A stretch of 64,000 nucleotides of DNA from Clavibacter californiensis (GTDB lineage: Bacteria; Actinomycetota; Actinomycetes; Actinomycetales; Microbacteriaceae), in the NCBI RefSeq assembly GCF_021952865.1, contig NZ_CP040792.1, positions 1,736,001-1,800,000 of the forward strand. The letters run 5' to 3'. This document shows positions 1 through 64,000 of this stretch, in pieces (within the stretch, counting starts at the first letter, position 1; each line of letters begins with the position of its first letter). A model generated the notes under the pieces. The model made no database searches, was not told the origin of the DNA, and worked only from the letters and a program-made list of their open reading frames with translations. A program made the position numbers and the translations under genes.

Positions 1-467
1 TGGAGACCATCCGCGAGTGGGGCCGCGGCGACGACCTCGACGCCATCGTGGATCGGGCGTTCCCGGGCTCCCGCATCGTCATCACCTCCCGGGACGGGGT
101 GTTCTCCCTCGGGCTCGAGCAACCGGGGGTGCTGCGCGTCCTCGACGCCGCGGAGCTCTCCGACGGCACCCTGCGGCTGCTCATGCTCGCGACGGCGCTG
201 CTCACGACGGAGACGCCCGAGCTGATGGTGCTCAACGAGCCGGAGACGAGCCTCCACGCCGACCTGCTCCCGGCGCTCGGCGAGCTCATCGCCCGCGCGT
301 CGGCCCACATCCAGATCGTGGTGGTGACGCACGCAGCGGGGCTCGCGTCGGCCATCGCGGATCATGCCGAGGTGGGCGAGCTCGTGCTCGAGAAGGTGCA
401 GGGGCAGACCGTGCTCCGCGGACAGGGGCTGCTCAGCACGCCGTCCTGGGACTGGGGGAAGCGCTAG
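1..467 (+). CDS. AAA/RecF-type ATPase, C-terminal part (5' end outside window)
   Basis: The reading frame is open from the window edge (first full codon at 3) and stops at 465-467. The visible 154 residues carry an ABC-type signature (LSDGTLR), a Walker B strand ending in LNEPETSLH and a switch-like histidine (VVTHAAG). This is the order seen at the C-terminus of RecF/OLD-like AAA_21 ATPases, soluble proteins often acting on DNA or in defence. Walker A lies upstream, outside the window. The conserved NEPE.S.H segment supports an active ATPase, but the substrate cannot be told from the C-terminus. Confidence 0.8.
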   Translation, partial: ETIREWGRGDDLDAIVDRAFPGSRIVITSRDGVFSLGLEQPGVLRVLDAAELSDGTLRLLMLATALLTTETPELMVLNEPETSLHADLLPALGELIARASAHIQIVVVTHAAGLASAIADHAEVGELVLEKVQGQTVLRGQGLLSTPSWDWGKR

Positions 468-593
468 CGGGCTGCGCGTCGGGAGCGGCCCGGACGACGA
501 CGCCTCCCGGTCGCGGCCCCGAGGGGCGGAGCGAGCGGGAGGCGTCGGGTGGTGCGGGGTGCCGTGATCAGCGGCCGTGACCAGCGGCCGTGA

Positions 594-1697
594 TCAGCGT
601 CCGAAGGCCGCCGATGCGGGGCAGTCGAACGGGTCGCCGCCGGCGGAGAGGCCGACGCGGTTGAGGTAGGCGATGACGATGCCGTAGGAGGCCAGCAGCG
701 TGGTCTCGGTGTACGGGATGTTGTGCGTCGCGCAGTACTCCTTCGCGATGACCTGGGCCTTCTTCAGCGCGGGCCGGGGCATGTTCGGGAAGAGGTGGTG
801 CTCGATCTGGTAGTTGAGGCCGCCCATGTAGACGTCGGTGAGCCAGGTGCTCCTGATGTTGCGGCTGGTGAGCACCTGTCGGCGGAGGAAGTCGACCTTC
901 GAGTCCTTCGGCAGCACCGGCATGCCCTTGTGGTTCGGGGCGAACGACGCGCCCATGTAGACCCCGAAGACGGCGAGTTGCACGCCGACGAACGCGAACG
1001 CCATGCCGAGGGGCAGGAAGAAGAAGACGACGGCGAGGTACGCGATGATGCGCGTGGAGAGCATCGAGATCTCGAGCCAGCGCTTGTCGACCTTGCCGCG
1101 GCCGAAGACCGTGCGGAAGCCGTGCACGTGCAGGTTCAGGCCCTCGAACATGAGGATGGGGAAGAACGCGTAGCCCTGGTGGCGCGTGAACCAGCCGTAG
1201 AGGCCCGTGGCGCGGGCGGCGTCCTCCTGCGTGAAGGAGATGACGTCGCGCTCGATGTCCGGGTCCTTGCCCATGACGTTCGGGTTGGCGTGGTGGCGCG
1301 AGTGCTTGGTCATCCACCAGGAGTAGCTGATGCCGACGAAGAGGTTGGCGAGCGTGCGGCCCGCGATGTCGTTGGCCTTGCCGGACTCGAACACCTGGCG
1401 GTGCGAGGCCTCGTGGGCGAGGAAGGCGAACTGGGTGAAGATGATGCCGAGCCCGGCGGCGATGAGGAGCTGGAACCAGCTGTCGCCCAGCGCGAAGAAG
1501 CCGATGCCGAGGCCGACGAGCGCCGCGGTGATGCCGGCGAACATGAGCACGTAGAACCCGACGCGGCGCTCCAGCAGCCCGGCTTCGCGGACGGTGTTGA
1601 GGAGACCCGAGTACGCGGTGGTGGGATTGGACCCACCGCCGCGCTTGGGCTTGGTCAGCACGATGCGGGGAGGGGCGGAGGTGCGGGTGTCTGTCAT
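594..1697 (-). CDS. Membrane fatty acid desaturase
   Basis: 367 aa. Integral membrane non-heme di-iron desaturase of the FA_desaturase (DesA) family, which inserts a double bond into acyl chains at the membrane using O2 and reduced ferredoxin. The three histidine boxes are intact: HEASH near residue 95, HSRHH near 132 and QIEHH near 297. Paired hydrophobic segments precede the first box and lie between the second and third. The ATG at 1697 follows a purine-rich GAGCAGG site; an open frame further upstream is G/C-rich noise. It stands alone and presumably tunes membrane fluidity. Double-bond position is not readable from sequence. Confidence 0.9.
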   Translation of the reverse strand: MTDTRTSAPPRIVLTKPKRGGGSNPTTAYSGLLNTVREAGLLERRVGFYVLMFAGITAALVGLGIGFFALGDSWFQLLIAAGLGIIFTQFAFLAHEASHRQVFESGKANDIAGRTLANLFVGISYSWWMTKHSRHHANPNVMGKDPDIERDVISFTQEDAARATGLYGWFTRHQGYAFFPILMFEGLNLHVHGFRTVFGRGKVDKRWLEISMLSTRIIAYLAVVFFFLPLGMAFAFVGVQLAVFGVYMGASFAPNHKGMPVLPKDSKVDFLRRQVLTSRNIRSTWLTDVYMGGLNYQIEHHLFPNMPRPALKKAQVIAKEYCATHNIPYTETTLLASYGIVIAYLNRVGLSAGGDPFDCPASAAFGR

Positions 1698-2016
1698 GTG
1701 CCTGCTCACTCGAAGGTCGGGGCCTCGCGGCCAGGGGGAGCGGCCCGTCTCACGGGACCGATGGGATGCAGTGCCGTGATCCGGATGACGCTCCGGCTGC
1801 CGGGGATCAGGGGCGACCGAGTCCTTACCCTGCCATGTCGCGATGCGCCGTGGGCTGAGAAACCGTCGGTGCGTCGCGGCTCGTCGGTCGCGCGTAATGT
1901 TCGTCGCCGACGGTCCCGCGGTTCGGTCGCCGACCGCTGGAGGAGCTCCACGGACGCATTCCCGCCGCGGCATGCACGCTCGTCCGCCGGCCCGCATCCG
2001 CCGACGATCCGCGTCG
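1698..2016. other. 319-bp intergenic region upstream of the desaturase
   Basis: No protein, RNA gene or convincing terminator was found. The desaturase promoter should lie here, reading leftward, but no clear -35/-10 pair stands out. The open frames crossing it have no ribosome site and do not resemble proteins. Confidence 0.5.
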
Positions 2017-3060
2017 CTACGGCACGATCACCGCGCGCCCGCGGACGGTGCCCGCGGCGAGCGCGGCGTAGGCGTCCGGGCCGTCCTCCAGCGCGTACCG
2101 CTGCGTCTCGACGGTCACCTGGCCCGAGCGCGCGAGGTCGAGCACCTCGATCAGCTCGGAGCGGCTGCCCCAATAGGGGATCCGCACGGCGGCGTCGAAC
2201 GCGATGGTCCCGAATCCGACCTCGGCCGTGCCGCCCCCGATGCCGACGATCGTGACGTCGCCGACCGGCTCGACCACCTGGAGGGCCGTCGCCATGGTGG
2301 GGGTCGCGCCGACGAAGTCGAAGACGGCCTGCACGCCCCGGCCACCGGTGATGGCGCGGATGCCGTCGGCGGCGTCCTGGTCGCTGATCACCGTGTGGTG
2401 CGCGCCGACGTGGCGGGCGAGGTCGAGCTTCTCGTCGGTGACGTCGAGGGCGATGACGGTGGCGCCGCTGAGGGCGCGGAGGATCTGGATCGCGACGTGG
2501 CCGAGCCCGCCCGTGCCGATGACGACGGCGAAGGTGCCCGCGCCGAGCTTCGGCAGCGACGTCTTGATCGCGTGGTACGGGGTGAGGCCGGCGTCGGTGA
2601 GCGAGACGTTGGCCACGGGGTCGAGGTCGCCGAGGGGTACGAGGTGGCGCGGGTCGTCGACGATCATGTACTCGGCCATGGCTCCGGGCGCGCCGAGCCC
2701 GGGAGGCTGGATCCCCTCGGCGGCGGCGTTCTCGCAGTGGTTCTCCCGGCCCTCGGCGCACGCGTGGCAGCGGCCGCAGCCCCACGGGCCGTAGACCGCG
2801 ACGGCGTCTCCGACGGCGAGGTGCTCGACGCCCGCGCCCAGCGATTCGACGACGCCCGCGCCCTCGTGGCCGAGCGTCAGGGGGAGCGGGTAGCCGGCGG
2901 CGCGGTACTCCTCCTCCGAGAGGCCCATCACGTACTCGTCCGAGTGGCAGACGCCGGCGGCGGTGACGCGGAGGAGGACCTGACCGGGCCCGGGGACGGG
3001 CTTCTCGATCTCGACGACCTCGGGGTGGGATCCGATGCGGGTGTACTGGAGCGCCTTCAT
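2017..3060 (-). CDS. Zinc-dependent alcohol dehydrogenase
   Basis: 347 aa, the usual length for medium-chain Zn alcohol dehydrogenases. Catalytic-zinc ligands are seen as CHSDE near residue 38 and GHEGAG near 64. The structural zinc cluster is complete with four cysteines (CGRCHAC, then ENHC) near residues 94-108. A Rossmann motif GTGGLGHVA near 178 binds NAD(P). It should interconvert alcohols and aldehydes in the cytosol; the substrate is unknown. The start is ATG at 3060, preceded at exactly 6 nt by TACGGT, so the mRNA may be leaderless. A palindrome directly behind that hexamer suggests regulation. Confidence 0.92.
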   Translation of the reverse strand: MKALQYTRIGSHPEVVEIEKPVPGPGQVLLRVTAAGVCHSDEYVMGLSEEEYRAAGYPLPLTLGHEGAGVVESLGAGVEHLAVGDAVAVYGPWGCGRCHACAEGRENHCENAAAEGIQPPGLGAPGAMAEYMIVDDPRHLVPLGDLDPVANVSLTDAGLTPYHAIKTSLPKLGAGTFAVVIGTGGLGHVAIQILRALSGATVIALDVTDEKLDLARHVGAHHTVISDQDAADGIRAITGGRGVQAVFDFVGATPTMATALQVVEPVGDVTIVGIGGGTAEVGFGTIAFDAAVRIPYWGSRSELIEVLDLARSGQVTVETQRYALEDGPDAYAALAAGTVRGRAVIVP

Positions 3061-3066
3061 GCGTCC

Positions 3067-3072
3067 ACCGTA
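3067..3072 (-). promoter_or_regulatory. Probable -10 hexamer of alcohol dehydrogenase, leaderless
   Basis: TACGGT on the minus strand, 6 nt before the ATG at 3060, fits a leaderless start. No clear -35 is seen. Confidence 0.5.
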
Positions 3073-3090
3073 TTCCCCGCGCGGGGGAAT
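3072..3090. promoter_or_regulatory. Palindrome upstream of alcohol dehydrogenase
   Basis: ATTCCCC and GGGGAAT form a perfect 7-bp inverted repeat around a GCGCG centre. It abuts the probable -10 of the dehydrogenase, where a repressor or redox regulator would bind. Inferred operator; the cognate regulator is unknown. Confidence 0.45.
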
Positions 3091-3109
3091 CCCCTGGGTG
3101 CGGCGTTCG

Positions 3110-3853
3110 TCAGGGCAGGCGGGTGCCGTGCGGCGGCACGACGGGCGGCGCGACGGTGCGCTCGGACTCGGGGAGGGCGAGCTCCGCGTCGGCGGCGTCG
3201 CGGAGGAGTGCCATGCGGCCGGCGGCGAGGGACTGGGTCCAGAGGGTCGACGCGGACATGACGAGGTAGATCGGGGCGAACCACAGCAGGGTGCCTGGGT
3301 CTCCCGCGAGGGCGTAGGCGGGGAGCCCGACGAGCGCCATGACGCTGAGGACGAGAGCCCCGGGCACGGGCGTGGCCGCCTGCGCGATCGCCCGGCGGGA
3401 CTCCGTGGACACGCGTCCGGCGGTCCCGGGGGCGAGGGCCACCCGGCCGCGCGGGTCCACAGCCGCGTCGAGGAGGGCCGCGTCCCGCCAGGCCGGGTGC
3501 GTCCCGGCGACCGTCGGGTGGCGGCGGATCGCGCGCGCGAGCCAGATCGAGATCGGGATCACGGCCGCGGCGCTGCCCACCACCGCTCCGAGCACGATCG
3601 CTCCGGGAAGCGCGCCCTCGGGGCCGTCCGCGCGAACGAGCACGGGCTCGATCAGCAGCGCCATGGCGACGCCCGCGACCAGCGCGACGCCGAGCGCCAC
3701 GAGACGCCGTCGCGGGGTCACGACCTCCGCGATCCAGGCGGCAACGGCGCGGGAGCCAATGCGGGCGAGGGCGCGCCTGCTGTGGCCCGGGTCGGCGGGA
3801 CCGTCGGCGTGGATGGCGGCAGCGCCGTCGGCGGTCGTGTCGTCGGCGTCCAT
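3110..3853 (-). CDS. Hypothetical membrane protein
   Basis: 247 aa. Two hydrophobic segments lie near residues 45-65 and 75-100 and another pair in the last third (near 170-205), consistent with about four membrane spans. A basic, alanine-rich cytosolic N-terminus and a polar middle loop surround them. ATG at 3853 is chosen because GGGAGG sits 9-10 nt upstream; a longer frame to 3895 lacks such a site. No enzymatic motif is seen and the family is not recognised. It lies downstream of nothing obviously related. Confidence 0.7.
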   Translation of the reverse strand: MDADDTTADGAAAIHADGPADPGHSRRALARIGSRAVAAWIAEVVTPRRRLVALGVALVAGVAMALLIEPVLVRADGPEGALPGAIVLGAVVGSAAAVIPISIWLARAIRRHPTVAGTHPAWRDAALLDAAVDPRGRVALAPGTAGRVSTESRRAIAQAATPVPGALVLSVMALVGLPAYALAGDPGTLLWFAPIYLVMSASTLWTQSLAAGRMALLRDAADAELALPESERTVAPPVVPPHGTRLP

Positions 3854-4016
3854 GCGGGCCTCCCGGTCCGGGGCCGGTCGTCGGCCCCCGTCCATCCTCC
3901 CGGGAGGTCGGGCCCGGGACGGACCGTCGCGCGCCCCCTCTCCGGGGCGCGCGATCGACGCCGGGGCTCACCCGCCGGGCTGGACGGACGTCGGAGGCGG
4001 CTGGGATGCTCGCGGC

Positions 4017-4658
4017 ATGACCGCAGCGCAGCCCTCCTCCGCGACCCCGTCCGATCCCGGCGACGACGCCGTGCGCGACGACCTCATCCGCCACCTCCGG
4101 CTCGCACGGGAGGTGCTCGTCTGGAAGCTCGACGGCCTCGGCGAGCACGACGTGCGCCGGCCGCTCGTGCCGACGGGATCCAACCTGCTCGGGCTCGTGA
4201 AGCACGCGGCGGGCGTGGAGGCCGGCTACCTCGGGTTCGTCTTCGGCCGGCCGTTCCCCGAGCAGCTGCCGTGGATGGAGGAGGACGCGCCGCCGAACGC
4301 CGACATGCGCGCCACCGCGGAGGAGTCCCGGGCCGATATCGTGGGCCTCTCCGAGCGGGTCGGCGCGCACTCCGAGGCCACGCTCCGGGCGCTGCCGCTC
4401 GACGCCGTCGGCCGCGTGCCGTGGTGGCCTGCGGAGGCCGGGCGCGTGACCGTGCAGCGGATCGCCGTGCATCTCATCGCCGAGCTCAACCGGCACGCGG
4501 GGCACGCGGACGTCCTCCGCGAGCTCGTGGACGGAGCCGCGGGGCTCCGCCCGGACAGCGGCAACCTGCCCGAGGGCGACGCCGCGTTCTGGCGGGCCGA
4601 GCACGCCGAGACCGCGCGGGTCGCGCGCGTCGCGGCGGGGCTGCCGCCGGTCGACTGA
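4017..4658 (+). CDS. DinB/DUF664-family protein
   Basis: 213 aa. Resembles the DinB-like (DUF664) four-helix bundle family, which in actinobacteria includes mycothiol-dependent transferases. Family features seen are an N-terminal LVWKLDGL helix, a GLVKHAAGVEAGYLG segment with the first metal-ligand-type histidine, and HLIAELNRHAGHAD near residues 155-170 supplying two more. The three-histidine pattern suggests a metal-binding enzyme for small thiol conjugates or hydrolysis. Function beyond the family is inference. GATGCT lies 6 nt before the ATG, so a leaderless start is possible. Confidence 0.82.
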   Translation: MTAAQPSSATPSDPGDDAVRDDLIRHLRLAREVLVWKLDGLGEHDVRRPLVPTGSNLLGLVKHAAGVEAGYLGFVFGRPFPEQLPWMEEDAPPNADMRATAEESRADIVGLSERVGAHSEATLRALPLDAVGRVPWWPAEAGRVTVQRIAVHLIAELNRHAGHADVLRELVDGAAGLRPDSGNLPEGDAAFWRAEHAETARVARVAAGLPPVD

Positions 4659-4685
4659 CAGGGCGCCCCACCGCACGACGCACGA

Positions 4686-7600
4686 CTAGCCGCGGGCGAA
4701 CCGCAGCGTCGCGATCTCGAACGGCCTCAGGGTCAGCTCGACCCCGTCGGCGGACGGCTCCGGGACGGCGCCCTCGAGGGGCCGCTCCACGAGGTCCGTG
4801 CGGAGGGCGTCGCCGAGGCCGGCGGCCGGATCCACCCGCACGACCGTGCGCTCGCGGCCGCCGCGCGCCTCGTAGAGCCGCACGACGAGGTCGCCCGAGC
4901 GGTCCTCGGCGAGCTTGACGGCCTCGATCACGACGGCCGCGTTCGACGAGGCGACGAGCGGGTCGACGCGGTGGTCGCCACGGACCTCGCGCACCGGCAG
5001 GTTGAGCCGGTAGCCCGCGTCGGCGGCGTCGAGCACATCCGGCGCGACCCGGACCGCGGAGCGCAGAACGTGACGGCCCTGGTCCGCGTGCGGGTCGGGG
5101 AACACGGGCGCCCGGAGCAGCGACTGGCGCACGAGGGTCGCGCTGCCGCCGTCGGGGCGGGGGATCCGCGTCACGTCGTGCCCGTACGTCGCGTCGTTCG
5201 CGACCGCGACCCCGAAGCCCGGCTCGCCCACGTGCACCCAGCGGTGCGCCACCGTCTCGAAGCGCGCGGTCTCCCACGACGTGTTCGCGTGCGTCACCCG
5301 CTGCACGTGGCCGAACTGGACCTCGGACGCGGCGCGGTCGGCGTGCACGTCGAGCGGGAACGCGAGCTTGAGGAGCTTCTGCCGCTCGTGCCAGTCGACG
5401 TCGGTGACCACCTGCAGCTCGGGTTCGCCCGCCGGGAGCGTCCAGGTCTGGGTGACGCGCGAGGCGCCGAACGCGCGCTCGACCACGAGGGCCGCGCCGT
5501 CGATCCGCACGTCCGCCACCTCGGTGAGGTCGGTGCGGTTGCGGCGGTAGGCGTCGTCGATGTCCCACGCGTCCCACTGGTTCGGGGTGTCGCGGAACAG
5601 CTGCAGGAGGCCGAGGCGCTGGCCGGGGGCGACGAGGTCGCGGCCGGACGCCGCGTCGACGAGCGACGAGACGGTGCCGTCCGCGTCGACGCGCGCCCGG
5701 ACGAGTCCGTTGTCGATGACCCAGCCGTCGCCGTCCGCGACGGGCGCGGGGGAGGCGGGCGCGGGATCCACGACCCCGGCCGACAGCGCGCCGACGCCGT
5801 CCGCGTCCACAGGTGCCGCGTTGAACGCGATGCGCCGGTCGCCGGTTCCCGCGAGCGCGGACTGCGCGTCCGCGACGAGCTCGCGCAGGCGGCCCTGCAC
5901 GCGGGCGTGCTCGCGCTCGGCCTCCTGGTGCACCCAGGCGATGGAGGTGCCGGGCAGGATGTCGTGGAACTGCAGCAGCAGCACCGTGCGCCACAGGGCG
6001 TCGAGCTCGTCGTGCGGGTACTCGCCGAGGTCGCGGACCGCGGCGGTCGCGAGCCACAGCTCCGCCTCACGCAGCAGGTGCTCGCTGCGCCGGTTGCCCT
6101 GCTTCGTGCGCGCCTGCGATGTGTACGTGCCGCGGTGGAACTCGAGGTACATCTCTCCCGACCACACGTGCGGGTCCCGGATCTCGGCCTTCGCGGCGTC
6201 GAAGAACGCGAGCGGCGTGCCGAGCGTCACGCGCGGCGACCCCTCGAGATCGCGCGTGCGGTGCGCCGCCGCCGTCATCTCGCGGGTCGGCCCGCCGCCG
6301 CCGTCGCCCCAGCCGAACGGGACGATGGACGCGTTGCTCACGGCCTTCTCGGCGTGCTGCCGCTCGGCGCGCGCGAGGTCCTCCCCGGAGAGGTCGGAGT
6401 TGTAGGAGTCCACCGGCGGGAAGTGCGTGAAGACGCGGCTGCCGTCGATGCCCTCCCAGAGGAAGGTGTGGTGCGGCATCGTGTTCGTCTCGTTCCACGA
6501 CTGCTTCTGCGTGAAGAAGTACTCGGCGCCGGCACCGCGCACGATCTGCGGCAGCGCGCCCGTGTAGCCGAACGAGTCGGGCAGCCACACCTCGCGGGCG
6601 TCGATCCCGAACTCCTCGAGGAAGAACCGCTTGCCGTGCACGAGCTGGCGGACCAGGGCCTCGCCGCCCGGCATGTTCGTGTCCGACTCGACCCACATCC
6701 CGCCGACGGGGACGAACCGGCCCTCGGCCACGCGCTGCCGCAGCCGCTCGAACAGCTCGGGATGGTCCTCCTTCAGCCACGCGTACTGCTGCGCGCTGGA
6801 GGCGGCGAACACGAAGTCGGGATCCTCGTCCATGAGCGCGAGCACGTTCGAGAAGGTGCGGGCGACCTTGCGTCGGGTCTCGCGCACGGGCCAGAGCCAG
6901 GCCGAGTCGATGTGCGCGTGTCCGACCGCCGTGACGCGGTGCGCGCTCGCGTGGGCGGGCGCGGCCAGCACGGCCTCGAGCGCCCTCCGGCCGGCGGGGG
7001 CGGTGCCGGCGACGTCGTCCGGATCCACCGCGTCGCACATGCGCTCGAGGGCGGCGAGGATCTCCGCGCGCCGCGACGACGCCGGATCCAGCTGGCCCAT
7101 GAGCCCCTGCAGCGTCCACACGTCGCGGTCGAGCTCCCAGACGGCCTCGTCGCGCCACGCGAGGTCCATCGTGCGCAGCCGGTAGATGGAGTCGTCGCCC
7201 GCGGTGGCGGGGTCGCCGAGCGGCGTCTCGCCGTGGAAGGAGTCGCCGCCGATGTCGGGGTTCGACGCCGCCTCGATCCAGAGGTCGATGCGCGTCCCCG
7301 GCGCGGTGCCGGCACCGATCGCTTCGAGCGGCACGTAGCCGTTGTACGGCTCGATGGCCTTCACGACGCTGCCGTCGGGCCGGTGGACGAGGCCCTCGGC
7401 CTGGAAACCGGGCTGCCGGTCGCTGAAGCCGAGGTCGACGATCACCTCGAGCGCGGTGCCGTCCGCGGCCCCGTCGTCCGGCACGGTGCCGGTGATGTGG
7501 AACCACGTCGTGCCCCATGCCCTGCTCCACGGCGTGCCGACGGCGAACGGCCGGTAGTCCTGCCGCACCGCCTCGGCGAACGGCACGGGTTCGCCCGGCG

Positions 7601-7712
7601 CGTCCCACGCCTCGATCGCGAGCGGCATCCGTCGGCGGTGGACGTTCGGCACGAGGCGGTCGCGGACGAACCGCTCGACGCGGGCCTCGGCGAGCGCGGT
7701 GGTGGGGGGCAT
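4686..7712 (-). CDS. Alpha-mannosidase, glycoside hydrolase family 38
   Basis: 1008 aa, full length for a class II (GH38) alpha-mannosidase. An N-terminal lectin-like region of about 230 residues precedes the zinc site GHAHIDSAWLW (near 265) and the nucleophile motif WLPDSFGY (near 390). The helical middle and C-terminal beta domains follow. No signal peptide is seen, so it should act in the cytosol on alpha-mannosides brought in by the ABC transporter encoded directly upstream. ATG at 7712 has GGAG about 9 nt upstream. It is separated from the permease genes by about 116 bp but points the same way, so it probably belongs to the same sugar regulon. Confidence 0.95.
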   Translation of the reverse strand: MPPTTALAEARVERFVRDRLVPNVHRRRMPLAIEAWDAPGEPVPFAEAVRQDYRPFAVGTPWSRAWGTTWFHITGTVPDDGAADGTALEVIVDLGFSDRQPGFQAEGLVHRPDGSVVKAIEPYNGYVPLEAIGAGTAPGTRIDLWIEAASNPDIGGDSFHGETPLGDPATAGDDSIYRLRTMDLAWRDEAVWELDRDVWTLQGLMGQLDPASSRRAEILAALERMCDAVDPDDVAGTAPAGRRALEAVLAAPAHASAHRVTAVGHAHIDSAWLWPVRETRRKVARTFSNVLALMDEDPDFVFAASSAQQYAWLKEDHPELFERLRQRVAEGRFVPVGGMWVESDTNMPGGEALVRQLVHGKRFFLEEFGIDAREVWLPDSFGYTGALPQIVRGAGAEYFFTQKQSWNETNTMPHHTFLWEGIDGSRVFTHFPPVDSYNSDLSGEDLARAERQHAEKAVSNASIVPFGWGDGGGGPTREMTAAAHRTRDLEGSPRVTLGTPLAFFDAAKAEIRDPHVWSGEMYLEFHRGTYTSQARTKQGNRRSEHLLREAELWLATAAVRDLGEYPHDELDALWRTVLLLQFHDILPGTSIAWVHQEAEREHARVQGRLRELVADAQSALAGTGDRRIAFNAAPVDADGVGALSAGVVDPAPASPAPVADGDGWVIDNGLVRARVDADGTVSSLVDAASGRDLVAPGQRLGLLQLFRDTPNQWDAWDIDDAYRRNRTDLTEVADVRIDGAALVVERAFGASRVTQTWTLPAGEPELQVVTDVDWHERQKLLKLAFPLDVHADRAASEVQFGHVQRVTHANTSWETARFETVAHRWVHVGEPGFGVAVANDATYGHDVTRIPRPDGGSATLVRQSLLRAPVFPDPHADQGRHVLRSAVRVAPDVLDAADAGYRLNLPVREVRGDHRVDPLVASSNAAVVIEAVKLAEDRSGDLVVRLYEARGGRERTVVRVDPAAGLGDALRTDLVERPLEGAVPEPSADGVELTLRPFEIATLRFARG

Positions 7713-7828
7713 GGTCGTCTCCAGTCGATGGCGCGGCGGACCGCGGGCGGGTGTCTCCAGCGTGCGCCGCGCGGGCGTCGGCGTCCGGCGGCGGGTGGTG
7801 CGGTGGTGCGGATGGATGCGCCGGCCGG

Positions 7829-8737
7829 TCAGCCCTTCACGGCGCCGGCCAGCGCGTTGGATCCGCCGAGCGTGCGCGAGACGAGCACGTACAGCGCGAT
7901 GACGGGCACGGAGTAGACGAGCGAGAACGCCGCGAGCTGGCCGTACGCGACGGAGCCGTACTGCCCGAAGAAGTTGAAGATGCTCACGGCGGCCGGCTGC
8001 TTGTCCGGGCTCAGCAGCAGGATGAAGGGCACGAAGAAGTTCCCCCACGCCTGGATGAACACGAAGATGAACACCACCGCGATCCCCGGCCGCATGAGCG
8101 GCACGACGATGTGGGTGAGCGTGCGCATCATCGACGCGCCGTCGGTCCACGCGGCCTCCTCGAGGGAGATCGGCACGGAGTCCATGAAGTTCTTCGCCAT
8201 CCAGATCGCCATCGGCAGGCTCGTGGCGGCGAGGAAGAAGACCGTGCCGCCGATCGAGTCGATGAGGTCGAGCGTGACGAAGAGGCTGTAGACGGGCACC
8301 ATCATGGCGGTGATGGGAAGGCATGTGCCGAACAGGATCCCGTAGAGGAACGGCTTGTTGATCCGCATCCGGTACCGCGACAGCGGGTAGGCCGCGAGGA
8401 TCGCGACCACCACCGTCACGATGGCGCAGCCGCCCGAGAGCACGAGGCTGTTCATCAGCGGGATGAAGGAGATCTCGGGCGTGAGCACGGCCCGGAAGTT
8501 GTCCAGCGTGAACTCGCTCGGCACCTTCGCCGACAGCGTCGCGGACGGATCGAAGGCCGCGAGCAGGAGCCACACGAGCGGCACCGCGAAGCACAGCGCG
8601 ACGAGCACCAGCACGCCGTTCGCGACAGCCCGCATCACACGTCCGCTCGGTGAGGTCATGCGGGAGCCGGGCGGTCGGGCCGCCCGCCTCGCTCGCGCCG
8701 GCCGGGTGGCGGGCGGGGTCATCGTGGTCACGGCCAT
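7829..8737 (-). CDS. Carbohydrate ABC transporter permease (MalG type)
   Basis: 302 aa with six predicted membrane helices. The EAA loop reads EAAWTDGAS near residue 210, which docks to the ATPase subunit. It is one of two inner-membrane subunits of a CUT1-type sugar importer. The ATG at 8737 follows the stop of the MalF-type gene by 2 bp, which indicates translational coupling. No ATPase gene is present in the operon, so a shared MsiK/MalK-like ATPase elsewhere is likely, as in many actinobacteria. An internal ATG a little downstream is an alternative start. Confidence 0.93.
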   Translation of the reverse strand: MAVTTMTPPATRPARARRAARPPGSRMTSPSGRVMRAVANGVLVLVALCFAVPLVWLLLAAFDPSATLSAKVPSEFTLDNFRAVLTPEISFIPLMNSLVLSGGCAIVTVVVAILAAYPLSRYRMRINKPFLYGILFGTCLPITAMMVPVYSLFVTLDLIDSIGGTVFFLAATSLPMAIWMAKNFMDSVPISLEEAAWTDGASMMRTLTHIVVPLMRPGIAVVFIFVFIQAWGNFFVPFILLLSPDKQPAAVSIFNFFGQYGSVAYGQLAAFSLVYSVPVIALYVLVSRTLGGSNALAGAVKG

Positions 8738-8739
8738 GG

Positions 8740-9744
8740 TCAGTCCACCTCCGGGCGCAGAGCCCTGATGTAGATCACGCTGAACACCGCTCCGACGAGC
8801 AGCATGATCGTGGCGATCGCGGTGCCGAAGCCCAGCTGCGAGAACTGGAACGCCTCCTGGTAGGCGAGGATCGGCAGGGTCGAGCTGGAAGTGCCGGGGC
8901 CGCCGCCCGTCATCACGAAGATGAGGGTGAAGACCGACAGCGTCTGCAGCGTGGTGAGCATCAGGTTCGTCGAGATGCTGCGGCGGATCACCGGCAGCGT
9001 GATGAAGACGAGCCGCTGCCAGCCGGTCGCGCCGTCCACCTCGGCCGACTCGGTGATCTCCGGCGGCACCTCCTGCACGGCCGCCGCGTAGACGAGCATG
9101 GAGAAGGCGGATCCGCGCCATACGTTCGCGAGGATCACCGAGAGCAGCGGCAGTCCGTAGAGCCAGTTCGCGCCCTGGATCCCGAACCAGCCGAGGATCG
9201 TGTTGAGCGTGCCCGAGTCGTTGAAGAACGCGTACGCGGCGAATGCGGCCACGATCTCCGGCAGCACCCACGCCGCGATGACGAAGGTGCCGACGATCGC
9301 GCGGACGGCCCGGTTCCCCTGCCGCATCAGCAGAGCCAGCCCGAGGCCCACGACGTTCTGCCCGACGACCGCCGAGAAGAAGACGAACGCGAGCGTGAGG
9401 AGCACCGACTTCGGGAAGTCGGGATCCGCGAAGAGCGCCGTGTAGTTGTCGAACCCGATGAACTGCGCGCCGCCGGCTGCGTACCCGGTGAGGGACGCGT
9501 CGGTGAAGGAGCCGTAGAGGCTCGAGATCACGGGGCCGAGGAGGAACAGGGCGAGCAGGACCATGGAGGGGATCAGCGGGATGGTGCGCGCGCCGGTGCG
9601 GAGCGCGCGGGCGCGGGCCCGGCCGGGGCGGGCCGGGGGCGGCCCGCCCGCGCCCGGAGCGCCGCCGGACCCCGCCGCGCCCCGCCGGTCGGCGCTCCGC
9701 GCAGCGGCGTCGCGGCCGACCGGGACGGGGGCGATGGTGGCCAC
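8740..9744 (-). CDS. Carbohydrate ABC transporter permease (MalF type)
   Basis: 334 aa with six hydrophobic helices after a Pro/Arg/Ala-rich N-terminal tail of about 50 residues. The EAA-type loop reads ESAEVDGATG near residue 230. It is the partner of the MalG-type subunit. I chose GTG at 9744, 2 bp after the TGA of the binding-protein gene, because translation then runs on from that gene; a methionine near residue 60 lies too close to the first helix. The low-complexity tail is unusual for MalF but common in this group. Confidence 0.9.
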   Translation of the reverse strand: MATIAPVPVGRDAAARSADRRGAAGSGGAPGAGGPPPARPGRARARALRTGARTIPLIPSMVLLALFLLGPVISSLYGSFTDASLTGYAAGGAQFIGFDNYTALFADPDFPKSVLLTLAFVFFSAVVGQNVVGLGLALLMRQGNRAVRAIVGTFVIAAWVLPEIVAAFAAYAFFNDSGTLNTILGWFGIQGANWLYGLPLLSVILANVWRGSAFSMLVYAAAVQEVPPEITESAEVDGATGWQRLVFITLPVIRRSISTNLMLTTLQTLSVFTLIFVMTGGGPGTSSSTLPILAYQEAFQFSQLGFGTAIATIMLLVGAVFSVIYIRALRPEVD

Positions 9745-9746
9745 CG

Positions 9747-11138
9747 TCAGCCCTTCGCCTTCTGCGTCCCGTCCTCGCCGACGATGCCGACGAGGGCCTG
9801 GTCGTACGCGGCCGCGGCCTCCTCGGGCGACTGCTGGCCGGTCATCACCGACTCCATCGCCACGGTGATCGCGTTGGAGATGCGGCTGTAGTCGGTGGTC
9901 GCGGGGCGGAAGTGGGTCTTGTCGACGATCGAGGAGAAGAACTCGAACGTCGGGTTCGACGCCACGTACTCCGGGTCCTCGGCCACGTCGCTGCGGACCG
10001 CGATCTGGCTCGCCGCGATGTCGTACGACTGCGACCCGTCCTTGTCGAGCGCGTCGGCGATGAACTCGAAAGCCTTGTCGGGGGCCTTCGTCTTGGCGCC
10101 GACCGCCAGGGTCCAGCCGCCCGACATGCTGACGGCGCCTGGCGCCTGGCCGTCCTGCGTGGGCATGGGGGCCTGGCCCATCACGTCGCTCCACTCGGGC
10201 CACGGGTTCGTGCCCGTGTCGAGCCAGGTGCCGCTCAGCCACGAGCCGTCGAGGTCGATGGCGAGCTTGCCCTGGGGGATCCACTGGCCGGCGACGATGG
10301 TGCCGATGTTGGTGTCGAGCGCCTCCTCGGGCTTCGGGCCGATGCCGCCCTGGTAGACGTCGCGGATGAAGCCGAGCGAGTCCTCGAAGCCCTGCGAGCC
10401 CGTGATCCACTTGCTCGTCGAGTCGTCGTAGAGGGTGCCGGTGGGGGTTCCGTAGTGCAGCATCTCGAAGCCCTGCATCGTCGCGCCCTCGCCCTGCGGC
10501 TTGCCCGAGTAGACGTTGAGGGGGATCACGTCCGGCATCTTCTGCTTGATGGTCTTCGCCGCGTCGAGGACATCGTCCCAGGTCTTGGGCTCCCACGGGA
10601 CCGGGAGGCCGGCCTTCTGGAAGAGGTCCTTGTTGTACCAGAGGGCGCGCGTGTCGGTGCCCATCGGGATCCCGTACACCTTGCCGTCCTCGCCGACGCC
10701 CGCCTGCTTGGCGGAGTCGTAGAACTTGGACCAGTCGTCCCACTTCGCGACCTGGTCGTCGAGGGGGAGGAGGTAGCCGGCGGCCGCGTCGGACTTCACC
10801 TTGAAGGTGTCCTCGTACATGACGTCCGGGGCGGTCGAGGCCGAGCGGTTCATCAGCGCGAGCTTGGTGAAGTAGTCGTCGTTCTGCGCGGCGATGGGGA
10901 CGAACTCGACCTTCATGCCGGGGTTGGCGGCCTCGAAGGTCTTCGCGGTCTCCTTCATGTGGGCGTCCATCTGGGTGAAGGTGCCGAACTTCTGGTACGC
11001 GACCTTGATGGTCTTCCCGTCGTCCCCGCCGCCCGCGCCGCCCGAGCAGCCGGTGGCGAGGAGGAGGGCGGCGACGGACGCCGCCGTGATCTGGAGGATG
11101 CGGGCCCGCGTCCTGCGGCGAGGCGTTCGATTCGTCAT
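9747..11138 (-). CDS. Sugar-binding lipoprotein of ABC transporter
   Basis: 463 aa. A lipoprotein signal peptide (basic RRRTRAR, hydrophobic core, lipobox LATGC with Cys31) anchors it outside the membrane. The mature part has a family 1 solute-binding fold: an AYQKFGTFTQ strand, FEAANPGMKVEFV and later WTLAVGAKTKAPDKAFEFI. It should capture a sugar, probably a mannoside given the neighbouring GH38 enzyme. First gene of a binding protein-MalF-MalG operon. AAGGGAG lies about 8 nt before the ATG at 11138. Upstream is a promoter with a palindromic operator candidate. Confidence 0.94.
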   Translation of the reverse strand: MTNRTPRRRTRARILQITAASVAALLLATGCSGGAGGGDDGKTIKVAYQKFGTFTQMDAHMKETAKTFEAANPGMKVEFVPIAAQNDDYFTKLALMNRSASTAPDVMYEDTFKVKSDAAAGYLLPLDDQVAKWDDWSKFYDSAKQAGVGEDGKVYGIPMGTDTRALWYNKDLFQKAGLPVPWEPKTWDDVLDAAKTIKQKMPDVIPLNVYSGKPQGEGATMQGFEMLHYGTPTGTLYDDSTSKWITGSQGFEDSLGFIRDVYQGGIGPKPEEALDTNIGTIVAGQWIPQGKLAIDLDGSWLSGTWLDTGTNPWPEWSDVMGQAPMPTQDGQAPGAVSMSGGWTLAVGAKTKAPDKAFEFIADALDKDGSQSYDIAASQIAVRSDVAEDPEYVASNPTFEFFSSIVDKTHFRPATTDYSRISNAITVAMESVMTGQQSPEEAAAAYDQALVGIVGEDGTQKAKG

Positions 11139-11206
11139 GGTGCTCCCTTGCTCCACTGGCTCGGACGGTCGGCGTCTTCGCGGACCGTCGAGGGTTAGCC
11201 AAACGT

Positions 11207-11225
11207 ATGGACTAATCCATGTCAA
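11207..11225 (-). promoter_or_regulatory. Promoter/operator of the sugar ABC operon
   Basis: On the minus strand TTGACA (11220-11225) makes a consensus -35. The following spacer holds a perfect inverted repeat, ATGGA and TCCAT around TTAG (11207-11220). A weak -10 (TTGGCT/TGGCTA) lies near 11197-11202. A palindrome inside the spacer is a classic repressor position; the ROK regulator encoded just upstream is the natural candidate. Binding is inferred. Confidence 0.55.
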
Positions 11226-11257
11226 GACATCATGGTGTCGATCCGGTCACGGGCGCG

Positions 11258-11321
11258 GCGGGAGGACGCTCCGGCGGGAGGACGCTCCGGCGGGAGGACG
11301 GTCCGGCGGGAGGACGGTCCG
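11258..11321. repeat. Four tandem 16-bp repeats
   Basis: Unit GCGGGAGGACGCTCCG occurs four times head to tail; the last two copies have G for C at position 12. It lies between the sugar operon promoter and the 3' end of the ROK gene, outside any gene. Each unit is itself partly palindromic (CGGAGCG-like), so it could fold. Likely a variable-number repeat. Confidence 0.85.
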
Positions 11322-11349
11322 GCGGCAGCGCGCGGCGGAGCGCGGGCGG

Positions 11350-12615
11350 CTATCCGCGGATGAGCATCGCCGACGGGCGCGGCGAGAACGCGTTGTCCAG
11401 CACGAGGCACGCGGCGCCCACTGCCGCGACGTCCTCGCCGACCGCCGACTCGACCACCCGCACGGGGTGCTTGGCGATGAGCGCGGGGGACCGCCGCACC
11501 TCCTCGGGCAGCGTCTCCAGCACCAGGCGCGCGATCGGGTGCCAGAAGGGGCCGCCGCAGACGACCTCGTCGACGTCGAGCAGGTTCACCTGGATCACGA
11601 TGGCGCGCGCGAGGTGCCGGGCCGCGGCCTCCACGATCCGGCGGGCGGGCCCGTCCTCCGCGTCCGCGCGGGCCGCGAGTGCGTGGAAGGCCTCGCCGAT
11701 CAGCCGCATGTCGACCGCGTCGCCGCTCGCCGCGGACTCCGCGAGCGCCGCGTCCGACACATCCCCGGCCCCGAGCACGCCGCCCTCGACGGCCTGGCGC
11801 ACGAGCGCGTGCGGGGTGATCAGCTCGCCCACGCACCCGACGCGCCCGCACGTGCACCGCCTGCCGCGCGAGGCCACCATGATGTGGCCGGCGTCCCCGG
11901 CGTTGGAGCTGGCTCCCCGCACGGGCTCGCCGCCGAGCACGAGCCCGGTGCCGAAGCCCGTGCCGTAGTACACGAACGCGAGGTGGCGACGATCCCCGGG
12001 GCCGAACCAGAGCTCGGCGACGGCCGCCGCGGTCACGTCCTTCTCGAGCAGCACCGGCAGGCCGGTCGCGGTGCTGAGGGCCGAGCGCAGCGGCACGTGG
12101 CGCCAGCGGGGGAGCATCGGCGGATCCAGCACGAGGCCCGCGCCGACGTCGATGGGACCCGGCGCGGCGAGACCCACCCCGAGCACGGACTGCCGGTCGA
12201 CCCCCGCGTCGGCGATGAGCCCGTCCACCAGCCGTGCCACGAGCGCCACCACCTCGTCGGGTCGGGACGCGGAGGGCGTGGGGCTGCTGACGTGCCGGAG
12301 CACCGTGCCCTCGAGGTCGAGCAGCACGGAGGTGATGACCGCGGGATCCACGTGCACGCCCACCGCGAAGCGCCCGTCGGCCACGAGGTGCAGGAGGGTG
12401 CGCGGCTTGCCCGGGCCGCGGATCACGGTGCCGCCCTCGCGCACGAGCCCCTCGTCGATCAGGCGGCGGGTCACGTTGGTGACGGTCTGCGCGCTGAGGC
12501 CCGTGCGCTCGGCGATCTCGGAGCGGCTCGCGCCCTCGGCCGCGCGGCGCACCGCATCGAGGACGACGGTGCGGTTGTAGCCGCCGATGGCGGGCAGGTT
12601 GGTGCCGCGTCGCAT
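11350..12615 (-). CDS. ROK-family transcriptional regulator
   Basis: 421 aa. An N-terminal winged helix (SRSEIAERTGLSAQTVTNVT, residues about 30-50) is followed by the ROK sugar-kinase-like domain. That domain has the zinc-type cysteine cluster CTCGRVGCVGE and the GHIMVAS segment near residue 245. ROK repressors of the NagC/XylR type bind operator DNA until a sugar or sugar phosphate releases them. It lies directly upstream of and co-oriented with the sugar importer, so it probably controls that operon. GAGGAGG precedes the ATG at 12615 by 6 nt. The kinase motif looks decayed, as usual in regulators. Confidence 0.9.
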   Translation of the reverse strand: MRRGTNLPAIGGYNRTVVLDAVRRAAEGASRSEIAERTGLSAQTVTNVTRRLIDEGLVREGGTVIRGPGKPRTLLHLVADGRFAVGVHVDPAVITSVLLDLEGTVLRHVSSPTPSASRPDEVVALVARLVDGLIADAGVDRQSVLGVGLAAPGPIDVGAGLVLDPPMLPRWRHVPLRSALSTATGLPVLLEKDVTAAAVAELWFGPGDRRHLAFVYYGTGFGTGLVLGGEPVRGASSNAGDAGHIMVASRGRRCTCGRVGCVGELITPHALVRQAVEGGVLGAGDVSDAALAESAASGDAVDMRLIGEAFHALAARADAEDGPARRIVEAAARHLARAIVIQVNLLDVDEVVCGGPFWHPIARLVLETLPEEVRRSPALIAKHPVRVVESAVGEDVAAVGAACLVLDNAFSPRPSAMLIRG

Positions 12616-12787
12616 GGGCACCTCCTCGTGTGGGCCTGGCCCGCCGGGTGCGGACCACTCCGCAGTATCCCGGATGCGCGCGCGGCAGCAGCATCGTCCT
12701 CGGCGCCCTCGCCAGGCCGTACCACTGCCCGGGGGAGGGCGGCGACACGCCCGGCCGCGCGGACCGGAGACGGAGGAGGGTGGATGC

Positions 12788-13930
12788 ATGACCGATCTGC
12801 TCGCGACCGCCCACGAAGCGGTTCGCACTCCTCCTTCGCCCCTGCCCGCCGCGCGCGGCCCGCTCAGCGCCGCGCTCCTCGCCGACCTCGCCGGGGGATC
12901 CTCCGCGCTGTCCCCGGCCGGATCCGACGCCGCCGTCGGCACCGCAGCCGACGCGCGCGCCATCGCCTCCGCCCCCGACCTCGCGGCGCTCGCCGCGGAG
13001 GCGCTCGCCGCGACGGACGACGTGGTCCGCGACGACGACGTCCAGCTGGCTCTGTTCTGCCTCTACGAGCTGCACCACGCCGGCCTCGAGGGGGTGGACG
13101 ACGACCGCGAGTGGGACCCGCGCCTCATCGCCGTCCGAGGGATCCTCGAGCATGCCTTCGAGGCCGCCCTGCGCGACCGCGTGCCCGTCCCCGACCGCCC
13201 CGAACCCACGTCAGCCGGCGTCGCGGCCGCGCTCTTCGCGCTCACCTCGGCCGACTCCGGCCCGTCCCTCTCGCGGTTCGTCGCGCGGAAGGCGAGCCTC
13301 GAGCAGCTCCGCGAGTTCCTGGTGCAGCGCTCGATCTACACGCTCGGCGAGGCCGACCCGCACTCCTGGGCGATCCCGCGACTCCGCGGTCGCGCCAAGG
13401 CGGCGCTCGTGGAGATCCAGGCCGACGAGTACGGCGGCGGCCGGCCCGAGCGCGTCCACGCGACGATCTTCGGCGCGACCCTCCGCGGCGTCGGCCTCGA
13501 CGACCGCTACGGCGCGTACCTCGACGACGTGCCCGCGATCACGTTCGCGTCGTCGAACGCCATGTCGCTGTTCGGCCTGCACCGGCGCCTCCGCGGCGCG
13601 ATCGTCGGGCACCTGGCCGCGTTCGAGATGACGTCGAGCGTGCCCAGCCGCCTCTACGCGAGCGGGATCCGCCGCCTCGGCTTCGGCGACGACGTCGCCT
13701 GGTACTACGACGAGCACGTCGAGGCCGACGCCGTGCACGAGCAGATCGCGGCGCACGACCTCGCGGGCGGGCTCGTGGAGTCGGAGCCCGAGCTCCTCGA
13801 CGACGTGCTGTTCGGCGCCGCCGCGTGCCTCGAGGTCGAGGGCTGGGTCGGGGCGCACGTGCTGGCGAGCTGGCAGGCCGGGCGGTCGTCGCTGCGCGAG
13901 GGGTCGACGGCCGCCGTGGTCGCCGCGTGA
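12788..13930 (+). CDS. Iron-containing redox enzyme (heme-oxygenase-like di-iron fold)
   Basis: 380 aa. Matches the actinobacterial iron-containing redox enzyme family with a heme-oxygenase-like helical fold. Metal-ligand-type residues are spread over helices: YELHHAGLEG near 98, EIQADEYGGG near 210, EMTSSVPSR near 280 and YYDEHVEADAVHE near 305-320. Such enzymes use a di-iron centre and O2. It overlaps the next gene, a CDGSH iron-sulfur protein, by GTGA, suggesting the latter donates electrons. GGAGGAGG precedes the ATG at 12788. Substrate unknown; the pairing is the best clue. Confidence 0.82.
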   Translation: MTDLLATAHEAVRTPPSPLPAARGPLSAALLADLAGGSSALSPAGSDAAVGTAADARAIASAPDLAALAAEALAATDDVVRDDDVQLALFCLYELHHAGLEGVDDDREWDPRLIAVRGILEHAFEAALRDRVPVPDRPEPTSAGVAAALFALTSADSGPSLSRFVARKASLEQLREFLVQRSIYTLGEADPHSWAIPRLRGRAKAALVEIQADEYGGGRPERVHATIFGATLRGVGLDDRYGAYLDDVPAITFASSNAMSLFGLHRRLRGAIVGHLAAFEMTSSVPSRLYASGIRRLGFGDDVAWYYDEHVEADAVHEQIAAHDLAGGLVESEPELLDDVLFGAAACLEVEGWVGAHVLASWQAGRSSLREGSTAAVVAA

Positions 13931-14202
13931 GCGCGACGTCCGCGGACGACGCGCCCGCGTCGGGCCGGGCGCCCGCACGATCGACCGCTCCCGAGGCCGC
14001 GCGCATCATCGCGTATCCCGACGGCCCGCTGCTCGTCCGCGGCGACTTCGAGATCGTGGACCCCGAGGGCCGCCCGATCCCGCGGACGCGCAGCACGGTC
14101 GCGCTCTGCCGCTGCGGCGTCTCGTCGATCAAGCCCTACTGCGACGGCACGCATCGACTGGTCGGCTTCCGCACGGATCCGCCCGCGCCCGCCGCGGAGT
14201 GA
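13927..14202 (+). CDS. CDGSH iron-sulfur protein
   Basis: 91 aa. The full CDGSH-type 2Fe-2S motif is present: CRC, then Ser three residues on, Pro, CDG and Thr-His near residues 62-77 (three Cys and one His ligand). The N-terminal part has PDGPLLVRGDFEI, typical of bacterial one-domain members. Likely an electron carrier in the cytosol. The GTG start overlaps the stop of the oxidase gene, so the two are translationally coupled and probably work together. Confidence 0.93.
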   Translation: MSATSADDAPASGRAPARSTAPEAARIIAYPDGPLLVRGDFEIVDPEGRPIPRTRSTVALCRCGVSSIKPYCDGTHRLVGFRTDPPAPAAE

Positions 14203-14227
14203 CGGCGGCCGGTCCTGGGCGCGCGGC

Positions 14228-15139
14228 CTAGAGCGCGCTGCCCGGGACCGAGAACGTGTCGCACGCCGTGGGGCCGCCGGCGCGACCGGCCTCGAACCAG
14301 CGCTGACGCTGCTCGGCCGACCCGTGCGTCCAGGTGTCCGGATCCACCCCTCCGCCCGCCTTCGCCTGGATGCGGTCGTCGCCCACGGCGGCCGCGGCGT
14401 CGAGCGCGTCCGCCACCTCGGTCGCGGACACGGGCTCGAGGAACGCGGTCCCCGTGTCGTCCCGCACCTCGGCGGCCGCGCCTACCCATGCGCCCGCGTA
14501 GCAGTCGGCCTGCACCTCGAGCCGCACCGAGTCGGAGTCCGGTCCCGTCCCGCTCCGGTCGGCGCGGTCGAACGCGCCCGAGAGCTGCTGGATGTGGTGG
14601 CCCCACTCGTGCCCGACGACGTACATCTGCGCGAGCGGCCCGCCCGAGGCGCCGAAGCGCGTGCGCAGCTCGTCGAAGAAGGTGACGTCGACGAAGAGGC
14701 GCCGATCCGGCGGGCAGTAGAACGGGCCGGTGGCGCTCGTCGCCTCGCCGCATCCGGTGCTCGTCGCGGCGTCGAACAGGGAGAAGCCCGGGCTGGCGTA
14801 GGAGGCGACGCCGACCTCGGATGCCGCGGTCGTCCAGTAGGTGTCGAGCGAGTCGGCCGCGCCCGCCATCCGGCACTCGACGCTCGCGTTCGCCTCCGCG
14901 CCGGTCGTGCAGCCCTCGATCGCCTCGTCCTGCCCCTGCGACGAGTCCGCGCCGCCCGCGCCGCCGGTCCCGTCGACGAGCTGCGACAGGTCGACGCCCG
15001 TGAGCTGCTGCACGAGTATCACCGCGACCACCACCAGGAGCCCGCCGCCGCCGGCCGCGATGCCAGTCGTGCGTCCCCTGCCGCCGCGACGCCGCGTGAC
15101 CTTGCTGCTGTCGATGCGGGCGTCGTCGTCGAAGGTCAT
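14228..15139 (-). CDS. Neutral zinc metallopeptidase (YpfJ family)
   Basis: 303 aa. One N-terminal membrane helix (near residues 27-47, GGLLVVVAVILVQQL) follows a basic cytosolic stretch, so the body is extracytoplasmic. The zinc motif HEWGHHIQ lies near residue 190 after a VVGHEW strand, and LEVQADCYAG near 230 supplies the third ligand, as in the putative neutral zinc metallopeptidase family. A Ser/Gly/Asp-rich linker separates helix and domain. Substrate unknown. TAGGTT lies 6 nt before the ATG, so the message is probably leaderless. Confidence 0.9.
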   Translation of the reverse strand: MTFDDDARIDSSKVTRRRGGRGRTTGIAAGGGGLLVVVAVILVQQLTGVDLSQLVDGTGGAGGADSSQGQDEAIEGCTTGAEANASVECRMAGAADSLDTYWTTAASEVGVASYASPGFSLFDAATSTGCGEATSATGPFYCPPDRRLFVDVTFFDELRTRFGASGGPLAQMYVVGHEWGHHIQQLSGAFDRADRSGTGPDSDSVRLEVQADCYAGAWVGAAAEVRDDTGTAFLEPVSATEVADALDAAAAVGDDRIQAKAGGGVDPDTWTHGSAEQRQRWFEAGRAGGPTACDTFSVPGSAL

Positions 15140-15145
15140 GTGCCG

Positions 15146-15151
15146 AACCTA
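15146..15151 (-). promoter_or_regulatory. Probable -10 of metallopeptidase, leaderless
   Basis: TAGGTT on the minus strand, 6 nt before the ATG at 15139. Confidence 0.5.
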
Positions 15152-15170
15152 CCCGCGGTCAGCGGGGGCG

Positions 15171-15800
15171 TCAGGCGAGATCAGGTCGTGTCTCGGCGAC
15201 GATGTCCCGCACGCGCTCGACCGCCTCGCGCACCACGTCGTGCCCACCGCGAGGGGCCGCCTGCGCGGTGCGGGCGCGACGGAGGAACCCGTCCCAGTCG
15301 CCGCCGCCGGCCCGGAGCGGACGCGTCGACGAGAGCAGGGCCGCCCGGCGGAGCCACACGTCCGCCTCGCCCGCCCAGCGGTCGAGCGCCTGGTCGGCCC
15401 GGGCGCGCGCGGCACCGGCCAGCCGCTCGACGAGCGGGCCGATGACGTCGAGGGCGAGCGGATCCACGAGCGCGCGCAGCCGCGCGTCCCGCACGAAGCC
15501 CTCGATGCGCGTCAGGTCGCCGTTGTCGAGCGCGTCGACGTGCTCCTGGAGCAGCACGACGGCCGCGAGCCTCCGCTCGTAGACGCGCGACCGCCACAGC
15601 TCGGACGCGAGGGCGGCGGCCTCGTCCCGGGTCATGCCCGGCCGCCGCCGGCCCAGGTCGCGCACCGTCCCGCGCACGGCGCCGACGGACGCGCCCACGA
15701 ACTCCAGGTCGGAGCGCAGCCGCTCCCGCTCCGCCTCGGCGCGGTACCACGCGCCCTCCCGCTCGAGGGCCGCCGCGACGAACTCGGCATCCTCGGTCAT
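15171..15800 (-). CDS. DNA alkylation repair-like (AlkD/ARM repeat) protein, short
   Basis: 209 aa, almost entirely alpha-helical with ARM-repeat-like pairs. LWRSRVYERRLAAVVLLQEH and DRWAGEADVWLRRAALLSS resemble AlkD-type DNA alkylation repair proteins, which excise alkylated bases without flipping them. Full-length relatives usually carry a further helical segment with IRKAIGW-like residues; here the end is replaced by a short tail, so it may be truncated or divergent. The ATG overlaps the stop of the epimerase gene (ATGA). Family assignment is moderate; activity is uncertain. Confidence 0.62.
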   Translation of the reverse strand: MTEDAEFVAAALEREGAWYRAEAERERLRSDLEFVGASVGAVRGTVRDLGRRRPGMTRDEAAALASELWRSRVYERRLAAVVLLQEHVDALDNGDLTRIEGFVRDARLRALVDPLALDVIGPLVERLAGAARARADQALDRWAGEADVWLRRAALLSSTRPLRAGGGDWDGFLRRARTAQAAPRGGHDVVREAVERVRDIVAETRPDLA

Positions 15801-16810
15801 CCGGCGAGCGGCGCCGAGCCCTCGCGCCCGGTGCGGTGCACGAAGGCGCGGCCGAACTCGACCAGGACCTCCTCCGCCGTGTGCGTCGGCACCCAGCCCA
15901 GCACCTCGCGGGTGCGCGCGGTCGACATGACGGGCACGTTCGCGGCGATGTCGATCCAGCCCGGATCCGTCCGCTGAACGCGCAGCCGCCAGCTGGCCGA
16001 CACGAGCGCGCGGAGCGCCGGAAGCGGCACCGTCACGACGCGCGCGTCGAGCAGGCGGCCGACGAGCGCGGGGTCGACGACCGGATCCGCCGCGACGTTG
16101 AACGCTCCCGGAGCGCGCCGCTCCACCGCGCGCCAGAACGCGTCCGCGACGTCCTCGTTGTGCACGACCTGCGAGACCAGCTCGCGGGGGAGCGGCAGCA
16201 CCGGGGTGCGGGTGGCGAGGCCGAGCCAGCGGGTCGGGATCCAGCGCCCGAGGAAGAGCCCGGCGATCTCGGCCGCAGCCTCGTCGTGCATCACGAGCCC
16301 GGGCCGCATGCGCGTCACGACGATCTCCGGGTGCGCCTGCTCGAACGCGTCCATCGCGCGCTCGTTCTCGGCCTTGTGCCGGGAGTAGTGGGAGGTGTGG
16401 ATCCCGCCGGTGGGCCACGTATCGTCGCGCGGCCGGTCCTTCGGCGCCGCGCTGTACGCGCCGACCGACGAGGCGACGACCACCTGCGGGACGCCCGCCT
16501 GGGCGACGGCCTCGAGCACGTGCGCCGTCCCGATGACGTTGGTGCGGTGCATCACGCGCTCGCGGTGGTTCGGCTGCAGCGCCCAGCCGAGGTGGATCAC
16601 GGCGTCGGCGCCGCGCATGGTGGCGGCGAGCCCCGAGACCGCGCCCGCCGCACCGATGTCGGCGAGGCGCCAGGTGACCGCGGAGTACGGCTCGAGGGAG
16701 GCGTCGGGCATGCGCCGGGCGACGCCCACGATCTCGGCGCCTGCGGCGTGGAGGCGGCGCAGCACCCCGGTGCCGAGGTTCCCGGTCGCTCCGATGACGA
16801 CGACGCGCAT
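15797..16810 (-). CDS. NAD-dependent epimerase/dehydratase (extended SDR)
   Basis: 337 aa. The N-terminal glycine-rich NAD(P) motif GATGNLG lies at residues 7-13, and an SDR active-site pair is visible: Ser in VVASSVGAYS and Tyr-x3-Lys in HYSRHKAE near 142-147. It belongs to the NAD-dependent epimerase family of extended SDRs, which act on nucleotide sugars or small carbonyl compounds; the substrate is not evident. ATG at 16810 is preceded by GGAGAGGA. First gene of a two-gene run with the AlkD-like protein. Confidence 0.88.
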   Translation of the reverse strand: MRVVVIGATGNLGTGVLRRLHAAGAEIVGVARRMPDASLEPYSAVTWRLADIGAAGAVSGLAATMRGADAVIHLGWALQPNHRERVMHRTNVIGTAHVLEAVAQAGVPQVVVASSVGAYSAAPKDRPRDDTWPTGGIHTSHYSRHKAENERAMDAFEQAHPEIVVTRMRPGLVMHDEAAAEIAGLFLGRWIPTRWLGLATRTPVLPLPRELVSQVVHNEDVADAFWRAVERRAPGAFNVAADPVVDPALVGRLLDARVVTVPLPALRALVSASWRLRVQRTDPGWIDIAANVPVMSTARTREVLGWVPTHTAEEVLVEFGRAFVHRTGREGSAPLAG

Positions 16811-16924
16811 GCTGATCCTCTCCTGCGGACGGGACCCGTCGGGTCGGCTGATCCGCGGGTCCCCTCCATCATGCTCGCCGTCGCGCGCCGCCGAGCTGGC
16901 GAGCTGGTCGCGGCGGGCGGACGC

Positions 16925-17440
16925 TCAGCGGTCGACGGCCTCGATGAGCGATCCCTGCGCGAACGTCAGCCAGTCGTACAGGCTCGCGCTCTCCTGCGGC
17001 GCGCGGTCGCGCCAGCCGTCCGCCTCGTCGATGCGCAGCGGCACGGAGATCGCGAGCCGGAGGTCGTTGAGGGTGCGGAGCCAGGCCTGCGCGCCCGTCG
17101 GATCCAGCACCACGAGCAGCCCGCGCCGGCCGGCCCCGCGCGCGTCGGCCTCCGCCAGCGTCGCCTCCACCGCGGTCGCGTTCGCGGCCTTCGCGTCGCT
17201 GAGGTCCGACGCCGTGAAGCGCCGGAACTCGGCGGACGCCTCGGCGTCGTCCGGGTACGCGTCGGGCAGCAGGCGCGCGACGACGGGGGAGGGGGCGGCG
17301 CCGTCCGTGGCGCCGCCGGGCGAGGCGCCCTCGTCCAGGATCCCGCGGAGCTCGCCGAGCAGGCCGCGCAGCATGGCGACCTCGTGCGGCTCGAGGTGCG
17401 CGGCGACCGTGCCGTCGGGGCGCGCGCGGAAGGCCCTCAC
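16925..17440 (-). CDS. DUF2017-like protein downstream of clpS
   Basis: 171 aa, alpha-helical, with LEPHEVAMLRGLLGEL near the N-terminus, a tryptophan-containing WLRTLNDLRLAI stretch and a C-terminal ESASLYDWLTFAQGSLIEAV. This matches the actinobacterial DUF2017 family, which nearly always sits beside clpS. The GTG at 17440 overlaps the clpS stop (GTGA), so the two are made together. Function unknown; genome context suggests a role linked to Clp proteolysis. Confidence 0.85.
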   Translation of the reverse strand: MRAFRARPDGTVAAHLEPHEVAMLRGLLGELRGILDEGASPGGATDGAAPSPVVARLLPDAYPDDAEASAEFRRFTASDLSDAKAANATAVEATLAEADARGAGRRGLLVVLDPTGAQAWLRTLNDLRLAISVPLRIDEADGWRDRAPQESASLYDWLTFAQGSLIEAVDR

Positions 17441-17811
17441 GCGTCCACCCGCTCGAGCGTGGCCCACAGGCCGTAGCCGTGCATCGCCAGGACGTGGCGC
17501 TCGATCTCCTCGCGGATCCCCGTGGCGACGACCGCCCGGCCGTCCTCGTGCACGCGGAGCATGAGCTCGTCGGCGCGCTCGCGGGGGAAGCCGAAGTAGC
17601 TGCGGAACACGTACGAGACGTAGGTCATGAGGTTGACGGGGTCGTTCCAGACCACGCAGCTCCAGACAGGCGGGGTCGACGCGCGCTCGAGCAGGCTGGT
17701 GTCGGATCCCGTGCGGGTCCCCGAGCCGGGGTCGCCCGCGGGCGGGTCGGCGGCGCGGCGAGCGGCGGGGAGGAGGCGGGAGGCCCGCGCGTCCGCGGTG
17801 GTCGTGGTCAT
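17437..17811 (-). CDS. clpS: ATP-dependent Clp protease adaptor ClpS
   Basis: 124 aa. The ClpS core is clear: WSCVVWNDPVNLMTYVSYVF near residue 52 (Asn-Asp pair binding the substrate alpha-amino group), then VHEDGRAVV and REEIERHVLAMHGYGLWATLE. ClpS delivers N-degron proteins to ClpA/ClpC-ClpP. An unstructured N-terminal extension of about 45 residues precedes the core. AGGAG lies before the ATG at 17811. Coupled to the DUF2017-like gene. Confidence 0.95.
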   Translation of the reverse strand: MTTTTADARASRLLPAARRAADPPAGDPGSGTRTGSDTSLLERASTPPVWSCVVWNDPVNLMTYVSYVFRSYFGFPRERADELMLRVHEDGRAVVATGIREEIERHVLAMHGYGLWATLERVDA

Positions 17812-17900
17812 CGCGCTCCTGTGGGGTAGTCCCGGCGGGCGGCCGGAGCATCCATCCTCCCTCGCCGCGCGGGTCGCCGGAGACCGCGGTCGCCGGCGCG

Positions 17901-18599
17901 TCATGCGCCGGGCCGCACGAGCCCGCAGTCGTAGGCGAGGATCACTGCCTGCACGCGATCCCGCACCTCGAGCTTGGCGAGCACCCGGCCCACGTGCGTC
18001 TTCACCGTCGACTCCGACAGGTACAGGCGTCCGGCGATCTCCTGGTTGGTGAGCCCCTCGGCCAGCGCCGTGAGCACCTCCAGCTCGCGCGCGGTCAGCG
18101 GTCGCAGGCGTGGATCGGCGGCGCCCTCGCCCGTGCCGGCCGCTCCGCCGGTCGCGGGCATCGTCGGACCGAGCAGCTCGATCATGCGCCGGGTGACCCG
18201 GGGCGAGATGGCGGCGTCGCCGTCGGCGACCGCGCGGATCGCCTCCATCAGGTGCTCCGGCCGGGTGTCCTTCACCAGGAACCCGCTCGCGCCGGCGCGC
18301 AGCCCGGCGAACGCGTACTCGTCGAGGTCGAACGTGGTCAGCACGATGACGCGCGTCGCCGGGTGGCGGGCGACGATCTCGGCGGTGGCGTCGATGCCGT
18401 CCATCCCGGGCATCCGCACGTCCATGAGCACGATGTCGGGGGCGAGGGTGCCCGTGCGCTCCACGGCCGCGCGGCCGTCGGCGGCCTCGCCCACCACCTC
18501 GATCCCGGGCTCGGCGTCGAGCACCATGCGGAAGCCCATGCGCACGAGCGCCTGGTCGTCCACGATGAGCACGCGGACGGGGGTGATGCTGTCGGTCAT
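17901..18599 (-). CDS. NarL/LuxR-type response regulator
   Basis: 232 aa. The receiver domain has the acidic pocket VDDQ near residues 13-16, phospho-acceptor Asp in [12 protein letters not shown] near 59 and Lys in LVKDTRP near 109. A LuxR-type winged helix follows ([25 protein letters not shown], then [11 protein letters not shown], residues about 165-215). The ATG overlaps the stop of the histidine kinase gene, so the pair forms one two-component system. Its likely target is the ABC exporter operon immediately upstream, as in BceRS/LiaRS-like arrangements. Confidence 0.95.
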
Positions 18600-19837
18600 C
18601 GGTCCTCCTGGAGGCGGGGGCTGTAGGTGGGTCCGGGGGCACGGGTCGCGTCGCCCGGTCGCACGTCGTGGAGCCCGCTGGGCATGGTGGCCAGCACGCG
18701 CCAGCCGCCGCCATCGCGTCGTCCGGCGGTCGCGCTGCCGCCGTACACCGCCATGCGCTCCGCGACGCCCACGAGGCCGCGGCCGCTGCCGGGGACGGGC
18801 GGCACGACGGGTCCCGTGAGGTCGTCGTCCGTGACCTCGACGATGATCTCCTCCGGACGGTGGTCGAGCTTCACCTCGACCCGGTCGGCGTTCGGCGCGT
18901 ACCTGAGCACGTTGGTCAGCGACTCCTGCACGACGCGGAAGACGGCCAGCTGCCGTCCCGGGTCGTCGGGCGGCGTGCCCGTGCTGGTGAAGCGCACCGG
19001 GAGGCCGGTGGAGCGGAACGAGTCGACCAGGGCGGCGAGGTCGGCGTGCCCGGGTTGGGGAGCTCGGAGCGACGGCGGGGCGGCGTCGCCCGTGCCGGGC
19101 TCCTCGGCGAGGACGCCCAGCATGCGGCGCATCTCGGACAGGGAGGTGCGACCGGTCTCGGCGACCTCGCGCATCGCGTCGCGGGCGAGCTCCGGTCGGG
19201 CGACGGCGCTCGCGGCCGCCCCGTCGGCGAGGGTCACCATGACCGTGATCCCGTGGGCGACGATGTCGTGAATCTCGCGCGCGATCCGCGTCCGTTCCGC
19301 CGCGGTGGCGAGCCGCGCCTGCTGGTCGCGCTCGCGGGCGAGCTGCATGGCGAGGTCCCGCAGCGCCTCGACGTAGCGCTTGCGCCCGCCCACGTTGATC
19401 CCGATGAGCGTCGCGATGAGCGGGAGGATCAGGTTGATGAGGAGCATGGAGGCGATCGACAGGGCCATGGGGCCCTCGCCCGCCGTCGCCGGCGCGACGA
19501 CCGCGATGAGGACGGCGACGCCGCCGAACCCGATCCACGCGTGCCGGGCCGACCCGTAGACGGCCAGCGCGTAGAGCGCGAGCGGGACGGCCCCGCCGTC
19601 GAAGGCGCCGGACACGAGGGCGCCCGCGGCGGCCGCCGCCCCCGAGACGGCGAGGACCATGACGGGTCGGCTGCGTCGGAACATGAGGGCGACGCCCGTC
19701 AGGACGCTGAACGCCGCCAGCGCCAGGCCGCCGGCGAGGCCGGGGGATCTGCTCCCGACGACGGGAGCCGCGCTCACCGACAGCAGGGTGAACGCGATGG
19801 CGATGACCGCGTCGACCGCTCGCGGGTGCCGGGCCAT
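18596..19837 (-). CDS. Sensor histidine kinase (DesK/NarX-like)
   Basis: About 413 aa from ATG at 19837. Five or six short membrane helices fill the first 150 residues, with almost no extracellular domain, as in intramembrane-sensing kinases. The HisKA_3 box [16 protein letters not shown] carries the phospho-His near residue 205, and the ATPase part has [11 protein letters not shown] and a [11 protein letters not shown] motif. It should sense membrane stress or a drug and phosphorylate the NarL-type regulator encoded next. A GTG at 19990 is an alternative start that would overlap the ABC permease gene by 58 bp; neither has a strong ribosome site. Confidence 0.9.
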
Positions 19838-19932
19838 CCAGCCGCGGAAGGCGCCCGGCGGGGTGGGCAGGCGGACGCCGTCGGGCGCGGCGGTGTCCGC
19901 CGCGCCCGACGGCGCCCTCCGTCCCGCGTCGA

Positions 19933-20772
19933 TCAGGCGTCCCGCTTCCGGGCGAGGACCATCGCGGGCACCAGGATCACGGCGACCCACCCGAGCATGA
20001 CGAGCAGCGCCTGCCAGAACTCGAGCTCACCGGGCGCTCCCGTGGCCATGCTGTAGAGCCGGTTGCCGGCGCTCAGGGGGAAGTACGGCGCGAGATCCGC
20101 GACCCAGTCGAGCACGCCGCCGAGCAGCTGGCCGACGATCGGCACGACGAGCACGAGGCCGACGAGGGCGCCGATCCCCGCCGCGCCGTTGCGCAGCAGC
20201 AGTCCGAAGCCGAAGCCCATCAGGCCGATGAGCACGACGAAGAGCACGCCGCCGAGGGCCGCGAGCAGGAAGTCGCCGTCCAGCACGTCGACCTCGGCGC
20301 CGGCGGACGCGAAGTACCCGCGGGCGATGAGGAGCGCGGCGGCCACCGCGATCGCGGTGATGACGAACGTCACCACCGTGTAGACGATCGCCTTCGCGGC
20401 GACGACGCCCAGGCGGCGCGGCGCGGCGCTGAAGGACGAGCGGATCATTCCGGTCGAGTACTCGCCGCTGATCACCAGCACGCCGAGCACGCCGGCGACG
20501 AGCATCGACAGGGTGACGCCGCTGAGGCCCACCTGGAGGAGCAGGTCCGTCGCGGGGACTCCGGGGAGGGACAGCTGCGTCCGGAGCTGGTCCACGACGA
20601 ACGGCGTGAAGAGCGCCGAGAAGCCGGCGAGCAGGAGGAAGACGAGCGCGAAGCACCAGACGGTGGACCGCAGCGTCCGGAGCTTGATCCACTCGGAGCG
20701 CATCAGGCGGGAGAGCGTGGGCCGACCCGTGGACACCGGTGCGGGCGCGTAGGTCGTGCTGGTGGCGGTCAT
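19933..20772 (-). CDS. ABC-2 type exporter permease
   Basis: 279 aa. A short cytosolic N-terminus ([14 protein letters not shown], typical of ABC-2 permeases) is followed by six hydrophobic segments. [19 protein letters not shown] loop after helix 2 is a conserved coupling element in this family. The ATG overlaps the stop of the ATPase gene (ATGA). Together they should form an exporter for a lipid, peptide or antibiotic, probably controlled by the following two-component genes. Confidence 0.92.
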
Positions 20773-21704
20773 CGTGCGATCTCCTGCTCGGTCGTGCCGA
20801 CTGCGGCGCTGTGGTACTCGACGTCGCCCTGCGTGAGCGACAGGTAGGCGTCCTCGAGGGACGCGGTGACGGGCGTGAGCTCGTGCAGCACGACACCCGC
20901 GGACATCGCCGCGTCGCCGACCTGCGCGGCCGTGAGGCCGGTGATCTCGATCACGTCGCGCTCGACGCTGGTGACCACGACGTCCGGCCGCGCCACCGCC
21001 TGGCCGAGCTGGTCGGCGTGCGGGGAGCGGACGCGGACGAGGCCGCTCGTGGCCCCCGCGACGACCGCCGCGACGGGCGCGTCGGCGAGCACGCGACCTC
21101 GCCCGAGGACGATGAGGTGGTCGGCCGTCTGCGCCATCTCGCTCATGAGGTGCGAGGAGAGGAGGACGGTGCGTCCCTGGCCGGCGAGGTAGCGGGTGAT
21201 GTTGCGCACCCACATGACGCCCTCGGGGTCGAGGCCGTTGACGGGCTCGTCGAGGATCAGCGTGCGCGGGTCCCCGAGGAGGGCGACGGCGATGCCGAGG
21301 CGCTGTCCCATGCCGAGGGAGAAGCCGCCGACGCGCTTCTTGGCGACCGGCTGCAGGCCCGTCATCTCGATGACCTCGTCCACCCGCGAGCGCGGGATCC
21401 CGTGCGTGGCCGCCATCGCGAGCAGGTGGTTGTAGGCGGAGCGGCCCGTGTGGACGGCCTTGGCGTCGAGGAGCGCGCCGACCTCGTGGAGCGGGGCCTG
21501 GAGGTCGCGGTAGGGGCGGCCGTTGACGGTCACCGTGCCGGACGTGGGGCGGTCGAGACCCACGATCATGCGCATCGTGGTGGACTTGCCGGCGCCGTTC
21601 GGACCGAGGAATCCGGTCACCATGCCCGGCTGGACGGTGAAGCTCACGCCGTCCACGGCGGTCTTCGCGCCGTAGCGCTTGGTCAGGTTCTCAGCGACGA
21701 TCAT
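20769..21704 (-). CDS. ABC exporter ATP-binding protein
   Basis: 311 aa. Walker A GPNGAGKSTT near residue 35, signature-like FSLGMGQRLG near 130, Walker B LILDEP near 152 and switch His in LLSSHLMSE near 190. The signature reads LGMGQ rather than LSGGQ, a common variant in drug-export ATPases. A C-terminal domain of about 90 residues is typical of the CcmA/NatA-like group. GAGGAGG lies 8 nt before the ATG at 21704. First gene of a four-gene ATPase-permease-kinase-regulator operon. Confidence 0.95.
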   Translation of the reverse strand: MIVAENLTKRYGAKTAVDGVSFTVQPGMVTGFLGPNGAGKSTTMRMIVGLDRPTSGTVTVNGRPYRDLQAPLHEVGALLDAKAVHTGRSAYNHLLAMAATHGIPRSRVDEVIEMTGLQPVAKKRVGGFSLGMGQRLGIAVALLGDPRTLILDEPVNGLDPEGVMWVRNITRYLAGQGRTVLLSSHLMSEMAQTADHLIVLGRGRVLADAPVAAVVAGATSGLVRVRSPHADQLGQAVARPDVVVTSVERDVIEITGLTAAQVGDAAMSAGVVLHELTPVTASLEDAYLSLTQGDVEYHSAAVGTTEQEIAR

Positions 21705-21834
21705 GCGCGCTGCCTCCTCAGGGTGGGTGCGCGGGCCCAGCGCCCGCGGAAGCAACGTTAGGGGCGGGGCCGTCGGGGCGGCGTCCCCCCTCCGGCCCCC
21801 GTCTCGCGCAGGAGGCTGGTACCAGGGTGCCGGC

Positions 21835-23040
21835 TCAGGCGGTCCCTGCCGCTAGCGCGCCGAGCCGCCTCGCCGCCTCCTCGAGGACGTCGATCCGCTT
21901 GCAGAAGGCGAACCGCACGAGGGACGCGTGCTCCGCGGCGAGCGGCGCATGGCAGAAGGCGGACAGCGGCACGCCGACGACGCCGGCCAGCTGCGGGAGG
22001 CGCAGGCACAGCTCGCGGGCGTCGGGGAAGCCGAGCGGGGCCGCGTCCGCGACGATGAAGTACCCGGCGGCGGGCAGGTGGATCCGGAAGCCCGCCGCGG
22101 TCAGGCCCGCCGCGAGGACGTCGCGCTTCCACCCGAGGTCGTCCGCGATCTCCTCGTACACCGCGTCGGGCAGCGCGAGGCCGGTCGCGATGGCGGGCTG
22201 GAACGGCGCCCCGTTCACGAAGGTCAGGAACTGCTTCACCGCGAGGATCGCCGACACGAGCGGGGCGGGCGCGGTCAGCCAGCCGACCTTCCACCCCGTG
22301 GTGCGGAACGTCTTGCCGCCCGAGGAGATCGTCACCGTGCGCTCGCGCGCCCCGGGCAGCGTCGCGACGGGCACGTGGGGTGCGTCGAAGACGAGGTGCT
22401 CGTAGACCTCGTCCGTGACGATCACCGCGTCGTGCGCGACGGCGAGCTCGACCACGAGCTCCCGCACCTCGCGGCTGAGCACCGTGCCGGTGGGGTTGTG
22501 CGGGTCGTTGAGGAGGATCACGCGGGTGCGGTCGGTGATGACCCGGCGGAGGTCGTCGAGCTGGGGCTGGAAGTCGGGGGCGCGCAGCGGCACGGTCCGG
22601 TGGATCCCGCGGGCCAGCGAGATGAGCGCCCCGTACGCGTCGTAGAACGGCTCGAGCGTCACGACCTCGTCGCCCTCCTCGACCAGCGCGAGCAACGTGG
22701 CGGAGAGGGCCTCGGTCGCGCCGGCGGTGACGAGGACCTCCGTATCCGGATCCACGGCGAGACCGTAGAAGCGCGCCTGGTGCGCAGCGATCGCCGACCG
22801 CAGCTCCGGCGTGCCGCGCCCCGGCGGGTACTGGTTCATGCCGGCCGAGATCGCGGCACGGGCGGCCTCGAGCACCTCGCGGGGCCCGTCCTCGTCGGGG
22901 AACCCCTGACCGAGGTTGATCGCGCCGGTCGCCGCGGCCAGCGCGCTCATCTCCGCGAACACGGTGGTGCCCGGCATCCCGTCCGGCGTCAGCAGCATCG
23001 CCCCACGGGCCGCGCGCACCCACGCGCCGGGAATCGTCAT
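21835..23040 (-). CDS. PLP-dependent aminotransferase, class I/II
   Basis: 401 aa, usual size. The fold-type I aminotransferase landmarks are present: NLGQGFPDEDGP near residue 42, NQYPPGRGTPELR near 70, LNDPHNPTG near 175, DEVYEHLVF near 208 and the PLP lysine in SSGGKTFRTTGWKVGW near 240. The QGFPD segment is typical of the kynurenine/methionine (YbdL/DapC-like) subgroup, so it may transaminate methionine-related or N-succinyl-diaminopimelate substrates. GATGAT lies 6 nt before the ATG. Stand-alone gene. Confidence 0.93.
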   Translation of the reverse strand: MTIPGAWVRAARGAMLLTPDGMPGTTVFAEMSALAAATGAINLGQGFPDEDGPREVLEAARAAISAGMNQYPPGRGTPELRSAIAAHQARFYGLAVDPDTEVLVTAGATEALSATLLALVEEGDEVVTLEPFYDAYGALISLARGIHRTVPLRAPDFQPQLDDLRRVITDRTRVILLNDPHNPTGTVLSREVRELVVELAVAHDAVIVTDEVYEHLVFDAPHVPVATLPGARERTVTISSGGKTFRTTGWKVGWLTAPAPLVSAILAVKQFLTFVNGAPFQPAIATGLALPDAVYEEIADDLGWKRDVLAAGLTAAGFRIHLPAAGYFIVADAAPLGFPDARELCLRLPQLAGVVGVPLSAFCHAPLAAEHASLVRFAFCKRIDVLEEAARRLGALAAGTA

Positions 23041-23216
23041 GGGCCCATCATCCCGCGCGCTCGTCCTCCACAGGCGGCAGCGCCGTACGCGCCCGGCATG
23101 GTGTGGAGCGACCACGTCCGCCTTCCGCGACCCCCGCTACCTTTCCTGGACCCGCGACGCACGGCGCACGAGCGCCTGCTCCCGCGCGGGATCCGCACCG
23201 CCCAGGGGAGACGAAC

Positions 23217-23774
23217 GTGAACGACCGACCGCGCATCCCGCTGCGACGAGGGGGAGCGGTCGCCGTCTCGGTGGCCGTCCTCGCCACCTTCCACTTGCTC
23301 ACCGGATGCGCCCCCTCCTCGCCCCCAGCACCCACGCCCGCCCCGACCCCGTCCCTCACGCAGGAGCAGCAGGACGAGGGCACGTTCCAAGATCTGTTCA
23401 CGCGCTTCGTCGGGATCGATCTCAGTCGCGAGACCGAGGGCGATTTGACCCCGTTGCTCACGGGGTCGGCGCTTCAAGGAGAACTCGACTCGCTCAAGTA
23501 CAGCGCGGACAACCATCAGAAGGTCATCGGCAAGGCGACGGCCAGAGGCTTCCGAGTCACGGATCGAGGGGCAGACACAGAGGGGTCGGAGTACATGACT
23601 GCACAGGCCTGCCTCGACATCAGCGGGACGAGGACAGTGGATGAACAGGGCAATGATGTGACGCCGCAACGTGATGCTGCCGTGGCTCTCCAGATGAAGG
23701 CAGTCAAGATCGCCGACGGTTCGTGGCGCATCAGTGACTCGGTCCGCAACGAGGACACCCGCGCATGTGGGTGA
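23217..23774 (+). CDS. Putative secreted lipoprotein
   Basis: 185 aa. The N-terminal signal has basic RIPLRRGG, a hydrophobic core and lipobox LLTGC (Cys near residue 27), followed by a Pro/Ala/Ser/Thr linker. The folded part (residues about 55-180) has two conserved-looking cysteines and no recognised motif. GTG at 23217 is chosen because AGGGGAG ends 6 nt upstream; the longer upstream frame has no ribosome site. Overlaps the next secreted-protein gene by 10 bp. Confidence 0.82.
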   Translation: MNDRPRIPLRRGGAVAVSVAVLATFHLLTGCAPSSPPAPTPAPTPSLTQEQQDEGTFQDLFTRFVGIDLSRETEGDLTPLLTGSALQGELDSLKYSADNHQKVIGKATARGFRVTDRGADTEGSEYMTAQACLDISGTRTVDEQGNDVTPQRDAAVALQMKAVKIADGSWRISDSVRNEDTRACG

Positions 23775-24670
23775 GATGCGCACTCGTGGTGATCGTCGCG
23801 TCGGTGGTCACCGTTCTCGACCCGGCGTCGGTGAGCCAAGCGGCGGAGGGGTACTGCGGCATCGGATACGCGCGCTCGCCGAGCTGCTCATCCGGCGCCG
23901 TCGGCAACGGCGAGGTGCAAATCCGCGCGGAGACGACCACGGAAGGCCAGGCCTCGCCCGGCACCCCAAATCACTCTGAACTGCCCGCGATCACCGTCGT
24001 GAGTCCGCAGGCGCCGTCTCCGGTGCCGCGGGGGCGGATGGCGGCGGATGTGGATGTGCCGTGCGCTCCGAGTGCGCGTCTGTCGGGTGGATCTCTCTGT
24101 TCGGATGGGCAGCATGCGTTCCTGCCGCCGGCGAAGGCGCCGACCAAGCCGGCGGATCCGGCCCCGCCCGCGCCGGCGGCTCCGGGGGTGTCGTTGGCGG
24201 ATGTGGCGCAGTTCGTGCCGCGGGATGCGTCGATCCGGTCGCAGCCGAACGGGTGGGCGATCGTGGGGGCGCCGGTGAACCTGTTCACCGACGCGATGCC
24301 GCAGGTGGTCGACGGCCAGTTGCTGGGTCGTCCGGCGCAGGTGCGGTTCGTGCCGGTGTCGTTCGTGTGGGATCACGGCGACGGGACCAGTACGACGGTG
24401 GTGGGGCCCGGTGCGTCGTGGAAGGCGTTGGGGCAGCAGGACTTCACGCCGACGGACACGAGTCACGTGTACGAGTCCATCGGTGCCCGGCAGGTGTCGT
24501 TGACGATCGCGTATTCGCCCGCCTACCGGTTCGACGGGGGTGGCTGGCAGCAGATCCCGGGGACGTTGCCGGTGCAGGTCGGGCCGGTGACGATCCGTGT
24601 CCTGCAGGGGTCGACGGTGCTGGTGGGTGGTGCGTGCGGGGAGCGGGACGCCGGACCCGGATGCCCGTGA
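23765..24670 (+). CDS. Secreted PKD-like domain protein
   Basis: 301 aa. A Sec signal peptide (CALVVIVASVVTVLDPASVSQA) with cleavage near residue 26 precedes a long Pro/Ala-rich region. From about residue 150 a beta-rich domain has FVWDHGDGTSTTVVGPGASW and DTSHVYESIGARQVSLTI, the D-x-G-D-G and H-x-Y pattern of PKD-like repeats. Such domains mediate surface protein or glycan contacts. It overlaps the lipoprotein gene, so the two are probably coexpressed and act together at the cell surface. Target unknown. Confidence 0.8.
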   Translation: MWVRCALVVIVASVVTVLDPASVSQAAEGYCGIGYARSPSCSSGAVGNGEVQIRAETTTEGQASPGTPNHSELPAITVVSPQAPSPVPRGRMAADVDVPCAPSARLSGGSLCSDGQHAFLPPAKAPTKPADPAPPAPAAPGVSLADVAQFVPRDASIRSQPNGWAIVGAPVNLFTDAMPQVVDGQLLGRPAQVRFVPVSFVWDHGDGTSTTVVGPGASWKALGQQDFTPTDTSHVYESIGARQVSLTIAYSPAYRFDGGGWQQIPGTLPVQVGPVTIRVLQGSTVLVGGACGERDAGPGCP

Positions 24671-24827
24671 GCTGCATCGGACCGCGCGCGGGATCTGGGG
24701 CGGCGAGTCCCACGGCGTGACCGGCGGCAGGAACACCGTCGCCGCGTACGCTCGAACCAGCTCGTGAGCTGAGCGTGTCCGGTCCCGAGCCGCCCGTGCC
24801 TGCCGAGGTCCGGCGAAGGTGCCCTGT

Positions 24828-24862
24828 CAGGGCGACCATAGGGAACGCCCAGACTCGCCCTG
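24828..24862. repeat. Inverted repeat upstream of the HtrA-type gene
   Basis: CAGGGCGA (24828-24835) and TCGCCCTG (24855-24862) are perfect 8-bp arms with a 19-nt loop. It ends 32 bp before the protease ATG, so it lies in the promoter or 5' leader. It could be an operator, or a hairpin in the mRNA leader. Confidence 0.45.
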
Positions 24863-24894
24863 AATGCTGGCACGACCTGAGAGGAGCACCACCG

Positions 24895-26457
24895 ATGACC
24901 GACAGAAGCCACGGCGACGACGAGCACGAGGGCGGCCGCGAGGCAGCCGGCCGAGCCGAGGGCTCCTCGACGGGTGCGACGTCGTCCGATGCCCCTCAGT
25001 CGCGCGACGAAGGATCGGCCTGGCCGGCGCCCGCCGGCCCCGCGGCCGCGTCCCATCCCGCGCCGACCGCGCCGACCGCGCCGACCACGTCGGATCAGCA
25101 GGACACCCTCGCCTACGGAACGGCAGCATCGACCGACCACGCGGCGCCCGCGCCTCTCGGTGGCGCTGCGGCGGCGGGATCCGAGCAGGTCGGCGACACC
25201 ACGACCGCTCCTCCCAAGAAGAAGCCGAACAAGGCACTGCCCCTCGTCGCCATGCTGGCCGTCGGGGCACTCATCGGCGGTGCCGCAGGCGGTCTCACCA
25301 CCTGGGCCATCGCACACGACGACGTCTCGACCCAGTCGGTCAGCCAGTCGCCCGCGAACATCACGGTCAACGACCCGGACAACGCGACGCCCATCACGGC
25401 CGTCGCCGCCAAGGTGTCCGGCTCGGTCGTCACCATCGAGGTGGCCGGTGCGCAGGCCGGCGGCACGGGCTCGGGGGTGGTGCTCTCCAGCGACGGCTAC
25501 ATCCTCACCAACACCCACGTGGTGACGCTCGACGGCCAGACCGGCGACGCCACCATCCAGGTGAAGACCGCGGACGGGGCCCTCTACACGGCGAAGCTCG
25601 TCGGCACGGATCCCGTCGTCGACCTCGCCGTCATCAAGCTCGACAACGCGAGCGGTCTCACGCCCATCGAGTTCGCCGACTCGTCGAAGCTCAACGTCGG
25701 CGACACCGCCATCGCCATCGGTGCCCCTCTGGGGCTCTCCGGCACCGTCACCGACGGCATCGTCAGCGCCCTCGACCGGAGCATCCAGGTCGCGTCATCG
25801 GCGGCCCCGGCGACACCGGGCGACGGCAGCCAGAGCGACGAGACGCCGTTCAACTTCTGGCCCTTCGGAAACGAGGGCCAGGGTGGCCAGGGCGGTTCCG
25901 GCGGCGAGGGTGGCCAGGGCGGTTCCGGTGCTCAGGGCCAGGCCTCGGCGAACATCAACCTCGCGGTGATCCAGACCGACGCGGCCATCAACCCCGGCAA
26001 CTCGGGCGGTGCGCTCCTCGACGGCGACGGCAAGCTCATCGGCGTCAACGTCGCCATCGCGAACGCGGGCGGCACCAGCTCCACCGCCGGCAGCATCGGC
26101 GTCGGCTTCGCCATCCCGTCGAACCTCGCGAAGCGCGTCGGTCAGGAGATCATCCAGAACGGCAAGGCGTCCCACGGTCTCCTCGGGGCGAGCGTCCGCG
26201 ACGTCGCCAGCGGCGACTCGACCACCCCGGTCGGCGGCGCCTTCATCGCCGAGGTCCAGAGCGGTGGCGCGGCGGCTTCTGCGGGGCTGAAGCAGGGGGA
26301 CATCGTGACCGCCATCGGCAGCATCCCGATCAGCAAGGCCAGCGACCTCACGGCTCAGGTGCGAGCCCTCGCCGGCGGCAGCGCCGCGGAGCTCACCGTC
26401 ATCCGCGGTGGGCAGAAGCAGAAGGTGGACGTCACGCTCGGCACGCTGGAGCAGTAG
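24895..26457 (+). CDS. HtrA/DegP-type membrane-anchored serine protease with PDZ domain
   Basis: 520 aa. A Ser/Asp/Ala-rich cytosolic tail of about 105 residues precedes one membrane helix (LVAMLAVGALIGGAAGG). A trypsin-like domain has catalytic His in TNTHVV near residue 205, Asp in VVDLAVIKL near 242 and Ser in NPGNSGGAL near 370. A C-terminal PDZ domain starts near 420. Acts outside the membrane in protein quality control. A Gly/Gln-rich insertion (repeated GGQGGSG) near residues 325-350 interrupts the protease domain before the serine. GAGAGGAG precedes the ATG by about 8 nt. A terminator follows. Confidence 0.94.
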   Translation: MTDRSHGDDEHEGGREAAGRAEGSSTGATSSDAPQSRDEGSAWPAPAGPAAASHPAPTAPTAPTTSDQQDTLAYGTAASTDHAAPAPLGGAAAAGSEQVGDTTTAPPKKKPNKALPLVAMLAVGALIGGAAGGLTTWAIAHDDVSTQSVSQSPANITVNDPDNATPITAVAAKVSGSVVTIEVAGAQAGGTGSGVVLSSDGYILTNTHVVTLDGQTGDATIQVKTADGALYTAKLVGTDPVVDLAVIKLDNASGLTPIEFADSSKLNVGDTAIAIGAPLGLSGTVTDGIVSALDRSIQVASSAAPATPGDGSQSDETPFNFWPFGNEGQGGQGGSGGEGGQGGSGAQGQASANINLAVIQTDAAINPGNSGGALLDGDGKLIGVNVAIANAGGTSSTAGSIGVGFAIPSNLAKRVGQEIIQNGKASHGLLGASVRDVASGDSTTPVGGAFIAEVQSGGAAASAGLKQGDIVTAIGSIPISKASDLTAQVRALAGGSAAELTVIRGGQKQKVDVTLGTLEQ

Positions 26458-26472
26458 CGAGGGGCGTCACAA

Positions 26473-26502
26473 GGGGCGGATCGGCTGGCGCCGGTCCGCC
26501 CC
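26473..26502 (+). terminator. Stem-loop after the HtrA-type gene
   Basis: GGGGCGGA (26473-26480) pairs with TCCGCCCC (26495-26502) over a 14-nt loop, 16 bp after the stop codon. There is no T-run, as is common in high-GC actinobacteria. Confidence 0.65.
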
Positions 26503-26608
26503 TCGTCGTCCTCGACCGGCGGGCGGCCGCCGGGGAGGCTGGTAAACTCCTGCGAGGCTCGGCCCCCCCACAGGCCCCGGCCGCACCTCCCTCAAGAGAT
26601 CGGCTCAG

Positions 26609-27682
26609 ATGGCGCACCACCCGCGACGAGATCCCGTCGCCGGCAGCCCCGGCGATCTCCCCGCCGTCTCGTACGTCATGCCGATCCTCAACGAGGCGGC
26701 CCATGTCCGCGCCGCCGTCGACAGCATGATGCGGCAAGACTACGCCGGCGACTTCGAGGTCGTCCTGGCCCTCGGTCCGAGCACAGACGGCACCACCGAG
26801 GTCGTCCGCGAGATGGCCCGGGCCGATCCGCGGATCACGAGCGTCGACAACCCCACGGGTTCCACGCCCGGCGGCCTCAATGCGGCCATCCGCGCCACGC
26901 GCCACCCCATCGTGATCCGCGTCGACGCTCACTCGCTCCTGCCGCGCGACTACACGCGCATCGCCGTCGAGACCCTGCAGGCGACCGGCGCCGACAACGT
27001 CGGCGGTCTCATGTCGGCCGAGGGGCGCACGCCGTTCGAGAAGGCCGTCGCCCGCGCGTACGGCGCCCGGGTCGGGCTCGGCGGCACCGCGCATCACGTG
27101 GGCGGCAAGGAGGGGCCGGCGGAGACCGCATACCTCGGCGCCTTCCGTCGCGAGCGTCTCGTGGAGGTAGGGCTCTTCGACGAGGGCGTGCGACGCGGCC
27201 AGGACTGGGAGCTCAACCGGCGGCTCCGCCAGAGCGGCGGACTCGTGTGGTTCACGCCGAGGATGAAGGTCACCTACCGTCCGCGCTCCACGTTCCGCTC
27301 GCTCATCCGCCAGTTCTTCGCCACCGGCCTGTGGCGCGGGGAGCTCGCGCGGCGCTACACGCGGCAGAACTCCGTGCGGTACTTCGTGCCCCCGGTCGCG
27401 GTCGCCGGAGTGGCCGCGGGGCTCCTCGTCGGCACCGCGGGCCTCGTCGGCGCGGCGCTGGGGATGCCTGGCCTGCGCCGGCTCGTCGGCGCCTTCGTCG
27501 TGCCCGGCGTCTACGCCGGCTTCGTGCTGGTGAGCGCGGTCTCGGTCGCCTCGCGGGACGGCGCCGCGACGATGCTGCGCTTCGCGGCGGTCCTCCCGTC
27601 CATCCACTTCAGCTGGGGCACCGGGTTCGTGCTCGGCTTCCTCGAGCTCACCGACGACCTCGACGGGCACACCGGCCGATGA
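26609..27682 (+). CDS. Glycosyltransferase family 2 with C-terminal membrane segments
   Basis: 357 aa. A GT-A domain has VSYVMPILNEAAHV near residue 20, a DAHS metal-binding (DxD-like) site near 112, AYLGAFRRE near 172 and a base-region motif RGQDWELNRRLR near 195. Two hydrophobic segments near 265-285 and 295-320 anchor it in the membrane. It should transfer a sugar from a nucleotide donor to a lipid or polymer acceptor. It overlaps the CDP-alcohol transferase gene (ATGA) and starts the cell-wall polymer run. Confidence 0.9.
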   Translation: MAHHPRRDPVAGSPGDLPAVSYVMPILNEAAHVRAAVDSMMRQDYAGDFEVVLALGPSTDGTTEVVREMARADPRITSVDNPTGSTPGGLNAAIRATRHPIVIRVDAHSLLPRDYTRIAVETLQATGADNVGGLMSAEGRTPFEKAVARAYGARVGLGGTAHHVGGKEGPAETAYLGAFRRERLVEVGLFDEGVRRGQDWELNRRLRQSGGLVWFTPRMKVTYRPRSTFRSLIRQFFATGLWRGELARRYTRQNSVRYFVPPVAVAGVAAGLLVGTAGLVGAALGMPGLRRLVGAFVVPGVYAGFVLVSAVSVASRDGAATMLRFAAVLPSIHFSWGTGFVLGFLELTDDLDGHTGR

Positions 27683-28500
27683 GCGCCTCTCACGGCACCG
27701 GCGAGCGCGGCCTGCCCACCTCCATCGCCGAGCTCCGCCGCGTGACGCAGCCGCCCGAGGTGCGACTCCGCGCGAACGCCGAGCACTGGACGGCGCACCT
27801 GTACCTGCGCGACCTCTCGCCGTACCTGACATGGTTGCTGCTGCGGACGAGGATCAGCGCGAACGGGGTCACCGTCGTCATGATCCTCACGGGGTGGGCG
27901 GCCGCCGCCGCGCTCCTCATCCCCGGCATCGCGGGGGCCGCCCTCGCGCTGGTCCTCGGCCAGCTGCAGATGCTGGTGGACTGCTGCGACGGCGAGGTGG
28001 CGCGCTGGCGGCGCACGTCGTCGCCGGTCGGCCACTTCCTCGACGCCGTCGGGCACTACTCCACCGAGACGCTGATCGCGCTCGCCCTCGGGATACGCGC
28101 CGCCGCCTACCCCTTCGAGGCGCCGGTCGATCTGCCGTGGACGACCCTCGCGTTCGCCCTGGCGCTCGTGATCGTGCTGAACAAGGCGCTGAACGACATG
28201 GTCCGCGTCGCGCGGGCGTCGGCCGACCTGCCCAAGGCTCCTGTCGGCGCCGGCACGGTCGCGTCACAGCACTCCCTGATCGCCACGGCTCGCCGTGTCG
28301 TGCGGTTCCTGCCGTTCCACCGGATGTTCCACTCGGTGGAGCTCACCATCGTGACCTTCGTCGTCGCGGTGATCGGCCTCGTCGCGGGTCAGCCGGAGAC
28401 CGACCGGGTGTACCTCGTCGTCCTGGTGCCGCTCGCGGTGCTGGCGCTCGTCGGGCACTTCGTCATGATCGTCACCTCGCGTCGGCTGACGTCCGCGTGA
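27679..28500 (+). CDS. CDP-alcohol phosphatidyltransferase family protein
   Basis: 273 aa with about six membrane helices. The CDP-alcohol phosphotransferase signature is seen near residues 97-122 as DCCDGEVAR, eight residues, G, three residues, D, three residues and then His. The family consensus ends in Asp at that last position, usually the catalytic base. Either this subfamily uses His or activity is altered. It would join a CDP-linked alcohol to a phosphoryl acceptor in the membrane. Tightly coupled on both sides to glycosyltransferase genes, so a role in polymer or glycolipid synthesis is likely. Confidence 0.88.
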   Translation: MSASHGTGERGLPTSIAELRRVTQPPEVRLRANAEHWTAHLYLRDLSPYLTWLLLRTRISANGVTVVMILTGWAAAAALLIPGIAGAALALVLGQLQMLVDCCDGEVARWRRTSSPVGHFLDAVGHYSTETLIALALGIRAAAYPFEAPVDLPWTTLAFALALVIVLNKALNDMVRVARASADLPKAPVGAGTVASQHSLIATARRVVRFLPFHRMFHSVELTIVTFVVAVIGLVAGQPETDRVYLVVLVPLAVLALVGHFVMIVTSRRLTSA

Positions 28501-29372
28501 CGGTCGCCGTCCCGCGCGTCGGCGTCGTCGTCCTCAGCCAGGGGCGGCGGCCGGAGGGGCTGGCGGCGTCGCTCGCCTCGGTGCTGCGGCAGCAGGGCGT
28601 CGCGCTCGACGTCGTCGTGGTGGGCAACGGCTGGGATCCCGTGGGCCTGCCCGACGGCGTGCGGGGCCTGCACCTGCCCGAGAACCTGGGCATCCCCGCA
28701 GGGCGCAACGCCGGGGTCCCGCTCGTCGCCGGCGAGACGCTGTTCTTCCTCGACGACGACGAGACCGTGCCGAGCGCGGCGTTCCTCGCGGACTCCCTCG
28801 AGCTGATGCGGACGACGGGTGACATCGCGCTCATCCAGCCGCGGATCATCGACCCGACCGGTGCCGCCACGCCCCGCCGCTGGATCCCGCGCATCCGCAA
28901 GGGCGATCCCGCGAGCTCGAGCGCGGTCATGTCCGTGCTGGAGGGCGCCGTCGTCGTCCGCCGCGACGCGTTCGAGGCCGCTGGCGGCTGGGCGGGGGAG
29001 TTCTTCTACGCCCACGAGGGGATCGAGCTCGCATGGCGGATCTGGGATCAGGGGCTCCGCGCCTGGTACGCGGGCGCCCTCGTCGCCCATCACCCCGCCG
29101 TCGCCCCCACCCGGCATGCGGAGTACCACCGCCTGAACGCGCGCAACCGGGTCTGGCTCGCGCGACGCAACCTGCCGCTGCCGCTCGTGCCCGTGTACGT
29201 CGGGTCGTGGACGGCGGTGCAGCTGATCCGCAGCGTGCGCAACCGGGACGGCCTCGGCACCTGGCTGCGCGGCTGGCGCGAGGGGTGGACGACGTCGCCC
29301 GGGCCGCGTCGTCCGATGTCGTGGAGGACCGTCGTCCGCATGACGCGCGCGGGCAGGCCGCCCGTCATCTGA
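28497..29372 (+). CDS. Glycosyltransferase family 2
   Basis: 291 aa, no clear membrane helix. GT-A features: VGVVVLSQGRRPEGL near residue 8, ENLGIPAGRNAGV near 68 (rhamnosyl/WbbL-like signature), LDDDETV near 85 (metal-binding acidic cluster) and an acidic EGIELAWR near 182 in the base region. It should add one sugar in the cytosol. GTG at 28497 overlaps the stop of the upstream gene (GTGA). Confidence 0.9.
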   Translation: MTVAVPRVGVVVLSQGRRPEGLAASLASVLRQQGVALDVVVVGNGWDPVGLPDGVRGLHLPENLGIPAGRNAGVPLVAGETLFFLDDDETVPSAAFLADSLELMRTTGDIALIQPRIIDPTGAATPRRWIPRIRKGDPASSSAVMSVLEGAVVVRRDAFEAAGGWAGEFFYAHEGIELAWRIWDQGLRAWYAGALVAHHPAVAPTRHAEYHRLNARNRVWLARRNLPLPLVPVYVGSWTAVQLIRSVRNRDGLGTWLRGWREGWTTSPGPRRPMSWRTVVRMTRAGRPPVI

Positions 29373-29457
29373 TCGTGATCCGACCCCGCTCGGTCACGAT
29401 CGCACACCGTTCCGCGCCCCCGGCCGGGGCGCGTCCGGAGGCACCCGGAGCGCTGGC

Positions 29458-29463
29458 TACGGT
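29458..29463 (+). promoter_or_regulatory. Probable -10 of the glycerophosphotransferase-like gene, leaderless
   Basis: TACGGT, 6 nt before the ATG at 29470. Confidence 0.5.
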
Positions 29464-29469
29464 GGACGC

Positions 29470-30756
29470 ATGGGTCTCCTGAACGACGCTCGCCTCGGCG
29501 TGCGCGCTGTCCGCTCGCTGGTCCAGCAGCGCAGTGCGCGCGGGACCCTCCAGCGCAAGCTCGCGCTCCGTGCCCCCTCGCCCCGAGGCGAGTACCGCGT
29601 CGCCGTGTACTTCGCCGACTCGGCCGTGAACATGTACCAGATCCGCCAGTGGTACCGGCCGCTCGTGGAGCTGGCCCGCACGCATCCGGTCGTCATCCTG
29701 AGCCGCCACCCGAGCGGGGCGAACGCGCTCCTCGACGAGAGCCCCCTCCCGGTGGAGTACGTGCGCCGCGTCGCGGACCTCGAGCGGGTCATCGCGGAGC
29801 AGGACATCCGCGTCGTCCTCTACGTCAACCAGAACACCCGGAACTTCCAGATGATGCGGTACGGACGCCGCTGGCATGTCTTCGTCAACCATGGCGAGTC
29901 CGACAAGATGTACATGACCACCAACCAGTTCAAGGCGTACGACTACAGCCTCATCGCGGGCGACGCCGCCCGCGCCCGGCTCGGCAAGGTCCTCTGGGAC
30001 TACGACCTCGACCGCCGCGCGATCCCCATCGGCCGTCCGCAGGCGGATCACTACGCCGGTGAGCTGCCCTACGCGCCCGACGACCGCACGGTCGTGCTCT
30101 ACGCGCCCACGTGGGAGGGGGACCGCGCCGCCGCCGCGTACGGATCCCTCGCGTCCCATGGCGTGCCGCTGGTGCGTGACCTCATCGCGACCGGGCGGCA
30201 TAGGGTGGTCTACCGGCCGCACCCGCGGTCGGGTGTCGTCGATCCCGGATACGCGCGCGCGAACCGGGAGATCGCCGCGATGCTCGAGCGGGCGAACGCG
30301 CAGGATCCCTCGGCGCAGCACGTCGTCGACCGCTCGCGCGAGCTCGCCTGGCAGCTGTCCGCCGCCGACCTCGCCATCGTCGACATCTCCGCGATGGTCT
30401 ACGACCGCCTCGCGGCGGGACGCCCGCTGATGGTGACGCGGCCGGTCCGGCCGGAGGCCCAGATCGACACCGACGGCTACCTCTCCGACTGCGAGTGGCT
30501 GACGGCGGATGACGCGTGCGACATCGTCACCCGGCTGGACGCGCTGCAGCACGACGCGGCCGCGGATCGCCGGCTCGCAGCGTGGGTCCGCCACTACTTC
30601 GGCGACACCTCTCCCGGCGCGGCGACCGCGCGCTTCCACGGGGCGATCGACCACCTCATGGGGGAGTGGGAGCGGCACGCGGCTCTGCACGCCCGGGACG
30701 GCGGCGACGGCCCGCCGTCCGACGACCAGGTCGACGACGAGGACGAGGACGCCTGA
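29470..30756 (+). CDS. CDP-glycerol glycerophosphotransferase-like protein
   Basis: 428 aa. Resembles the C-terminal catalytic domain of TagB/TagF enzymes, which move glycerol-phosphate from CDP-glycerol onto wall teichoic acid. Family landmarks: VFVNHGESDKMY near residue 140, YDYSLIAGDAA near 157, VLYAPTWEGD near 210, VVYRPHPR near 245 and DLAIVDISAMVYDRLAAGRPL near 300. No membrane helix; peripheral at the inner face. The C-terminus ends in an Asp/Glu-rich tail. Own leaderless promoter after the GT2 genes. Confidence 0.88.
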   Translation: MGLLNDARLGVRAVRSLVQQRSARGTLQRKLALRAPSPRGEYRVAVYFADSAVNMYQIRQWYRPLVELARTHPVVILSRHPSGANALLDESPLPVEYVRRVADLERVIAEQDIRVVLYVNQNTRNFQMMRYGRRWHVFVNHGESDKMYMTTNQFKAYDYSLIAGDAARARLGKVLWDYDLDRRAIPIGRPQADHYAGELPYAPDDRTVVLYAPTWEGDRAAAAYGSLASHGVPLVRDLIATGRHRVVYRPHPRSGVVDPGYARANREIAAMLERANAQDPSAQHVVDRSRELAWQLSAADLAIVDISAMVYDRLAAGRPLMVTRPVRPEAQIDTDGYLSDCEWLTADDACDIVTRLDALQHDAAADRRLAAWVRHYFGDTSPGAATARFHGAIDHLMGEWERHAALHARDGGDGPPSDDQVDDEDEDA

Positions 30757-30802
30757 GGCTCGGCGGGATCGAGCGACGAGGCCCACCTGCCTGCGGGCTG
30801 CG

Positions 30803-31552
30803 TCAGCCCTTCGCGGCCTTCTTCTCGGCGACGCGGATCACGCGCGGCTTCTTCTCCGGCACCGCCAGCTCCTCGGGGAATCCGGCCGGAGCGGGGCCGA
30901 AGGCCTGACGGGAGCTCGCGACGATCTTCCCGCCCAGCATCCGGTTGCCGGCGCCGCCGACGACCGCCCCGATGCCGAACGGCACCGCCCGGCCGATGGC
31001 GCTCGCGCTCTGGTTCACCACGAATCGCTTGATGAAGGCGCGCTTGATGCGGTCCGCGATGGGTCCGATCGCGAACGAGGGCAGGCCAGAGGTGATGGCG
31101 CGGCCCCAGTTGGCGTTCCGGTCGACGGGCTGGCCGGAGAACTGGCCCGTGAACTGCTGGATGACCTGCGCACCCGGAGCGCCGAGCATCATCGTCATGA
31201 CGAGGGCCCTGGCACGGGCCGGGTCCTCGACGGTGATGCCGTGCACCTCGGTGATCGACTGCGCGAACAGGGCGCTCGCCTCGAGGAAGCCGGCCGTCTC
31301 CACGCCCGTGAGCGCGAGGGACACGCCGGTGCCGACGCCGGGGATCACGGCGCTCGCCCCCACGGCGGCACCGCCCGCGGTGACGGCGGCGAGGAAGCGC
31401 TTCTCCAGGATCGCGATGATGCGGTCGGGTGAGGCGTCGGGGTGGCGGGCGCGGATCGAGCGGATGTGGGCGAGCACGACGGGGCGCTGCACGGACAGGA
31501 GACGATCGATGCCGGTTGCCACGGTCGGGTCGAGCTCGGAGGCGTCCTTCAT
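30803..31552 (-). CDS. Conserved protein of unknown function with glycine-rich hydrophobic segments
   Basis: 249 aa. A helical N-terminus is followed by Gly/Ala-rich hydrophobic stretches near residues 52-95 (AGGAAVGASAVIPGVGTGVSLAL) and near 190-205 (FGIGAVVGGAGNRML), suggesting membrane association. The C-terminus is rich in Lys and Pro. Resembles conserved actinobacterial proteins without known role. Transcribed against the neighbouring polymer genes, with TAGGCT 6 nt before the ATG. Confidence 0.72.
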   Translation of the reverse strand: MKDASELDPTVATGIDRLLSVQRPVVLAHIRSIRARHPDASPDRIIAILEKRFLAAVTAGGAAVGASAVIPGVGTGVSLALTGVETAGFLEASALFAQSITEVHGITVEDPARARALVMTMMLGAPGAQVIQQFTGQFSGQPVDRNANWGRAITSGLPSFAIGPIADRIKRAFIKRFVVNQSASAIGRAVPFGIGAVVGGAGNRMLGGKIVASSRQAFGPAPAGFPEELAVPEKKPRVIRVAEKKAAKG

Positions 31553-31558
31553 GCTGCG

Positions 31559-31564
31559 AGCCTA
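31559..31564 (-). promoter_or_regulatory. Probable -10 of the gene ending at 30803, leaderless
   Basis: TAGGCT on the minus strand, 6 nt before the ATG at 31552. Confidence 0.5.
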
Positions 31565-31694
31565 CGCGCGGCACCTGTGCCGTTCGTCCCCTCGTCGTCC
31601 ACCGGATGGAGGCGCGCCTGACCCGCCTATCCGCGGAGGCACAGGCACAAGCGCATGGGGCGTCGCCGCTCTGGTCATTCCTCCATGTGACGGA

Positions 31695-31700
31695 TAAGCA
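31695..31700 (+). promoter_or_regulatory. Possible -10 of the small XRE regulator, leaderless
   Basis: TAAGCA, 6 nt before the ATG at 31707. Differs from TANNNT at the last base. Confidence 0.35.
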
Positions 31701-31706
31701 TGTGCC

Positions 31707-32030
31707 ATGGTCACCACCGTCTCCGACGCCGCCGCCGAGTTCGGCTCCCGCGTGCGCGAGCAGCGCCAGCGCATCGGCATCAGCCAGGAGACGCTCGCGG
31801 AGCTCTCCGGCATCCACTGGACGGCCCTCGGCAAGATCGAGCGCGGCCAACGCAACCCGAGCCTGCGCAACATCATCAAGATCGCGAGCGGGCTCGACGT
31901 GGATGCGGGGCTCCTCGTGACGGGCCTCACGGCCGACATGCTGCCGCAGGACGACGGCGACTCGCCCGCCGAGCTGATCCGTCTGGAGCGCGAGCGGGAC
32001 CGACGCGGGACCACGCCCGTCAGAAGCTGA
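31707..32030 (+). CDS. XRE-family HTH regulator
   Basis: 107 aa. One Cro/C1-type helix-turn-helix covers residues about 12-68 (RVREQRQRIGISQETLAELSG, then WTALGKIERGQRNPSLRNIIKIASGL). The C-terminal 35 residues are charged and probably flexible. It should bind DNA as a dimer. No partner gene is evident: its 3' end overlaps the convergent hypothetical gene by 11 bp, and the divergent gene is of unknown function. Confidence 0.9.
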   Translation: MVTTVSDAAAEFGSRVREQRQRIGISQETLAELSGIHWTALGKIERGQRNPSLRNIIKIASGLDVDAGLLVTGLTADMLPQDDGDSPAELIRLERERDRRGTTPVRS

Positions 32031-32331
32031 CCCGCCACAGGTACTCGCCCCCGTCCGGTCGGAACCAGCGCACCACGAGGATCGTGTCGAGCGCCAGGTC
32101 GTCGCCGCGGATCGTGGTGGACAGGCGCTCTCCCGGCCGCACCGTGACGGGCGCGCGCGACAGCAGGGTGCCCGACCCGAGCAGGTGCAGCGAGATGGCG
32201 TGCAGCACCTCCTCACCGACGTTGACCAGCGCGAAGCGCGGCCGCTCGAGCGTGCGGTCGAAGTGCCAGGGCACGCGGTACGCGGGCTCGGGATCGGGGC
32301 GGATGGGCAGGGGCGGGACCGGTCGCAGCAT
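32020..32331 (-). CDS. Hypothetical protein
   Basis: 103 aa, predicted mostly beta-strand, with RFALVNVGEEVLHAISLHLLGSG and LALDTILVVRWFRPDGGEYLWRVSF. It has no signal peptide or helix. Coding is supported by codon bias and by TACCGT placed 6 nt before the ATG. Family not recognised. Confidence 0.65.
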   Translation of the reverse strand: MLRPVPPLPIRPDPEPAYRVPWHFDRTLERPRFALVNVGEEVLHAISLHLLGSGTLLSRAPVTVRPGERLSTTIRGDDLALDTILVVRWFRPDGGEYLWRVSF

Positions 32332-32337
32332 GCGTGC

Positions 32338-32343
32338 ACGGTA
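32338..32343 (-). promoter_or_regulatory. Probable -10 of the hypothetical gene, leaderless
   Basis: TACCGT on the minus strand, 6 nt before the ATG at 32331. Confidence 0.5.
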
Positions 32344-32415
32344 GGGGCGGCGTGCGACGTGCGGGGTCGCGGGCCTGTGGAAGGGCAGGGCTGGGGAGGA
32401 GGGGAGCGCCTCGGC

Positions 32416-33195
32416 CTATGCGCCGGTCGGAGCCGGCGGGTTGTGGTCGGCGTTGTAGGCGTCCATGACCTCGTCGATGGGGCCGTCGAGCACGAGGGCG
32501 CCCTTGTCGAGGTACAGCCCGCGCGTGCAGAAGCGGCGGAGGTCGCGCTCGTTGTGCGAGACGAAGAACAGCGTGCGTCCCTCCGCGAGCATCTCCTCGA
32601 TGCGGTGGTAGCACTTCTCCCGGAACGCCCGGTCGCCCACGGCGAGGACCTCGTCGACCAGGAGCACCGGCTCGTCGAGCCGCGAGATCACGGCGAACGC
32701 GATGCGCACCTTCATGCCGCTCGAGAGGTGCTTGTAGGGGGTGTCGACGAAGTCCGGGATCTCGGCGAAGGCGATGATCTCGTCGAACCGCGCGTCGATC
32801 TCGGCCTTGGACATGCCGTGGAGACCCGCCGTGAGGTAGATGTTGTCGCGGACCGTCAGGTCGTTGACGAAGCCGCCCGTGATCTCGATCAGCGGTGCGA
32901 CGCCGGCATGGACGCCGATCGACCCCTCGTCGGCGATGAGCACCTCGGCGACGAGCTTGAGGAGCGTCGACTTGCCCTGGCCGTTGCGGCCGACCACGCC
33001 GATGGCCTCGCCCTGCCGCACCTCGAAGGACACGTGGCGCAGAGCCCAGAACTCGCCCGGTCGCGCGCGCCGCGCCGATCCCGCGAAGAGGTCCTTGAAG
33101 CTGCGCCGGGCCTTCCGGTTGCGGCGGAAGCGGATGCCGGCGTCGTCGACCGAGAGCACGGTGCGCGGGTCCGGCGAGGGGAGCGATGCAGCCAT
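32416..33195 (-). CDS. Polysaccharide/teichoic acid export ATPase (TagH-like)
   Basis: 259 aa. Walker A GRNGQGKSTLLK near residue 70, signature LSSGMKVRIAFA near 155, Walker B LLVDEVLAVGD near 178 and switch His in FVSHNERD near 210. The DEVLAVGD sequence and N-terminal RFRRNRKARRSFKDLF are typical of TagH/Wzt-type polymer exporters. It powers flipping of a lipid-linked polymer. The ATG shares bases with the permease stop (ATGA). No C-terminal polymer-binding domain, so it is the short form. Confidence 0.93.
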   Translation of the reverse strand: MAASLPSPDPRTVLSVDDAGIRFRRNRKARRSFKDLFAGSARRARPGEFWALRHVSFEVRQGEAIGVVGRNGQGKSTLLKLVAEVLIADEGSIGVHAGVAPLIEITGGFVNDLTVRDNIYLTAGLHGMSKAEIDARFDEIIAFAEIPDFVDTPYKHLSSGMKVRIAFAVISRLDEPVLLVDEVLAVGDRAFREKCYHRIEEMLAEGRTLFFVSHNERDLRRFCTRGLYLDKGALVLDGPIDEVMDAYNADHNPPAPTGA

Positions 33196-34019
33196 CAGAT
33201 CTCCTTCAGGACGGCGGGCAGGGAGCGGCGGAAGACCAGCGCGCCCACCGCGACCAGGCCGACGGAGATCGCCGCGCTGACCCCGACCGCGTACCAGTCG
33301 AGCTCGGAGGGGAAGAACGCCGCGCGGTAGAGGCCGAAGACGCCGGTGAGGGGATTGAGCGCGGCCCAGGGATGCAGCTCGGCGGGCAGGTCGCTGGACG
33401 AGTAGACGATGGGCGAGGCGTAGAACAGGAAGCGCAGCACGAGCTTCACGGCGCGCTCGAGGTCGCGGAAGAACACGACGAGGGGCGCGATGATCAGGCC
33501 GATGCCGAGGAGCAGCGCCGCCTGGATGAGCACGGCGAGCGGGAACAGCAGCACATGGACGTCGAGGCGCGCGCCCGCGACGATCGCGAACGCCGCCAGG
33601 ACCGGGAGGCTCGCGACGAACTCGAAGCCCTTCGCGAGGACGAGCCGGAGCACCCAGATGCTGCGCGGGATGCGGGTCGAGCGCACGAGCTTCGCCTGGG
33701 AGCTGAATGCCCGCGTGAAGTCGCTCGTCGCCCCCGTGAACCACATCCACGGCAGGAGCGCCGCGAGGAGGAACACGATGTACGGCTCCTCGCCGACGTC
33801 GCGAGAGAACACGACCGTGAAGACGAACCAGTAGATGCCCGACATCACGAGCGGGTCGAGGATCGACCAGAACCAGCCGAGCGCGCTCGTCGAGTAGCGC
33901 ACCTTGAGGTCACGCGTCGTCAGCAGCCAGAGCGACCTGCGGTAGCGGGCGGCGGGGGTGCGGGATGCGCGACCGGGGCTGGCGGCGTCGGGCACGGCGG
34001 GGATCCTCTGCGTCAGCAT
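33195..34019 (-). CDS. Polysaccharide/teichoic acid export permease (TagG-like)
   Basis: 274 aa with six hydrophobic segments. The ABC-2 permease pattern of TagG/RfbA is clear: LKVRYSTSALGWFWSILDPL near residue 38, WMWFTGATSDFTRAFSSQAKLVRSTRIPR near 91-119 and VFFRDLERAVKLVLRFLFYASPI near 180-202. It forms the channel for the TagH-like ATPase encoded next. Exports a lipid-linked wall polymer. Follows the nucleotidyltransferase gene by 12 bp, so all three form one operon. Confidence 0.93.
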   Translation of the reverse strand: MLTQRIPAVPDAASPGRASRTPAARYRRSLWLLTTRDLKVRYSTSALGWFWSILDPLVMSGIYWFVFTVVFSRDVGEEPYIVFLLAALLPWMWFTGATSDFTRAFSSQAKLVRSTRIPRSIWVLRLVLAKGFEFVASLPVLAAFAIVAGARLDVHVLLFPLAVLIQAALLLGIGLIIAPLVVFFRDLERAVKLVLRFLFYASPIVYSSSDLPAELHPWAALNPLTGVFGLYRAAFFPSELDWYAVGVSAAISVGLVAVGALVFRRSLPAVLKEI

Positions 34020-34031
34020 CCCCGAGGCGGT

Positions 34032-34724
34032 CTAGACGAAGAGGTTGGCCCTCTCGAGGTCCTCCGCGAAGTCGACCTCGACCGCGTACAGGTCGGAGAT
34101 GTCTACCGGTTCGACGAGCAGGGAGTCCTGCTCGATCGCCAACTCTATTCCACGCTCGAAGTAGTCCTGGTCGGCGACCCGGGCCAGCTGGCGGATGAGG
34201 ACGGGCTTGTCGGCCTTGGAGACGTAGTTGATGCCGACCGCCTCGCCGAGGCCGCCCTTGACCGTCTTCGACAGCTCGCGGATGAAGCCCTCGGGGCTGG
34301 TCGTGTACTTGACCTCCTCGTCGGACACGCGCGAGGTGTTGACGGTGACGAACGACTGGTCGCGCGCGATCATCGCGGCGGCGCGACGGAGGATCATCGG
34401 GTCGAAGACGACGTCGCCGTTCATCCAGAGGACGCCGCCGGGGCCCGAGGCGCGGAGCGCGCGGAGCAGGCTCTTGGACGTGTTCGTCTGGTCGTACTGC
34501 TCGTTGTAGATGTAGTCGGCGTCGGGGAACGCGTCGATGATGTGGTCGAGCTTGTAGCCCACGACGATGCTGACCTTGGCGTCGTCGCCGAGGCCGAAGC
34601 GGATGTTGTCGAACTGCTGGCCCATGATGGTGCGGCCGTCGCTCAGCTCGGTGAGGGGCTTGGGGAGGCTGCGTCCGAGACGGCTGCCCATGCCTGCCGC
34701 CAGGATGACTACCTGCGTGGTCAT
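34032..34724 (-). CDS. Sugar/choline-phosphate nucleotidyltransferase (LicC-like)
   Basis: 230 aa. The N-terminal nucleotide-binding loop LAAGMGSRLGRSLPKPL lies at residues 8-24, MNGDVVFD near 100 supplies a metal-binding Asp, and a C-terminal EVDFAEDLERA acidic pair is typical of the family. It activates a sugar or polyol phosphate with CTP/UTP to make the donor for the polymer pathway. ATG at 34724 follows GGAGAA. First gene of the TagGH-like export operon, which supports the role. Confidence 0.88.
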   Translation of the reverse strand: MTTQVVILAAGMGSRLGRSLPKPLTELSDGRTIMGQQFDNIRFGLGDDAKVSIVVGYKLDHIIDAFPDADYIYNEQYDQTNTSKSLLRALRASGPGGVLWMNGDVVFDPMILRRAAAMIARDQSFVTVNTSRVSDEEVKYTTSPEGFIRELSKTVKGGLGEAVGINYVSKADKPVLIRQLARVADQDYFERGIELAIEQDSLLVEPVDISDLYAVEVDFAEDLERANLFV

Positions 34725-35004
34725 GTGTTCTCCGTTCGATGCGGGGTGCCGAGTCCGCTCGGCAGCCCTCGGACATCGAGGGTTCGCCGGGACTTCACCC
34801 GCGGGTTTCCTGTTCGACACGCCGTCATGCCGACTTCATCGTACGCCGCGGGCGGGGAAATAGGCGGGATCGGGGGCGGGGTCGTGTCCCTTTCGTGATG
34901 TGGATGCGCGTCCGCCGAGGACGCGTCTGGTGCGATCCGGGGCCGGGGCGGTCGCGCACGCGGACCTCCGAGGACGACGCACCGGGCACGGAGGACCACC
35001 TTGC

Positions 35005-35010
35005 TAACGT
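35005..35010 (+). promoter_or_regulatory. Probable -10 of ABC ATPase, leaderless
   Basis: TAACGT, 6 nt before the GTG at 35017. Confidence 0.5.
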
Positions 35011-35016
35011 GGGGCT

Positions 35017-36869
<1,853 letters not shown>

Positions 36870-36894
<25 letters not shown>

Positions 36895-38441
36895 GGCTCG
36901 CCCTCCTCGCCAACGCCTTCCGTCGCAGCCCCTGGCAGGTCCTCGGCCTCGTGGCGGCCGCCGTGTACGGGATCCTCGTCACGGTGCTCGCCGTCGGGGC
37001 GCTGGCCGGGCTCCGCGACGCCGACGTCGCCGCCGCGCGGGACGTCGTCGTGGCCGGTGGCGCGCTCGTCGTCCTGGGGTCGCTCGTCGTGCCGCTCGTG
37101 CTGGGGACGCAGGACGCCATGGATCCGCGCCGCTTCGCGCCCTACGGCATCGAGCCCCGGCGACTCGCCCTGGCCCTCGGCGTTGCCGCCGTCGTCAGCG
37201 TCCCGGGCGCGGTGCTCGTGGTCGTGGCACTGACCACCGTGGTCACATGGGCCCGCGATCCGCTCACCGCCCTCGTCGCGGTGATCGCCGCCTGTGCCGC
37301 CGTCGTCACATGCGTGCTCGTCGCCCGGATCAGCACCGTCCTCTCCTCCGTGCTGCTCAGCACGCGCCGGGCACGCGAGGCGACCGGGCTCGCGGCGGGT
37401 CTCGTGGCCGTGCTCCTCGTCCCCGCCGTGGTCGCGCTGGCCCAGGCCGACCTCCTCGACGACGGGCTCCGCCCCGCGCGCGGCGTGATCGGCGTCGTCG
37501 CCTGGACCCCGCTCGGCGCGGCCTGGGCGGCTCCCGCCGCGGCCGTCTCGGGCGACGCCGGGGGAGCCGCCGGCATGCTCCTGGTGGCCGTCGCCTCGGC
37601 GGCGCTGCTCGCGCTCCTCTGGGTCCGCATCGTGCCGTGGTCCCTCACCGCGCCGGACCGCGCGGGCGGCGGCCGCGCGCACACCGGCCTCGGCTGGTTC
37701 GGCCGCTTCGGGGCGTCGCCCACGGGCGCGGTCGCCGCGCGCAGCGTCACCTACTGGATCCGCGACCCGCGCTACCGCGCCACGCTCGTGCTGATCCCGG
37801 TGCTCCCGCTCGTGCTCCTCATCCCGCTCGTCATCGTCGACGTCGACGCGCACGTGCTCGCCCTGGTGCCGCTGCCGGTGATGGCGCTCTTCCTCGGCTG
37901 GAGCGTCCACAACGACACCGCGCACGACCACACCGCGGTGTGGCTGCACGTCGTGTCCGGCATCCGCGGCGTCGCGGACCGCGTCGGCCGCATCGTGCCC
38001 GTCCTCGCCATCGGCATCCCTCTCGTCGCGCTCGGCGCGCCGCTCAGCGCGCTCGGCTTCGGCGACCCGTCCGTCCTGCCCTCCGTCATCGGGGTCAGCG
38101 GCGGCGTCCTGCTCGGCGGAGTCGGGCTGGCCTCGCTCTTCTCCGCGCGATTCCCGTATCCGGCATCGCGTCCCGGCGACAGCCCCTTCCACGCGCCGCA
38201 GAGCGTGAGCGCAGGGGGATCCACCGTGCCCACCCTCACGTTCCTCGCCACCGTGGTCCTCGCGCTGCCGTCCGTGTGGCTCGGCTGGCTGGGGCTCGTG
38301 CACGGCGGCGCGTACCCGACGTGGTCGCTCGTCGTGGGGCTGGGCATCGGCATCGTGACCCTCGTCGTCGGCGTGGCCAGCGGAGGCCGCGTCTTCGAGC
38401 GGCGCGGACCCGAGCTCCTGGCCTTCGCGCAGCGCCACTAG
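36870..38441 (+). CDS. ABC exporter permease (large, ABC-2 type)
   Basis: About 523 aa with ten to twelve hydrophobic segments. N-terminal RLRLALLANAFRRSPWQVLGL and an internal RDPRYRATLVLIPVLPLVLL repeat of a cytosolic-to-membrane pattern suggest two ABC-2-like halves. GTG at 36870 is preceded by GGAGGGG and overlaps the ATPase gene by 25 bp, so the two form one exporter. Resembles large actinobacterial membrane permeases for unknown substrates. Confidence 0.85.
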
Positions 38442-38477
38442 GCGACCCGCGCCGCCGGTCCCGGGGCGACGGAAAAG

Positions 38478-38483
38478 TAGACT
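38478..38483 (+). promoter_or_regulatory. Probable -10 of the DUF3039 gene, leaderless
   Basis: TAGACT, 6 nt before the ATG at 38490. Confidence 0.55.
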
Positions 38484-38489
38484 GGCCGC

Positions 38490-38777
38490 ATGGTCATCCT
38501 CAGCATCGAACAGGCCCCCGGAAGCCCCACGCAGGGCGGCGGCACCGACACGCTCGACCGCGAGCTCGAGGAGCTCCTCGAGCAGGAGACGATCGAGCCC
38601 GGCGATCACGAGCGCTTCTCGCACTACGTGAAGAAGGACAAGATCCTCGAGTCCGCCATCAGCGGGAAGCCCGTGAAGGCGCTGTGCGGCAAGAAGTGGC
38701 TGCCGGGTCGCGACCCCGAGAAGTTCCCGGTCTGCCCCGACTGCAAGCGCATCTACGAGAACATGAAGCCCGAGTAG
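38490..38777 (+). CDS. DUF3039 protein, probable zinc-ribbon
   Basis: 95 aa. Matches the actinobacterial DUF3039 family: HERFSHYVKKDKI near residue 41, then ALCGKKW near 64-70 and VCPDCKRIYEN near 80-90. The three cysteines plus the His form a plausible zinc site. Function unknown but highly conserved in Microbacteriaceae. TAGACT lies 6 nt upstream of the ATG, so the message is probably leaderless. Convergent with pncB. Confidence 0.9.
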   Translation: MVILSIEQAPGSPTQGGGTDTLDRELEELLEQETIEPGDHERFSHYVKKDKILESAISGKPVKALCGKKWLPGRDPEKFPVCPDCKRIYENMKPE

Positions 38778-38801
38778 GGCGCATAGGACCGGACGTCCGC
38801 G

Positions 38802-40118
38802 TCAGGCGGTAGCGCCCTCCTCGGTGGGGATCGCCGGGTCGCCGGCGCGCAGCCGGAATGCCTGCGGGGGCAGGGCGCGCACGACGTGGGAGTGGTGCTC
38901 GCGCGCCGCGGCCGTGCCCTGGCGGCCGAGCCAGCGCGGATCCGGCTCGCCGCCCTCCGCCAGCGTGACGACGAGGTCGCGGTCGCCGGGGAGCGGCGCC
39001 GGGTGCGGCCCGACCGTGACGAGCTCGCTCGTCGCGACCCCCTGCGCATCGTGCCGGCGCAGCGCCGCCTTGAGGCCGCCGCGGCTCTGCTTGCCCGTCG
39101 ACCGCTTCGCGACGGACACCCAGTCGCCTGCGCCGCCCGCGTCGCGGTGGGCGACGAGCTTGAAGACCATGCCGGCCGCGGGGGCCCCTGACCCGGTCAC
39201 GAGCGAGGTCCCGACGCCGTAGGAGTCCACGGGCGACGCGGCGAGGCCGGCGATGCCGTGCTCGTCGAGGTCGTTCGTGACCGTGATCCGCGTCCCGGTC
39301 GCCCCGAGCGCGTCGAGCTGGGCGCGCACCTCGCCGACGAGCACGGGGAGGTCGCCCGAGTCGAGCCGGACGGCGCCGAGGCCGGGGCCGGCGACGCGGA
39401 CCGCGGTCTCCACGCCCTGCCGTACGTCGTACGTGTCCACGAGCAGCGTGGTGCCCGCTCCGAGGGCCTCGACCTGCGCGCGGAAGGCCTGCTCCTCGGT
39501 GTCGTGCAGCAGCGTGAAGGAGTGCGCGGCGGTGCCCATCGTCGGGACGCCCCAGGTGCGGCCGGCCTCGAGGTTCGAGGTGGCGCTGAAGCCCGCGACG
39601 AAGGCCGCGCGGGCGGCGGCGACGGCCGAGCGCTCGCCCGTGCGGCGGGATCCCATCTCGGCGAGCGGGCGTCCGCCGGCGACCTGGACCATGCGCGCTG
39701 CGGCGCTCGCGACCGCGGAGTCGTAGTTCAGGACGCTGAGCACGAGCGTCTCGAGGATCACGCCGTCGGCGAAGGGCGCCTCGACCGTGAGGAGCGGCGA
39801 TCCGGGGAAGTACACCTCGCCCTCGCGGTAGCCCGTGATGCGGCCGCGGAAGCGGTAGTCGGCGAGCCAGGCCAGCGCCTCGTCGCCGACGACGCGCTCG
39901 GAGCGCAGGTACTCGAGCTCGGCGTCGCCGAAGCGGAAGTCGCGGATGAGCTCCAGCACGCGGCCGGTGCCCGCGACGACACCGAAGCGGCGGCCGCTCG
40001 GGAGGCGCCGGGCGAAGCACTCGAAGACGCACTCGCGGTCGTGGGTGCCGGCCTTCAGCGCTGCGTCGAGCATGGTGAGCTCGTACCGGTCGGTGAGGAG
40101 GGAGGTCGCCTGGTTCAC
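38802..40118 (-). CDS. pncB: Nicotinate phosphoribosyltransferase
   Basis: 438 aa, full length. Makes nicotinate mononucleotide from nicotinate, PRPP and ATP in NAD salvage. Family motifs: TDRYELTML at residue 9, SNLEAGRTWGVPTMGTAAHSF near 178-198 (with the His that is phosphorylated in the family), VRLDSGDL near 245 and TNDLDEHGI near 277. GTG at 40118 is chosen: TAGGCT lies 6 nt upstream and the N-terminus matches the family. Divergent from the photolyase. Confidence 0.95.
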   Translation of the reverse strand: MNQATSLLTDRYELTMLDAALKAGTHDRECVFECFARRLPSGRRFGVVAGTGRVLELIRDFRFGDAELEYLRSERVVGDEALAWLADYRFRGRITGYREGEVYFPGSPLLTVEAPFADGVILETLVLSVLNYDSAVASAAARMVQVAGGRPLAEMGSRRTGERSAVAAARAAFVAGFSATSNLEAGRTWGVPTMGTAAHSFTLLHDTEEQAFRAQVEALGAGTTLLVDTYDVRQGVETAVRVAGPGLGAVRLDSGDLPVLVGEVRAQLDALGATGTRITVTNDLDEHGIAGLAASPVDSYGVGTSLVTGSGAPAAGMVFKLVAHRDAGGAGDWVSVAKRSTGKQSRGGLKAALRRHDAQGVATSELVTVGPHPAPLPGDRDLVVTLAEGGEPDPRWLGRQGTAAAREHHSHVVRALPPQAFRLRAGDPAIPTEEGATA

Positions 40119-40124
40119 CCGCTC

Positions 40125-40130
40125 AGCCTA
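40125..40130 (-). promoter_or_regulatory. Probable -10 of pncB, leaderless
   Basis: TAGGCT on the minus strand, 6 nt before the GTG at 40118. Confidence 0.55.
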
Positions 40131-40186
40131 GGGCGGCGGTCCGATCCGCCTGGCGCACGCCGCGGGACGATGACGGGGGTCCGGCC

Positions 40187-40192
40187 TAGGTT
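40187..40192 (+). promoter_or_regulatory. Probable -10 of the FeS photolyase gene, leaderless
   Basis: TAGGTT, 6 nt before the ATG at 40199. Confidence 0.55.
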
Positions 40193-40198
40193 CGTGCC

Positions 40199-41662
40199 AT
40201 GGAGCGCACGCGATGGATACTCGCCGACCAGCTGGGCGACCACTTCGACGACGGCGGGCGGATGCTGCTCATCGAGTCGCGGGGCCTGCTCGCCCGGAGG
40301 CCGTACCACCGCGCGAAGGCGCACCTCATCCTCTCGGGCATCCGGCACCGCGCACGGGCCCTGGGCGACCGCGTCGAGTTCCACCAGGTGGACCACTACC
40401 GCGAGGTCGTCGAGGGACGCGACGACCTCGAGGTCATCGACCCCACCGCCCGCGGGCTGCGCCGCCTCGTCGCCGAGATCGGGGCGGAGGTGCTGCCCAG
40501 CCGCGGCTTCGTCACGAGCGAGCAGGAGTTCGCCGAGTGGATGGCGGGCCGCACGTCGAACCGGCTCGTCATGGAGGACTTCTACCGCTGGTCGCGGGCT
40601 CGCACGGGCATCCTCATGGACGGCGACGACCCGGTCGGCGGGCGCTGGAACTACGACCACGACAACCGCGAGCGCCCGCCGAAGGGCGCGACGAGCCTCG
40701 GCCTGCCCGAGCCGTGGTGGCCCGAGGAGGACGACATCGACGCCGAGGTCCGCGCCGACCTCGACGAGTGGGAGCGGAAGGGCCTCGTGCGCTTCGTCGG
40801 CGAGGACGGGCCGCGCCGCTTCGCCGTCACACCGGAGGAGGGGCGTCTCGCCCTCGACGACTTCGTGGCGAGCCGCCTCAACGACTTCGGCCCGTTCGAG
40901 GACGCGTCGCTCGCGGGCGACTGGACCATGGCGCACTCGCTCCTGAGCGCCACCATGAACATGGGAGTGCTGGATCCGGCGGACGTCATCGAGCGCATCA
41001 CGGCCGAGCACGCGGCCGGTCGGGCGCCCATCCAGAGCGTCGAGGGCATCGTGCGGCAGATCATGGGCTGGCGGGACTACGTGTGGCACCTCTACTGGGC
41101 GTTCGAGGACGACTACACCTCCCAGAACCGGCTCGATGCGCACCGCGGCGTGCCGACCGCGCTGCAGGAGCTCGACGCATCCGGCATCGAGGCCGCCTGC
41201 CTCTCCCACGTCGTCGACAAGGTGCGCACGCACGGCTGGGCGCACCACATCGAGCGGCTGATGATCCTCGGCAACCTCGCGCTCCAGCGCGGCTACGACC
41301 CCGCGGCCATGAACGACTGGTTCATCGACTCGTTCGTCGACGGCACGCCGTGGGTCATGCCGGCGAACGTGGTCGGCATGGCGCTGCACGCGGACGGCGG
41401 GCGCATGGCGACCAAGCCCTACGTGGGAGGCGGCGCGTACATCGACCGGATGTCGGACCACTGCGGCGGCTGCCCGTTCGACCCCAAGGTGCGCGTCGGC
41501 CCCACGGCGTGCCCGTACACGGCCGGGTACTGGTGGTTCCTCGACCGCAACCGGGAGCGGCTCCGCGGCAACGCCCGCATGGCGCAGCCGCTCGCGGGGC
41601 TGGGGCGGCTGAAGGACCTGCCGGAGCTCGTCGCCCAGGAGGACGCGCGGCGGTCGCTGTGA
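40199..41662 (+). CDS. FeS-type cryptochrome/(6-4) photolyase (PhrB-like)
   Basis: 487 aa. Belongs to the iron-sulfur bacterial cryptochrome/photolyase group. The N-terminal alpha/beta domain begins WILADQLGDHF. A FAD-binding helical domain has MGWRDYVWHLYWAFE near residue 286. Four cysteines in the family positions (one in EAACLSHV near 336, then CGGC and ACPYTAGYWWF near 421-440) bind a 4Fe-4S cluster. It repairs UV lesions in DNA using light. TAGGTT lies 6 nt before the ATG. Confidence 0.95.
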   Translation: MERTRWILADQLGDHFDDGGRMLLIESRGLLARRPYHRAKAHLILSGIRHRARALGDRVEFHQVDHYREVVEGRDDLEVIDPTARGLRRLVAEIGAEVLPSRGFVTSEQEFAEWMAGRTSNRLVMEDFYRWSRARTGILMDGDDPVGGRWNYDHDNRERPPKGATSLGLPEPWWPEEDDIDAEVRADLDEWERKGLVRFVGEDGPRRFAVTPEEGRLALDDFVASRLNDFGPFEDASLAGDWTMAHSLLSATMNMGVLDPADVIERITAEHAAGRAPIQSVEGIVRQIMGWRDYVWHLYWAFEDDYTSQNRLDAHRGVPTALQELDASGIEAACLSHVVDKVRTHGWAHHIERLMILGNLALQRGYDPAAMNDWFIDSFVDGTPWVMPANVVGMALHADGGRMATKPYVGGGAYIDRMSDHCGGCPFDPKVRVGPTACPYTAGYWWFLDRNRERLRGNARMAQPLAGLGRLKDLPELVAQEDARRSL

Positions 41663-41708
41663 CGTGGGCCAGCCGGACGCCGGCTCCGGCCGCGCCCGGA
41701 CCCGCCGG

Positions 41709-41714
41709 TAGGCT
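41709..41714 (+). promoter_or_regulatory. Probable -10 of murI, leaderless
   Basis: TAGGCT, 6 nt before the ATG at 41721. Confidence 0.55.
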
Positions 41715-41720
41715 GGCCAG

Positions 41721-42605
41721 ATGAGCGACGCGCCGATCGGGATCTTCGACTCCGGCGTCGGCGGCCTCACGGTGGCCCGCGCGGTCGCGACGCTCCTCCC
41801 GCGGGAGTCGATCATCTACATCGGCGACACCGCGCACACGCCCTACGGCGACAAGCCCATCGCGGACGTCCGGCGCTACGCGCTGGCGGTCCTCGACGAC
41901 CTCGTCGAGCGCGGGGTGAAGATGCTCGTCATCGCGTGCAACACGGCATCGGCGGCCATGCTCCGCGACGCCCGCGAGCGCTACGACATCCCCGTCGTCG
42001 AGGTGATCCAGCCGGCCGTGCGCACGGCCGTCAGCGTCACCCGCAACCACCGCGTGGGCGTCATCGCCACGCACGCCACGGTCACGAGCCGCGCCTACGA
42101 CGACGCCTTCGCCGCCGCGCCGCACCTGGAGCTCACCTCCGCGGAGGCTCCCGACTTCGTCGCCTTCGTCGAGCGCGGCGAGACGTCCGGCCCCGAGCTG
42201 ATGGCGGCCGCCGAGGGCTACCTCGCGCCGCTGCGCGCGGCGGGCATCGACACGCTCGTCCTCGGCTGCACCCACTACCCGTTCCTCGAGGGCGCGATCT
42301 CGCTGCTCATGGGCCCGGACGTCACCCTCGTCTCCAGCGACACCGAGACCGCCAAGGACGTCTACCGCGAGCTGGTGTCCGCGGGCCTCGAGCGCCGCTC
42401 CGACGCGCCGCCCGTGATCCGGTACGAGGCCACCGGCGGCAGCGCCTCCGACTTCGAGACGCTGGCGCACCGCATGCTCGGCTCCGGCGTCACACACGTC
42501 GAGCTGGTCGAGACGGGCGCCATCACCCTTCCCCGCCGGCCGCGGCCGGACGCGGCGACGCCTCCGGACGCCGACGGCACCCCATCCACCCCCGACCCGA
42601 GCTGA
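41721..42605 (+). CDS. murI: Glutamate racemase
   Basis: 294 aa. Converts L- to D-glutamate for peptidoglycan, without cofactor. Catalytic cysteines sit in [10 protein letters not shown] near residue 75 and [11 protein letters not shown] near 187. [13 protein letters not shown] at residue 6 is the family opening and DTAHTPYG near 37 a substrate loop. A Pro/Asp/Ala-rich C-terminal tail of about 25 residues is extra. First gene of the murI-rph-rdgB run typical of actinobacteria. Confidence 0.97.
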
Positions 42606-42613
42606 GGCCGCAC

Positions 42614-43351
42614 ATGACCGACGACACACCCCGCCACGACGGCCGCGCCACCGACCAGCTGCGCGAGATCACCATCGAGCGGAACTGGAGCGAGCAGGCC
42701 GAGGGATCCGCCCTCATCTCCTTCGGACGCACCCGCGTCCTCTGCACCGCGTCCTTCACGAACCGCGTGCCGCGCTGGAAGGCCGGCAGCGGCCAGGGCT
42801 GGGTCACCGCCGAGTACGCCATGCTCCCGCGCGCCACGAACGAGCGCATGGACCGCGAGGCCGTCAAGGGCAAGGTCGGCGGCCGCACGCACGAGATCTC
42901 ACGCCTCATCGGCCGGAGCCTCCGCGCCGTCGTCGACATGAAGGCGCTCGGCGAGAACACGATCGTCATCGACTGCGACGTGCTGCAGGCCGACGGCGGC
43001 ACACGCACCGCGGCGATCACGGGTGCCTACGTCGCCCTCGCCGACGCGCTCGAGTGGGGCCGCGAGAAGAAGTTCATCGCACAGCGCGCCACGCCGCTCA
43101 AGGACAGCGTCGCCGCGGTCTCCGTCGGCATCGTCGACGGGAGGCCGTTGCTCGACCTCGCCTACGTCGAGGACGTGCGCGCCGAGACCGACATGAACGT
43201 CGTGATGACGGGCAGCGGATCCTTCGTCGAGGTCCAGGGCACCGCCGAGGGCGCGCCCTTCGACCGCGCCGAGCTCGACGCCCTCCTCGACCTCGCGCTC
43301 GGCGGCGGCACGACGCTCACCGCGCTGCAGGCGCAGGCGCTCGGCCGCTGA
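42614..43351 (+). CDS. rph: Ribonuclease PH
   Basis: 245 aa. Phosphorolytic 3'-5' exoribonuclease that trims tRNA 3' ends. Family motifs: [12 protein letters not shown] at residue 7, [14 protein letters not shown] near 61, [12 protein letters not shown] near 92, [22 protein letters not shown] near 117-138 and DLDY-like [18 protein letters not shown] near 175. The sequence 'RHDGRATDQ' replaces the usual RGR-TDQ slightly (GRA). 8 bp after murI; followed at 11 bp by rdgB. Confidence 0.96.
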
Positions 43352-43362
43352 GAGGACCGTCC

Positions 43363-43971
43363 GTGATCCCGCTCGTCCTCGCCACGCGCAACGCCCACAA
43401 GGTCGAGGAGCTCCGCCGCATCCTCGGTGCCCGCCTCGACGGGATCGACCTGGTCGCCTACGACGGGCCGGAGCCCGTGGAGGACGGCACGACGTTCGAG
43501 GAGAACGCGCTCATCAAGGCGCGTGCCGCCGCGGTGCACACGGGCAGGGCCGCGCTGGCGGACGACTCGGGGATCGGCGTGGACATCCTGGGCGGATCTC
43601 CGGGCATCTTCTCGGCGCGCTGGTCGGGCCCCGCGCGCGACAGCCGGGAGAACCTCGAGCTCCTGCTCTGGCAGCTGGGGGACGTGCCGGACGAGCACCG
43701 CACCGCCCGCTTCACGTGCGCCGCGGCCCTGGTCGTCCCGACCGCCGACGGTCTCGTCGAGCGCACGGCCCTCGGCGTGTGGGAGGGATCCGTGCTCCGC
43801 GAGGTGGCGGGGGAGGGCGGCTTCGGCTACGACCCGATCTTCCGCCCCGCCACCGGCGGCGCGAGCGCCGCGGCCCTCAGCGCCGACGAGAAGAACCGGG
43901 TGAGCCACCGCGCGCTCGCGTTCGACGCGATCATGCCCGTGGTGCGGAGGGAGCTCCTCGGCGAGGGCTGA
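43363..43971 (+). CDS. rdgB: Non-canonical purine NTP pyrophosphatase (RdgB/HAM1)
   Basis: 202 aa. Hydrolyses dITP/XTP to keep them out of nucleic acids. Motifs: LATRNAHKVEELR at residue 5, TFEENALIKARAA near 43, ALADDSGIGVDIL near 64, GGFGYDPIF near 150 and SHRALAF near 182. GTG at 43363 is preceded by GAGAGGA. Third gene of the murI-rph-rdgB operon. Confidence 0.96.
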   Translation: MIPLVLATRNAHKVEELRRILGARLDGIDLVAYDGPEPVEDGTTFEENALIKARAAAVHTGRAALADDSGIGVDILGGSPGIFSARWSGPARDSRENLELLLWQLGDVPDEHRTARFTCAAALVVPTADGLVERTALGVWEGSVLREVAGEGGFGYDPIFRPATGGASAAALSADEKNRVSHRALAFDAIMPVVRRELLGEG

Positions 43972-44046
43972 CGCTGCCCGACGCTGCTGAGAGCGGGAGT
44001 CGTTCCCGACTGCGCCGTCGGCTGGATGCGCGCGCCTGCGGGCCCG

Positions 44047-44052
44047 TACGGT
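44047..44052 (+). promoter_or_regulatory. Probable -10 of cation diffusion facilitator gene, leaderless
   Basis: TACGGT, 6 nt before the ATG at 44059. Confidence 0.55.
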
Positions 44053-44058
44053 GGACGC

Positions 44059-44976
44059 ATGGGCTCCGGATCGCACGACCACGGCGCGTCCACGACCGAC
44101 CGCAGGCGCCTCGTCGTCGCCATCGCCATCACCGCGACGGTCCTGGTGGTCGAGGTCGTCGGCGCGCTCGTCTCCGGGTCCCTGGCGCTCCTCGCCGACG
44201 CGGGGCACATGACGAGCGACCTGCTCGGCCTCGGCATCGCCCTCGTCGCCACCCTCGTCGCCGCGCGCCCCGCGACCGACCGGCACACGTTCGGCTTCCA
44301 GCGCGGCGAGGTGCTCGGCGCCCTCGTGAACGGCCTGATCCTCGCGGGCGTCGCCGTCTACGTGGCGGTGCAGGGCATCGGGCGGCTGCTCGCGCCGGAG
44401 GGGCCCATGGTGGATCCGGGGATCATGCTGCTCGCCGCCGGCATCGGCCTGGTCGCCAACGTGGCGTCGCTCCTGGTGCTCCGCGGGGGAGCGGGGAGCT
44501 CGATCAACATGCGGGGCGCCTACCTCGAGGTGCTCGGCGACGCCTTCGGATCGGTCGCCACCATCGCCGCGGGCGTCGTCATCGCGGTCACCGGCTTCGG
44601 CCGCGCGGATGCCATCGCGTCGCTCGTCATCGCCGCGCTCATCGTGCCGCGGGCGGCCGTGCTGCTGCGTGACGTGGTGCGCGTCCTGAACGAGTCCACG
44701 CCCGTGGGCACGGAGCCCGAGAGGATCCGCGCCCACCTGCTGGAGACCCCCGGCGTCACCGCGGTGCACGACGTGCACGTGTGGGCCATCACCTCGGGGT
44801 CGCCCGTCTTCACGGCCCACGTCGTCGTGGAGCAGGAGGTCTTCCGCGAGGGCCGCACGGGCGAGCTGCTCGACCTGCTGTCGGGCTGCCTCGACGACCA
44901 CTTCGACGTCGAGCACAGCACGTTCCAGCTGGAGCCGGAGGAGCACGCCGGGCACGAGCACCGCCACCACGTCTGA
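44059..44976 (+). CDS. Cation diffusion facilitator (zinc/cobalt-type exporter)
   Basis: 305 aa with six membrane helices and a cytosolic C-terminal ferredoxin-like domain. The first metal motif is LADAGHMTSD (His-x3-Asp) near residue 54. The second, in helix 5, reads AYLEVLGDAFGS (Glu-x3-Asp), where ZitB-like proteins have His; this variant appears typical of actinobacterial members. His-rich ends (HDH near residue 6, HEHRHH at the C-terminus) fit a divalent metal exporter. ATG at 44059 chosen since TACGGT is 6 nt upstream and a longer frame lacks support. Confidence 0.92.
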   Translation: MGSGSHDHGASTTDRRRLVVAIAITATVLVVEVVGALVSGSLALLADAGHMTSDLLGLGIALVATLVAARPATDRHTFGFQRGEVLGALVNGLILAGVAVYVAVQGIGRLLAPEGPMVDPGIMLLAAGIGLVANVASLLVLRGGAGSSINMRGAYLEVLGDAFGSVATIAAGVVIAVTGFGRADAIASLVIAALIVPRAAVLLRDVVRVLNESTPVGTEPERIRAHLLETPGVTAVHDVHVWAITSGSPVFTAHVVVEQEVFREGRTGELLDLLSGCLDDHFDVEHSTFQLEPEEHAGHEHRHHV

Positions 44977-45030
44977 TCCGGCGGGATCGGCGGGGACCGC
45001 GGCCGGGATCCTGCGGCCGCGGATGCCGGG

Positions 45031-45759
45031 TCAGCGCCGCGGGTCGTTCGAGTGGTCCTGGTCGAACTCCTCGGGGGCGAGCGCGAGGTCGTCGCCGTCC
45101 GTCACGACGGCCGCCGCCTCCCCGTCGTGCGCGTGCTTGCGCGCGCGGAGGAAGTGGATCGCCGCGGGCACCACGGTGATGAACACGGCCCCGAGCAGCA
45201 CGTAGTCGATGTAGTGGGTGACGAAGTCGCGGATGGGCGGGAAGCCGTTGAGCAGGTGGCCCAGGAAGGTGAGGCCCGCGCCCCAGATGAGGGCGCCGAT
45301 CGCGTTGTAGAAGGAGTACTTGCGGTAGTCCATGTGGCCGACGCCGGCCGCGATGGGCGCGAAGGTGCGGACGATGGGCACGAAGCGCGCCGCGATGACG
45401 GCGAGCCCGCCGAAGCGCGCGAAGAACGCGTTCGTCCGCACGACGTTCTGCCGGCTGAAGATGCCGGAGTCCTTGCGCTCGAACACCTTCGGTCCTGCCT
45501 TGTGGCCGATGAGGTAGCCGACCTCGCCGCCCGCGAACGCGGAGAACGCGATCGCGAGGCAGACCCACCAGATGTCGATGCCGGTGATCCCGGGGAGGGT
45601 CAGCCCCGCGATAACGAGGAGCGTGTCGCCGGGGAAGAGGAACCCGAAGAGGAGGCCGGTCTCGGCGAAGATGATGAGGCAGATCCCGATGAGGGCGAAT
45701 CCCCCGAACGACTCGATGAGGGTCGTCGAGTCGAGGAAGTCGAAGAGCTGGGGGTGCAC
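45031..45759 (-). CDS. DedA-family membrane protein
   Basis: 242 aa, four to five hydrophobic segments. DedA/VTT domain features: FAETGLLFGFLFPGDTLL near residue 32, FAGGEVGYLIGHKAGPKVFER near 73-94, RFVPIVRTFAPIAAGVGHMDYRKY near 123-147. DedA proteins move lipids (undecaprenyl phosphate, phosphatidylethanolamine) or control membrane potential. GTG at 45759 is preceded by GGAG. The upstream frame continues into pseudogene DNA and is not part of it. Confidence 0.93.
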   Translation of the reverse strand: MHPQLFDFLDSTTLIESFGGFALIGICLIIFAETGLLFGFLFPGDTLLVIAGLTLPGITGIDIWWVCLAIAFSAFAGGEVGYLIGHKAGPKVFERKDSGIFSRQNVVRTNAFFARFGGLAVIAARFVPIVRTFAPIAAGVGHMDYRKYSFYNAIGALIWGAGLTFLGHLLNGFPPIRDFVTHYIDYVLLGAVFITVVPAAIHFLRARKHAHDGEAAAVVTDGDDLALAPEEFDQDHSNDPRR

Positions 45760-45889
45760 GTGTGGGGCTCCAGTCGTGGTGGGCCGCGACGACCCGTTCG
45801 ATCGAGCGGCGGCAGAGCACAGGATATCGGGAGCCGCCGCGTGCGCGCCGAGTCCTGGCCACCCCCGGTCGAGGGGCGCGGCGTCCTCC

Positions 45890-46309
45890 GCCGCCGAGCT
45901 CGGCGTGCCCGAAGAGGCCCGGGACGCCGCCGGAGTGCCGGATCGTGACGTGGTCGTCCTCGCCGACTCCTCCATCGCGTCCCGCGGCGACGGATCCCGC
46001 TCGCTCCTCGTCGCCCGCGTGACCCGACCAGAGGACCCGCGCCCCGTGCAGCACGGTGCCGCGTTCGGCGACCTCGTGCCCCTCGAGCACGCGCACGACG
46101 TCCGAACCGAGCGCGAGCTCGAGCTCGAGCTCGAGCTTCCGGACCTTGCCGCCCCCGCCGCCCCAGCCGATGAGGTCGTCCCGCTTGCCCAGCAGCCGGT
46201 CGGGCTGGAGCCCGACGGCCTCCGCGAGCCGCTGCATGGGATGCACGGACGTCGGCCCGGTCCCGAGCCGGAGGCGGTCGTCCACGGGAGCTCCGCGTCG
46301 AGGGTCGGA
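45890..46309 (-). pseudogene. Collapsed D-cysteine desulfhydrase/ACC-deaminase-like PLP gene
   Basis: The minus-strand frame opens with [20 protein letters not shown] and [22 protein letters not shown] (positions about 46264-46130), the N-terminus of this PLP family up to the PLP-lysine region. About 55 residues later it shows HSGGVPGLFGHAE (about 45935-45897), the C-terminal end of the same family. Some 230 residues normally between are missing, and no stop follows in frame. A GAGCTC tandem run (near 46105-46130) marks the N-side of the junction. This is a deletion remnant; other explanations of the two matches seem unlikely. Confidence 0.75.
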
Positions 46310-46362
46310 GAGCCGCGGCGGCCGGATCCCCTCCCGTCGACCACGGGCGGGCGGGCCTCGCC

Positions 46363-46447
46363 TGGTGCGGGAGAAGGGACTTGAACCCTCACGCTCGAAA
46401 GCACAGGAACCTAAATCCTGCGTGTCTACCGATTCCACCACTCCCGC
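46363..46447 (-). tRNA. tRNA-Leu (anticodon UAG)
   Basis: 85 nt with encoded CCA. Acceptor arms GCGGGAG/CTCCCGC close the cloverleaf; a long variable arm and T-loop GTTCAAGTC are present. The anticodon stem CAGGA/TCCTG encloses TTTAGGT, so the anticodon is TAG, reading CUA/CUG. Its 5' end lies only 28-42 bp from the divergent xylB start. Confidence 0.96.
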
Positions 46448-46475
46448 GGGTGCCCGACCAGCTTAGGACGCCCCC

Positions 46476-46481
46476 TAATAT
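46476..46481 (+). promoter_or_regulatory. Probable -10 of xylB
   Basis: TAATAT, 7 nt before the GTG at 46489, is close to the TATAAT consensus. It overlaps an ATG at 46480, which argues that the GTG is the true, leaderless start. Confidence 0.5.
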
Positions 46482-46488
46482 GTTGATC

Positions 46489-47913
46489 GTGACAACGAAG
46501 ACACTGGTAGCAGGCATCGACTCCTCCACGCAGAGCTGCAAGGTGGTCGTCCGCGACCTCGACACGGGCGCCCTCGTGCGCTCCGGCCGCGCGTCCCACC
46601 CCGACGGTTCGGAGGTGGATCCCGCGCACTGGTGGGATGCGCTCCTCGCCGCGATCGCCGACGCGGGCGGCCTCGACGACGTCGCCGCCGTCTCCGTCGG
46701 GGGCCAGCAGCACGGGATGGTCTGCCTCGACGAGCAGGGTGCGGTGATCCGCGACGCGCTCCTCTGGAACGACACGCGATCCGCGCAGGCCGCCGCCGAC
46801 CTCCGCGACGAGCTCGGCGCCGAGACCTGGGCGAGCGCCACGGGCGTCGTCCCCGTCGCGTCCTTCACCGCCACCAAGCTCCGCTGGCTCCGCGACGCCG
46901 AGCCCGAGAACGCCGCCCGCGTCGCCGCCGTCGCCCTCCCGCACGACTGGCTGACCTGGCGCCTGCTCGGCCACGGCGTCGGATCCCCGGACCTCGCCGC
47001 CCTCGCCACCGACCGCTCCGACGCGAGCGGCACCGCCTACTGGTCGAGCGTCACGGGGGAGTACCGGCTCGACCTGCTGGAGCGCTCGCTCGGCCGCGTC
47101 GTCGGCCTGCCGCGCGTGCTCGGCCCCGGCGAGTCCGCCGGCGTCACGGACGACGGCATCCCCGGCGTCGCGGCCGGCATCCCGGTCGGCCCCGGCGCGG
47201 GGGACAACGCCGCCGCCGCGCTCGGCCTGGGCGCGGTGCCCGGGGACGTCGTCGTCTCGATCGGCACGTCCGGCACGGTCTTCGCCGTCACGGCGGATCC
47301 CACCACCGACCCCTCCGGGACGGTCGCCGGCTTCGCGGACGCCACGGGCAACTTCCTCCCGCTCATCGCGACCCTCAACGCCGCCCGCGTGCTCGACGGC
47401 GGTGCGCGCCTGCTCGGCGTCGACCACGCGCGGCTGTCCGACCTCGCGCTCGAGGCCCCCGCGGGATCCGACGGCCTCGTGCTCCTGCCCTACTTCGAGG
47501 GTGAGCGCACCCCGAACCTGCCCGACGCGACCGCGTCCCTGCACGGCATGACCCTCCGCAACTCGACGCCGGCGACCATGGCCCGCGCGCACGTCGAGGG
47601 CATGCTGTGCGGCCTGGCCGACGGGCTCGACGCGATCACGCGCCAGGGCGTCGAGGTGGAGCGCGTGCTCCTCATCGGGGGTGGGGCGAAGAGCCGCGCC
47701 GTGCGGGAGATCGCGCCGACCATCTTCGGCGTCCCGATCCACGTGCCGGACGCGGGCGAGTTCGTCGCCGACGGCGCCGCGAAGCAGGCCGCGTGGATCC
47801 TCATGGGCAGCGTCCCCGAATGGCCCCTCGCGGGCGACGAGGTCTTCGACGCGCCGGGCGTGCCCGCGGTGCGCCAGGCGTACGCGGCGGCGAAGGCGGA
47901 GCTGGGGTACTGA
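46489..47913 (+). CDS. xylB: Xylulokinase
   Basis: 474 aa. FGGY-family kinase that phosphorylates D-xylulose with ATP. Motifs: [14 protein letters not shown] at residue 8, [13 protein letters not shown] near 69, [13 protein letters not shown] near 238, [11 protein letters not shown] near 258 and [17 protein letters not shown] near 394 (ATP site). GTG at 46489 chosen because a -10 box covers the alternative ATG at 46480. It stands apart from other sugar genes here; tadA follows. Confidence 0.93.
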
Positions 47914-47984
47914 CGCCCGTGCGTCGGCGTTGACGCCTCGACCTGTGGACGGCCCCGACGGGATCCGCCCCTGATCAGCATCCT

Positions 47985-48254
47985 GTGCGGGTGCAGACGC
48001 GGACCCCACTCGACACCATCGCCGGACGGGTGCGGGAGCGCCTGCGGGACGACGGGGCGGCGGCCGATCCCGCGGGAACCGCCGCGGTGGTGCGTGAGGA
48101 GGTCAGGCGGTTCGCGGAGCAGGCGCTCGGATCCGACTCCCGGCTCCTCGACGACGAGGCGGCCACCGAGCGCCAGGTGCTCGCGCGCATCACGGGCTTC
48201 GGCGCCCTGCAGCCGCTCCTCGACGACGACTCGATCGAGGAGATCTGGATCAAC
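47985..48254 (+). pseudogene. tadA: Flp/Tad pilus assembly ATPase tadA/cpaF, N-terminal fragment
   Basis: 90 codons remain: IAGRVRERL, LARITGFGALQPLLDD and DSIEEIWIN, the N-terminal helical region of CpaF/TadA ATPases. The frame runs into the integrated element and ends after about 25 foreign residues at 48329. The rest of the gene resumes at 63338 beyond the element, in the same reading phase when joined at the shared TCTGGATCAAC. TadA drives Flp pilus assembly or DNA uptake pili, so this strain should lack that function while the element is in place. Confidence 0.9.
48239..48254. repeat. attL core repeat
   Basis: GGAGATCTGGATCAAC. Matches 63333-63348 (GGAGTTCTGGATCAAC) with one mismatch; the last 11 bases are identical. 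It lies in the tadA codons for Glu-Ile-Trp-Ile-Asn. The element's integrase gene starts directly inside, on the opposite strand. Confidence 0.88.
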
Positions 48255-48271
48255 TCCGCGCAGCCCCGCGG

Positions 48272-49381
48272 CTACACGGATGCGCGGGTGTCACTCGTCA
48301 GAAATTCGTCAGCGGGCGCGAAGACCTGATCGACGAGGCCCTCTGCCGCGGCGCGTGTGACGTCCTCCGGGCTTGGCCAGAGGTGGGAGTACGTGTCGAG
48401 CGTGATGCTCGGCTTGCTGTGCCCGAGCGCGTGCTGCACCGTCACGACGTCGCAGCCGGCGGCGATGAGTCCGGACGCGTAGAAGTGCCGCAGGGCGTGA
48501 AGCGTGAAGCCGAGGTCCCCGCGTGCGGCGAGCCAGGCGCTGTTCACCGTCGACGGCGCCGCGGGTCCTCCGGTCGCGCTCGGGAAGAGCCAGGCGCCCG
48601 GGTCGCCGGCGAGCTCGTAGCGGGCGGCGTGCTCGGCGAACATCTCGATCAGCGCGGGGGCGGCCGCGACGACGCGCTCGGATCCGTACTTCGGGAGCCG
48701 GACCTCGAGCTGTCCCTCTCCGCGCACGGCCTGCCTGCGGACTGCGAGCTTGCGGGTAAGGAAGTCGATGTCGCCGAGCTGCAGCGCGGACGCTTCACCG
48801 AGGCGAAGGCCAGCGAAGGCACACACGGCGAAGAGAGGCCTGTAGCGGTCGCTCGCGCCGTCGAGGATGGCGCGCACCTGCTGCGGGGTGGGGATCTCCA
48901 TCGCGGCGTCGGCGCGGCGTAGCGCGGGCGTGCGGACACCGAGGGTGGGGTCCTCGTGGATCCTGTGCTCGAGGATCGCGGCCCGGAACACGGTGCGCGC
49001 GTTCATCACGCGCGTGCGGATGGTCTGGGGCGCGAGGCCGCGCTTCTGCATGGCCTTCACCCACTCCTCGACGTGCGCGCGGGTGATGCGCTGCAGCCGC
49101 TCGTCGGCGAACGGCGCCTGGCCGGCGACGAGGTCCATCGCGCGTCGGGTGCTGGTCTCCCAGACCTGCCGCACGGCCCAGACGGCGTAGAAGTCGGCGA
49201 AGGTCGACCGCGCGGTCCGCGGGTCGGTGCTGCGGCCGGTGACGCGCTCCGCGGTGCGCTCGTCGAGCCACTGCTGCACGACGGCACGGCGCGCGTTGGT
49301 GCGGGTCTGCTGCGGGCCACCCGGGACCGCGCGGAACTGCGCCTGGTACTTCCCGCTGGGGAGCTTGCGGATGCTACTCAT
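48272..49381 (-). CDS. Tyrosine recombinase (integrase)
   Basis: 369 aa. An N-terminal AP2-like arm-binding stretch (SSIRKLPSGKYQAQFR) and a SAM-like core-binding domain (FADFYAVWAVRQ to HRIHEDP) precede the catalytic domain. The catalytic residues are present: Arg in AGLRLGEAS near 205, His-x2-Arg in LHALRHFYAS near 310, His in LGHSKPSI near 335 and Tyr in DTYSHLW near 344. It catalyses integration at the tadA site. ATG overlaps the stop of the XRE gene. The stop lies only 18 bp inside attL. Confidence 0.96.
   Translation of the reverse strand: MSSIRKLPSGKYQAQFRAVPGGPQQTRTNARRAVVQQWLDERTAERVTGRSTDPRTARSTFADFYAVWAVRQVWETSTRRAMDLVAGQAPFADERLQRITRAHVEEWVKAMQKRGLAPQTIRTRVMNARTVFRAAILEHRIHEDPTLGVRTPALRRADAAMEIPTPQQVRAILDGASDRYRPLFAVCAFAGLRLGEASALQLGDIDFLTRKLAVRRQAVRGEGQLEVRLPKYGSERVVAAAPALIEMFAEHAARYELAGDPGAWLFPSATGGPAAPSTVNSAWLAARGDLGFTLHALRHFYASGLIAAGCDVVTVQHALGHSKPSITLDTYSHLWPSPEDVTRAAAEGLVDQVFAPADEFLTSDTRASV
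48294..48312. repeat. Left arm-type integrase site candidate
   Basis: CTCGTCAG and TTCGTCAG, direct repeats starting 11 bp apart. The same pair with identical spacing and orientation occurs near the right end. They lie 40-58 bp inside the left core and inside the integrase 3' coding region. Confidence 0.65.
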
Positions 49382-49895
49382 CGTCGCCGTCTTCGTTCTC
49401 ATACCAACGGCCACCGAAGGCTCGCATGCCGCCTTCTGTCGTTCCGTTGCGCAAGAAGGAGCGATCGACTGGCTTGTCCGCCTCAATCGACACCAGAGGG
49501 TAGAGCCACCCAGGGAGGGAGCGGGCCTTGAACGCGCGAACGTCATCCGGCTCGAGCTCTCGTTCGGCGTACATCCACTCCCAGAGCAGGACGACGGATC
49601 CGTGCCCGCCCGTGATCTCTGCCTTCTCGTCGACTCCCGCATGCGGCAGCAGAAGCGACGCGGGCGACACATCGAGTGCGAGCGCGATGGCCATGAGGTC
49701 ATCAACGTCAACGCGGCGGCTGTTGTTCTCGATCTTGCTCAAGCCGGAGAAGCTGATGCGATTCCCCATGTTCCACAAGATGGACTCGAGCCTCTCAAGG
49801 CTCATCTGTTGGCTCTTGCGGACGCGCGCGATGTTCGCCGCCACAGTCCGGCCGGTAGCTCCTTGATCGTGGCCTCGTCGGCGTCCGTTCTCCAT
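49374..49895 (-). CDS. XRE-family HTH regulator of the element
   Basis: 173 aa from ATG at 49895. An N-terminal helix-turn-helix (TVAANIARVRKSQQMSLERLES, then FSGLSKIENNSRRVDVDDLMAIALAL, residues about 18-72) is followed by an acidic, Trp-rich region (WEWMYAERELEPDDVRAF). It probably represses its own and the divergent promoter, like a phage repressor, and overlaps the integrase gene by 8 bp, so both are made together in the integrated state. A 7-nt gap to TAGATT suggests a leaderless start. Confidence 0.85.
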   Translation of the reverse strand: MENGRRRGHDQGATGRTVAANIARVRKSQQMSLERLESILWNMGNRISFSGLSKIENNSRRVDVDDLMAIALALDVSPASLLLPHAGVDEKAEITGGHGSVVLLWEWMYAERELEPDDVRAFKARSLPGWLYPLVSIEADKPVDRSFLRNGTTEGGMRAFGGRWYENEDGDDE

Positions 49896-49902
49896 CCAAG
49901 AA

Positions 49903-49947
49903 AATCTACCGTCGAGACTGGACAACAGCAAGCGACGGTCGTAGATT
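49903..49947. promoter_or_regulatory. Overlapping divergent promoters with inverted repeat
   Basis: Leftward: -35 TTGCTG (49926-49931), 17-nt spacer, -10 TAGATT (49903-49908). Rightward: -35 TGGACA (49919-49924), 17-nt spacer, -10 TAGATT (49942-49947). The -35 regions interlock. AATCTACCGTCG (49903-49914) and CGACGGTCGTAGATT (49933-49947) form an imperfect inverted repeat spanning both -10 boxes. This is a layout for a two-state switch between integrase/XRE and excisionase expression. Confidence 0.65.
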
Positions 49948-49990
49948 GTCTTCGACAGCGAACCGATCGCTGACGAAGTAAGGAGCCCAT

Positions 49991-50170
49991 GTGAGCAAGT
50001 TCATGACCACCGACCAGACGGCGGAGTACATCAACACGCCGCTCAGCACCCTGAGGTACTGGATCGTCCAGGGCACCGCCCCGAAGTCCTTCAAGCTCGG
50101 CAAGCGCCGAATGTTCACCGTCGAGGACGTCGACGCGTGGATCAACACTCGCATGGACGCGGCCGTCTGA
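49991..50170 (+). CDS. Excisionase-like small HTH protein
   Basis: 59 aa. One helix-turn-helix of the MerR/excisionase (HTH_17) type: MTTDQTAEYINTPLSTLRYW, then FKLGKRRMFTVEDVDAWI. It probably bends attachment-site DNA for excision and may regulate the divergent promoter. GTG at 49991 has AAGGAG 6-9 nt upstream. It is too short for common length cut-offs but the fold is clear. Its TGA overlaps the next ATG. Confidence 0.85.
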   Translation: MSKFMTTDQTAEYINTPLSTLRYWIVQGTAPKSFKLGKRRMFTVEDVDAWINTRMDAAV

Positions 50171-50352
50171 TGGCTGCCGTCGGCGAAGTCGTCCTCGCGA
50201 TCTCCGCGGGGCACGCGCACTTTCCTGTCCGCGCGAGCAGCGGCAAGGCCAAGGTCGACGCCGCCTACCTGCTGAAGGAGCTCCCGAAGCTCGTCGCAGA
50301 CCTCGAGGCGTCACTCCGCAGGGTTCGCGACCGCGAGCTCTCCGCACGATGA
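50170..50352 (+). CDS. Small hypothetical protein of the element
   Basis: 60 aa. Helical, with VDAAYLLKELPKLVADLEASLRRVRDREL making a probable amphipathic coiled-coil C-terminus. ATG overlaps the excisionase stop (ATGG with TGA) and its TGA overlaps the next ATG, so it is translationally coupled on both sides. Unknown function. Confidence 0.65.
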   Translation: MAAVGEVVLAISAGHAHFPVRASSGKAKVDAAYLLKELPKLVADLEASLRRVRDRELSAR

Positions 50353-51086
50353 GCACCAACACGAAGACCCCCGCGCGGTTGCAGCCACTCGAGGGTCATG
50401 AATCCAACATCCAGCACAGGAAGCAGATCATGATCACCGTACCGACCCGCACCGCCCCCAGCAAGAGCACGTCGACCATCGACTGCCGCGACCTCGAGAC
50501 GAAGATGATCTCGAGCCGCCGTGAGGTGCAGTACCTCACGAAGAACGGCACGTGCGAGAAGATGCTCGCCCGCCTCGTCTACCGGCCAGCCAACGGCACC
50601 CTCTACGTCGAGGAGTTCGGTGGCGGCACGAAGGAGGACCGCGACCGGGTCACGAACATCGTCTGCGGCCTCCTCGACGGGGACGACAGCAGCTGGATCC
50701 CGTGGTCGCAGTGCCCCGCCCCGGACGTCGAGGATGGCACTCTGCAGGCGCAGGTCGGGTACGTGGTGCCCTGGCCGGAGTCCGCGCCTTCGTGGGCGAC
50801 ACGCGTGGAGGTGCAGCCTCGTGAGGAAGCACGGGGAGGTGAGCGCATCGCTGTCTTCGGCTCTGCCGCTCTCCGGCCATGGTCGGTGTGCGTCGAGCGC
50901 ACGGACTACCTCGAGGTCGATGGCACCGTTCAGAGCAGCGCCCCGGGCATCCGCGTCACCTTAGCCGGCGACGACGCGGCCGACGACGACATCCGCACGC
51001 CCGCACAGGCCCGGAGGCTCGCCGCTCAGCTCATCGACGCCGCCGACCTGCTCGAGCGCGTCCTGACCGGTGAGGCCGAGGCGTGA
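50349..51086 (+). CDS. Hypothetical protein of the element
   Basis: 245 aa. ATG at 50349 overlaps the previous stop; an alternative ATG at 50430 has a better ribosome site (AGGAAG) and codons before it look less typical, so the first 27 residues may not be translated. The body has mixed alpha/beta character with YVEEFGGGTKEDRDRVTNIV and a C-terminal helix RTPAQARRLAAQLIDAADLLERVL, reminiscent of small phage proteins that bind regulators. Not recognised. Overlaps the next GTG. Confidence 0.68.
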   Translation: MSTNTKTPARLQPLEGHESNIQHRKQIMITVPTRTAPSKSTSTIDCRDLETKMISSRREVQYLTKNGTCEKMLARLVYRPANGTLYVEEFGGGTKEDRDRVTNIVCGLLDGDDSSWIPWSQCPAPDVEDGTLQAQVGYVVPWPESAPSWATRVEVQPREEARGGERIAVFGSAALRPWSVCVERTDYLEVDGTVQSSAPGIRVTLAGDDAADDDIRTPAQARRLAAQLIDAADLLERVLTGEAEA

Positions 51087-51376
51087 GCGCGGTGACGCGG
51101 CTGTCTGCCGGCTTCGTGGACGACCTGCGGGACCTGTCCGACGCTGCGTTCCGGTTGCACGTCGAGGCGCTGGTGTGGTCCAACAAGCACGGCTTCGACC
51201 TCCGTATCCCGAAGGGCGACCTCGACCGCACCACGAAGGCGTCGGCTGCCGCTCAGGAGCTCATCGACGCCGGGCTGTGGTTCGTGATCGAGGGGCACTA
51301 CTTCATCGTCCACAGCGCCTTCCTGCAGCCGACTGCGCAGGCGGAGGGCATCGCAGGTGAGGTCGGCGTTGAGTGA
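51083..51376 (+). CDS. Hypothetical protein, possible winged-helix
   Basis: 97 aa. Sequence DDLRDLSDAAFRLHVEALVWSNKHGFDLRIPKGDL, then ELIDAGLWFVIEGHYFIVHSAFLQ resembles the N-terminal part of small phage/plasmid replication-associated proteins, where such a region precedes a winged helix. GTG overlaps the previous stop (GTGA); its stop overlaps the next GTG. Encoded just before the probable replication protein. Function inferred only from context. Confidence 0.6.
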   Translation: MSAVTRLSAGFVDDLRDLSDAAFRLHVEALVWSNKHGFDLRIPKGDLDRTTKASAAAQELIDAGLWFVIEGHYFIVHSAFLQPTAQAEGIAGEVGVE

Positions 51377-51822
51377 GCATCGAGGCCTTCAGGTGGGCGA
51401 AGACCGAGATCAGGCGCCGGAACAGGAAGGAGGCCGGCGCAGGACCCGCGCTGTCGCCTCCGCAGGCATCCGTGCTGCTCATGCTCGGGGACCACTACAA
51501 CGAGACGCTGGGGCGAGCGTGGCCGAGCCAGACCACGCTCGCGGAAGAGACGTCGCTCGCGCTGCGCACGGTGGTGCGTGCCGTGGAGGAGCTGCGCAAG
51601 AAGGGCCTCGTCGTCACGGAGCCGTGGACTCTGAACGAGGGGGCACAGCGCATGTCGCAGCGGTACCTCCTGCCGGCGTACAGGGCCGACGTGCGCCGGG
51701 CACGGGTGCTGCCGGTTCTTGCTTCGGCATGGTCGGACAGGGTCCTGGCGGCGAGCTTCGACGACCTGGTGCAGACCCCGGGCACGAACTTCTTCGTGGA
51801 GCGGGAAGCACTGGGGCTGTGA
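51373..51822 (+). CDS. Winged-helix (HTH_36-like) protein, possible replication initiator
   Basis: 149 aa. After a basic N-terminus (RWAKTEIRRRNRKEAG), a winged helix reads SPPQASVLLMLGDHYNETLGRAWPSQTTLAEETSLALRTVVRAVEELRKKGLVV, the HTH_36 pattern of phage and plasmid replication proteins. It lies 43 bp before an array of four iterons, the usual arrangement of an initiator and its origin. The second half is helical. Initiator role is inferred. Confidence 0.68.
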   Translation: MSIEAFRWAKTEIRRRNRKEAGAGPALSPPQASVLLMLGDHYNETLGRAWPSQTTLAEETSLALRTVVRAVEELRKKGLVVTEPWTLNEGAQRMSQRYLLPAYRADVRRARVLPVLASAWSDRVLAASFDDLVQTPGTNFFVEREALGL

Positions 51823-51865
51823 GGTGGTGCGGTGCAGCGCGCCACTGCGCCCATTCGAGCGGGCA

Positions 51866-51948
51866 CCCTGTCACAGAGTCACAGGGCCCCTGTCAGAGAG
51901 TCACTTGGGCCCCTGTCAGAGAGTCACAGCCCCCCTGTCACAGTGACG
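51866..51948. repeat. Iteron array, four direct repeats (possible origin)
   Basis: Unit CCCTGTCA(C/G)AGAGTCAC begins at 51866, 51888, 51911 and 51933, so copies are 22-23 bp apart, about two turns of DNA on one face. The fourth copy is partial and turns into the palindrome GTCACAGTGAC. Downstream, 51950-52000 is richer in A/T and carries GAGAGCTCTC. Such phased iterons beside a winged-helix gene are typical of plasmid origins; a promoter operator is the alternative. The 385-bp gap 51823-52207 holds no credible gene. Confidence 0.72.
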
Positions 51949-52207
51949 CACTATCTCTTAGAGAACTCCCAAGAGAGCTCTCAGAGGAACTCACAGCGCA
52001 ACCTGCCGGTCGCGCAGTGTCTTCGTCGTCGACGAGGAACAGCATGGATGACAGCTGTCCGATGCTGCTTGTGAGGTCACGAGGCCAACGGCTACCGCAT
52101 GCAGGACCCGCTTCTAGTGCAAGGGGCGCCGGCGCCGAGTTGTCCCAGGGGACTCCCGCGGGGACAACGCGACCGGTGTCCGAAGATGGGACCGCGGTGG
52201 TGCTCTG

Positions 52208-52606
52208 ATGCAGGAGCGACCACCGGGCAGCTACGTGCACGGGCAGGGCGGCCCCATCGTCGTCCTGCCCGGCCGTGTGGCCGCGTACCTCGAGCGGTAC
52301 GCCGGCCTCGACGACTTCCGGAAGCGGATACGCGGGCACGACGCCGAGGTGTACGCCGTCCTCTACGACCTGCACCGTGCTGCCCTCGTGTGGCGTGAGT
52401 CCGCGACCGGAACCCCCCATGAAGTACGTCCGGAACCAGCAGCAGAGTGGTTCACAACGGCGGAGGCAGCAGCCCGAGTCGGCATCACGGATCGCGGGAT
52501 CCGTCGTGCGATCGCCGAGAAGCGCCTTGCCGCGCGGCTCGTCGGTCGCAGCTGGCGGATCTCCCGTACCGACCTCGCCCACTTCCGGGCATCACGCGCC
52601 CACTGA
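52208..52606 (+). CDS. Protein with C-terminal excisionase-type HTH
   Basis: 132 aa. The N-terminal 80 residues are unfamiliar (VLPGRVAAYLERYAGLDDFRKRIRG). The C-terminal 50 hold a helix-turn-helix of the HTH_17 group: WFTTAEAAARVGITDRGIRRAIAEKRL, then VGRSWRISRTDLAHF. It may bind the element's DNA as a second regulator or a terminase-like DNA-recognition protein. First gene after the iteron gap; followed by a 244-aa unknown with 14-bp spacing. Confidence 0.78.
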   Translation: MQERPPGSYVHGQGGPIVVLPGRVAAYLERYAGLDDFRKRIRGHDAEVYAVLYDLHRAALVWRESATGTPHEVRPEPAAEWFTTAEAAARVGITDRGIRRAIAEKRLAARLVGRSWRISRTDLAHFRASRAH

Positions 52607-52620
52607 CCCGAGAGAAGCAC

Positions 52621-53355
52621 ATGCCCGTCATCGCCGGCTTCGAGATCCCGCCCAACCTCAACACGCCCACCTCGATCCAGCAGCAGGCGTCCGAGCTGCA
52701 GAACACGTTCGAGCGCGACACCCTGCCGCCCATCCGCGCGAACCACACCCTCTCCGCCGAGGGCAAGAAAATCCTCATCGCGAACGCGTGGATCCCCGTC
52801 CTCGAGGGAGTGGCCCGCCTGCAGGAGAAGGAGCGCACCGAGTTCGACCGCGCCATCACCCGCACCGAGACCGCCCTGTTCGGCACTATCGCCGGCAGCA
52901 CGGACGTCATCTCCACTCGGGACGCGTACGACCGGGTCGAGCAGATCCCCAACACGGCCGACGGGGAGCGCGACGCCACCAAGCTGCTCAAGCGCGCGAC
53001 CACCACCAACGACGCCGGCCTCGTCCGCGCAATCATCGCCACCGCCGTCAGCCGCGGATGGACCCGCTTCCTCAACGACTACCGCGACGCCAACACCGGT
53101 AGCACCGGAGCAGTCGAGGACTACCTGCAGCTGCGCACCTACGACCCCGACGCCTCGATGCTCGCCTGGTACGTGTACAAGACCAAGGCCCCCACCGAGA
53201 TCGCGAACATGACCATCGCCGGCATGCGCGAGCTCGTCGCAGGAGGATCGACCCGCAACCCCGCCGACGTGTACACCGACGTCATCCGCGGCCCCGAGAT
53301 CACCGACTCCATCCGCGACGAGTACGCACGCCAGCAGGCCAACGCCCGACGCTGA
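52621..53355 (+). CDS. Hypothetical phage-like protein
   Basis: 244 aa, mostly helical and acidic, with SIQQQASELQNTFERDTLPPIRANHTLSAEGKKILIANAW and many Thr/Asp/Asn. No signal, membrane helix or cysteine. GAGAGAAG precedes ATG at 52621. Size and position (after an HTH protein, before HNH) match unannotated phage genes, but the family is not recognised. Confidence 0.75.
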   Translation: MPVIAGFEIPPNLNTPTSIQQQASELQNTFERDTLPPIRANHTLSAEGKKILIANAWIPVLEGVARLQEKERTEFDRAITRTETALFGTIAGSTDVISTRDAYDRVEQIPNTADGERDATKLLKRATTTNDAGLVRAIIATAVSRGWTRFLNDYRDANTGSTGAVEDYLQLRTYDPDASMLAWYVYKTKAPTEIANMTIAGMRELVAGGSTRNPADVYTDVIRGPEITDSIRDEYARQQANARR

Positions 53356-53363
53356 CCACGCCC

Positions 53364-53603
53364 ATGACGCAGCAGCTCACGACCAGCCCAAGGGGTGGGG
53401 CATGCCTCCCCCCTCGACTCTCACGTAACACCGACGGTGAACAGAACTTCTCCGTGTACGGGATTGGGGGTCTCAGCATCCGCCCCGGATCGCGCCCGTA
53501 TCGAGGCTGTGAGGCGCTTGCGCAGGCCGCGGGACCGGACGTTGCACGAGCCGCTGCTGAAGCGGCACAGGGCCACACAGAGCGGGCACGGAGGACCACG
53601 TGA
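53364..53603 (+). CDS. Doubtful small ORF before the HNH gene
   Basis: 79 codons. ATG lies 8 bp after the preceding stop and the TGA overlaps the HNH GTG, which favours a gene. However, it has no ribosome site, an unconvincing composition and a G/C hairpin (53391-53413) near its start. Might instead be leader DNA with a terminator. Confidence 0.3.
   Translation: MTQQLTTSPRGGACLPPRLSRNTDGEQNFSVYGIGGLSIRPGSRPYRGCEALAQAAGPDVARAAAEAAQGHTERARRTT
53391..53413. terminator. G/C-rich imperfect hairpin
   Basis: AGGGGTGGGG and CCTCCCCCCT around CATG pair with two mismatches, shortly after the stop of the 244-aa gene. Possible attenuator or terminator before the HNH gene. Confidence 0.35.
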
Positions 53604-53932
53604 GCAACCGCGTCTGCTCGGCACACGGATGCCCGGAGCTGTACCCGAAGAGCGAGGGCCCCCGCTGCGCCACGCACCGCCGCGAGCACCACCGCGCACG
53701 CGGGACGAACGCCGAGCGCGGGTACGGCAGCGAGCACACCAAGCTCCGAACCTCATGGTCCGCACGCGTCGCCACCGGCACCGTCAAGTGCGCACGCTGC
53801 AACCGCACCATTGCCCCCGCAGCACCATGGGCGCTCGACCACACCGACGACCGCGAGAACTACCTCGGGCCCTCGCACAAGCGGTGCAACGACAGCGCCG
53901 GCGGCACCAAGGCACACGCACACCCCACCTGA
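53600..53932 (+). CDS. HNH endonuclease
   Basis: 110 aa. N-terminal cysteine pair (CSAHGC, CATHRREHH) resembles a zinc ribbon. The HNH core has CARCNRTI near residue 63, DHTDDRENYLGP near 81 and HKRCND near 93: metal-binding Asp/His and zinc cysteines are present. GGAGGACC precedes GTG at 53600. In tailed phages such genes lie near the packaging site and help the terminase cut DNA; no terminase is found here. A G-rich tract follows at 53961. Confidence 0.9.
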   Translation: MSNRVCSAHGCPELYPKSEGPRCATHRREHHRARGTNAERGYGSEHTKLRTSWSARVATGTVKCARCNRTIAPAAPWALDHTDDRENYLGPSHKRCNDSAGGTKAHAHPT

Positions 53933-54145
53933 CCACCAGCCCCGCTCTCCGACCCACAGGGGGGTGGGGGCCACCCCGGCCTCCGAGACCACATTCGAAC
54001 CGCCGGAGAACCCTGCCAAACATGCGCCGGGTTCAAAGTTTACGGCCCCCTGGTCACTGAACCCGCTACTTCCCTCGTATTCAGAGGCATCCGGGCCTGC
54101 TGGGCCCTTCCTGAGAATCGCCGCAGACCGCACGAAAGGCACACC

Positions 54146-54316
54146 ATGAACGACACCGCACCGGGAGGCTCCGTGAACGCGGCAGGCCGTACCGAGGTTC
54201 GCACCCTCACGCCGGAATGGGCGGCGGAGCTGTACCAGCCCCGAGACGAGCCCGTCCCCCTGACGGTCTACGCGCGTCCCGACGGCACCCCGTACATCAA
54301 GGTGAGGCACGCATGA
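54146..54316 (+). CDS. Small hypothetical protein (56 aa)
   Basis: Reads MNDTAPGGSVNAAGRTEV, then LTPEWAAELYQPRDEPVPLTVYARPDGTPYI and ends RHA. It is preceded by GAAAGG and its TGA overlaps the next ATG (ATGA). Composition is protein-like. Not recognised; possibly a tail or head-tail connector accessory gene. Confidence 0.6.
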   Translation: MNDTAPGGSVNAAGRTEVRTLTPEWAAELYQPRDEPVPLTVYARPDGTPYIKVRHA

Positions 54317-55695
54317 CCTGGCCGGGGATCACGGTGAACGCTGAGGGCCGCAACGAGATCGACATCCTCACCCCACAGGTCGCAGATCTGCGCTTCGCCG
54401 CCCAGTACGCGCCTGTCGCCACCGGCCAGGCCGCAGCGCTTGCCGCGCTTGCGTCGCTCTCGAAGGTCATCCGGCTCACGCCTGGCGCCACCTACGCCAT
54501 CGACGCGCCGGTGGCGCTGGGAGCGGGGACGACCATCGAGGGGAACGGCGCCACCATCGCGCTGACCCGCAAGGGGTCGATCACTCTCGGGGACCGGTCC
54601 AAGCTCCGCGACGTCTTCTTTGTCAACCAGGGCCTCACGGGCTTCGTCGGCGGCGAGCGGTGTATCACCATCCAGGGATCGGGAGTCGAGGTCACCGGCT
54701 GCACACTCGGTGGCCAGGGATACCGGATGGGTATCGTCATCGAGTTCGTCAACGCGGCCGGCGCCAGCATCGCCGGAGCATGCGACAACGTCCTCATCGA
54801 GCGCAACCGGTTCGAGAACACCGCGTTCGGAGTCCTCAAGCAGGGCGGTCCCTCGAGCGCGTACGCCAGCGCCCACGGGCTACGCATCATCCGGAACGTC
54901 TTCAAGACCATCCGCCGCGGCGACGCGATAGAGCTCAACGCCGGCGCGGACACCGGCGTGCTGATCGACGGCAACATCATCGACGACGTCACGGCGAACA
55001 ACACCGTCAACGCCGGCTTCGGGATCGGCGTCGCCGGCCTCGGCGCCTACAGCGCGGCCGAGTCCGAGGCGTTCCGACGCTTCCGCATCGTGAACAACAT
55101 CATCACGAACTGCGAGATGCAGGGCATCCACGCGGAGAAGAGCGCAGCGTTCACCATCACCGGGAACCACGTCGAACAGACGTCGACGACCAGGAAAGGC
55201 ACCGGGCAGGGCATCGTGACGTACGGGTCCATGAACGGCGACATCACGGACAACTACGTCGCCGGATTCGACTACGGCATCGAGGACATGATGGGCGTCA
55301 CCGCGAACGCGTACACCGTCGCCACCGACCGGAACAGGATCTACGCGAACCGGGTGCGGGACTGCGCCACCGGGGTGCTCGTCGAGCTCGCGGGACTGGG
55401 CAAGTCGGTATTCGTCGACCGGAACGTCCTCACGGACTGTGCGGTCGGGATCCGTCATCGGGGCTCGGCGAACACGTCCTTCACCGGTAACCAGTTCATC
55501 GACTGCCCGACCCCGTTCGCGCTCGACCTGAACGCCGATGCCTTCGCCAACGTCGCCGCCTCTGCCCGATCGCTGGCCCTCGTCGGCAACCTCGCGGTGA
55601 GCTACAAGGGCGTCGCGATGTCCAACACCTATGCGCACCTCGCCGGCGCCGTCATCAGCGGGAGTGGCAACAGCTTTCCCCTGCCGTCGGCGTAG
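54313..55695 (+). CDS. Right-handed beta-helix (tailspike/pectate-lyase-like) protein
   Basis: 460 aa. The bulk is a ladder of short beta-strands with recurring Asn-containing turns (NVLIERNRFENT, GVLIDGNIIDDVT, FRIVNNIITNC, FTITGNHVEQT, VFVDRNVLTDC, TSFTGNQFIDC), the parallel beta-helix pattern of pectate lyases and phage tailspikes. No signal peptide, so it is likely a virion or cytosolic protein. It sits just before the tape-measure gene. It may bind or cut host surface glycan; the catalytic residues cannot be assigned. Confidence 0.85.
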   Translation: MTWPGITVNAEGRNEIDILTPQVADLRFAAQYAPVATGQAAALAALASLSKVIRLTPGATYAIDAPVALGAGTTIEGNGATIALTRKGSITLGDRSKLRDVFFVNQGLTGFVGGERCITIQGSGVEVTGCTLGGQGYRMGIVIEFVNAAGASIAGACDNVLIERNRFENTAFGVLKQGGPSSAYASAHGLRIIRNVFKTIRRGDAIELNAGADTGVLIDGNIIDDVTANNTVNAGFGIGVAGLGAYSAAESEAFRRFRIVNNIITNCEMQGIHAEKSAAFTITGNHVEQTSTTRKGTGQGIVTYGSMNGDITDNYVAGFDYGIEDMMGVTANAYTVATDRNRIYANRVRDCATGVLVELAGLGKSVFVDRNVLTDCAVGIRHRGSANTSFTGNQFIDCPTPFALDLNADAFANVAASARSLALVGNLAVSYKGVAMSNTYAHLAGAVISGSGNSFPLPSA

Positions 55696-55775
55696 CCCGA
55701 CCCTCATCTCCCGGCGCCGCACACGCGGGGCGGCGCCGGGTCCCCACCTCACCGTGACACGAGCAGGAGTAGGGC

Positions 55776-58541
55776 ATGGCGGACAGGTCCGTATTCGTCA
55801 CCATCGGCGCGAAGGTCGACGGCTTCATCACCGGGCTCAAGAAGGCCCAGGAGCAGACGACCCAGTTCTCGAACAAGCTGGCAGTCCACGTCCAGAAGAA
55901 CGAGCAGGCCTTCACCACCGCGGGCACCGGGCTTGTCGCGCTCGGCGGTGTCGGCGTCCTCGCGGCCGGTGCGGCGATCGCGAAGTACGCCGAGTTCGAC
56001 AAGGCCATGTCCGAGGTGCAGGCCGCCACCCACTCCGCCGCCGAGGAGCAGAACGTCCTCCGGGAGGCGGCCCTCGAAGCCGGCGCCAGCACGAAGTACT
56101 CCGCCACTGAGGCAGCCGGCGCCATCGAGGAGCTCGCCAAGGCCGGCATCTCCACGGCCGACATCCTCAGCGGCGGGCTGTCCGGAGCCCTGGACCTGGC
56201 CGCGGCCGGCGGGCTCGGTGTCGCCGACGCTGCAGGTATCGCGTCGACGGCGCTTACCCAGTTCAAGCTCGCCGGGTCCGACATCCCCCACGTCGCCGAC
56301 CTCCTGTCCGCGGGTGCGGGCAAGGCCATGGGGTCCGTGCAGGACCTCTCCGGGGCCCTCAACCAGGCCGGCCTCGTCTCCTCCCAGACGGGCCTGTCCA
56401 TCGAGGAGACCACCGCCGGTCTCTCCGCGTTCGCGTCCGCGGGCCTCCTCGGATCCGACGCCGGCACGTCCTTCAAGTCCATGCTCCAGCGGCTCACCCC
56501 GCAGTCCGCAGAGGCCCAGGCGGCCATGGACAAGCTCGGCATCTCGGCGTACGACAGCCAGGGCGAGTTCATCGGCCTGTCCGAGTTCGCCGGCAACCTG
56601 CAGACGTCCCTCGCCGACCTCAGCGTCGAGCAGCGCAACAGCGCCCTCGCCACGATCTTCGGCTCCGACGCCGTCCGCGCTGCCTCCGTTCTCTACTCCG
56701 AGGGCGCGTCGGGCATCGCCGACTGGGAGGGGAAGGTCAACGACAGCGGGTACGCGGCCGAGACCGCCCGCATCCGCATGGACAACCTCGCCGGCGACGT
56801 CGAGAAGCTCGGCGGGTCCTTCGAGACGAACCTGATCAAGAGCGGCTCCGGCGCGAACGACGCCATCCGTGGTCTCGTGCAGACCACGACAGGGCTCCTC
56901 GACCTCGTCGGCGGCCTCCCGGCACCTGTCCTCTCCGCCGGCACCGCGATCCTCGGCATCGGGGGGTCGATCGCCCTGGCCGGTGGTGCGGCGCTGGTGG
57001 CTGCTCCGAAGGTCCTGGCCTTCAAGGAGGCCGTGAGCCTCACCGGCATCAAGGGCAAGGCGGCTGCGCTCGGTGTCGGTGCGTTTGGTGGGGCAATCGG
57101 CATCGCCGTGCTGGTCATCGGTGGCATCGTCAGTGCGGCTGCTGATGCTGCCGCCCAGGTGTCCGAGCTGTCTGACACCTTCGATGAGTCGACGGGCGCC
57201 ATCACGGAGCTCACTCGGGTGACGATCGCCAAGCGCCTGGCGGACGACGGCGTGTTCGAGACGGCGAAGAAGGCCGGGATTGGGCAGAAGGAGTTCACCG
57301 ACGCGATCCTCGAGGGCGGCAAGGCCCTCGACGACGTGCAAGACAAGATCGACGCATACGGCACCACCTCGCTGGTGCCGTGGTCGGAGAAGGACGCCGC
57401 CGCCCGGCAGCTGTCGGGCGCACTCGGGGAGCAGTCGGACCAGCTCGACAAGGCCAAGGAGAAGAACGAGAACCTCTCCGCGGCGACGGAAAGCAACACC
57501 GAGTCCACGCAGTCCGCCGCTGAGGCGTACCTTGCCGCGGCTGACGAGGCGGCAGGGGTCGTCGACCAGATCAAGCAGCTGATCGACGCGACGAACGAGG
57601 CGAACGGGGTCGGGCAGGACGCGGTCTCCGCGAACGCCAGCTACCAGAAGTCGCTGCAGGACGTGAAAGACACGATCCAGAAGGCCAAGGAGGGCGCCGA
57701 GGGGTACTCGACCTCCCTCGACGAGACCACGGCCGCAGGATCCGCGAACGCCGCCATGCTCGGCGGGCTCGCTGACGACTCGCAGAAGGCCGCGGCTGCG
57801 CAGTACGACCTCGACGTCAAGACCATGTCCGCGAAGGACGCCACGGACAAGTACAAGGCGTCCCTCGAGTCTGGTCGGCAGACCCTCTACGACAACGCGC
57901 TGGCGCTGACGGGGAACGCCCAGCAGGCGCAGGCGTTCACGGACAAGGTCTACGGGATCCCGTCGCAGAAGTCGTTCCAGCTCCTTGCGGACACGGCGGC
58001 CGCGGCGAACGAGGTGGACACGTTCTTCCGGACCTGGAACGGCCGCCGCATCGTCATGCGAGTCGAGACGACCGGCGCCGCGAACCCGGTGCAGGGCGGT
58101 GCCGCTGGTCCACGGGCGATCATGAAGGCCGACGGCGGTGTCGTCGACTTCTACGCCGCCGGCGGCATCCGTGAGAACCACGTCGCGCAGATCGCGAAGG
58201 CCGGCACCTGGCGGGTCTGGGCCGAGGACGAGACCGGGGGAGAGGCATACATCCCCCTCGCCGCATCCAAGCGCGCACGGTCGCTCGAGATCTTCAAGGA
58301 GACCGGCCGACGCCTCGGTGTGCAGGAGTTCGCCAACGGAGGCGTGTACGCACCTAGGCCCGTCTACGACCGCCCCGCGCAGATGTACATGACCGCCCCC
58401 GCCGTCGCCGTCGCGCCGCAGTTCAACGTGATCGTGCAGAGCAAGGGAGGCATCGACCTCACGCAGTACATCGACGTCCGCCTCGAGCGGGCCGACGCGC
58501 AGGCTGAGCTTGCTGGCCGGATGGGAAGGCAGGTCCGCTGA
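55776..58541 (+). CDS. Phage tail tape-measure protein (TP901 type)
   Basis: 921 aa. The conserved TP901 core is at residues about 70-280: EFDKAMSEVQAATHSAAEEQN, STKYSATEAAGAIEELAKAG, DLSGALNQAGLVSSQTGLSIEETTAGLSAFASAGL and a hydrophobic region GTAILGIGGSIALAGGAAL near 390. A long helical C-terminal half follows, with coiled-coil stretches. Such proteins set tail length and reach through the host envelope. GCAGGAG precedes the ATG. No other tail gene was recognised. Confidence 0.95.
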   Translation: MADRSVFVTIGAKVDGFITGLKKAQEQTTQFSNKLAVHVQKNEQAFTTAGTGLVALGGVGVLAAGAAIAKYAEFDKAMSEVQAATHSAAEEQNVLREAALEAGASTKYSATEAAGAIEELAKAGISTADILSGGLSGALDLAAAGGLGVADAAGIASTALTQFKLAGSDIPHVADLLSAGAGKAMGSVQDLSGALNQAGLVSSQTGLSIEETTAGLSAFASAGLLGSDAGTSFKSMLQRLTPQSAEAQAAMDKLGISAYDSQGEFIGLSEFAGNLQTSLADLSVEQRNSALATIFGSDAVRAASVLYSEGASGIADWEGKVNDSGYAAETARIRMDNLAGDVEKLGGSFETNLIKSGSGANDAIRGLVQTTTGLLDLVGGLPAPVLSAGTAILGIGGSIALAGGAALVAAPKVLAFKEAVSLTGIKGKAAALGVGAFGGAIGIAVLVIGGIVSAAADAAAQVSELSDTFDESTGAITELTRVTIAKRLADDGVFETAKKAGIGQKEFTDAILEGGKALDDVQDKIDAYGTTSLVPWSEKDAAARQLSGALGEQSDQLDKAKEKNENLSAATESNTESTQSAAEAYLAAADEAAGVVDQIKQLIDATNEANGVGQDAVSANASYQKSLQDVKDTIQKAKEGAEGYSTSLDETTAAGSANAAMLGGLADDSQKAAAAQYDLDVKTMSAKDATDKYKASLESGRQTLYDNALALTGNAQQAQAFTDKVYGIPSQKSFQLLADTAAAANEVDTFFRTWNGRRIVMRVETTGAANPVQGGAAGPRAIMKADGGVVDFYAAGGIRENHVAQIAKAGTWRVWAEDETGGEAYIPLAASKRARSLEIFKETGRRLGVQEFANGGVYAPRPVYDRPAQMYMTAPAVAVAPQFNVIVQSKGGIDLTQYIDVRLERADAQAELAGRMGRQVR

Positions 58542-58885
58542 TGGTGAGGAACACTGGTCACATGAGCGACGACACCCCCACGGAGCCCGACCACCTCTCG
58601 CTCCTGCAGGGCACGGACGGAGAGCTGTCCGTGCAGGCCGAGGGGCACGTGGAGCGGGTGAAGGCCCTCACGGCGCAGCTGATCGTGATCGGCCCGGACG
58701 AGGCCGCCTACGCCGCGGTACGAGCGGCCGTGCGGGATCCGGCGCTCGAGCGGGAGTACGCCAAGTCGGTGGCCATCGAGGCGGTGGAGCTCGCGGCCAG
58801 GTACACGATCCGGGAGATGCCGATCGCGCTCGTTCCCGTGTTCACGACGCGGATGCATCGGCTCATCATGGCCACCCGCATGTAG
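58541..58885 (+). CDS. Small hypothetical protein after the tape-measure gene
   Basis: 114 aa. Acidic N-terminus and helical body (HVERVKALTAQLIVIGPDEAAYAAVRAAV, EREYAKSVAIEAVELAARYTIREM). ATG overlaps the tape-measure stop (TGATGG); an ATG at 58562 is an alternative. Ends the rightward operon; a strong stem-loop follows 8 bp after the stop. Possibly a tail chaperone-like or attachment protein; unrecognised. Confidence 0.68.
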   Translation: MVRNTGHMSDDTPTEPDHLSLLQGTDGELSVQAEGHVERVKALTAQLIVIGPDEAAYAAVRAAVRDPALEREYAKSVAIEAVELAARYTIREMPIALVPVFTTRMHRLIMATRM

Positions 58886-58892
58886 ATGCAGG

Positions 58893-58935
58893 GAAGCCCC
58901 CGACACCACCTCACGGGAGGGGTGTCGGGGGCTTC
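58893..58935. terminator. Bidirectional stem-loop terminator
   Basis: GAAGCCCCCGACACC pairs perfectly with GGTGTCGGGGGCTTC (15 bp, 13-nt loop). It lies between the rightward phage-like operon and the leftward micro-ORF, so it can stop both. Confidence 0.8.
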
Positions 58936-58951
58936 TGCTGTTCCTGGGCGC

Positions 58952-59044
58952 CTACATGTCGGCATCCTCGTCATCGTCGTCCTGGGGGCCGTACAGCTCC
59001 CTGTCCGCCTCGATGGCCCAGTCGTCCCATTCGGTGTCGCGCAT
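58952..59044 (-). CDS. Very small acidic protein (30 aa)
   Basis: Reads MRDTEWDDWAIEADRELY, then GPQDDDDEDADM. GGAGG lies 6 nt before the ATG at 59044, a strong ribosome site, and the stop abuts the terminator. Half the residues are Asp/Glu and two are Trp. It resembles acidic micro-proteins in phages that mimic DNA or bind a host protein, but this is inference. Nothing else in this gap is protein-like. Confidence 0.55.
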   Translation of the reverse strand: MRDTEWDDWAIEADRELYGPQDDDDEDADM

Positions 59045-59169
59045 GTGCGCCTCCATTCATCTCGGAGGGGGTGTTTCCGCCCTCTCCCCGTACTATCGGC
59101 CGAACCCCACAGGAGTTCGGATGGAGAGAGCGCCAGCGCGACACCAGCTGCTCAGACAGGGCGCGGAGA

Positions 59170-59565
59170 TCAGACTTCGGTGCAGTCCTCGCCGTTGGTG
59201 GGATGGCCCGCGAGGACGAAATGGGTCCCGTCGGCCTCCATCACGGACACGTCGGTGACACCGGGGATGGCCTTCGCCTGCTCGCAGAGGGCGAGTGCCT
59301 CGAGTGCTTCGGGGCTGCCGTCGTCACCGCGGGGGTCGACGATCGTGGTGTCGAGCTTCAGCCGGCCGGGCTCGGTCTCGGTGGCCGCAGTGACAGATCC
59401 GCCGACGAGGGCTTGCGCCGCAGTGGAGATCTCGGAGTCGGCTGCAGGTGCGGACGTGGCGGGGGCTAAAGCGGCGGGTTCGGGTGCGGCCTCGGTGGAG
59501 CATCCGCACAGGGCGAGGGTTGCGGCGATGAGCAGGGCGGGGAGTGCGGGCAGAGCGCGGGTCAA
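59170..59565 (-). CDS. Putative lipoprotein of the element
   Basis: 131 aa from TTG at 59565. A short signal peptide with hydrophobic core ends in ALCGC (Cys about 21). The mature part has an Ala/Pro linker and a small domain with two cysteines (LALCEQAKAIPGVTDV, GHPTNGEDC). AGGAG lies 6-10 nt before the TTG. An ATG far upstream would destroy the signal peptide. Leftward with the next lipoprotein gene (43 bp), so a surface module. Confidence 0.68.
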   Translation of the reverse strand: MTRALPALPALLIAATLALCGCSTEAAPEPAALAPATSAPAADSEISTAAQALVGGSVTAATETEPGRLKLDTTIVDPRGDDGSPEALEALALCEQAKAIPGVTDVSVMEADGTHFVLAGHPTNGEDCTEV

Positions 59566-59608
59566 GAGATCTCCTGGTTTGGGGTGGCGGGTGCGGGGCG
59601 GACGGGTG

Positions 59609-60166
59609 CTACTGCGTGTACTCCTCACAGCCGGCCGACGTGTCTGCGGACAGGTTGAGACGCAGGCGCACGCGCTGTGCCGCCTCACCTGAAGCAGGGT
59701 CGTCTGCAAAGGCGATGGTGTTCAGAACCTCGAGGGACGGTGCAGCAGCCAGCGAGTCGTAGGTACCGGCGCCGGCCAGCATGCTGTCCCGCACGAGCGC
59801 AACGTCCTCGGCCACGGTGTCGGGCCACACGAACATCGGGTCATCAAGGATCTGCGCGGCTGCACGAGTCGCGTCCCTTCCTTCCGCTGCCGCTGTGTTC
59901 ATGACCGCGATGGGCTGGTTGGGGACCCGAGATGCTTCTCCGAACTCCCGGTCCTCCTTGTTGCTGCCGCAGACCGCTGAGAGGTAGCGGGCGCCTGCAG
60001 CTTCCGTGGTGAGGAGCTCGGGAGTGGGCGTCGGGCTGGGAGTGGGGGTGGGGCTGGGTGCTGTCGTTGCGGCTGCTTCGGGTGCAGCCGGCGCGGTGGT
60101 GCAGCCCGCCATGGTCAGCGCGAGCATGAGCGCGAGGGCGGGCAGGGTGAGGGCTGTTCGGGTCAT
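59609..60166 (-). CDS. Putative lipoprotein of the element
   Basis: 185 aa. Signal peptide with lipobox MAGC (Cys about 22), then a Pro/Thr/Ser linker (PTPTPSPTPTP) and a helical domain containing two cysteines (SAVCGSNKED and the C-terminal SAGCEEY). AGGAGGACCC precedes the ATG at 60166. Outer-surface lipoproteins in phages often block superinfection; this function is inferred from location only. Confidence 0.75.
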   Translation of the reverse strand: MTRTALTLPALALMLALTMAGCTTAPAAPEAAATTAPSPTPTPSPTPTPELLTTEAAGARYLSAVCGSNKEDREFGEASRVPNQPIAVMNTAAAEGRDATRAAAQILDDPMFVWPDTVAEDVALVRDSMLAGAGTYDSLAAAPSLEVLNTIAFADDPASGEAAQRVRLRLNLSADTSAGCEEYTQ

Positions 60167-60236
60167 GGGTCCTCCTGGGTCCCGTCGAGCGTACGGAGCC
60201 GCGACGAGGGCGCCCAGGCCCCTGTTCGGGTTTGCG

Positions 60237-60724
60237 TCAGCCGGACGCGGCCACGTGCGCTCGGAGTGCCGGCAGCGTGGGGAGGTCGACCCAGAGCTTG
60301 ATGGAGGCCTCGGTCACGGATGCTCCGTCGACGAGGTAGGCGTCGGCCCCAAGCCGGTCGAGCAGCGGCCCCAGCGACCCAGCCTTCGACGAGGACGCGT
60401 AACCAAGCTGCCGTCCCTTCCCGTACACCGCGACCGCGTTGACGTCGGCACGATTATCCGGCTCCCGCACGAGGAGGTACTGCGTCCCGCCGTAGATTTG
60501 CCGGTCCGGTCCGAGCACACGTAGCTGCTCCCGACGACGCGAAGTCGACGGGCCTCGAGGTGGCGCAGGTCCATGATGTTCAGCTGGTCGACGTGCAGGT
60601 CAGCGCGCCGGCGCGCAGTGGCCGCTCGAGGGACGCCAATGGTCTCGACCACCACGCGAGGAGGCGCTGCCTCAGCCGTCGCCTCGCTCTTCTTCGTCCC
60701 GGTCAGGCGCGCCCACAACCCCAT
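60237..60724 (-). pseudogene. HIRAN-domain protein, frameshifted
   Basis: The N-terminal frame from ATG 60724 reads MGLWARLTGTKKS and reaches RLRVVGSSYVC; the following frame reads YGGTQYLLVREPDNRADVNAVAVYGKGRQLGYASSSKAG. Together they make a HIRAN domain (VVGxSY, then REPDNxxDxNAVAVY, GY). The two halves are in different frames with a break near 60513-60525. Either a frameshift mutation, a sequencing error or programmed shifting. HIRAN domains bind DNA ends or stalled forks. The ATG has TACGCT 6 nt upstream. Confidence 0.72.
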
Positions 60725-60730
60725 GCTCGG

Positions 60731-60736
60731 AGCGTA
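60731..60736 (-). promoter_or_regulatory. Probable -10 of the HIRAN gene, leaderless
   Basis: TACGCT on the minus strand, 6 nt before the ATG at 60724. Confidence 0.45.
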
Positions 60737-60817
60737 AGCGTGCACGGGCGTCACCAAGCGCCCCAGATGGGGGCTCATGCTCGCGACTTCAGGGCTGCCT
60801 CCCGCGGCAGCGTGGCG

Positions 60818-61414
60818 CTACTGCCCGGTGACCCACCTGGCTTCCGCACGATCGACCAGCTGACGCAGCCCATCGAGCCACGGACGGATGTCCTCGAAGA
60901 CGTTGAAGCCATCAGGGGCGTCGGCGCTCGTCAGGCGCGCGTGCAGGAACTCCGGCGTTGAGGAGTAGACGACCGTCTCCGTGCCGTCTGGCAGTACGAC
61001 GTCCCACCCGGAGCGGCCGAGAGGATCGCCGTAGAAGCGACGTACAGCGCCGGGTGGAGGTGTCGGCTGCGGGGTGTTCGAGCTGAGATTCGTGATGGTC
61101 GCGGCAACGACCAGCCCCGTGGCGCCCTGCTTCTCGATGAGGTTGCGGAGCTCCTTGAAGTACTGGTCCCGCTTGCTTGCTCGTATGTCTTTCATCTCCT
61201 CGTCGTACCAGGCGGTGAAGGCCGGTCCAGCGAGGTCCTTGTTGCTGAGGTTCTGCAGGATGAAGGTGACGCGCCTGCCGTTCATGATGGCGTTCTGGAG
61301 GCCCATGTCAGCGTCGTCGCCGCGGGCGAGGAAGAGCTTGGCGCCCTCATCTGCGAACCTCAGCGCCTGCCGGGCGGAAGCGATGACGGAGCGGGCGTCG
61401 CGGTGAAGGCTCAT
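60818..61414 (-). CDS. Hypothetical protein of the element
   Basis: 198 aa. Helical N-terminal half (RDARSVIASARQALRFADEG, AFTAWYDEEMKDIRASKRDQYFKELRNLIEKQG) and a beta-rich C-terminal half (RSGWDVVLPDGTETVVYSST). Soluble, no signal. The ATG at 61414 has TACGGT 6 nt upstream. It resembles uncharacterised accessory proteins scattered in actinobacterial genomes. No catalytic motif. Confidence 0.7.
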   Translation of the reverse strand: MSLHRDARSVIASARQALRFADEGAKLFLARGDDADMGLQNAIMNGRRVTFILQNLSNKDLAGPAFTAWYDEEMKDIRASKRDQYFKELRNLIEKQGATGLVVAATITNLSSNTPQPTPPPGAVRRFYGDPLGRSGWDVVLPDGTETVVYSSTPEFLHARLTSADAPDGFNVFEDIRPWLDGLRQLVDRAEARWVTGQ

Positions 61415-61420
61415 GGGGTG

Positions 61421-61426
61421 ACCGTA
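61421..61426 (-). promoter_or_regulatory. Probable -10 of the 198-aa gene, leaderless
   Basis: TACGGT on the minus strand, 6 nt before the ATG at 61414. Confidence 0.5.
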
Positions 61427-61446
61427 CCGCCCGCATCCGACGCCGG

Positions 61447-61779
61447 CTACTGCTCCATGTGGCCCGGGTCCCGCGGCTCCCAGGGGTCTCCGTTGCGCCA
61501 CACGCGCCGTGGAGGCGGCAACGCGTCCCGGTGCTGCAGCCACCACACGTACGCAGCCTCCGCGCTGCTGAAGGGCCCGTGCGAGCCGTCGCCGAGTCGC
61601 GGCGTGAGGATCCACCCGTCCCAGTCGAGGACGAGGGTCGCGAGGTGCCGGCGGGACGGCCACGCGGTCGACCGGTCCTCGATGCTCGCGCCGCCCGGTG
61701 ATGTCCGGTACAGCGCAGGCCCTACGGGCGCGCCGGCGGGTGTCGGGGTGGAGGAGTCGCGGCGCACCTTGTTCGTCAT
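61447..61779 (-). CDS. Hypothetical protein of the element
   Basis: 110 aa, rich in Trp, Pro and Arg (WDGWILTPRLGDGSHGPF, AAYVWWLQHRDALPPPRRVW). No signal or membrane helix. ATG at 61779 has TAGCCT 6 nt upstream, supporting translation from here. Not recognised. Divergent from the small HTH gene, with a palindrome between. Confidence 0.6.
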   Translation of the reverse strand: MTNKVRRDSSTPTPAGAPVGPALYRTSPGGASIEDRSTAWPSRRHLATLVLDWDGWILTPRLGDGSHGPFSSAEAAYVWWLQHRDALPPPRRVWRNGDPWEPRDPGHMEQ

Positions 61780-61785
61780 GCCAGG

Positions 61786-61791
61786 AGGCTA
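61786..61791 (-). promoter_or_regulatory. Probable -10 of the 110-aa gene, leaderless
   Basis: TAGCCT on the minus strand, 6 nt before the ATG at 61779. Confidence 0.45.
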
Positions 61792-61829
61792 CGAACGGGC
61801 GCCGACACCGCGGCTGGTGGTGCAGATGT

Positions 61830-61844
61830 GCACCAACATGGTGC
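61830..61844. promoter_or_regulatory. Small palindrome between divergent genes
   Basis: GCACC and GGTGC around AACAT. Lies between the 110-aa gene and the HTH gene at 61870, a plausible operator for the latter. Confidence 0.35.
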
Positions 61845-61869
61845 GTCCCGATTCGGGCACTCTGGCGGG

Positions 61870-62226
61870 ATGTCTGACCTCGAGACCATCATCCAGAAGC
61901 TCGTCCGCCAGGAGCTGCAGGAGCAAATGCCCGTCATCATCGCGCGAGCCCTCGACGAGGACCGACGTGCACACACCGAGGCGGAGCAGGCGAGCGGTGG
62001 CACCATGCCCGACCGCATGAGCGTGAAGGAAGCCGCGGCGGCCGCCCGGAGGCACGACGCGACGATCCGCGTTGCGCTCGAGGGTGGAGAGCTCCACGGC
62101 GTGCAGCGAGTCGCCCGTGGGAAGTGGATGATCGAGCGCCAGTGCCTCCTCGCGTGGATGGAGGGCGACCCGTGCATCCACAAGCAGAACGTCTCGCCGC
62201 TCCGCCCGCGACGGCCGAAGAACTGA
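61870..62226 (+). CDS. Small DNA-binding (HTH) protein of the element
   Basis: 118 aa. N-terminal coiled-coil-like LETIIQKLVRQELQEQMPVIIARAL, then a helix-turn-helix MSVKEAAAAARRHDATIRVALEGGELHG with the wing GKWMIERQCLLAWMEG, the excisionase-type pattern. It should bind element DNA, perhaps at the nearby palindrome. ATG at 61870 is preferred to 61828 because the earlier 14 residues look non-coding. Confidence 0.75.
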   Translation: MSDLETIIQKLVRQELQEQMPVIIARALDEDRRAHTEAEQASGGTMPDRMSVKEAAAAARRHDATIRVALEGGELHGVQRVARGKWMIERQCLLAWMEGDPCIHKQNVSPLRPRRPKN

Positions 62227-62263
62227 CGCGCACGATCGTTGCGTGAACGCCGGGCTGGACGCA

Positions 62264-62269
62264 TAGAAT
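62264..62269 (+). promoter_or_regulatory. Probable -10 of the small HTH gene, leaderless
   Basis: TAGAAT, 6 nt before the ATG at 62276. TTGCGT at 62239-62244 is a possible -35 at a long 19-nt spacing. Confidence 0.6.
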
Positions 62270-62275
62270 CTGCGC

Positions 62276-62518
62276 ATGGAGAAGGCTGAGCTGCTGTCGA
62301 TGAAGAAGGCGGCGCAGCGCGTGCACCGCACCGAGCGCACCATCCAGAGGTGGATCAACGAAGACGGGATGCGCTTCATCTGGAAGGGCGGCCGCAAGAT
62401 GATCCGCCTCGAGGACCTGCTGCTGCACTACCGAGCGAACCTCAAGGCGAACCCGGCCCGGCAGAAGCTGCACCCGCTCGAGTCGAACCCGATGCGAGGC
62501 GTCGTCGCCGGTCGCTGA
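62276..62518 (+). CDS. Small HTH protein of the element
   Basis: 80 aa. Helix-turn-helix: LSMKKAAQRVHRTERTIQRWINEDGMRF, then the wing GGRKMIRLEDLLLHYRANL. MerR/excisionase-like. Clear -10 (TAGAAT) 6 nt upstream of the ATG and no ribosome site, so a leaderless message. Probably a regulator of the right-end module or a second directionality factor. Confidence 0.78.
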   Translation: MEKAELLSMKKAAQRVHRTERTIQRWINEDGMRFIWKGGRKMIRLEDLLLHYRANLKANPARQKLHPLESNPMRGVVAGR

Positions 62519-62532
62519 GGTCTCTGCGGGGC

Positions 62533-62538
62533 TACCGT
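62533..62538 (+). promoter_or_regulatory. Probable -10 of the coiled-coil gene, leaderless
   Basis: TACCGT, 6 nt before the GTG at 62545. Confidence 0.5.
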
Positions 62539-62544
62539 CTACGG

Positions 62545-63183
62545 GTGAACGCACACACCCTTGGATCGTGGTTGGACGTCCTCACGGACATCCTCATCCC
62601 CGTTCTGGCCATCTACATTCCCACCCGTCTCGCGGTCAGACTCGCGAAGGCGGAGCGGTTGGCGGCAGACGCTGCTCGCATCGAAGACAGGCGACTCGAC
62701 GCAGAAGCACGGGCTGAGGATCGCCGCTTGGCTGTGGAGGCTCGCGATGAGGACCGTCGACTCGTGAAGGAGGCGCGCGACGAAGATCGCCGCCTTGAGC
62801 AAGAGGAGGACCGCGAGCGGCAGCGACAGGCAGGGGGAGCGGCCGCGCTGGAAGCCATGGAGCAGCTCCTGAGAGTGGCTCAGGAGCGCGAGGACTTCAA
62901 GCAGAGAGAGCTCCTAGTCCCGATGCGCTCTCTCCTGCTGGAGATGGGCTTGAAGCTGCGACCACATCATGCCGTGGTGAACCGCTGGGCGCTGGCCGAC
63001 ATCAATGCCGTGCTGCAAGTCACTGACGTGAGAGACGACGACGGGCGGCCCTTGCACATGGAGGAGATACAGGACCGCCACTCCGCGTTCAGTATCCGGA
63101 TCTCACAGTGGCGCCTTGGCCGCACGCCTGACGCGTGGTTCGAGGGCCGCGAGGTGAAGCCCCTCGGCGAACCGCCCATGTAG
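62545..63183 (+). CDS. Membrane-anchored coiled-coil protein with 11-residue repeats
   Basis: 212 aa from GTG at 62545. Residues about 8-30 are hydrophobic (WLDVLTDILIPVLAIYIP), one membrane helix. Residues 45-90 hold four copies of an 11-residue repeat, (A/D)EDRRLxxEAR, then EEDRERQRQ: a long charged right-handed-type coiled coil. A C-terminal globular part ends REVKPLGEPPM. It may span the membrane face as a sensor or exclusion protein. The right-most gene of the element; no family recognised. Confidence 0.72.
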   Translation: MNAHTLGSWLDVLTDILIPVLAIYIPTRLAVRLAKAERLAADAARIEDRRLDAEARAEDRRLAVEARDEDRRLVKEARDEDRRLEQEEDRERQRQAGGAAALEAMEQLLRVAQEREDFKQRELLVPMRSLLLEMGLKLRPHHAVVNRWALADINAVLQVTDVRDDDGRPLHMEEIQDRHSAFSIRISQWRLGRTPDAWFEGREVKPLGEPPM

Positions 63184-63212
63184 TAGTCACGCCGACCGTC
63201 CACGGAGCGCAA

Positions 63213-63231
63213 TTCGTCAGCCGTTCGTCAG
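63213..63231. repeat. Right arm-type integrase site candidate
   Basis: TTCGTCAG at 63213 and 63224, two direct copies starting 11 bp apart, as at the left end (48294-48312). They lie 102-125 bp inside the right core. Confidence 0.65.
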
Positions 63232-63332
63232 CACACCTCGCAGCGACCACATCCAGTCATCAACGGCTGAACCCCACATCCCCGGAATCTCGGCATAGTC
63301 AACACCTGCCGTCGACAGCCAACACCCCGGCG

Positions 63333-63348
63333 GGAGTTCTGGATCAAC
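63333..63348. repeat. attR core repeat
   Basis: GGAGTTCTGGATCAAC, the counterpart of 48239-48254 with one mismatch. It restores the tadA codons Trp-Ile-Asn and leads straight into the rest of that gene. Confidence 0.88.
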
Positions 63349-64000
63349 GCGCCGACCCGCGTCTTCGTGGCGCGGGCCGGCGTCCCCGAGCTGACGCCGC
63401 TCGTCCTCAGCGATGCGGAGGTGCGCGACCTGGTCGAGCGGATGCTGCAGTCCTCCGGGCGCCGCGTCGACCTCTCCACGCCCTTCGTGGACGCCTCCCT
63501 GCCCGACGGATCCCGGCTCCACGTGGTGATCCCCGACGTCACGCGTCGCCACTGGGCCGTCAACATCCGCAAGTTCTCGCGGCGGATCCGCGAGCTCGAC
63601 CACCTCGTCGCCCTCGGCAGCCTGCCGCTCCAGGCCGCGGAGTTCCTGCGCATGAGCGTGCGTGCGGGCCTCTCCATCGTCGTCAGCGGGGCGACGCACA
63701 CGGGCAAGACCACGATGATCGACGCCCTCCTGTCCTCGGCGCGCGCGTCCGACCGCATCGTCACGGTCGAGGAGACCTTCGAGCTGGATCCCGCGGGACG
63801 CGACGTCGTGGCCATGCAGTGCCGGCAGCCGAGCCTCGAGGGCTCGGGCGAGATCACGCTGCGGCGGCTCATCAAGGAGGCGCTGCGGATGCGGCCCGAC
63901 CGGCTCGTGGTCGGCGAGGTGCGCGAGGCGGAGTGCCTCGACCTCCTCATCGCGCTCAACTCGGGCGTGCCGGGCATGTGCTCGATCCACGCGAACAGCG
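63338..64000 (+). pseudogene. tadA: tadA/cpaF, C-terminal fragment (runs off the window)
   Basis: Continues the split gene: WINAPTRVFVARAGVPELTPL, then Walker A in VSGATHTGKTTMI near 63690, the Asp box VTVEETFELD near 63765, Walker B-like RPDRLVVGEVREAE near 63900 and the His box SIHANS at the edge. An in-frame stop at 63268 and no start codon before the junction show that it is not translated as a normal ATPase. Walker A reads GATHTGKTT, with His in place of the usual Gly. Confidence 0.9.

What the first reader, a model, noticed from the sequence alone, without database searches (positions are those of the whole stretch)
48239..63348. A 15.1-kb element splits the Flp pilus ATPase gene tadA at its Trp-Ile-Asn motif
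A 16-bp direct repeat (one mismatch) flanks the element, and joining the two tadA pieces at the shared TCTGGATCAAC restores an unbroken frame through a conserved motif. The target is a coding region of a cell-surface machine rather than a tRNA. Excision would restore the gene exactly, so the element could act as an on/off switch for pili or DNA uptake, comparable in principle to prophages that control comK in Listeria.
Basis: partly seen in the sequence, partly recalled or inferred. Interest (0 to 1): 0.85.

Follow-up and report, generated by a model that had tools for sequence, protein, structure and literature searches.

The report
Phage-satellite element disrupting the Tad pilus
A 15-kb mobile element, probably a parasite of bacterial viruses that carries its own virus-tail ruler gene, has landed inside a pilus gene, and related elements repeatedly land in the same pilus operon, which in a related bacterium is needed for taking up DNA.

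Summary
A 15.1-kb element splits tadA at its Trp-Ile-Asn codons between 16-bp repeats; 16 of 16 other same-genus genomes that carry this gene have the uninterrupted site. The pilus switch is not supported: 1.7 kb past tadA a second, unrelated 12.2-kb element splits tadC of the same operon, so loss of element 1 alone would not give an intact operon.

Element 1 is best read as one of an apparently undescribed family of actinobacterial phage satellites: integrase, repressor, replication genes, an orphan helical protein ('u283'), HNH nuclease, tail spike and an intact tape measure gene, with no capsid, portal, large terminase or other tail gene found. Twelve such elements carry tape measure genes (11 open, one frameshifted) that group with phage ones. 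u283 is in 20 of 398 family genomes and matched no phage record. Nine of those 21 u283 loci interrupt tadA, tadC or flp, two seen from one side only. Tad pili serve DNA uptake in Micrococcus luteus (PMC4322843), so insertion may stop the host curing the element: inferred. Packaging by a helper is untested.

The parts
47985..48254 (+). 5' piece of tadA, ending at Trp-Ile-Asn
   Evidence: blastn to 16 same-genus tadA loci; truncated 114-aa frame
48239..48254 (+). attL core GGAGATCTGGATCAAC
48272..49381 (-). tyrosine integrase, 369 aa
   Evidence: PF00589 3.8e-19; phrog_1 4.3e-56
49374..49931 (-). Xre-type repressor
   Evidence: HTH_3 3.5e-7; phrog_11503 9.1e-14
50349..51086 (+). early gene, DUF6907-like (weak)
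   Evidence: E 0.02, below the curated cut-off
51083..51376 (+). replication-initiator-like
   Evidence: phrog_3926 7.4e-7
51373..51822 (+). replication initiator-like, HTH_36; homologues in the tadA elements of G057 and G128
   Evidence: PF13730 5.2e-11, phrog_1032 1.3e-9; tblastn
52208..52606 (+). HTH_17 protein, often found just before u283
   Evidence: PF12728 5.9e-12
52621..53355 (+). u283 (244 aa from the ATG; named after a longer reading), marker gene of the satellite family, helical in the model, no known fold match
53600..53932 (+). HNH endonuclease
   Evidence: phrog_1808 2.4e-9; no Pfam match
54217..55695 (+). right-handed beta-helix protein, tail spike or depolymerase
   Evidence: PF13229 1.1e-12; phrog_6117 3.8e-19, phrog_2234 tail spike 1.1e-6
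55776..58541 (+). orphan tape measure protein, 921 aa, open
   Evidence: PF10145 4e-47; phrog_1533 8.6e-85; 81% identical to a phage tape measure, DNA homology limited to this gene
58541..58885 (+). 114-aa protein, start overlaps end of tape measure gene
   Evidence: ORF; no family match
59170..60166 (-). two lipoprotein-like genes (59170-59709, 59609-60166)
   Evidence: ORFs; no family match; signal peptides read by eye
60237..60518 (-). HIRAN-domain protein
   Evidence: PF08797 2e-10
60818..61779 (-). two unknown genes (60818-61663, 61447-61779)
   Evidence: ORFs; no family match
61828..62518 (+). two HTH_17 proteins, excisionase-like candidates (61828-62226, 62276-62518)
   Evidence: PF12728 1.3e-6 and 1.1e-5, the second just under the curated cut-off; phrog_66 1.1e-5 and 1.2e-4
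62350..63183 (+). coiled-coil membrane-like protein (true start unclear; read by eye)
   Evidence: ORF; no family match
63333..63348 (+). attR core GGAGTTCTGGATCAAC
63337..64000 (+). 3' piece of tadA (continues past the window)
   Evidence: T2SSE PF00437 3.4e-34; blastn

Best explanation
The element is an integrated phage satellite, not a prophage and not a pilus switch. Its tyrosine integrase presumably recombined a 16-bp core with the most conserved codons of tadA (the uninterrupted sites of relatives show where). A leftward integrase-repressor pair faces rightward early genes (replication initiator, HTH_17), followed by a morphogenesis-like module: u283, HNH nuclease, tail spike, tape measure. 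No head, portal, large-terminase or tail-tube gene was found, so if it is packaged, a helper phage must supply them (inferred); its own tape measure and spike would let it set tail length, DNA entry or adsorption of the particles it borrows (inferred). Integration breaks tadA (shown), and a second u283-bearing element breaks tadC of the same operon (shown). Since Tad pili are the DNA-uptake machine in Micrococcus luteus, the likely benefit to the elements is that a host that cannot take up DNA cannot cure them by transformation (inferred, by analogy with prophages in the competence-pilus gene comYC).
For: Uninterrupted site in 16 of 16 relatives that have the gene. Gene content of 19 ORFs. DNA homology with phage contig L078 only over the tape measure gene, from its start codon; ORFs of 18 elements or loci against 66 viral loci: only the tape measure and ORFs overlapping it are shared with more than two. 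Other elements with integrase, tape measure and flanking repeats: L075 15.26 kb, L232 16.3, L233 10.4, L234 9.9 kb, L258 14.9 kb. Small terminase genes in L075 and L257 (phrog_1496) and, by Pfam, L234 and L232; scaffold-like gene in L258. u283 profile in 20 of 398 family genomes; no match in 50,697 phage records or in the 66 tape-measure phage loci; 7 IMG/VR contigs, the four over 10 kb being 15.6-17.7 kb. Tape measures: 11 of 12 open; dN/dS 0.19-0.29 in 4 pairs. Tad targeting: 9 of 21 u283 loci; tadA next to related integrases in 8 of 80 genome loci and split in 3 of 25 family genomes with such integrases, host included. DNA-uptake role: PMC4322843; comEC profile matches in 12 of 12 genomes.
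Against: No packaging, helper, induction or excision was shown. Of 21 u283 loci 8 have an open tape measure, 1 (L257) a frameshifted one, 1 (L265) a fragment and 11 none in the stretch read; L233 and L234 have a tape measure but no u283 that the profile finds; one u283 contig, L275, has a large-terminase homologue and no tape measure match. The window element has no recognisable small terminase and no clear defence gene. PHROGs labels the Pfam 'small terminase' of L234 and L232 a minor tail protein. The tape measure is the only one of its kind in 18 genus genomes, and the host genome has no phrog_2 terminase, so no resident helper is known. Small or overlapping ORFs (for example 50137-50352, 53364-53603) were not scanned; BLAST and one terminase profile can miss unusual heads and terminases. 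Satellite tape measures are clustered on the tree more than shuffled labels (5 changes against 10.5). Satellites carrying a tape measure, with capsid genes, were already proposed in E. coli (PMC10448857). Whether this host is transformable was not looked for.
Confidence: 0.72

Rival explanations
1. Defective prophage: a deletion derivative of a siphovirus that kept the integrase, repressor, tape measure and spike.
For: Tape measure 81% identical to that of the 41-kb phage contig L078 and of similar length; no lysis or head gene found in the element; L257's tape measure is frameshifted and L265's a fragment.
Against: Repeats intact; no phage neighbour genes around the tape measure; a similar module recurs in 12 elements, five of them besides the host's with flanking repeats at 10-16 kb; u283 not found in phage records.
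Confidence: 0.12
2. Active switch: regulated excision turns the Tad pilus on and off, as with comK prophages.
For: Short shared core and excisionase-like HTH_17 genes; uninterrupted sites in relatives.
Against: tadC of the same operon is interrupted by a second element with another integrase class; no excised form was seen (no reads were available).
Confidence: 0.04
3. Satellite, but the tad targeting is neutral: integrases settle in conserved, dispensable genes and nothing is gained by losing the pilus.
For: One genus member (G011) lacks the gene altogether; other elements sit at ychF, yajQ and tRNA-like ends, names by my reading; the tadA core is conserved across families.
Against: Three genes of one operon are hit, by tyrosine and serine integrases, twice in one genome; 9 of 21 u283 loci.
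Confidence: 0.4
4. Insertion protects host and element from phages that use the Tad pilus as receptor.
For: Recurrent interruption of pilus genes; defence-like cargo in relatives: PsyrTA/ShosTA-like pair in the G057 tadA element, AAA_21 ATPase in L075.
Against: No pilus-dependent phage of these hosts is known to me; one literature search on Tad pili as receptors gave 4 papers, listing only seen.
Confidence: 0.2

Closest known systems
PICI / SaPI-type phage satellites
   Same: Size near 15 kb, integrase at one end, repressor facing replication genes, small terminase in several members, no capsid, portal or large terminase found.
   Different: Own tape measure and, in some, spike or fibre; u283 marker; several members use serine integrases; actinobacterial.
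Putative E. coli satellites with tape measure and baseplate component (PMC10448857, section 24 part 1 read)
   Same: Integrated elements with a tape measure but not most tail genes.
   Different: Those also carry major capsid and decoration proteins and RepA_N replicons; here no capsid gene was found, and a spike rather than a baseplate hub.
Capsid-forming satellites (cf-PICI) and Streptomyces satellites MulchRoom/MiniFlayer (PMC10690885, passages seen)
   Same: Satellites; MulchRoom has an integrase; MiniFlayer has its own tail fibre.
   Different: They encode heads and terminases; here neither was found, but a tape measure is present.
Prophages in comYC of pneumococcus (PMC12637031, passages seen) and in comK of Listeria (recalled)
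   Same: Insertion inside a gene needed for DNA uptake (for Tad genes, by analogy with M. luteus).
   Different: Here satellites, in Tad pilus genes of Actinobacteria, at three genes and by two integrase classes; no regulated excision shown.

Membership tests
Phage-inducible chromosomal island (PICI) | Integrated island with integrase and flanking att repeats | tested here: met
Phage-inducible chromosomal island (PICI) | Repressor transcribed away from a replication module | tested here: met
   gene order; function inferred from families
Phage-inducible chromosomal island (PICI) | No head, portal, large terminase of its own | tested here: met
   no match among 19 ORFs; only the tape measure region shared with more than two of 66 viral loci; phrog_2 absent from the genome; small ORFs not scanned
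Phage-inducible chromosomal island (PICI) | Packaging redirection gene (small terminase or equivalent) | tested here: inconclusive
   window element has only an HNH nuclease; small terminase in L075 and L257, and by Pfam but not PHROGs in L232 and L234
Phage-inducible chromosomal island (PICI) | No tail genes | tested here: not met
   open tape measure and spike; so filed as a PICI-like satellite, not as a PICI
Phage-inducible chromosomal island (PICI) | Induced and packaged by a helper phage | not testable with these tools
   needs culture
Capsid-forming PICI | Own capsid, portal, protease, terminases | tested here: not met
Intact tailed prophage | Complete structural and lysis modules | tested here: not met
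Competence-disrupting element (works like comYC prophages) | Inserted in a gene needed for DNA uptake | tested here: inconclusive
   inserted in tadA, with another in tadC; tad genes needed for uptake in M. luteus, not tested in this host

The most novel reading that the evidence does not exclude
A family of actinobacterial phage satellites re-dresses helper particles with its own tape measure and spike or fibre, and, through unrelated integrases aimed at tadA, tadC and flp, systematically knocks out the host's DNA-uptake pilus so that the host cannot cure it by transformation.
Probability: 0.35. Interest if true: 0.93.

Novelty: new variant of a known kind. Interest (0 to 1): 0.8.

Why it matters
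Satellites are mostly thought to borrow whole tails from helpers; elements that keep the tape measure (and some an adhesin) would show that tail length or DNA entry is worth controlling on its own, and the gene seems to have passed between phages and satellites more than once. Recurrent insertion in one pilus operon makes the open question of whether mobile elements disable DNA uptake to avoid being cured directly testable in Actinobacteria, where the Tad pilus does this job in M. luteus.

Tried and rejected
Chance repeat: rejected by the uninterrupted sites. RNA gene at the site: no Rfam match in 47500-64000. A second marker family joining G057, L233 and L234 ('KPFD' proteins): dropped, a profile of L233+L234 did not find the G057 protein. 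Circular satellite genome in IMG/VR record G435: no terminal repeat. Viral-contig scans with the spike and with u283 alone found no relative; an alignment was needed. The integrase alignment found 5 viral contigs, at most 35% identical; phage records hold only integrases under 60% identical and tape measures at most about 61% in the rows seen. Fold comparison of u283 (model mean pLDDT 71.9, pTM 0.58) gave nothing below E 0.35. PDB sequence searches gave nothing convincing. Defence models gave no match better than E 0.008 for 10 proteins of the element.

Rows dropped or weak: a 15-bp repeat in L260 (6.7 kb apart) and one in L234 (5.5 kb apart) are not taken as att; no repeat was found for L262, L263, L266, and L255-L257, L259, L264, L265, L267 were not tried. 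L145 (integrase 585 bp from the tadA piece, pieces 1.18 Mb apart) is counted among the 8 of 80 but is weak; L211 shows only the 3' piece. The tape measure tree holds only the 28 of 66 viral loci with a long enough match, 40 rows in all, and warns of long branches.
Full report
Host. The window is G000:C1:1736001-1800000 of a 3.24-Mb, two-contig genome. The genus is not named by any search; one same-genus contig, G016:C2, is 3,258,645 bases long, which I recall as the chromosome length of Clavibacter sepedonicus, so the genus is probably Clavibacter, plant bacteria with a controlled member.

The insertion is real. Cores lie at 48239-48254 and 63333-63348, 16 bp with one mismatch. Of 17 same-genus genomes other than the host, 16 have this tadA; in all 16 the two flanks meet in one open gene. 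In 15 of 16 the empty site carries the base seen at the left copy. Among the 18 genus genomes, host included, no other has an integrase more than 38% identical or this tape measure, so the element was probably acquired by this lineage alone.

What it carries. Family scans of 19 ORFs that I chose give a tyrosine integrase, Xre repressor, replication-initiator-like genes, three HTH_17 proteins, an HNH nuclease, a beta-helix spike, a tape measure protein and a HIRAN protein. No capsid, portal, large terminase, tail tube, lysis or relaxase family appeared; a few small or overlapping ORFs were not scanned. The tape measure gene is 83.6% identical in DNA to that of a 41-kb phage contig (L078), but the match starts at the gene's start and covers nothing else of the 22.7 kb held, although L078 has, by my reading of its translations, terminase, portal and head genes upstream.

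It is one of a family. A search for the integrase found matches at E 1e-30 in 26 of 398 family genomes, host included. Reading around some of them and around loci from the genome collection showed other elements of similar build. L075 (43-bp repeats, 15.26 kb), L232 (15 bp, 16.3 kb, at ychF), L233 (19 bp, 10.4 kb, at ychF) and L234 (24 bp, 9.9 kb, at yajQ) each hold an integrase, early genes and one tape measure gene; in each of those genomes and the host the PF10145 profile matches once only, inside the element (5 of 9 genomes searched had a match). Gene names ychF and yajQ are my reading of translations. L075 and L257 carry small terminase genes by PHROGs; L232 and L234 by Pfam, where PHROGs says minor tail protein; L258 has a scaffold-like protein, L233 a GDSL lipase with weaker tail-fibre matches.

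The marker. A helical protein of 244 residues, here called u283, sits between the HTH_17 gene and the tape measure. A profile of three members (own, L075, L232) matched 21 places in 20 of 398 family genomes. Of these 21 loci, 8 have an open tape measure nearby, 1 a frameshifted one (L257), 1 a fragment (L265), and 11 none within the stretch read. Single u283 proteins matched nothing in 50,697 phage records or 72,556 plasmid records, and the profile matched none of 66 loci of phages with related tape measures. Seven IMG/VR contigs encode relatives; the four over 10 kb are 15.6-17.7 kb, and one of them, L275, has a large-terminase homologue and no tape measure match. The AlphaFold model is helical with modest confidence and has no significant structural match. 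A role in head or tail assembly is a guess from position.

The tape measure seems to be used. Of the 12 satellite tape measure genes in the tree, 11 are one open frame (7 checked, the other 4 as open ORFs); L257 is broken into two ORFs. Four pairs, one satellite-phage and three satellite-satellite, gave dN/dS 0.19-0.29 (crude Nei-Gojobori estimates, synonymous sites near saturation in two pairs). On a tree of 40 rows the 12 satellite rows need 5 changes of state, at least 3 forced by well-supported branches, against 10.5 for shuffled labels: satellites and phages have probably exchanged this gene more than once, but satellite copies also cluster. When the ORFs of 18 elements or loci were compared with 66 viral loci, the tape measure (and ORFs overlapping it) was the only gene shared with more than two of them. 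Limits: BLAST, and one terminase profile (phrog_2: no match in the host, G043 or G430; matches in G431, G432, G057 and G128, none of them inside the elements).

The tad operon is a shared landing site. Both halves are near each other on one contig in three of these besides G128: about 10.5, 20.2 and 26.9 kb apart. On an 89-row integrase tree the 10 tadA rows need 4 changes against 9.7 in shuffles. (b) tadC near its 3' end: the host's second element (12.2 kb; serine integrase, primase-polymerase, helicase, resolvase and methyltransferase by my reading of translations; u283 homologue by profile), located by comparison with G004, G012 and G008, and u283 elements in G149, G137, G150 and, one side seen, G264. 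(c) flp, the pilin gene: G108, G267 and, one side seen, G305. Thus 9 of 21 u283 loci interrupt tadA, tadC or flp, 7 seen from both sides.

What insertion does. In M. luteus, of the same order by recalled taxonomy, both tad loci are needed for transformation, and deletion of any tad gene except tadB abolished it (PMC4322843, passages seen). The host operon has separate tadB and tadC, as M. luteus tad-1 has. A ComEC (uptake channel) profile matches in 12 of 12 genomes checked. Pneumococcal prophages in comYC shut down recombination by transformation (PMC12637031, passages seen). I therefore think the elements gain by shutting DNA uptake; phage exclusion and simple neutrality remain open. A switch is unlikely, because two independent elements would have to leave.

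Known or new. Putative E. coli satellites with a tape measure, a baseplate component and capsid genes are in print (PMC10448857, section 24 part 1); Streptomyces satellites with heads are in print (PMC10690885, passages). A survey of actinobacterial prophages supposes that elements under 15 kb may be satellites (PMC10023795, passages). A Curtobacterium prophage survey kept regions with capsid and terminase (PMC9862828, outline and passages). A Pseudomonas helper-satellite paper (PMC4936722, passages) places the tape measure on the helper. Searches on satellite with tape measure, actinobacterial satellites and tad attachment sites, of which I saw the listings, showed no description of this actinobacterial family or of tad targeting; the library is open-access only and holds no preprints.

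Noticed in passing
G000:C1:1802032-1814280 (L285:3033-15281; starts about 2 kb past the window end): Second mobile element, 12.2 kb, serine integrase by my reading, u283 homologue, splits tadC of the same tad operon.
   Followed up: yes
L065:10950-12682 (G057 tadA element): DprA-like gene plus a second gene matching PsyrTA/ShosTA anti-phage models as cargo of a tadA-inserted element.
   Followed up: partly
L075:13108-14979: AAA_21 ATPase, possibly OLD-like defence gene, as cargo of a tape-measure satellite.
   Followed up: partly
L145 / G426:C1: Arthrobacter agilis tadA pieces lie 1.18 Mb apart on opposite strands, with an integrase, HTH_17, u283 piece and small-terminase homologue near the 5' piece; a rearrangement through the insertion is possible.
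   Followed up: no
G128:C1:43998-44486 (L259): Amnibacterium (G128) has a tadA element and, elsewhere, a separate u283 locus.
   Followed up: no
L268 (G008:C1:2310001-2330000): Same-genus genome carries a u283 homologue in an element-like stretch near what reads as ychF, the gene also targeted in L232 and L233.
   Followed up: no
G011: Only one of 17 other genus members lacks this tadA (one TadA homologue instead of two).
   Followed up: no
window 59170-60166: Two short lipoprotein-like genes overlap near the element's right half; one has a 43% match in another integrase locus (L067).
   Followed up: no
L275: A 17.7-kb IMG/VR contig with a u283 relative and a large-terminase homologue but no tape measure match: a different packing of the same marker.
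   Followed up: no
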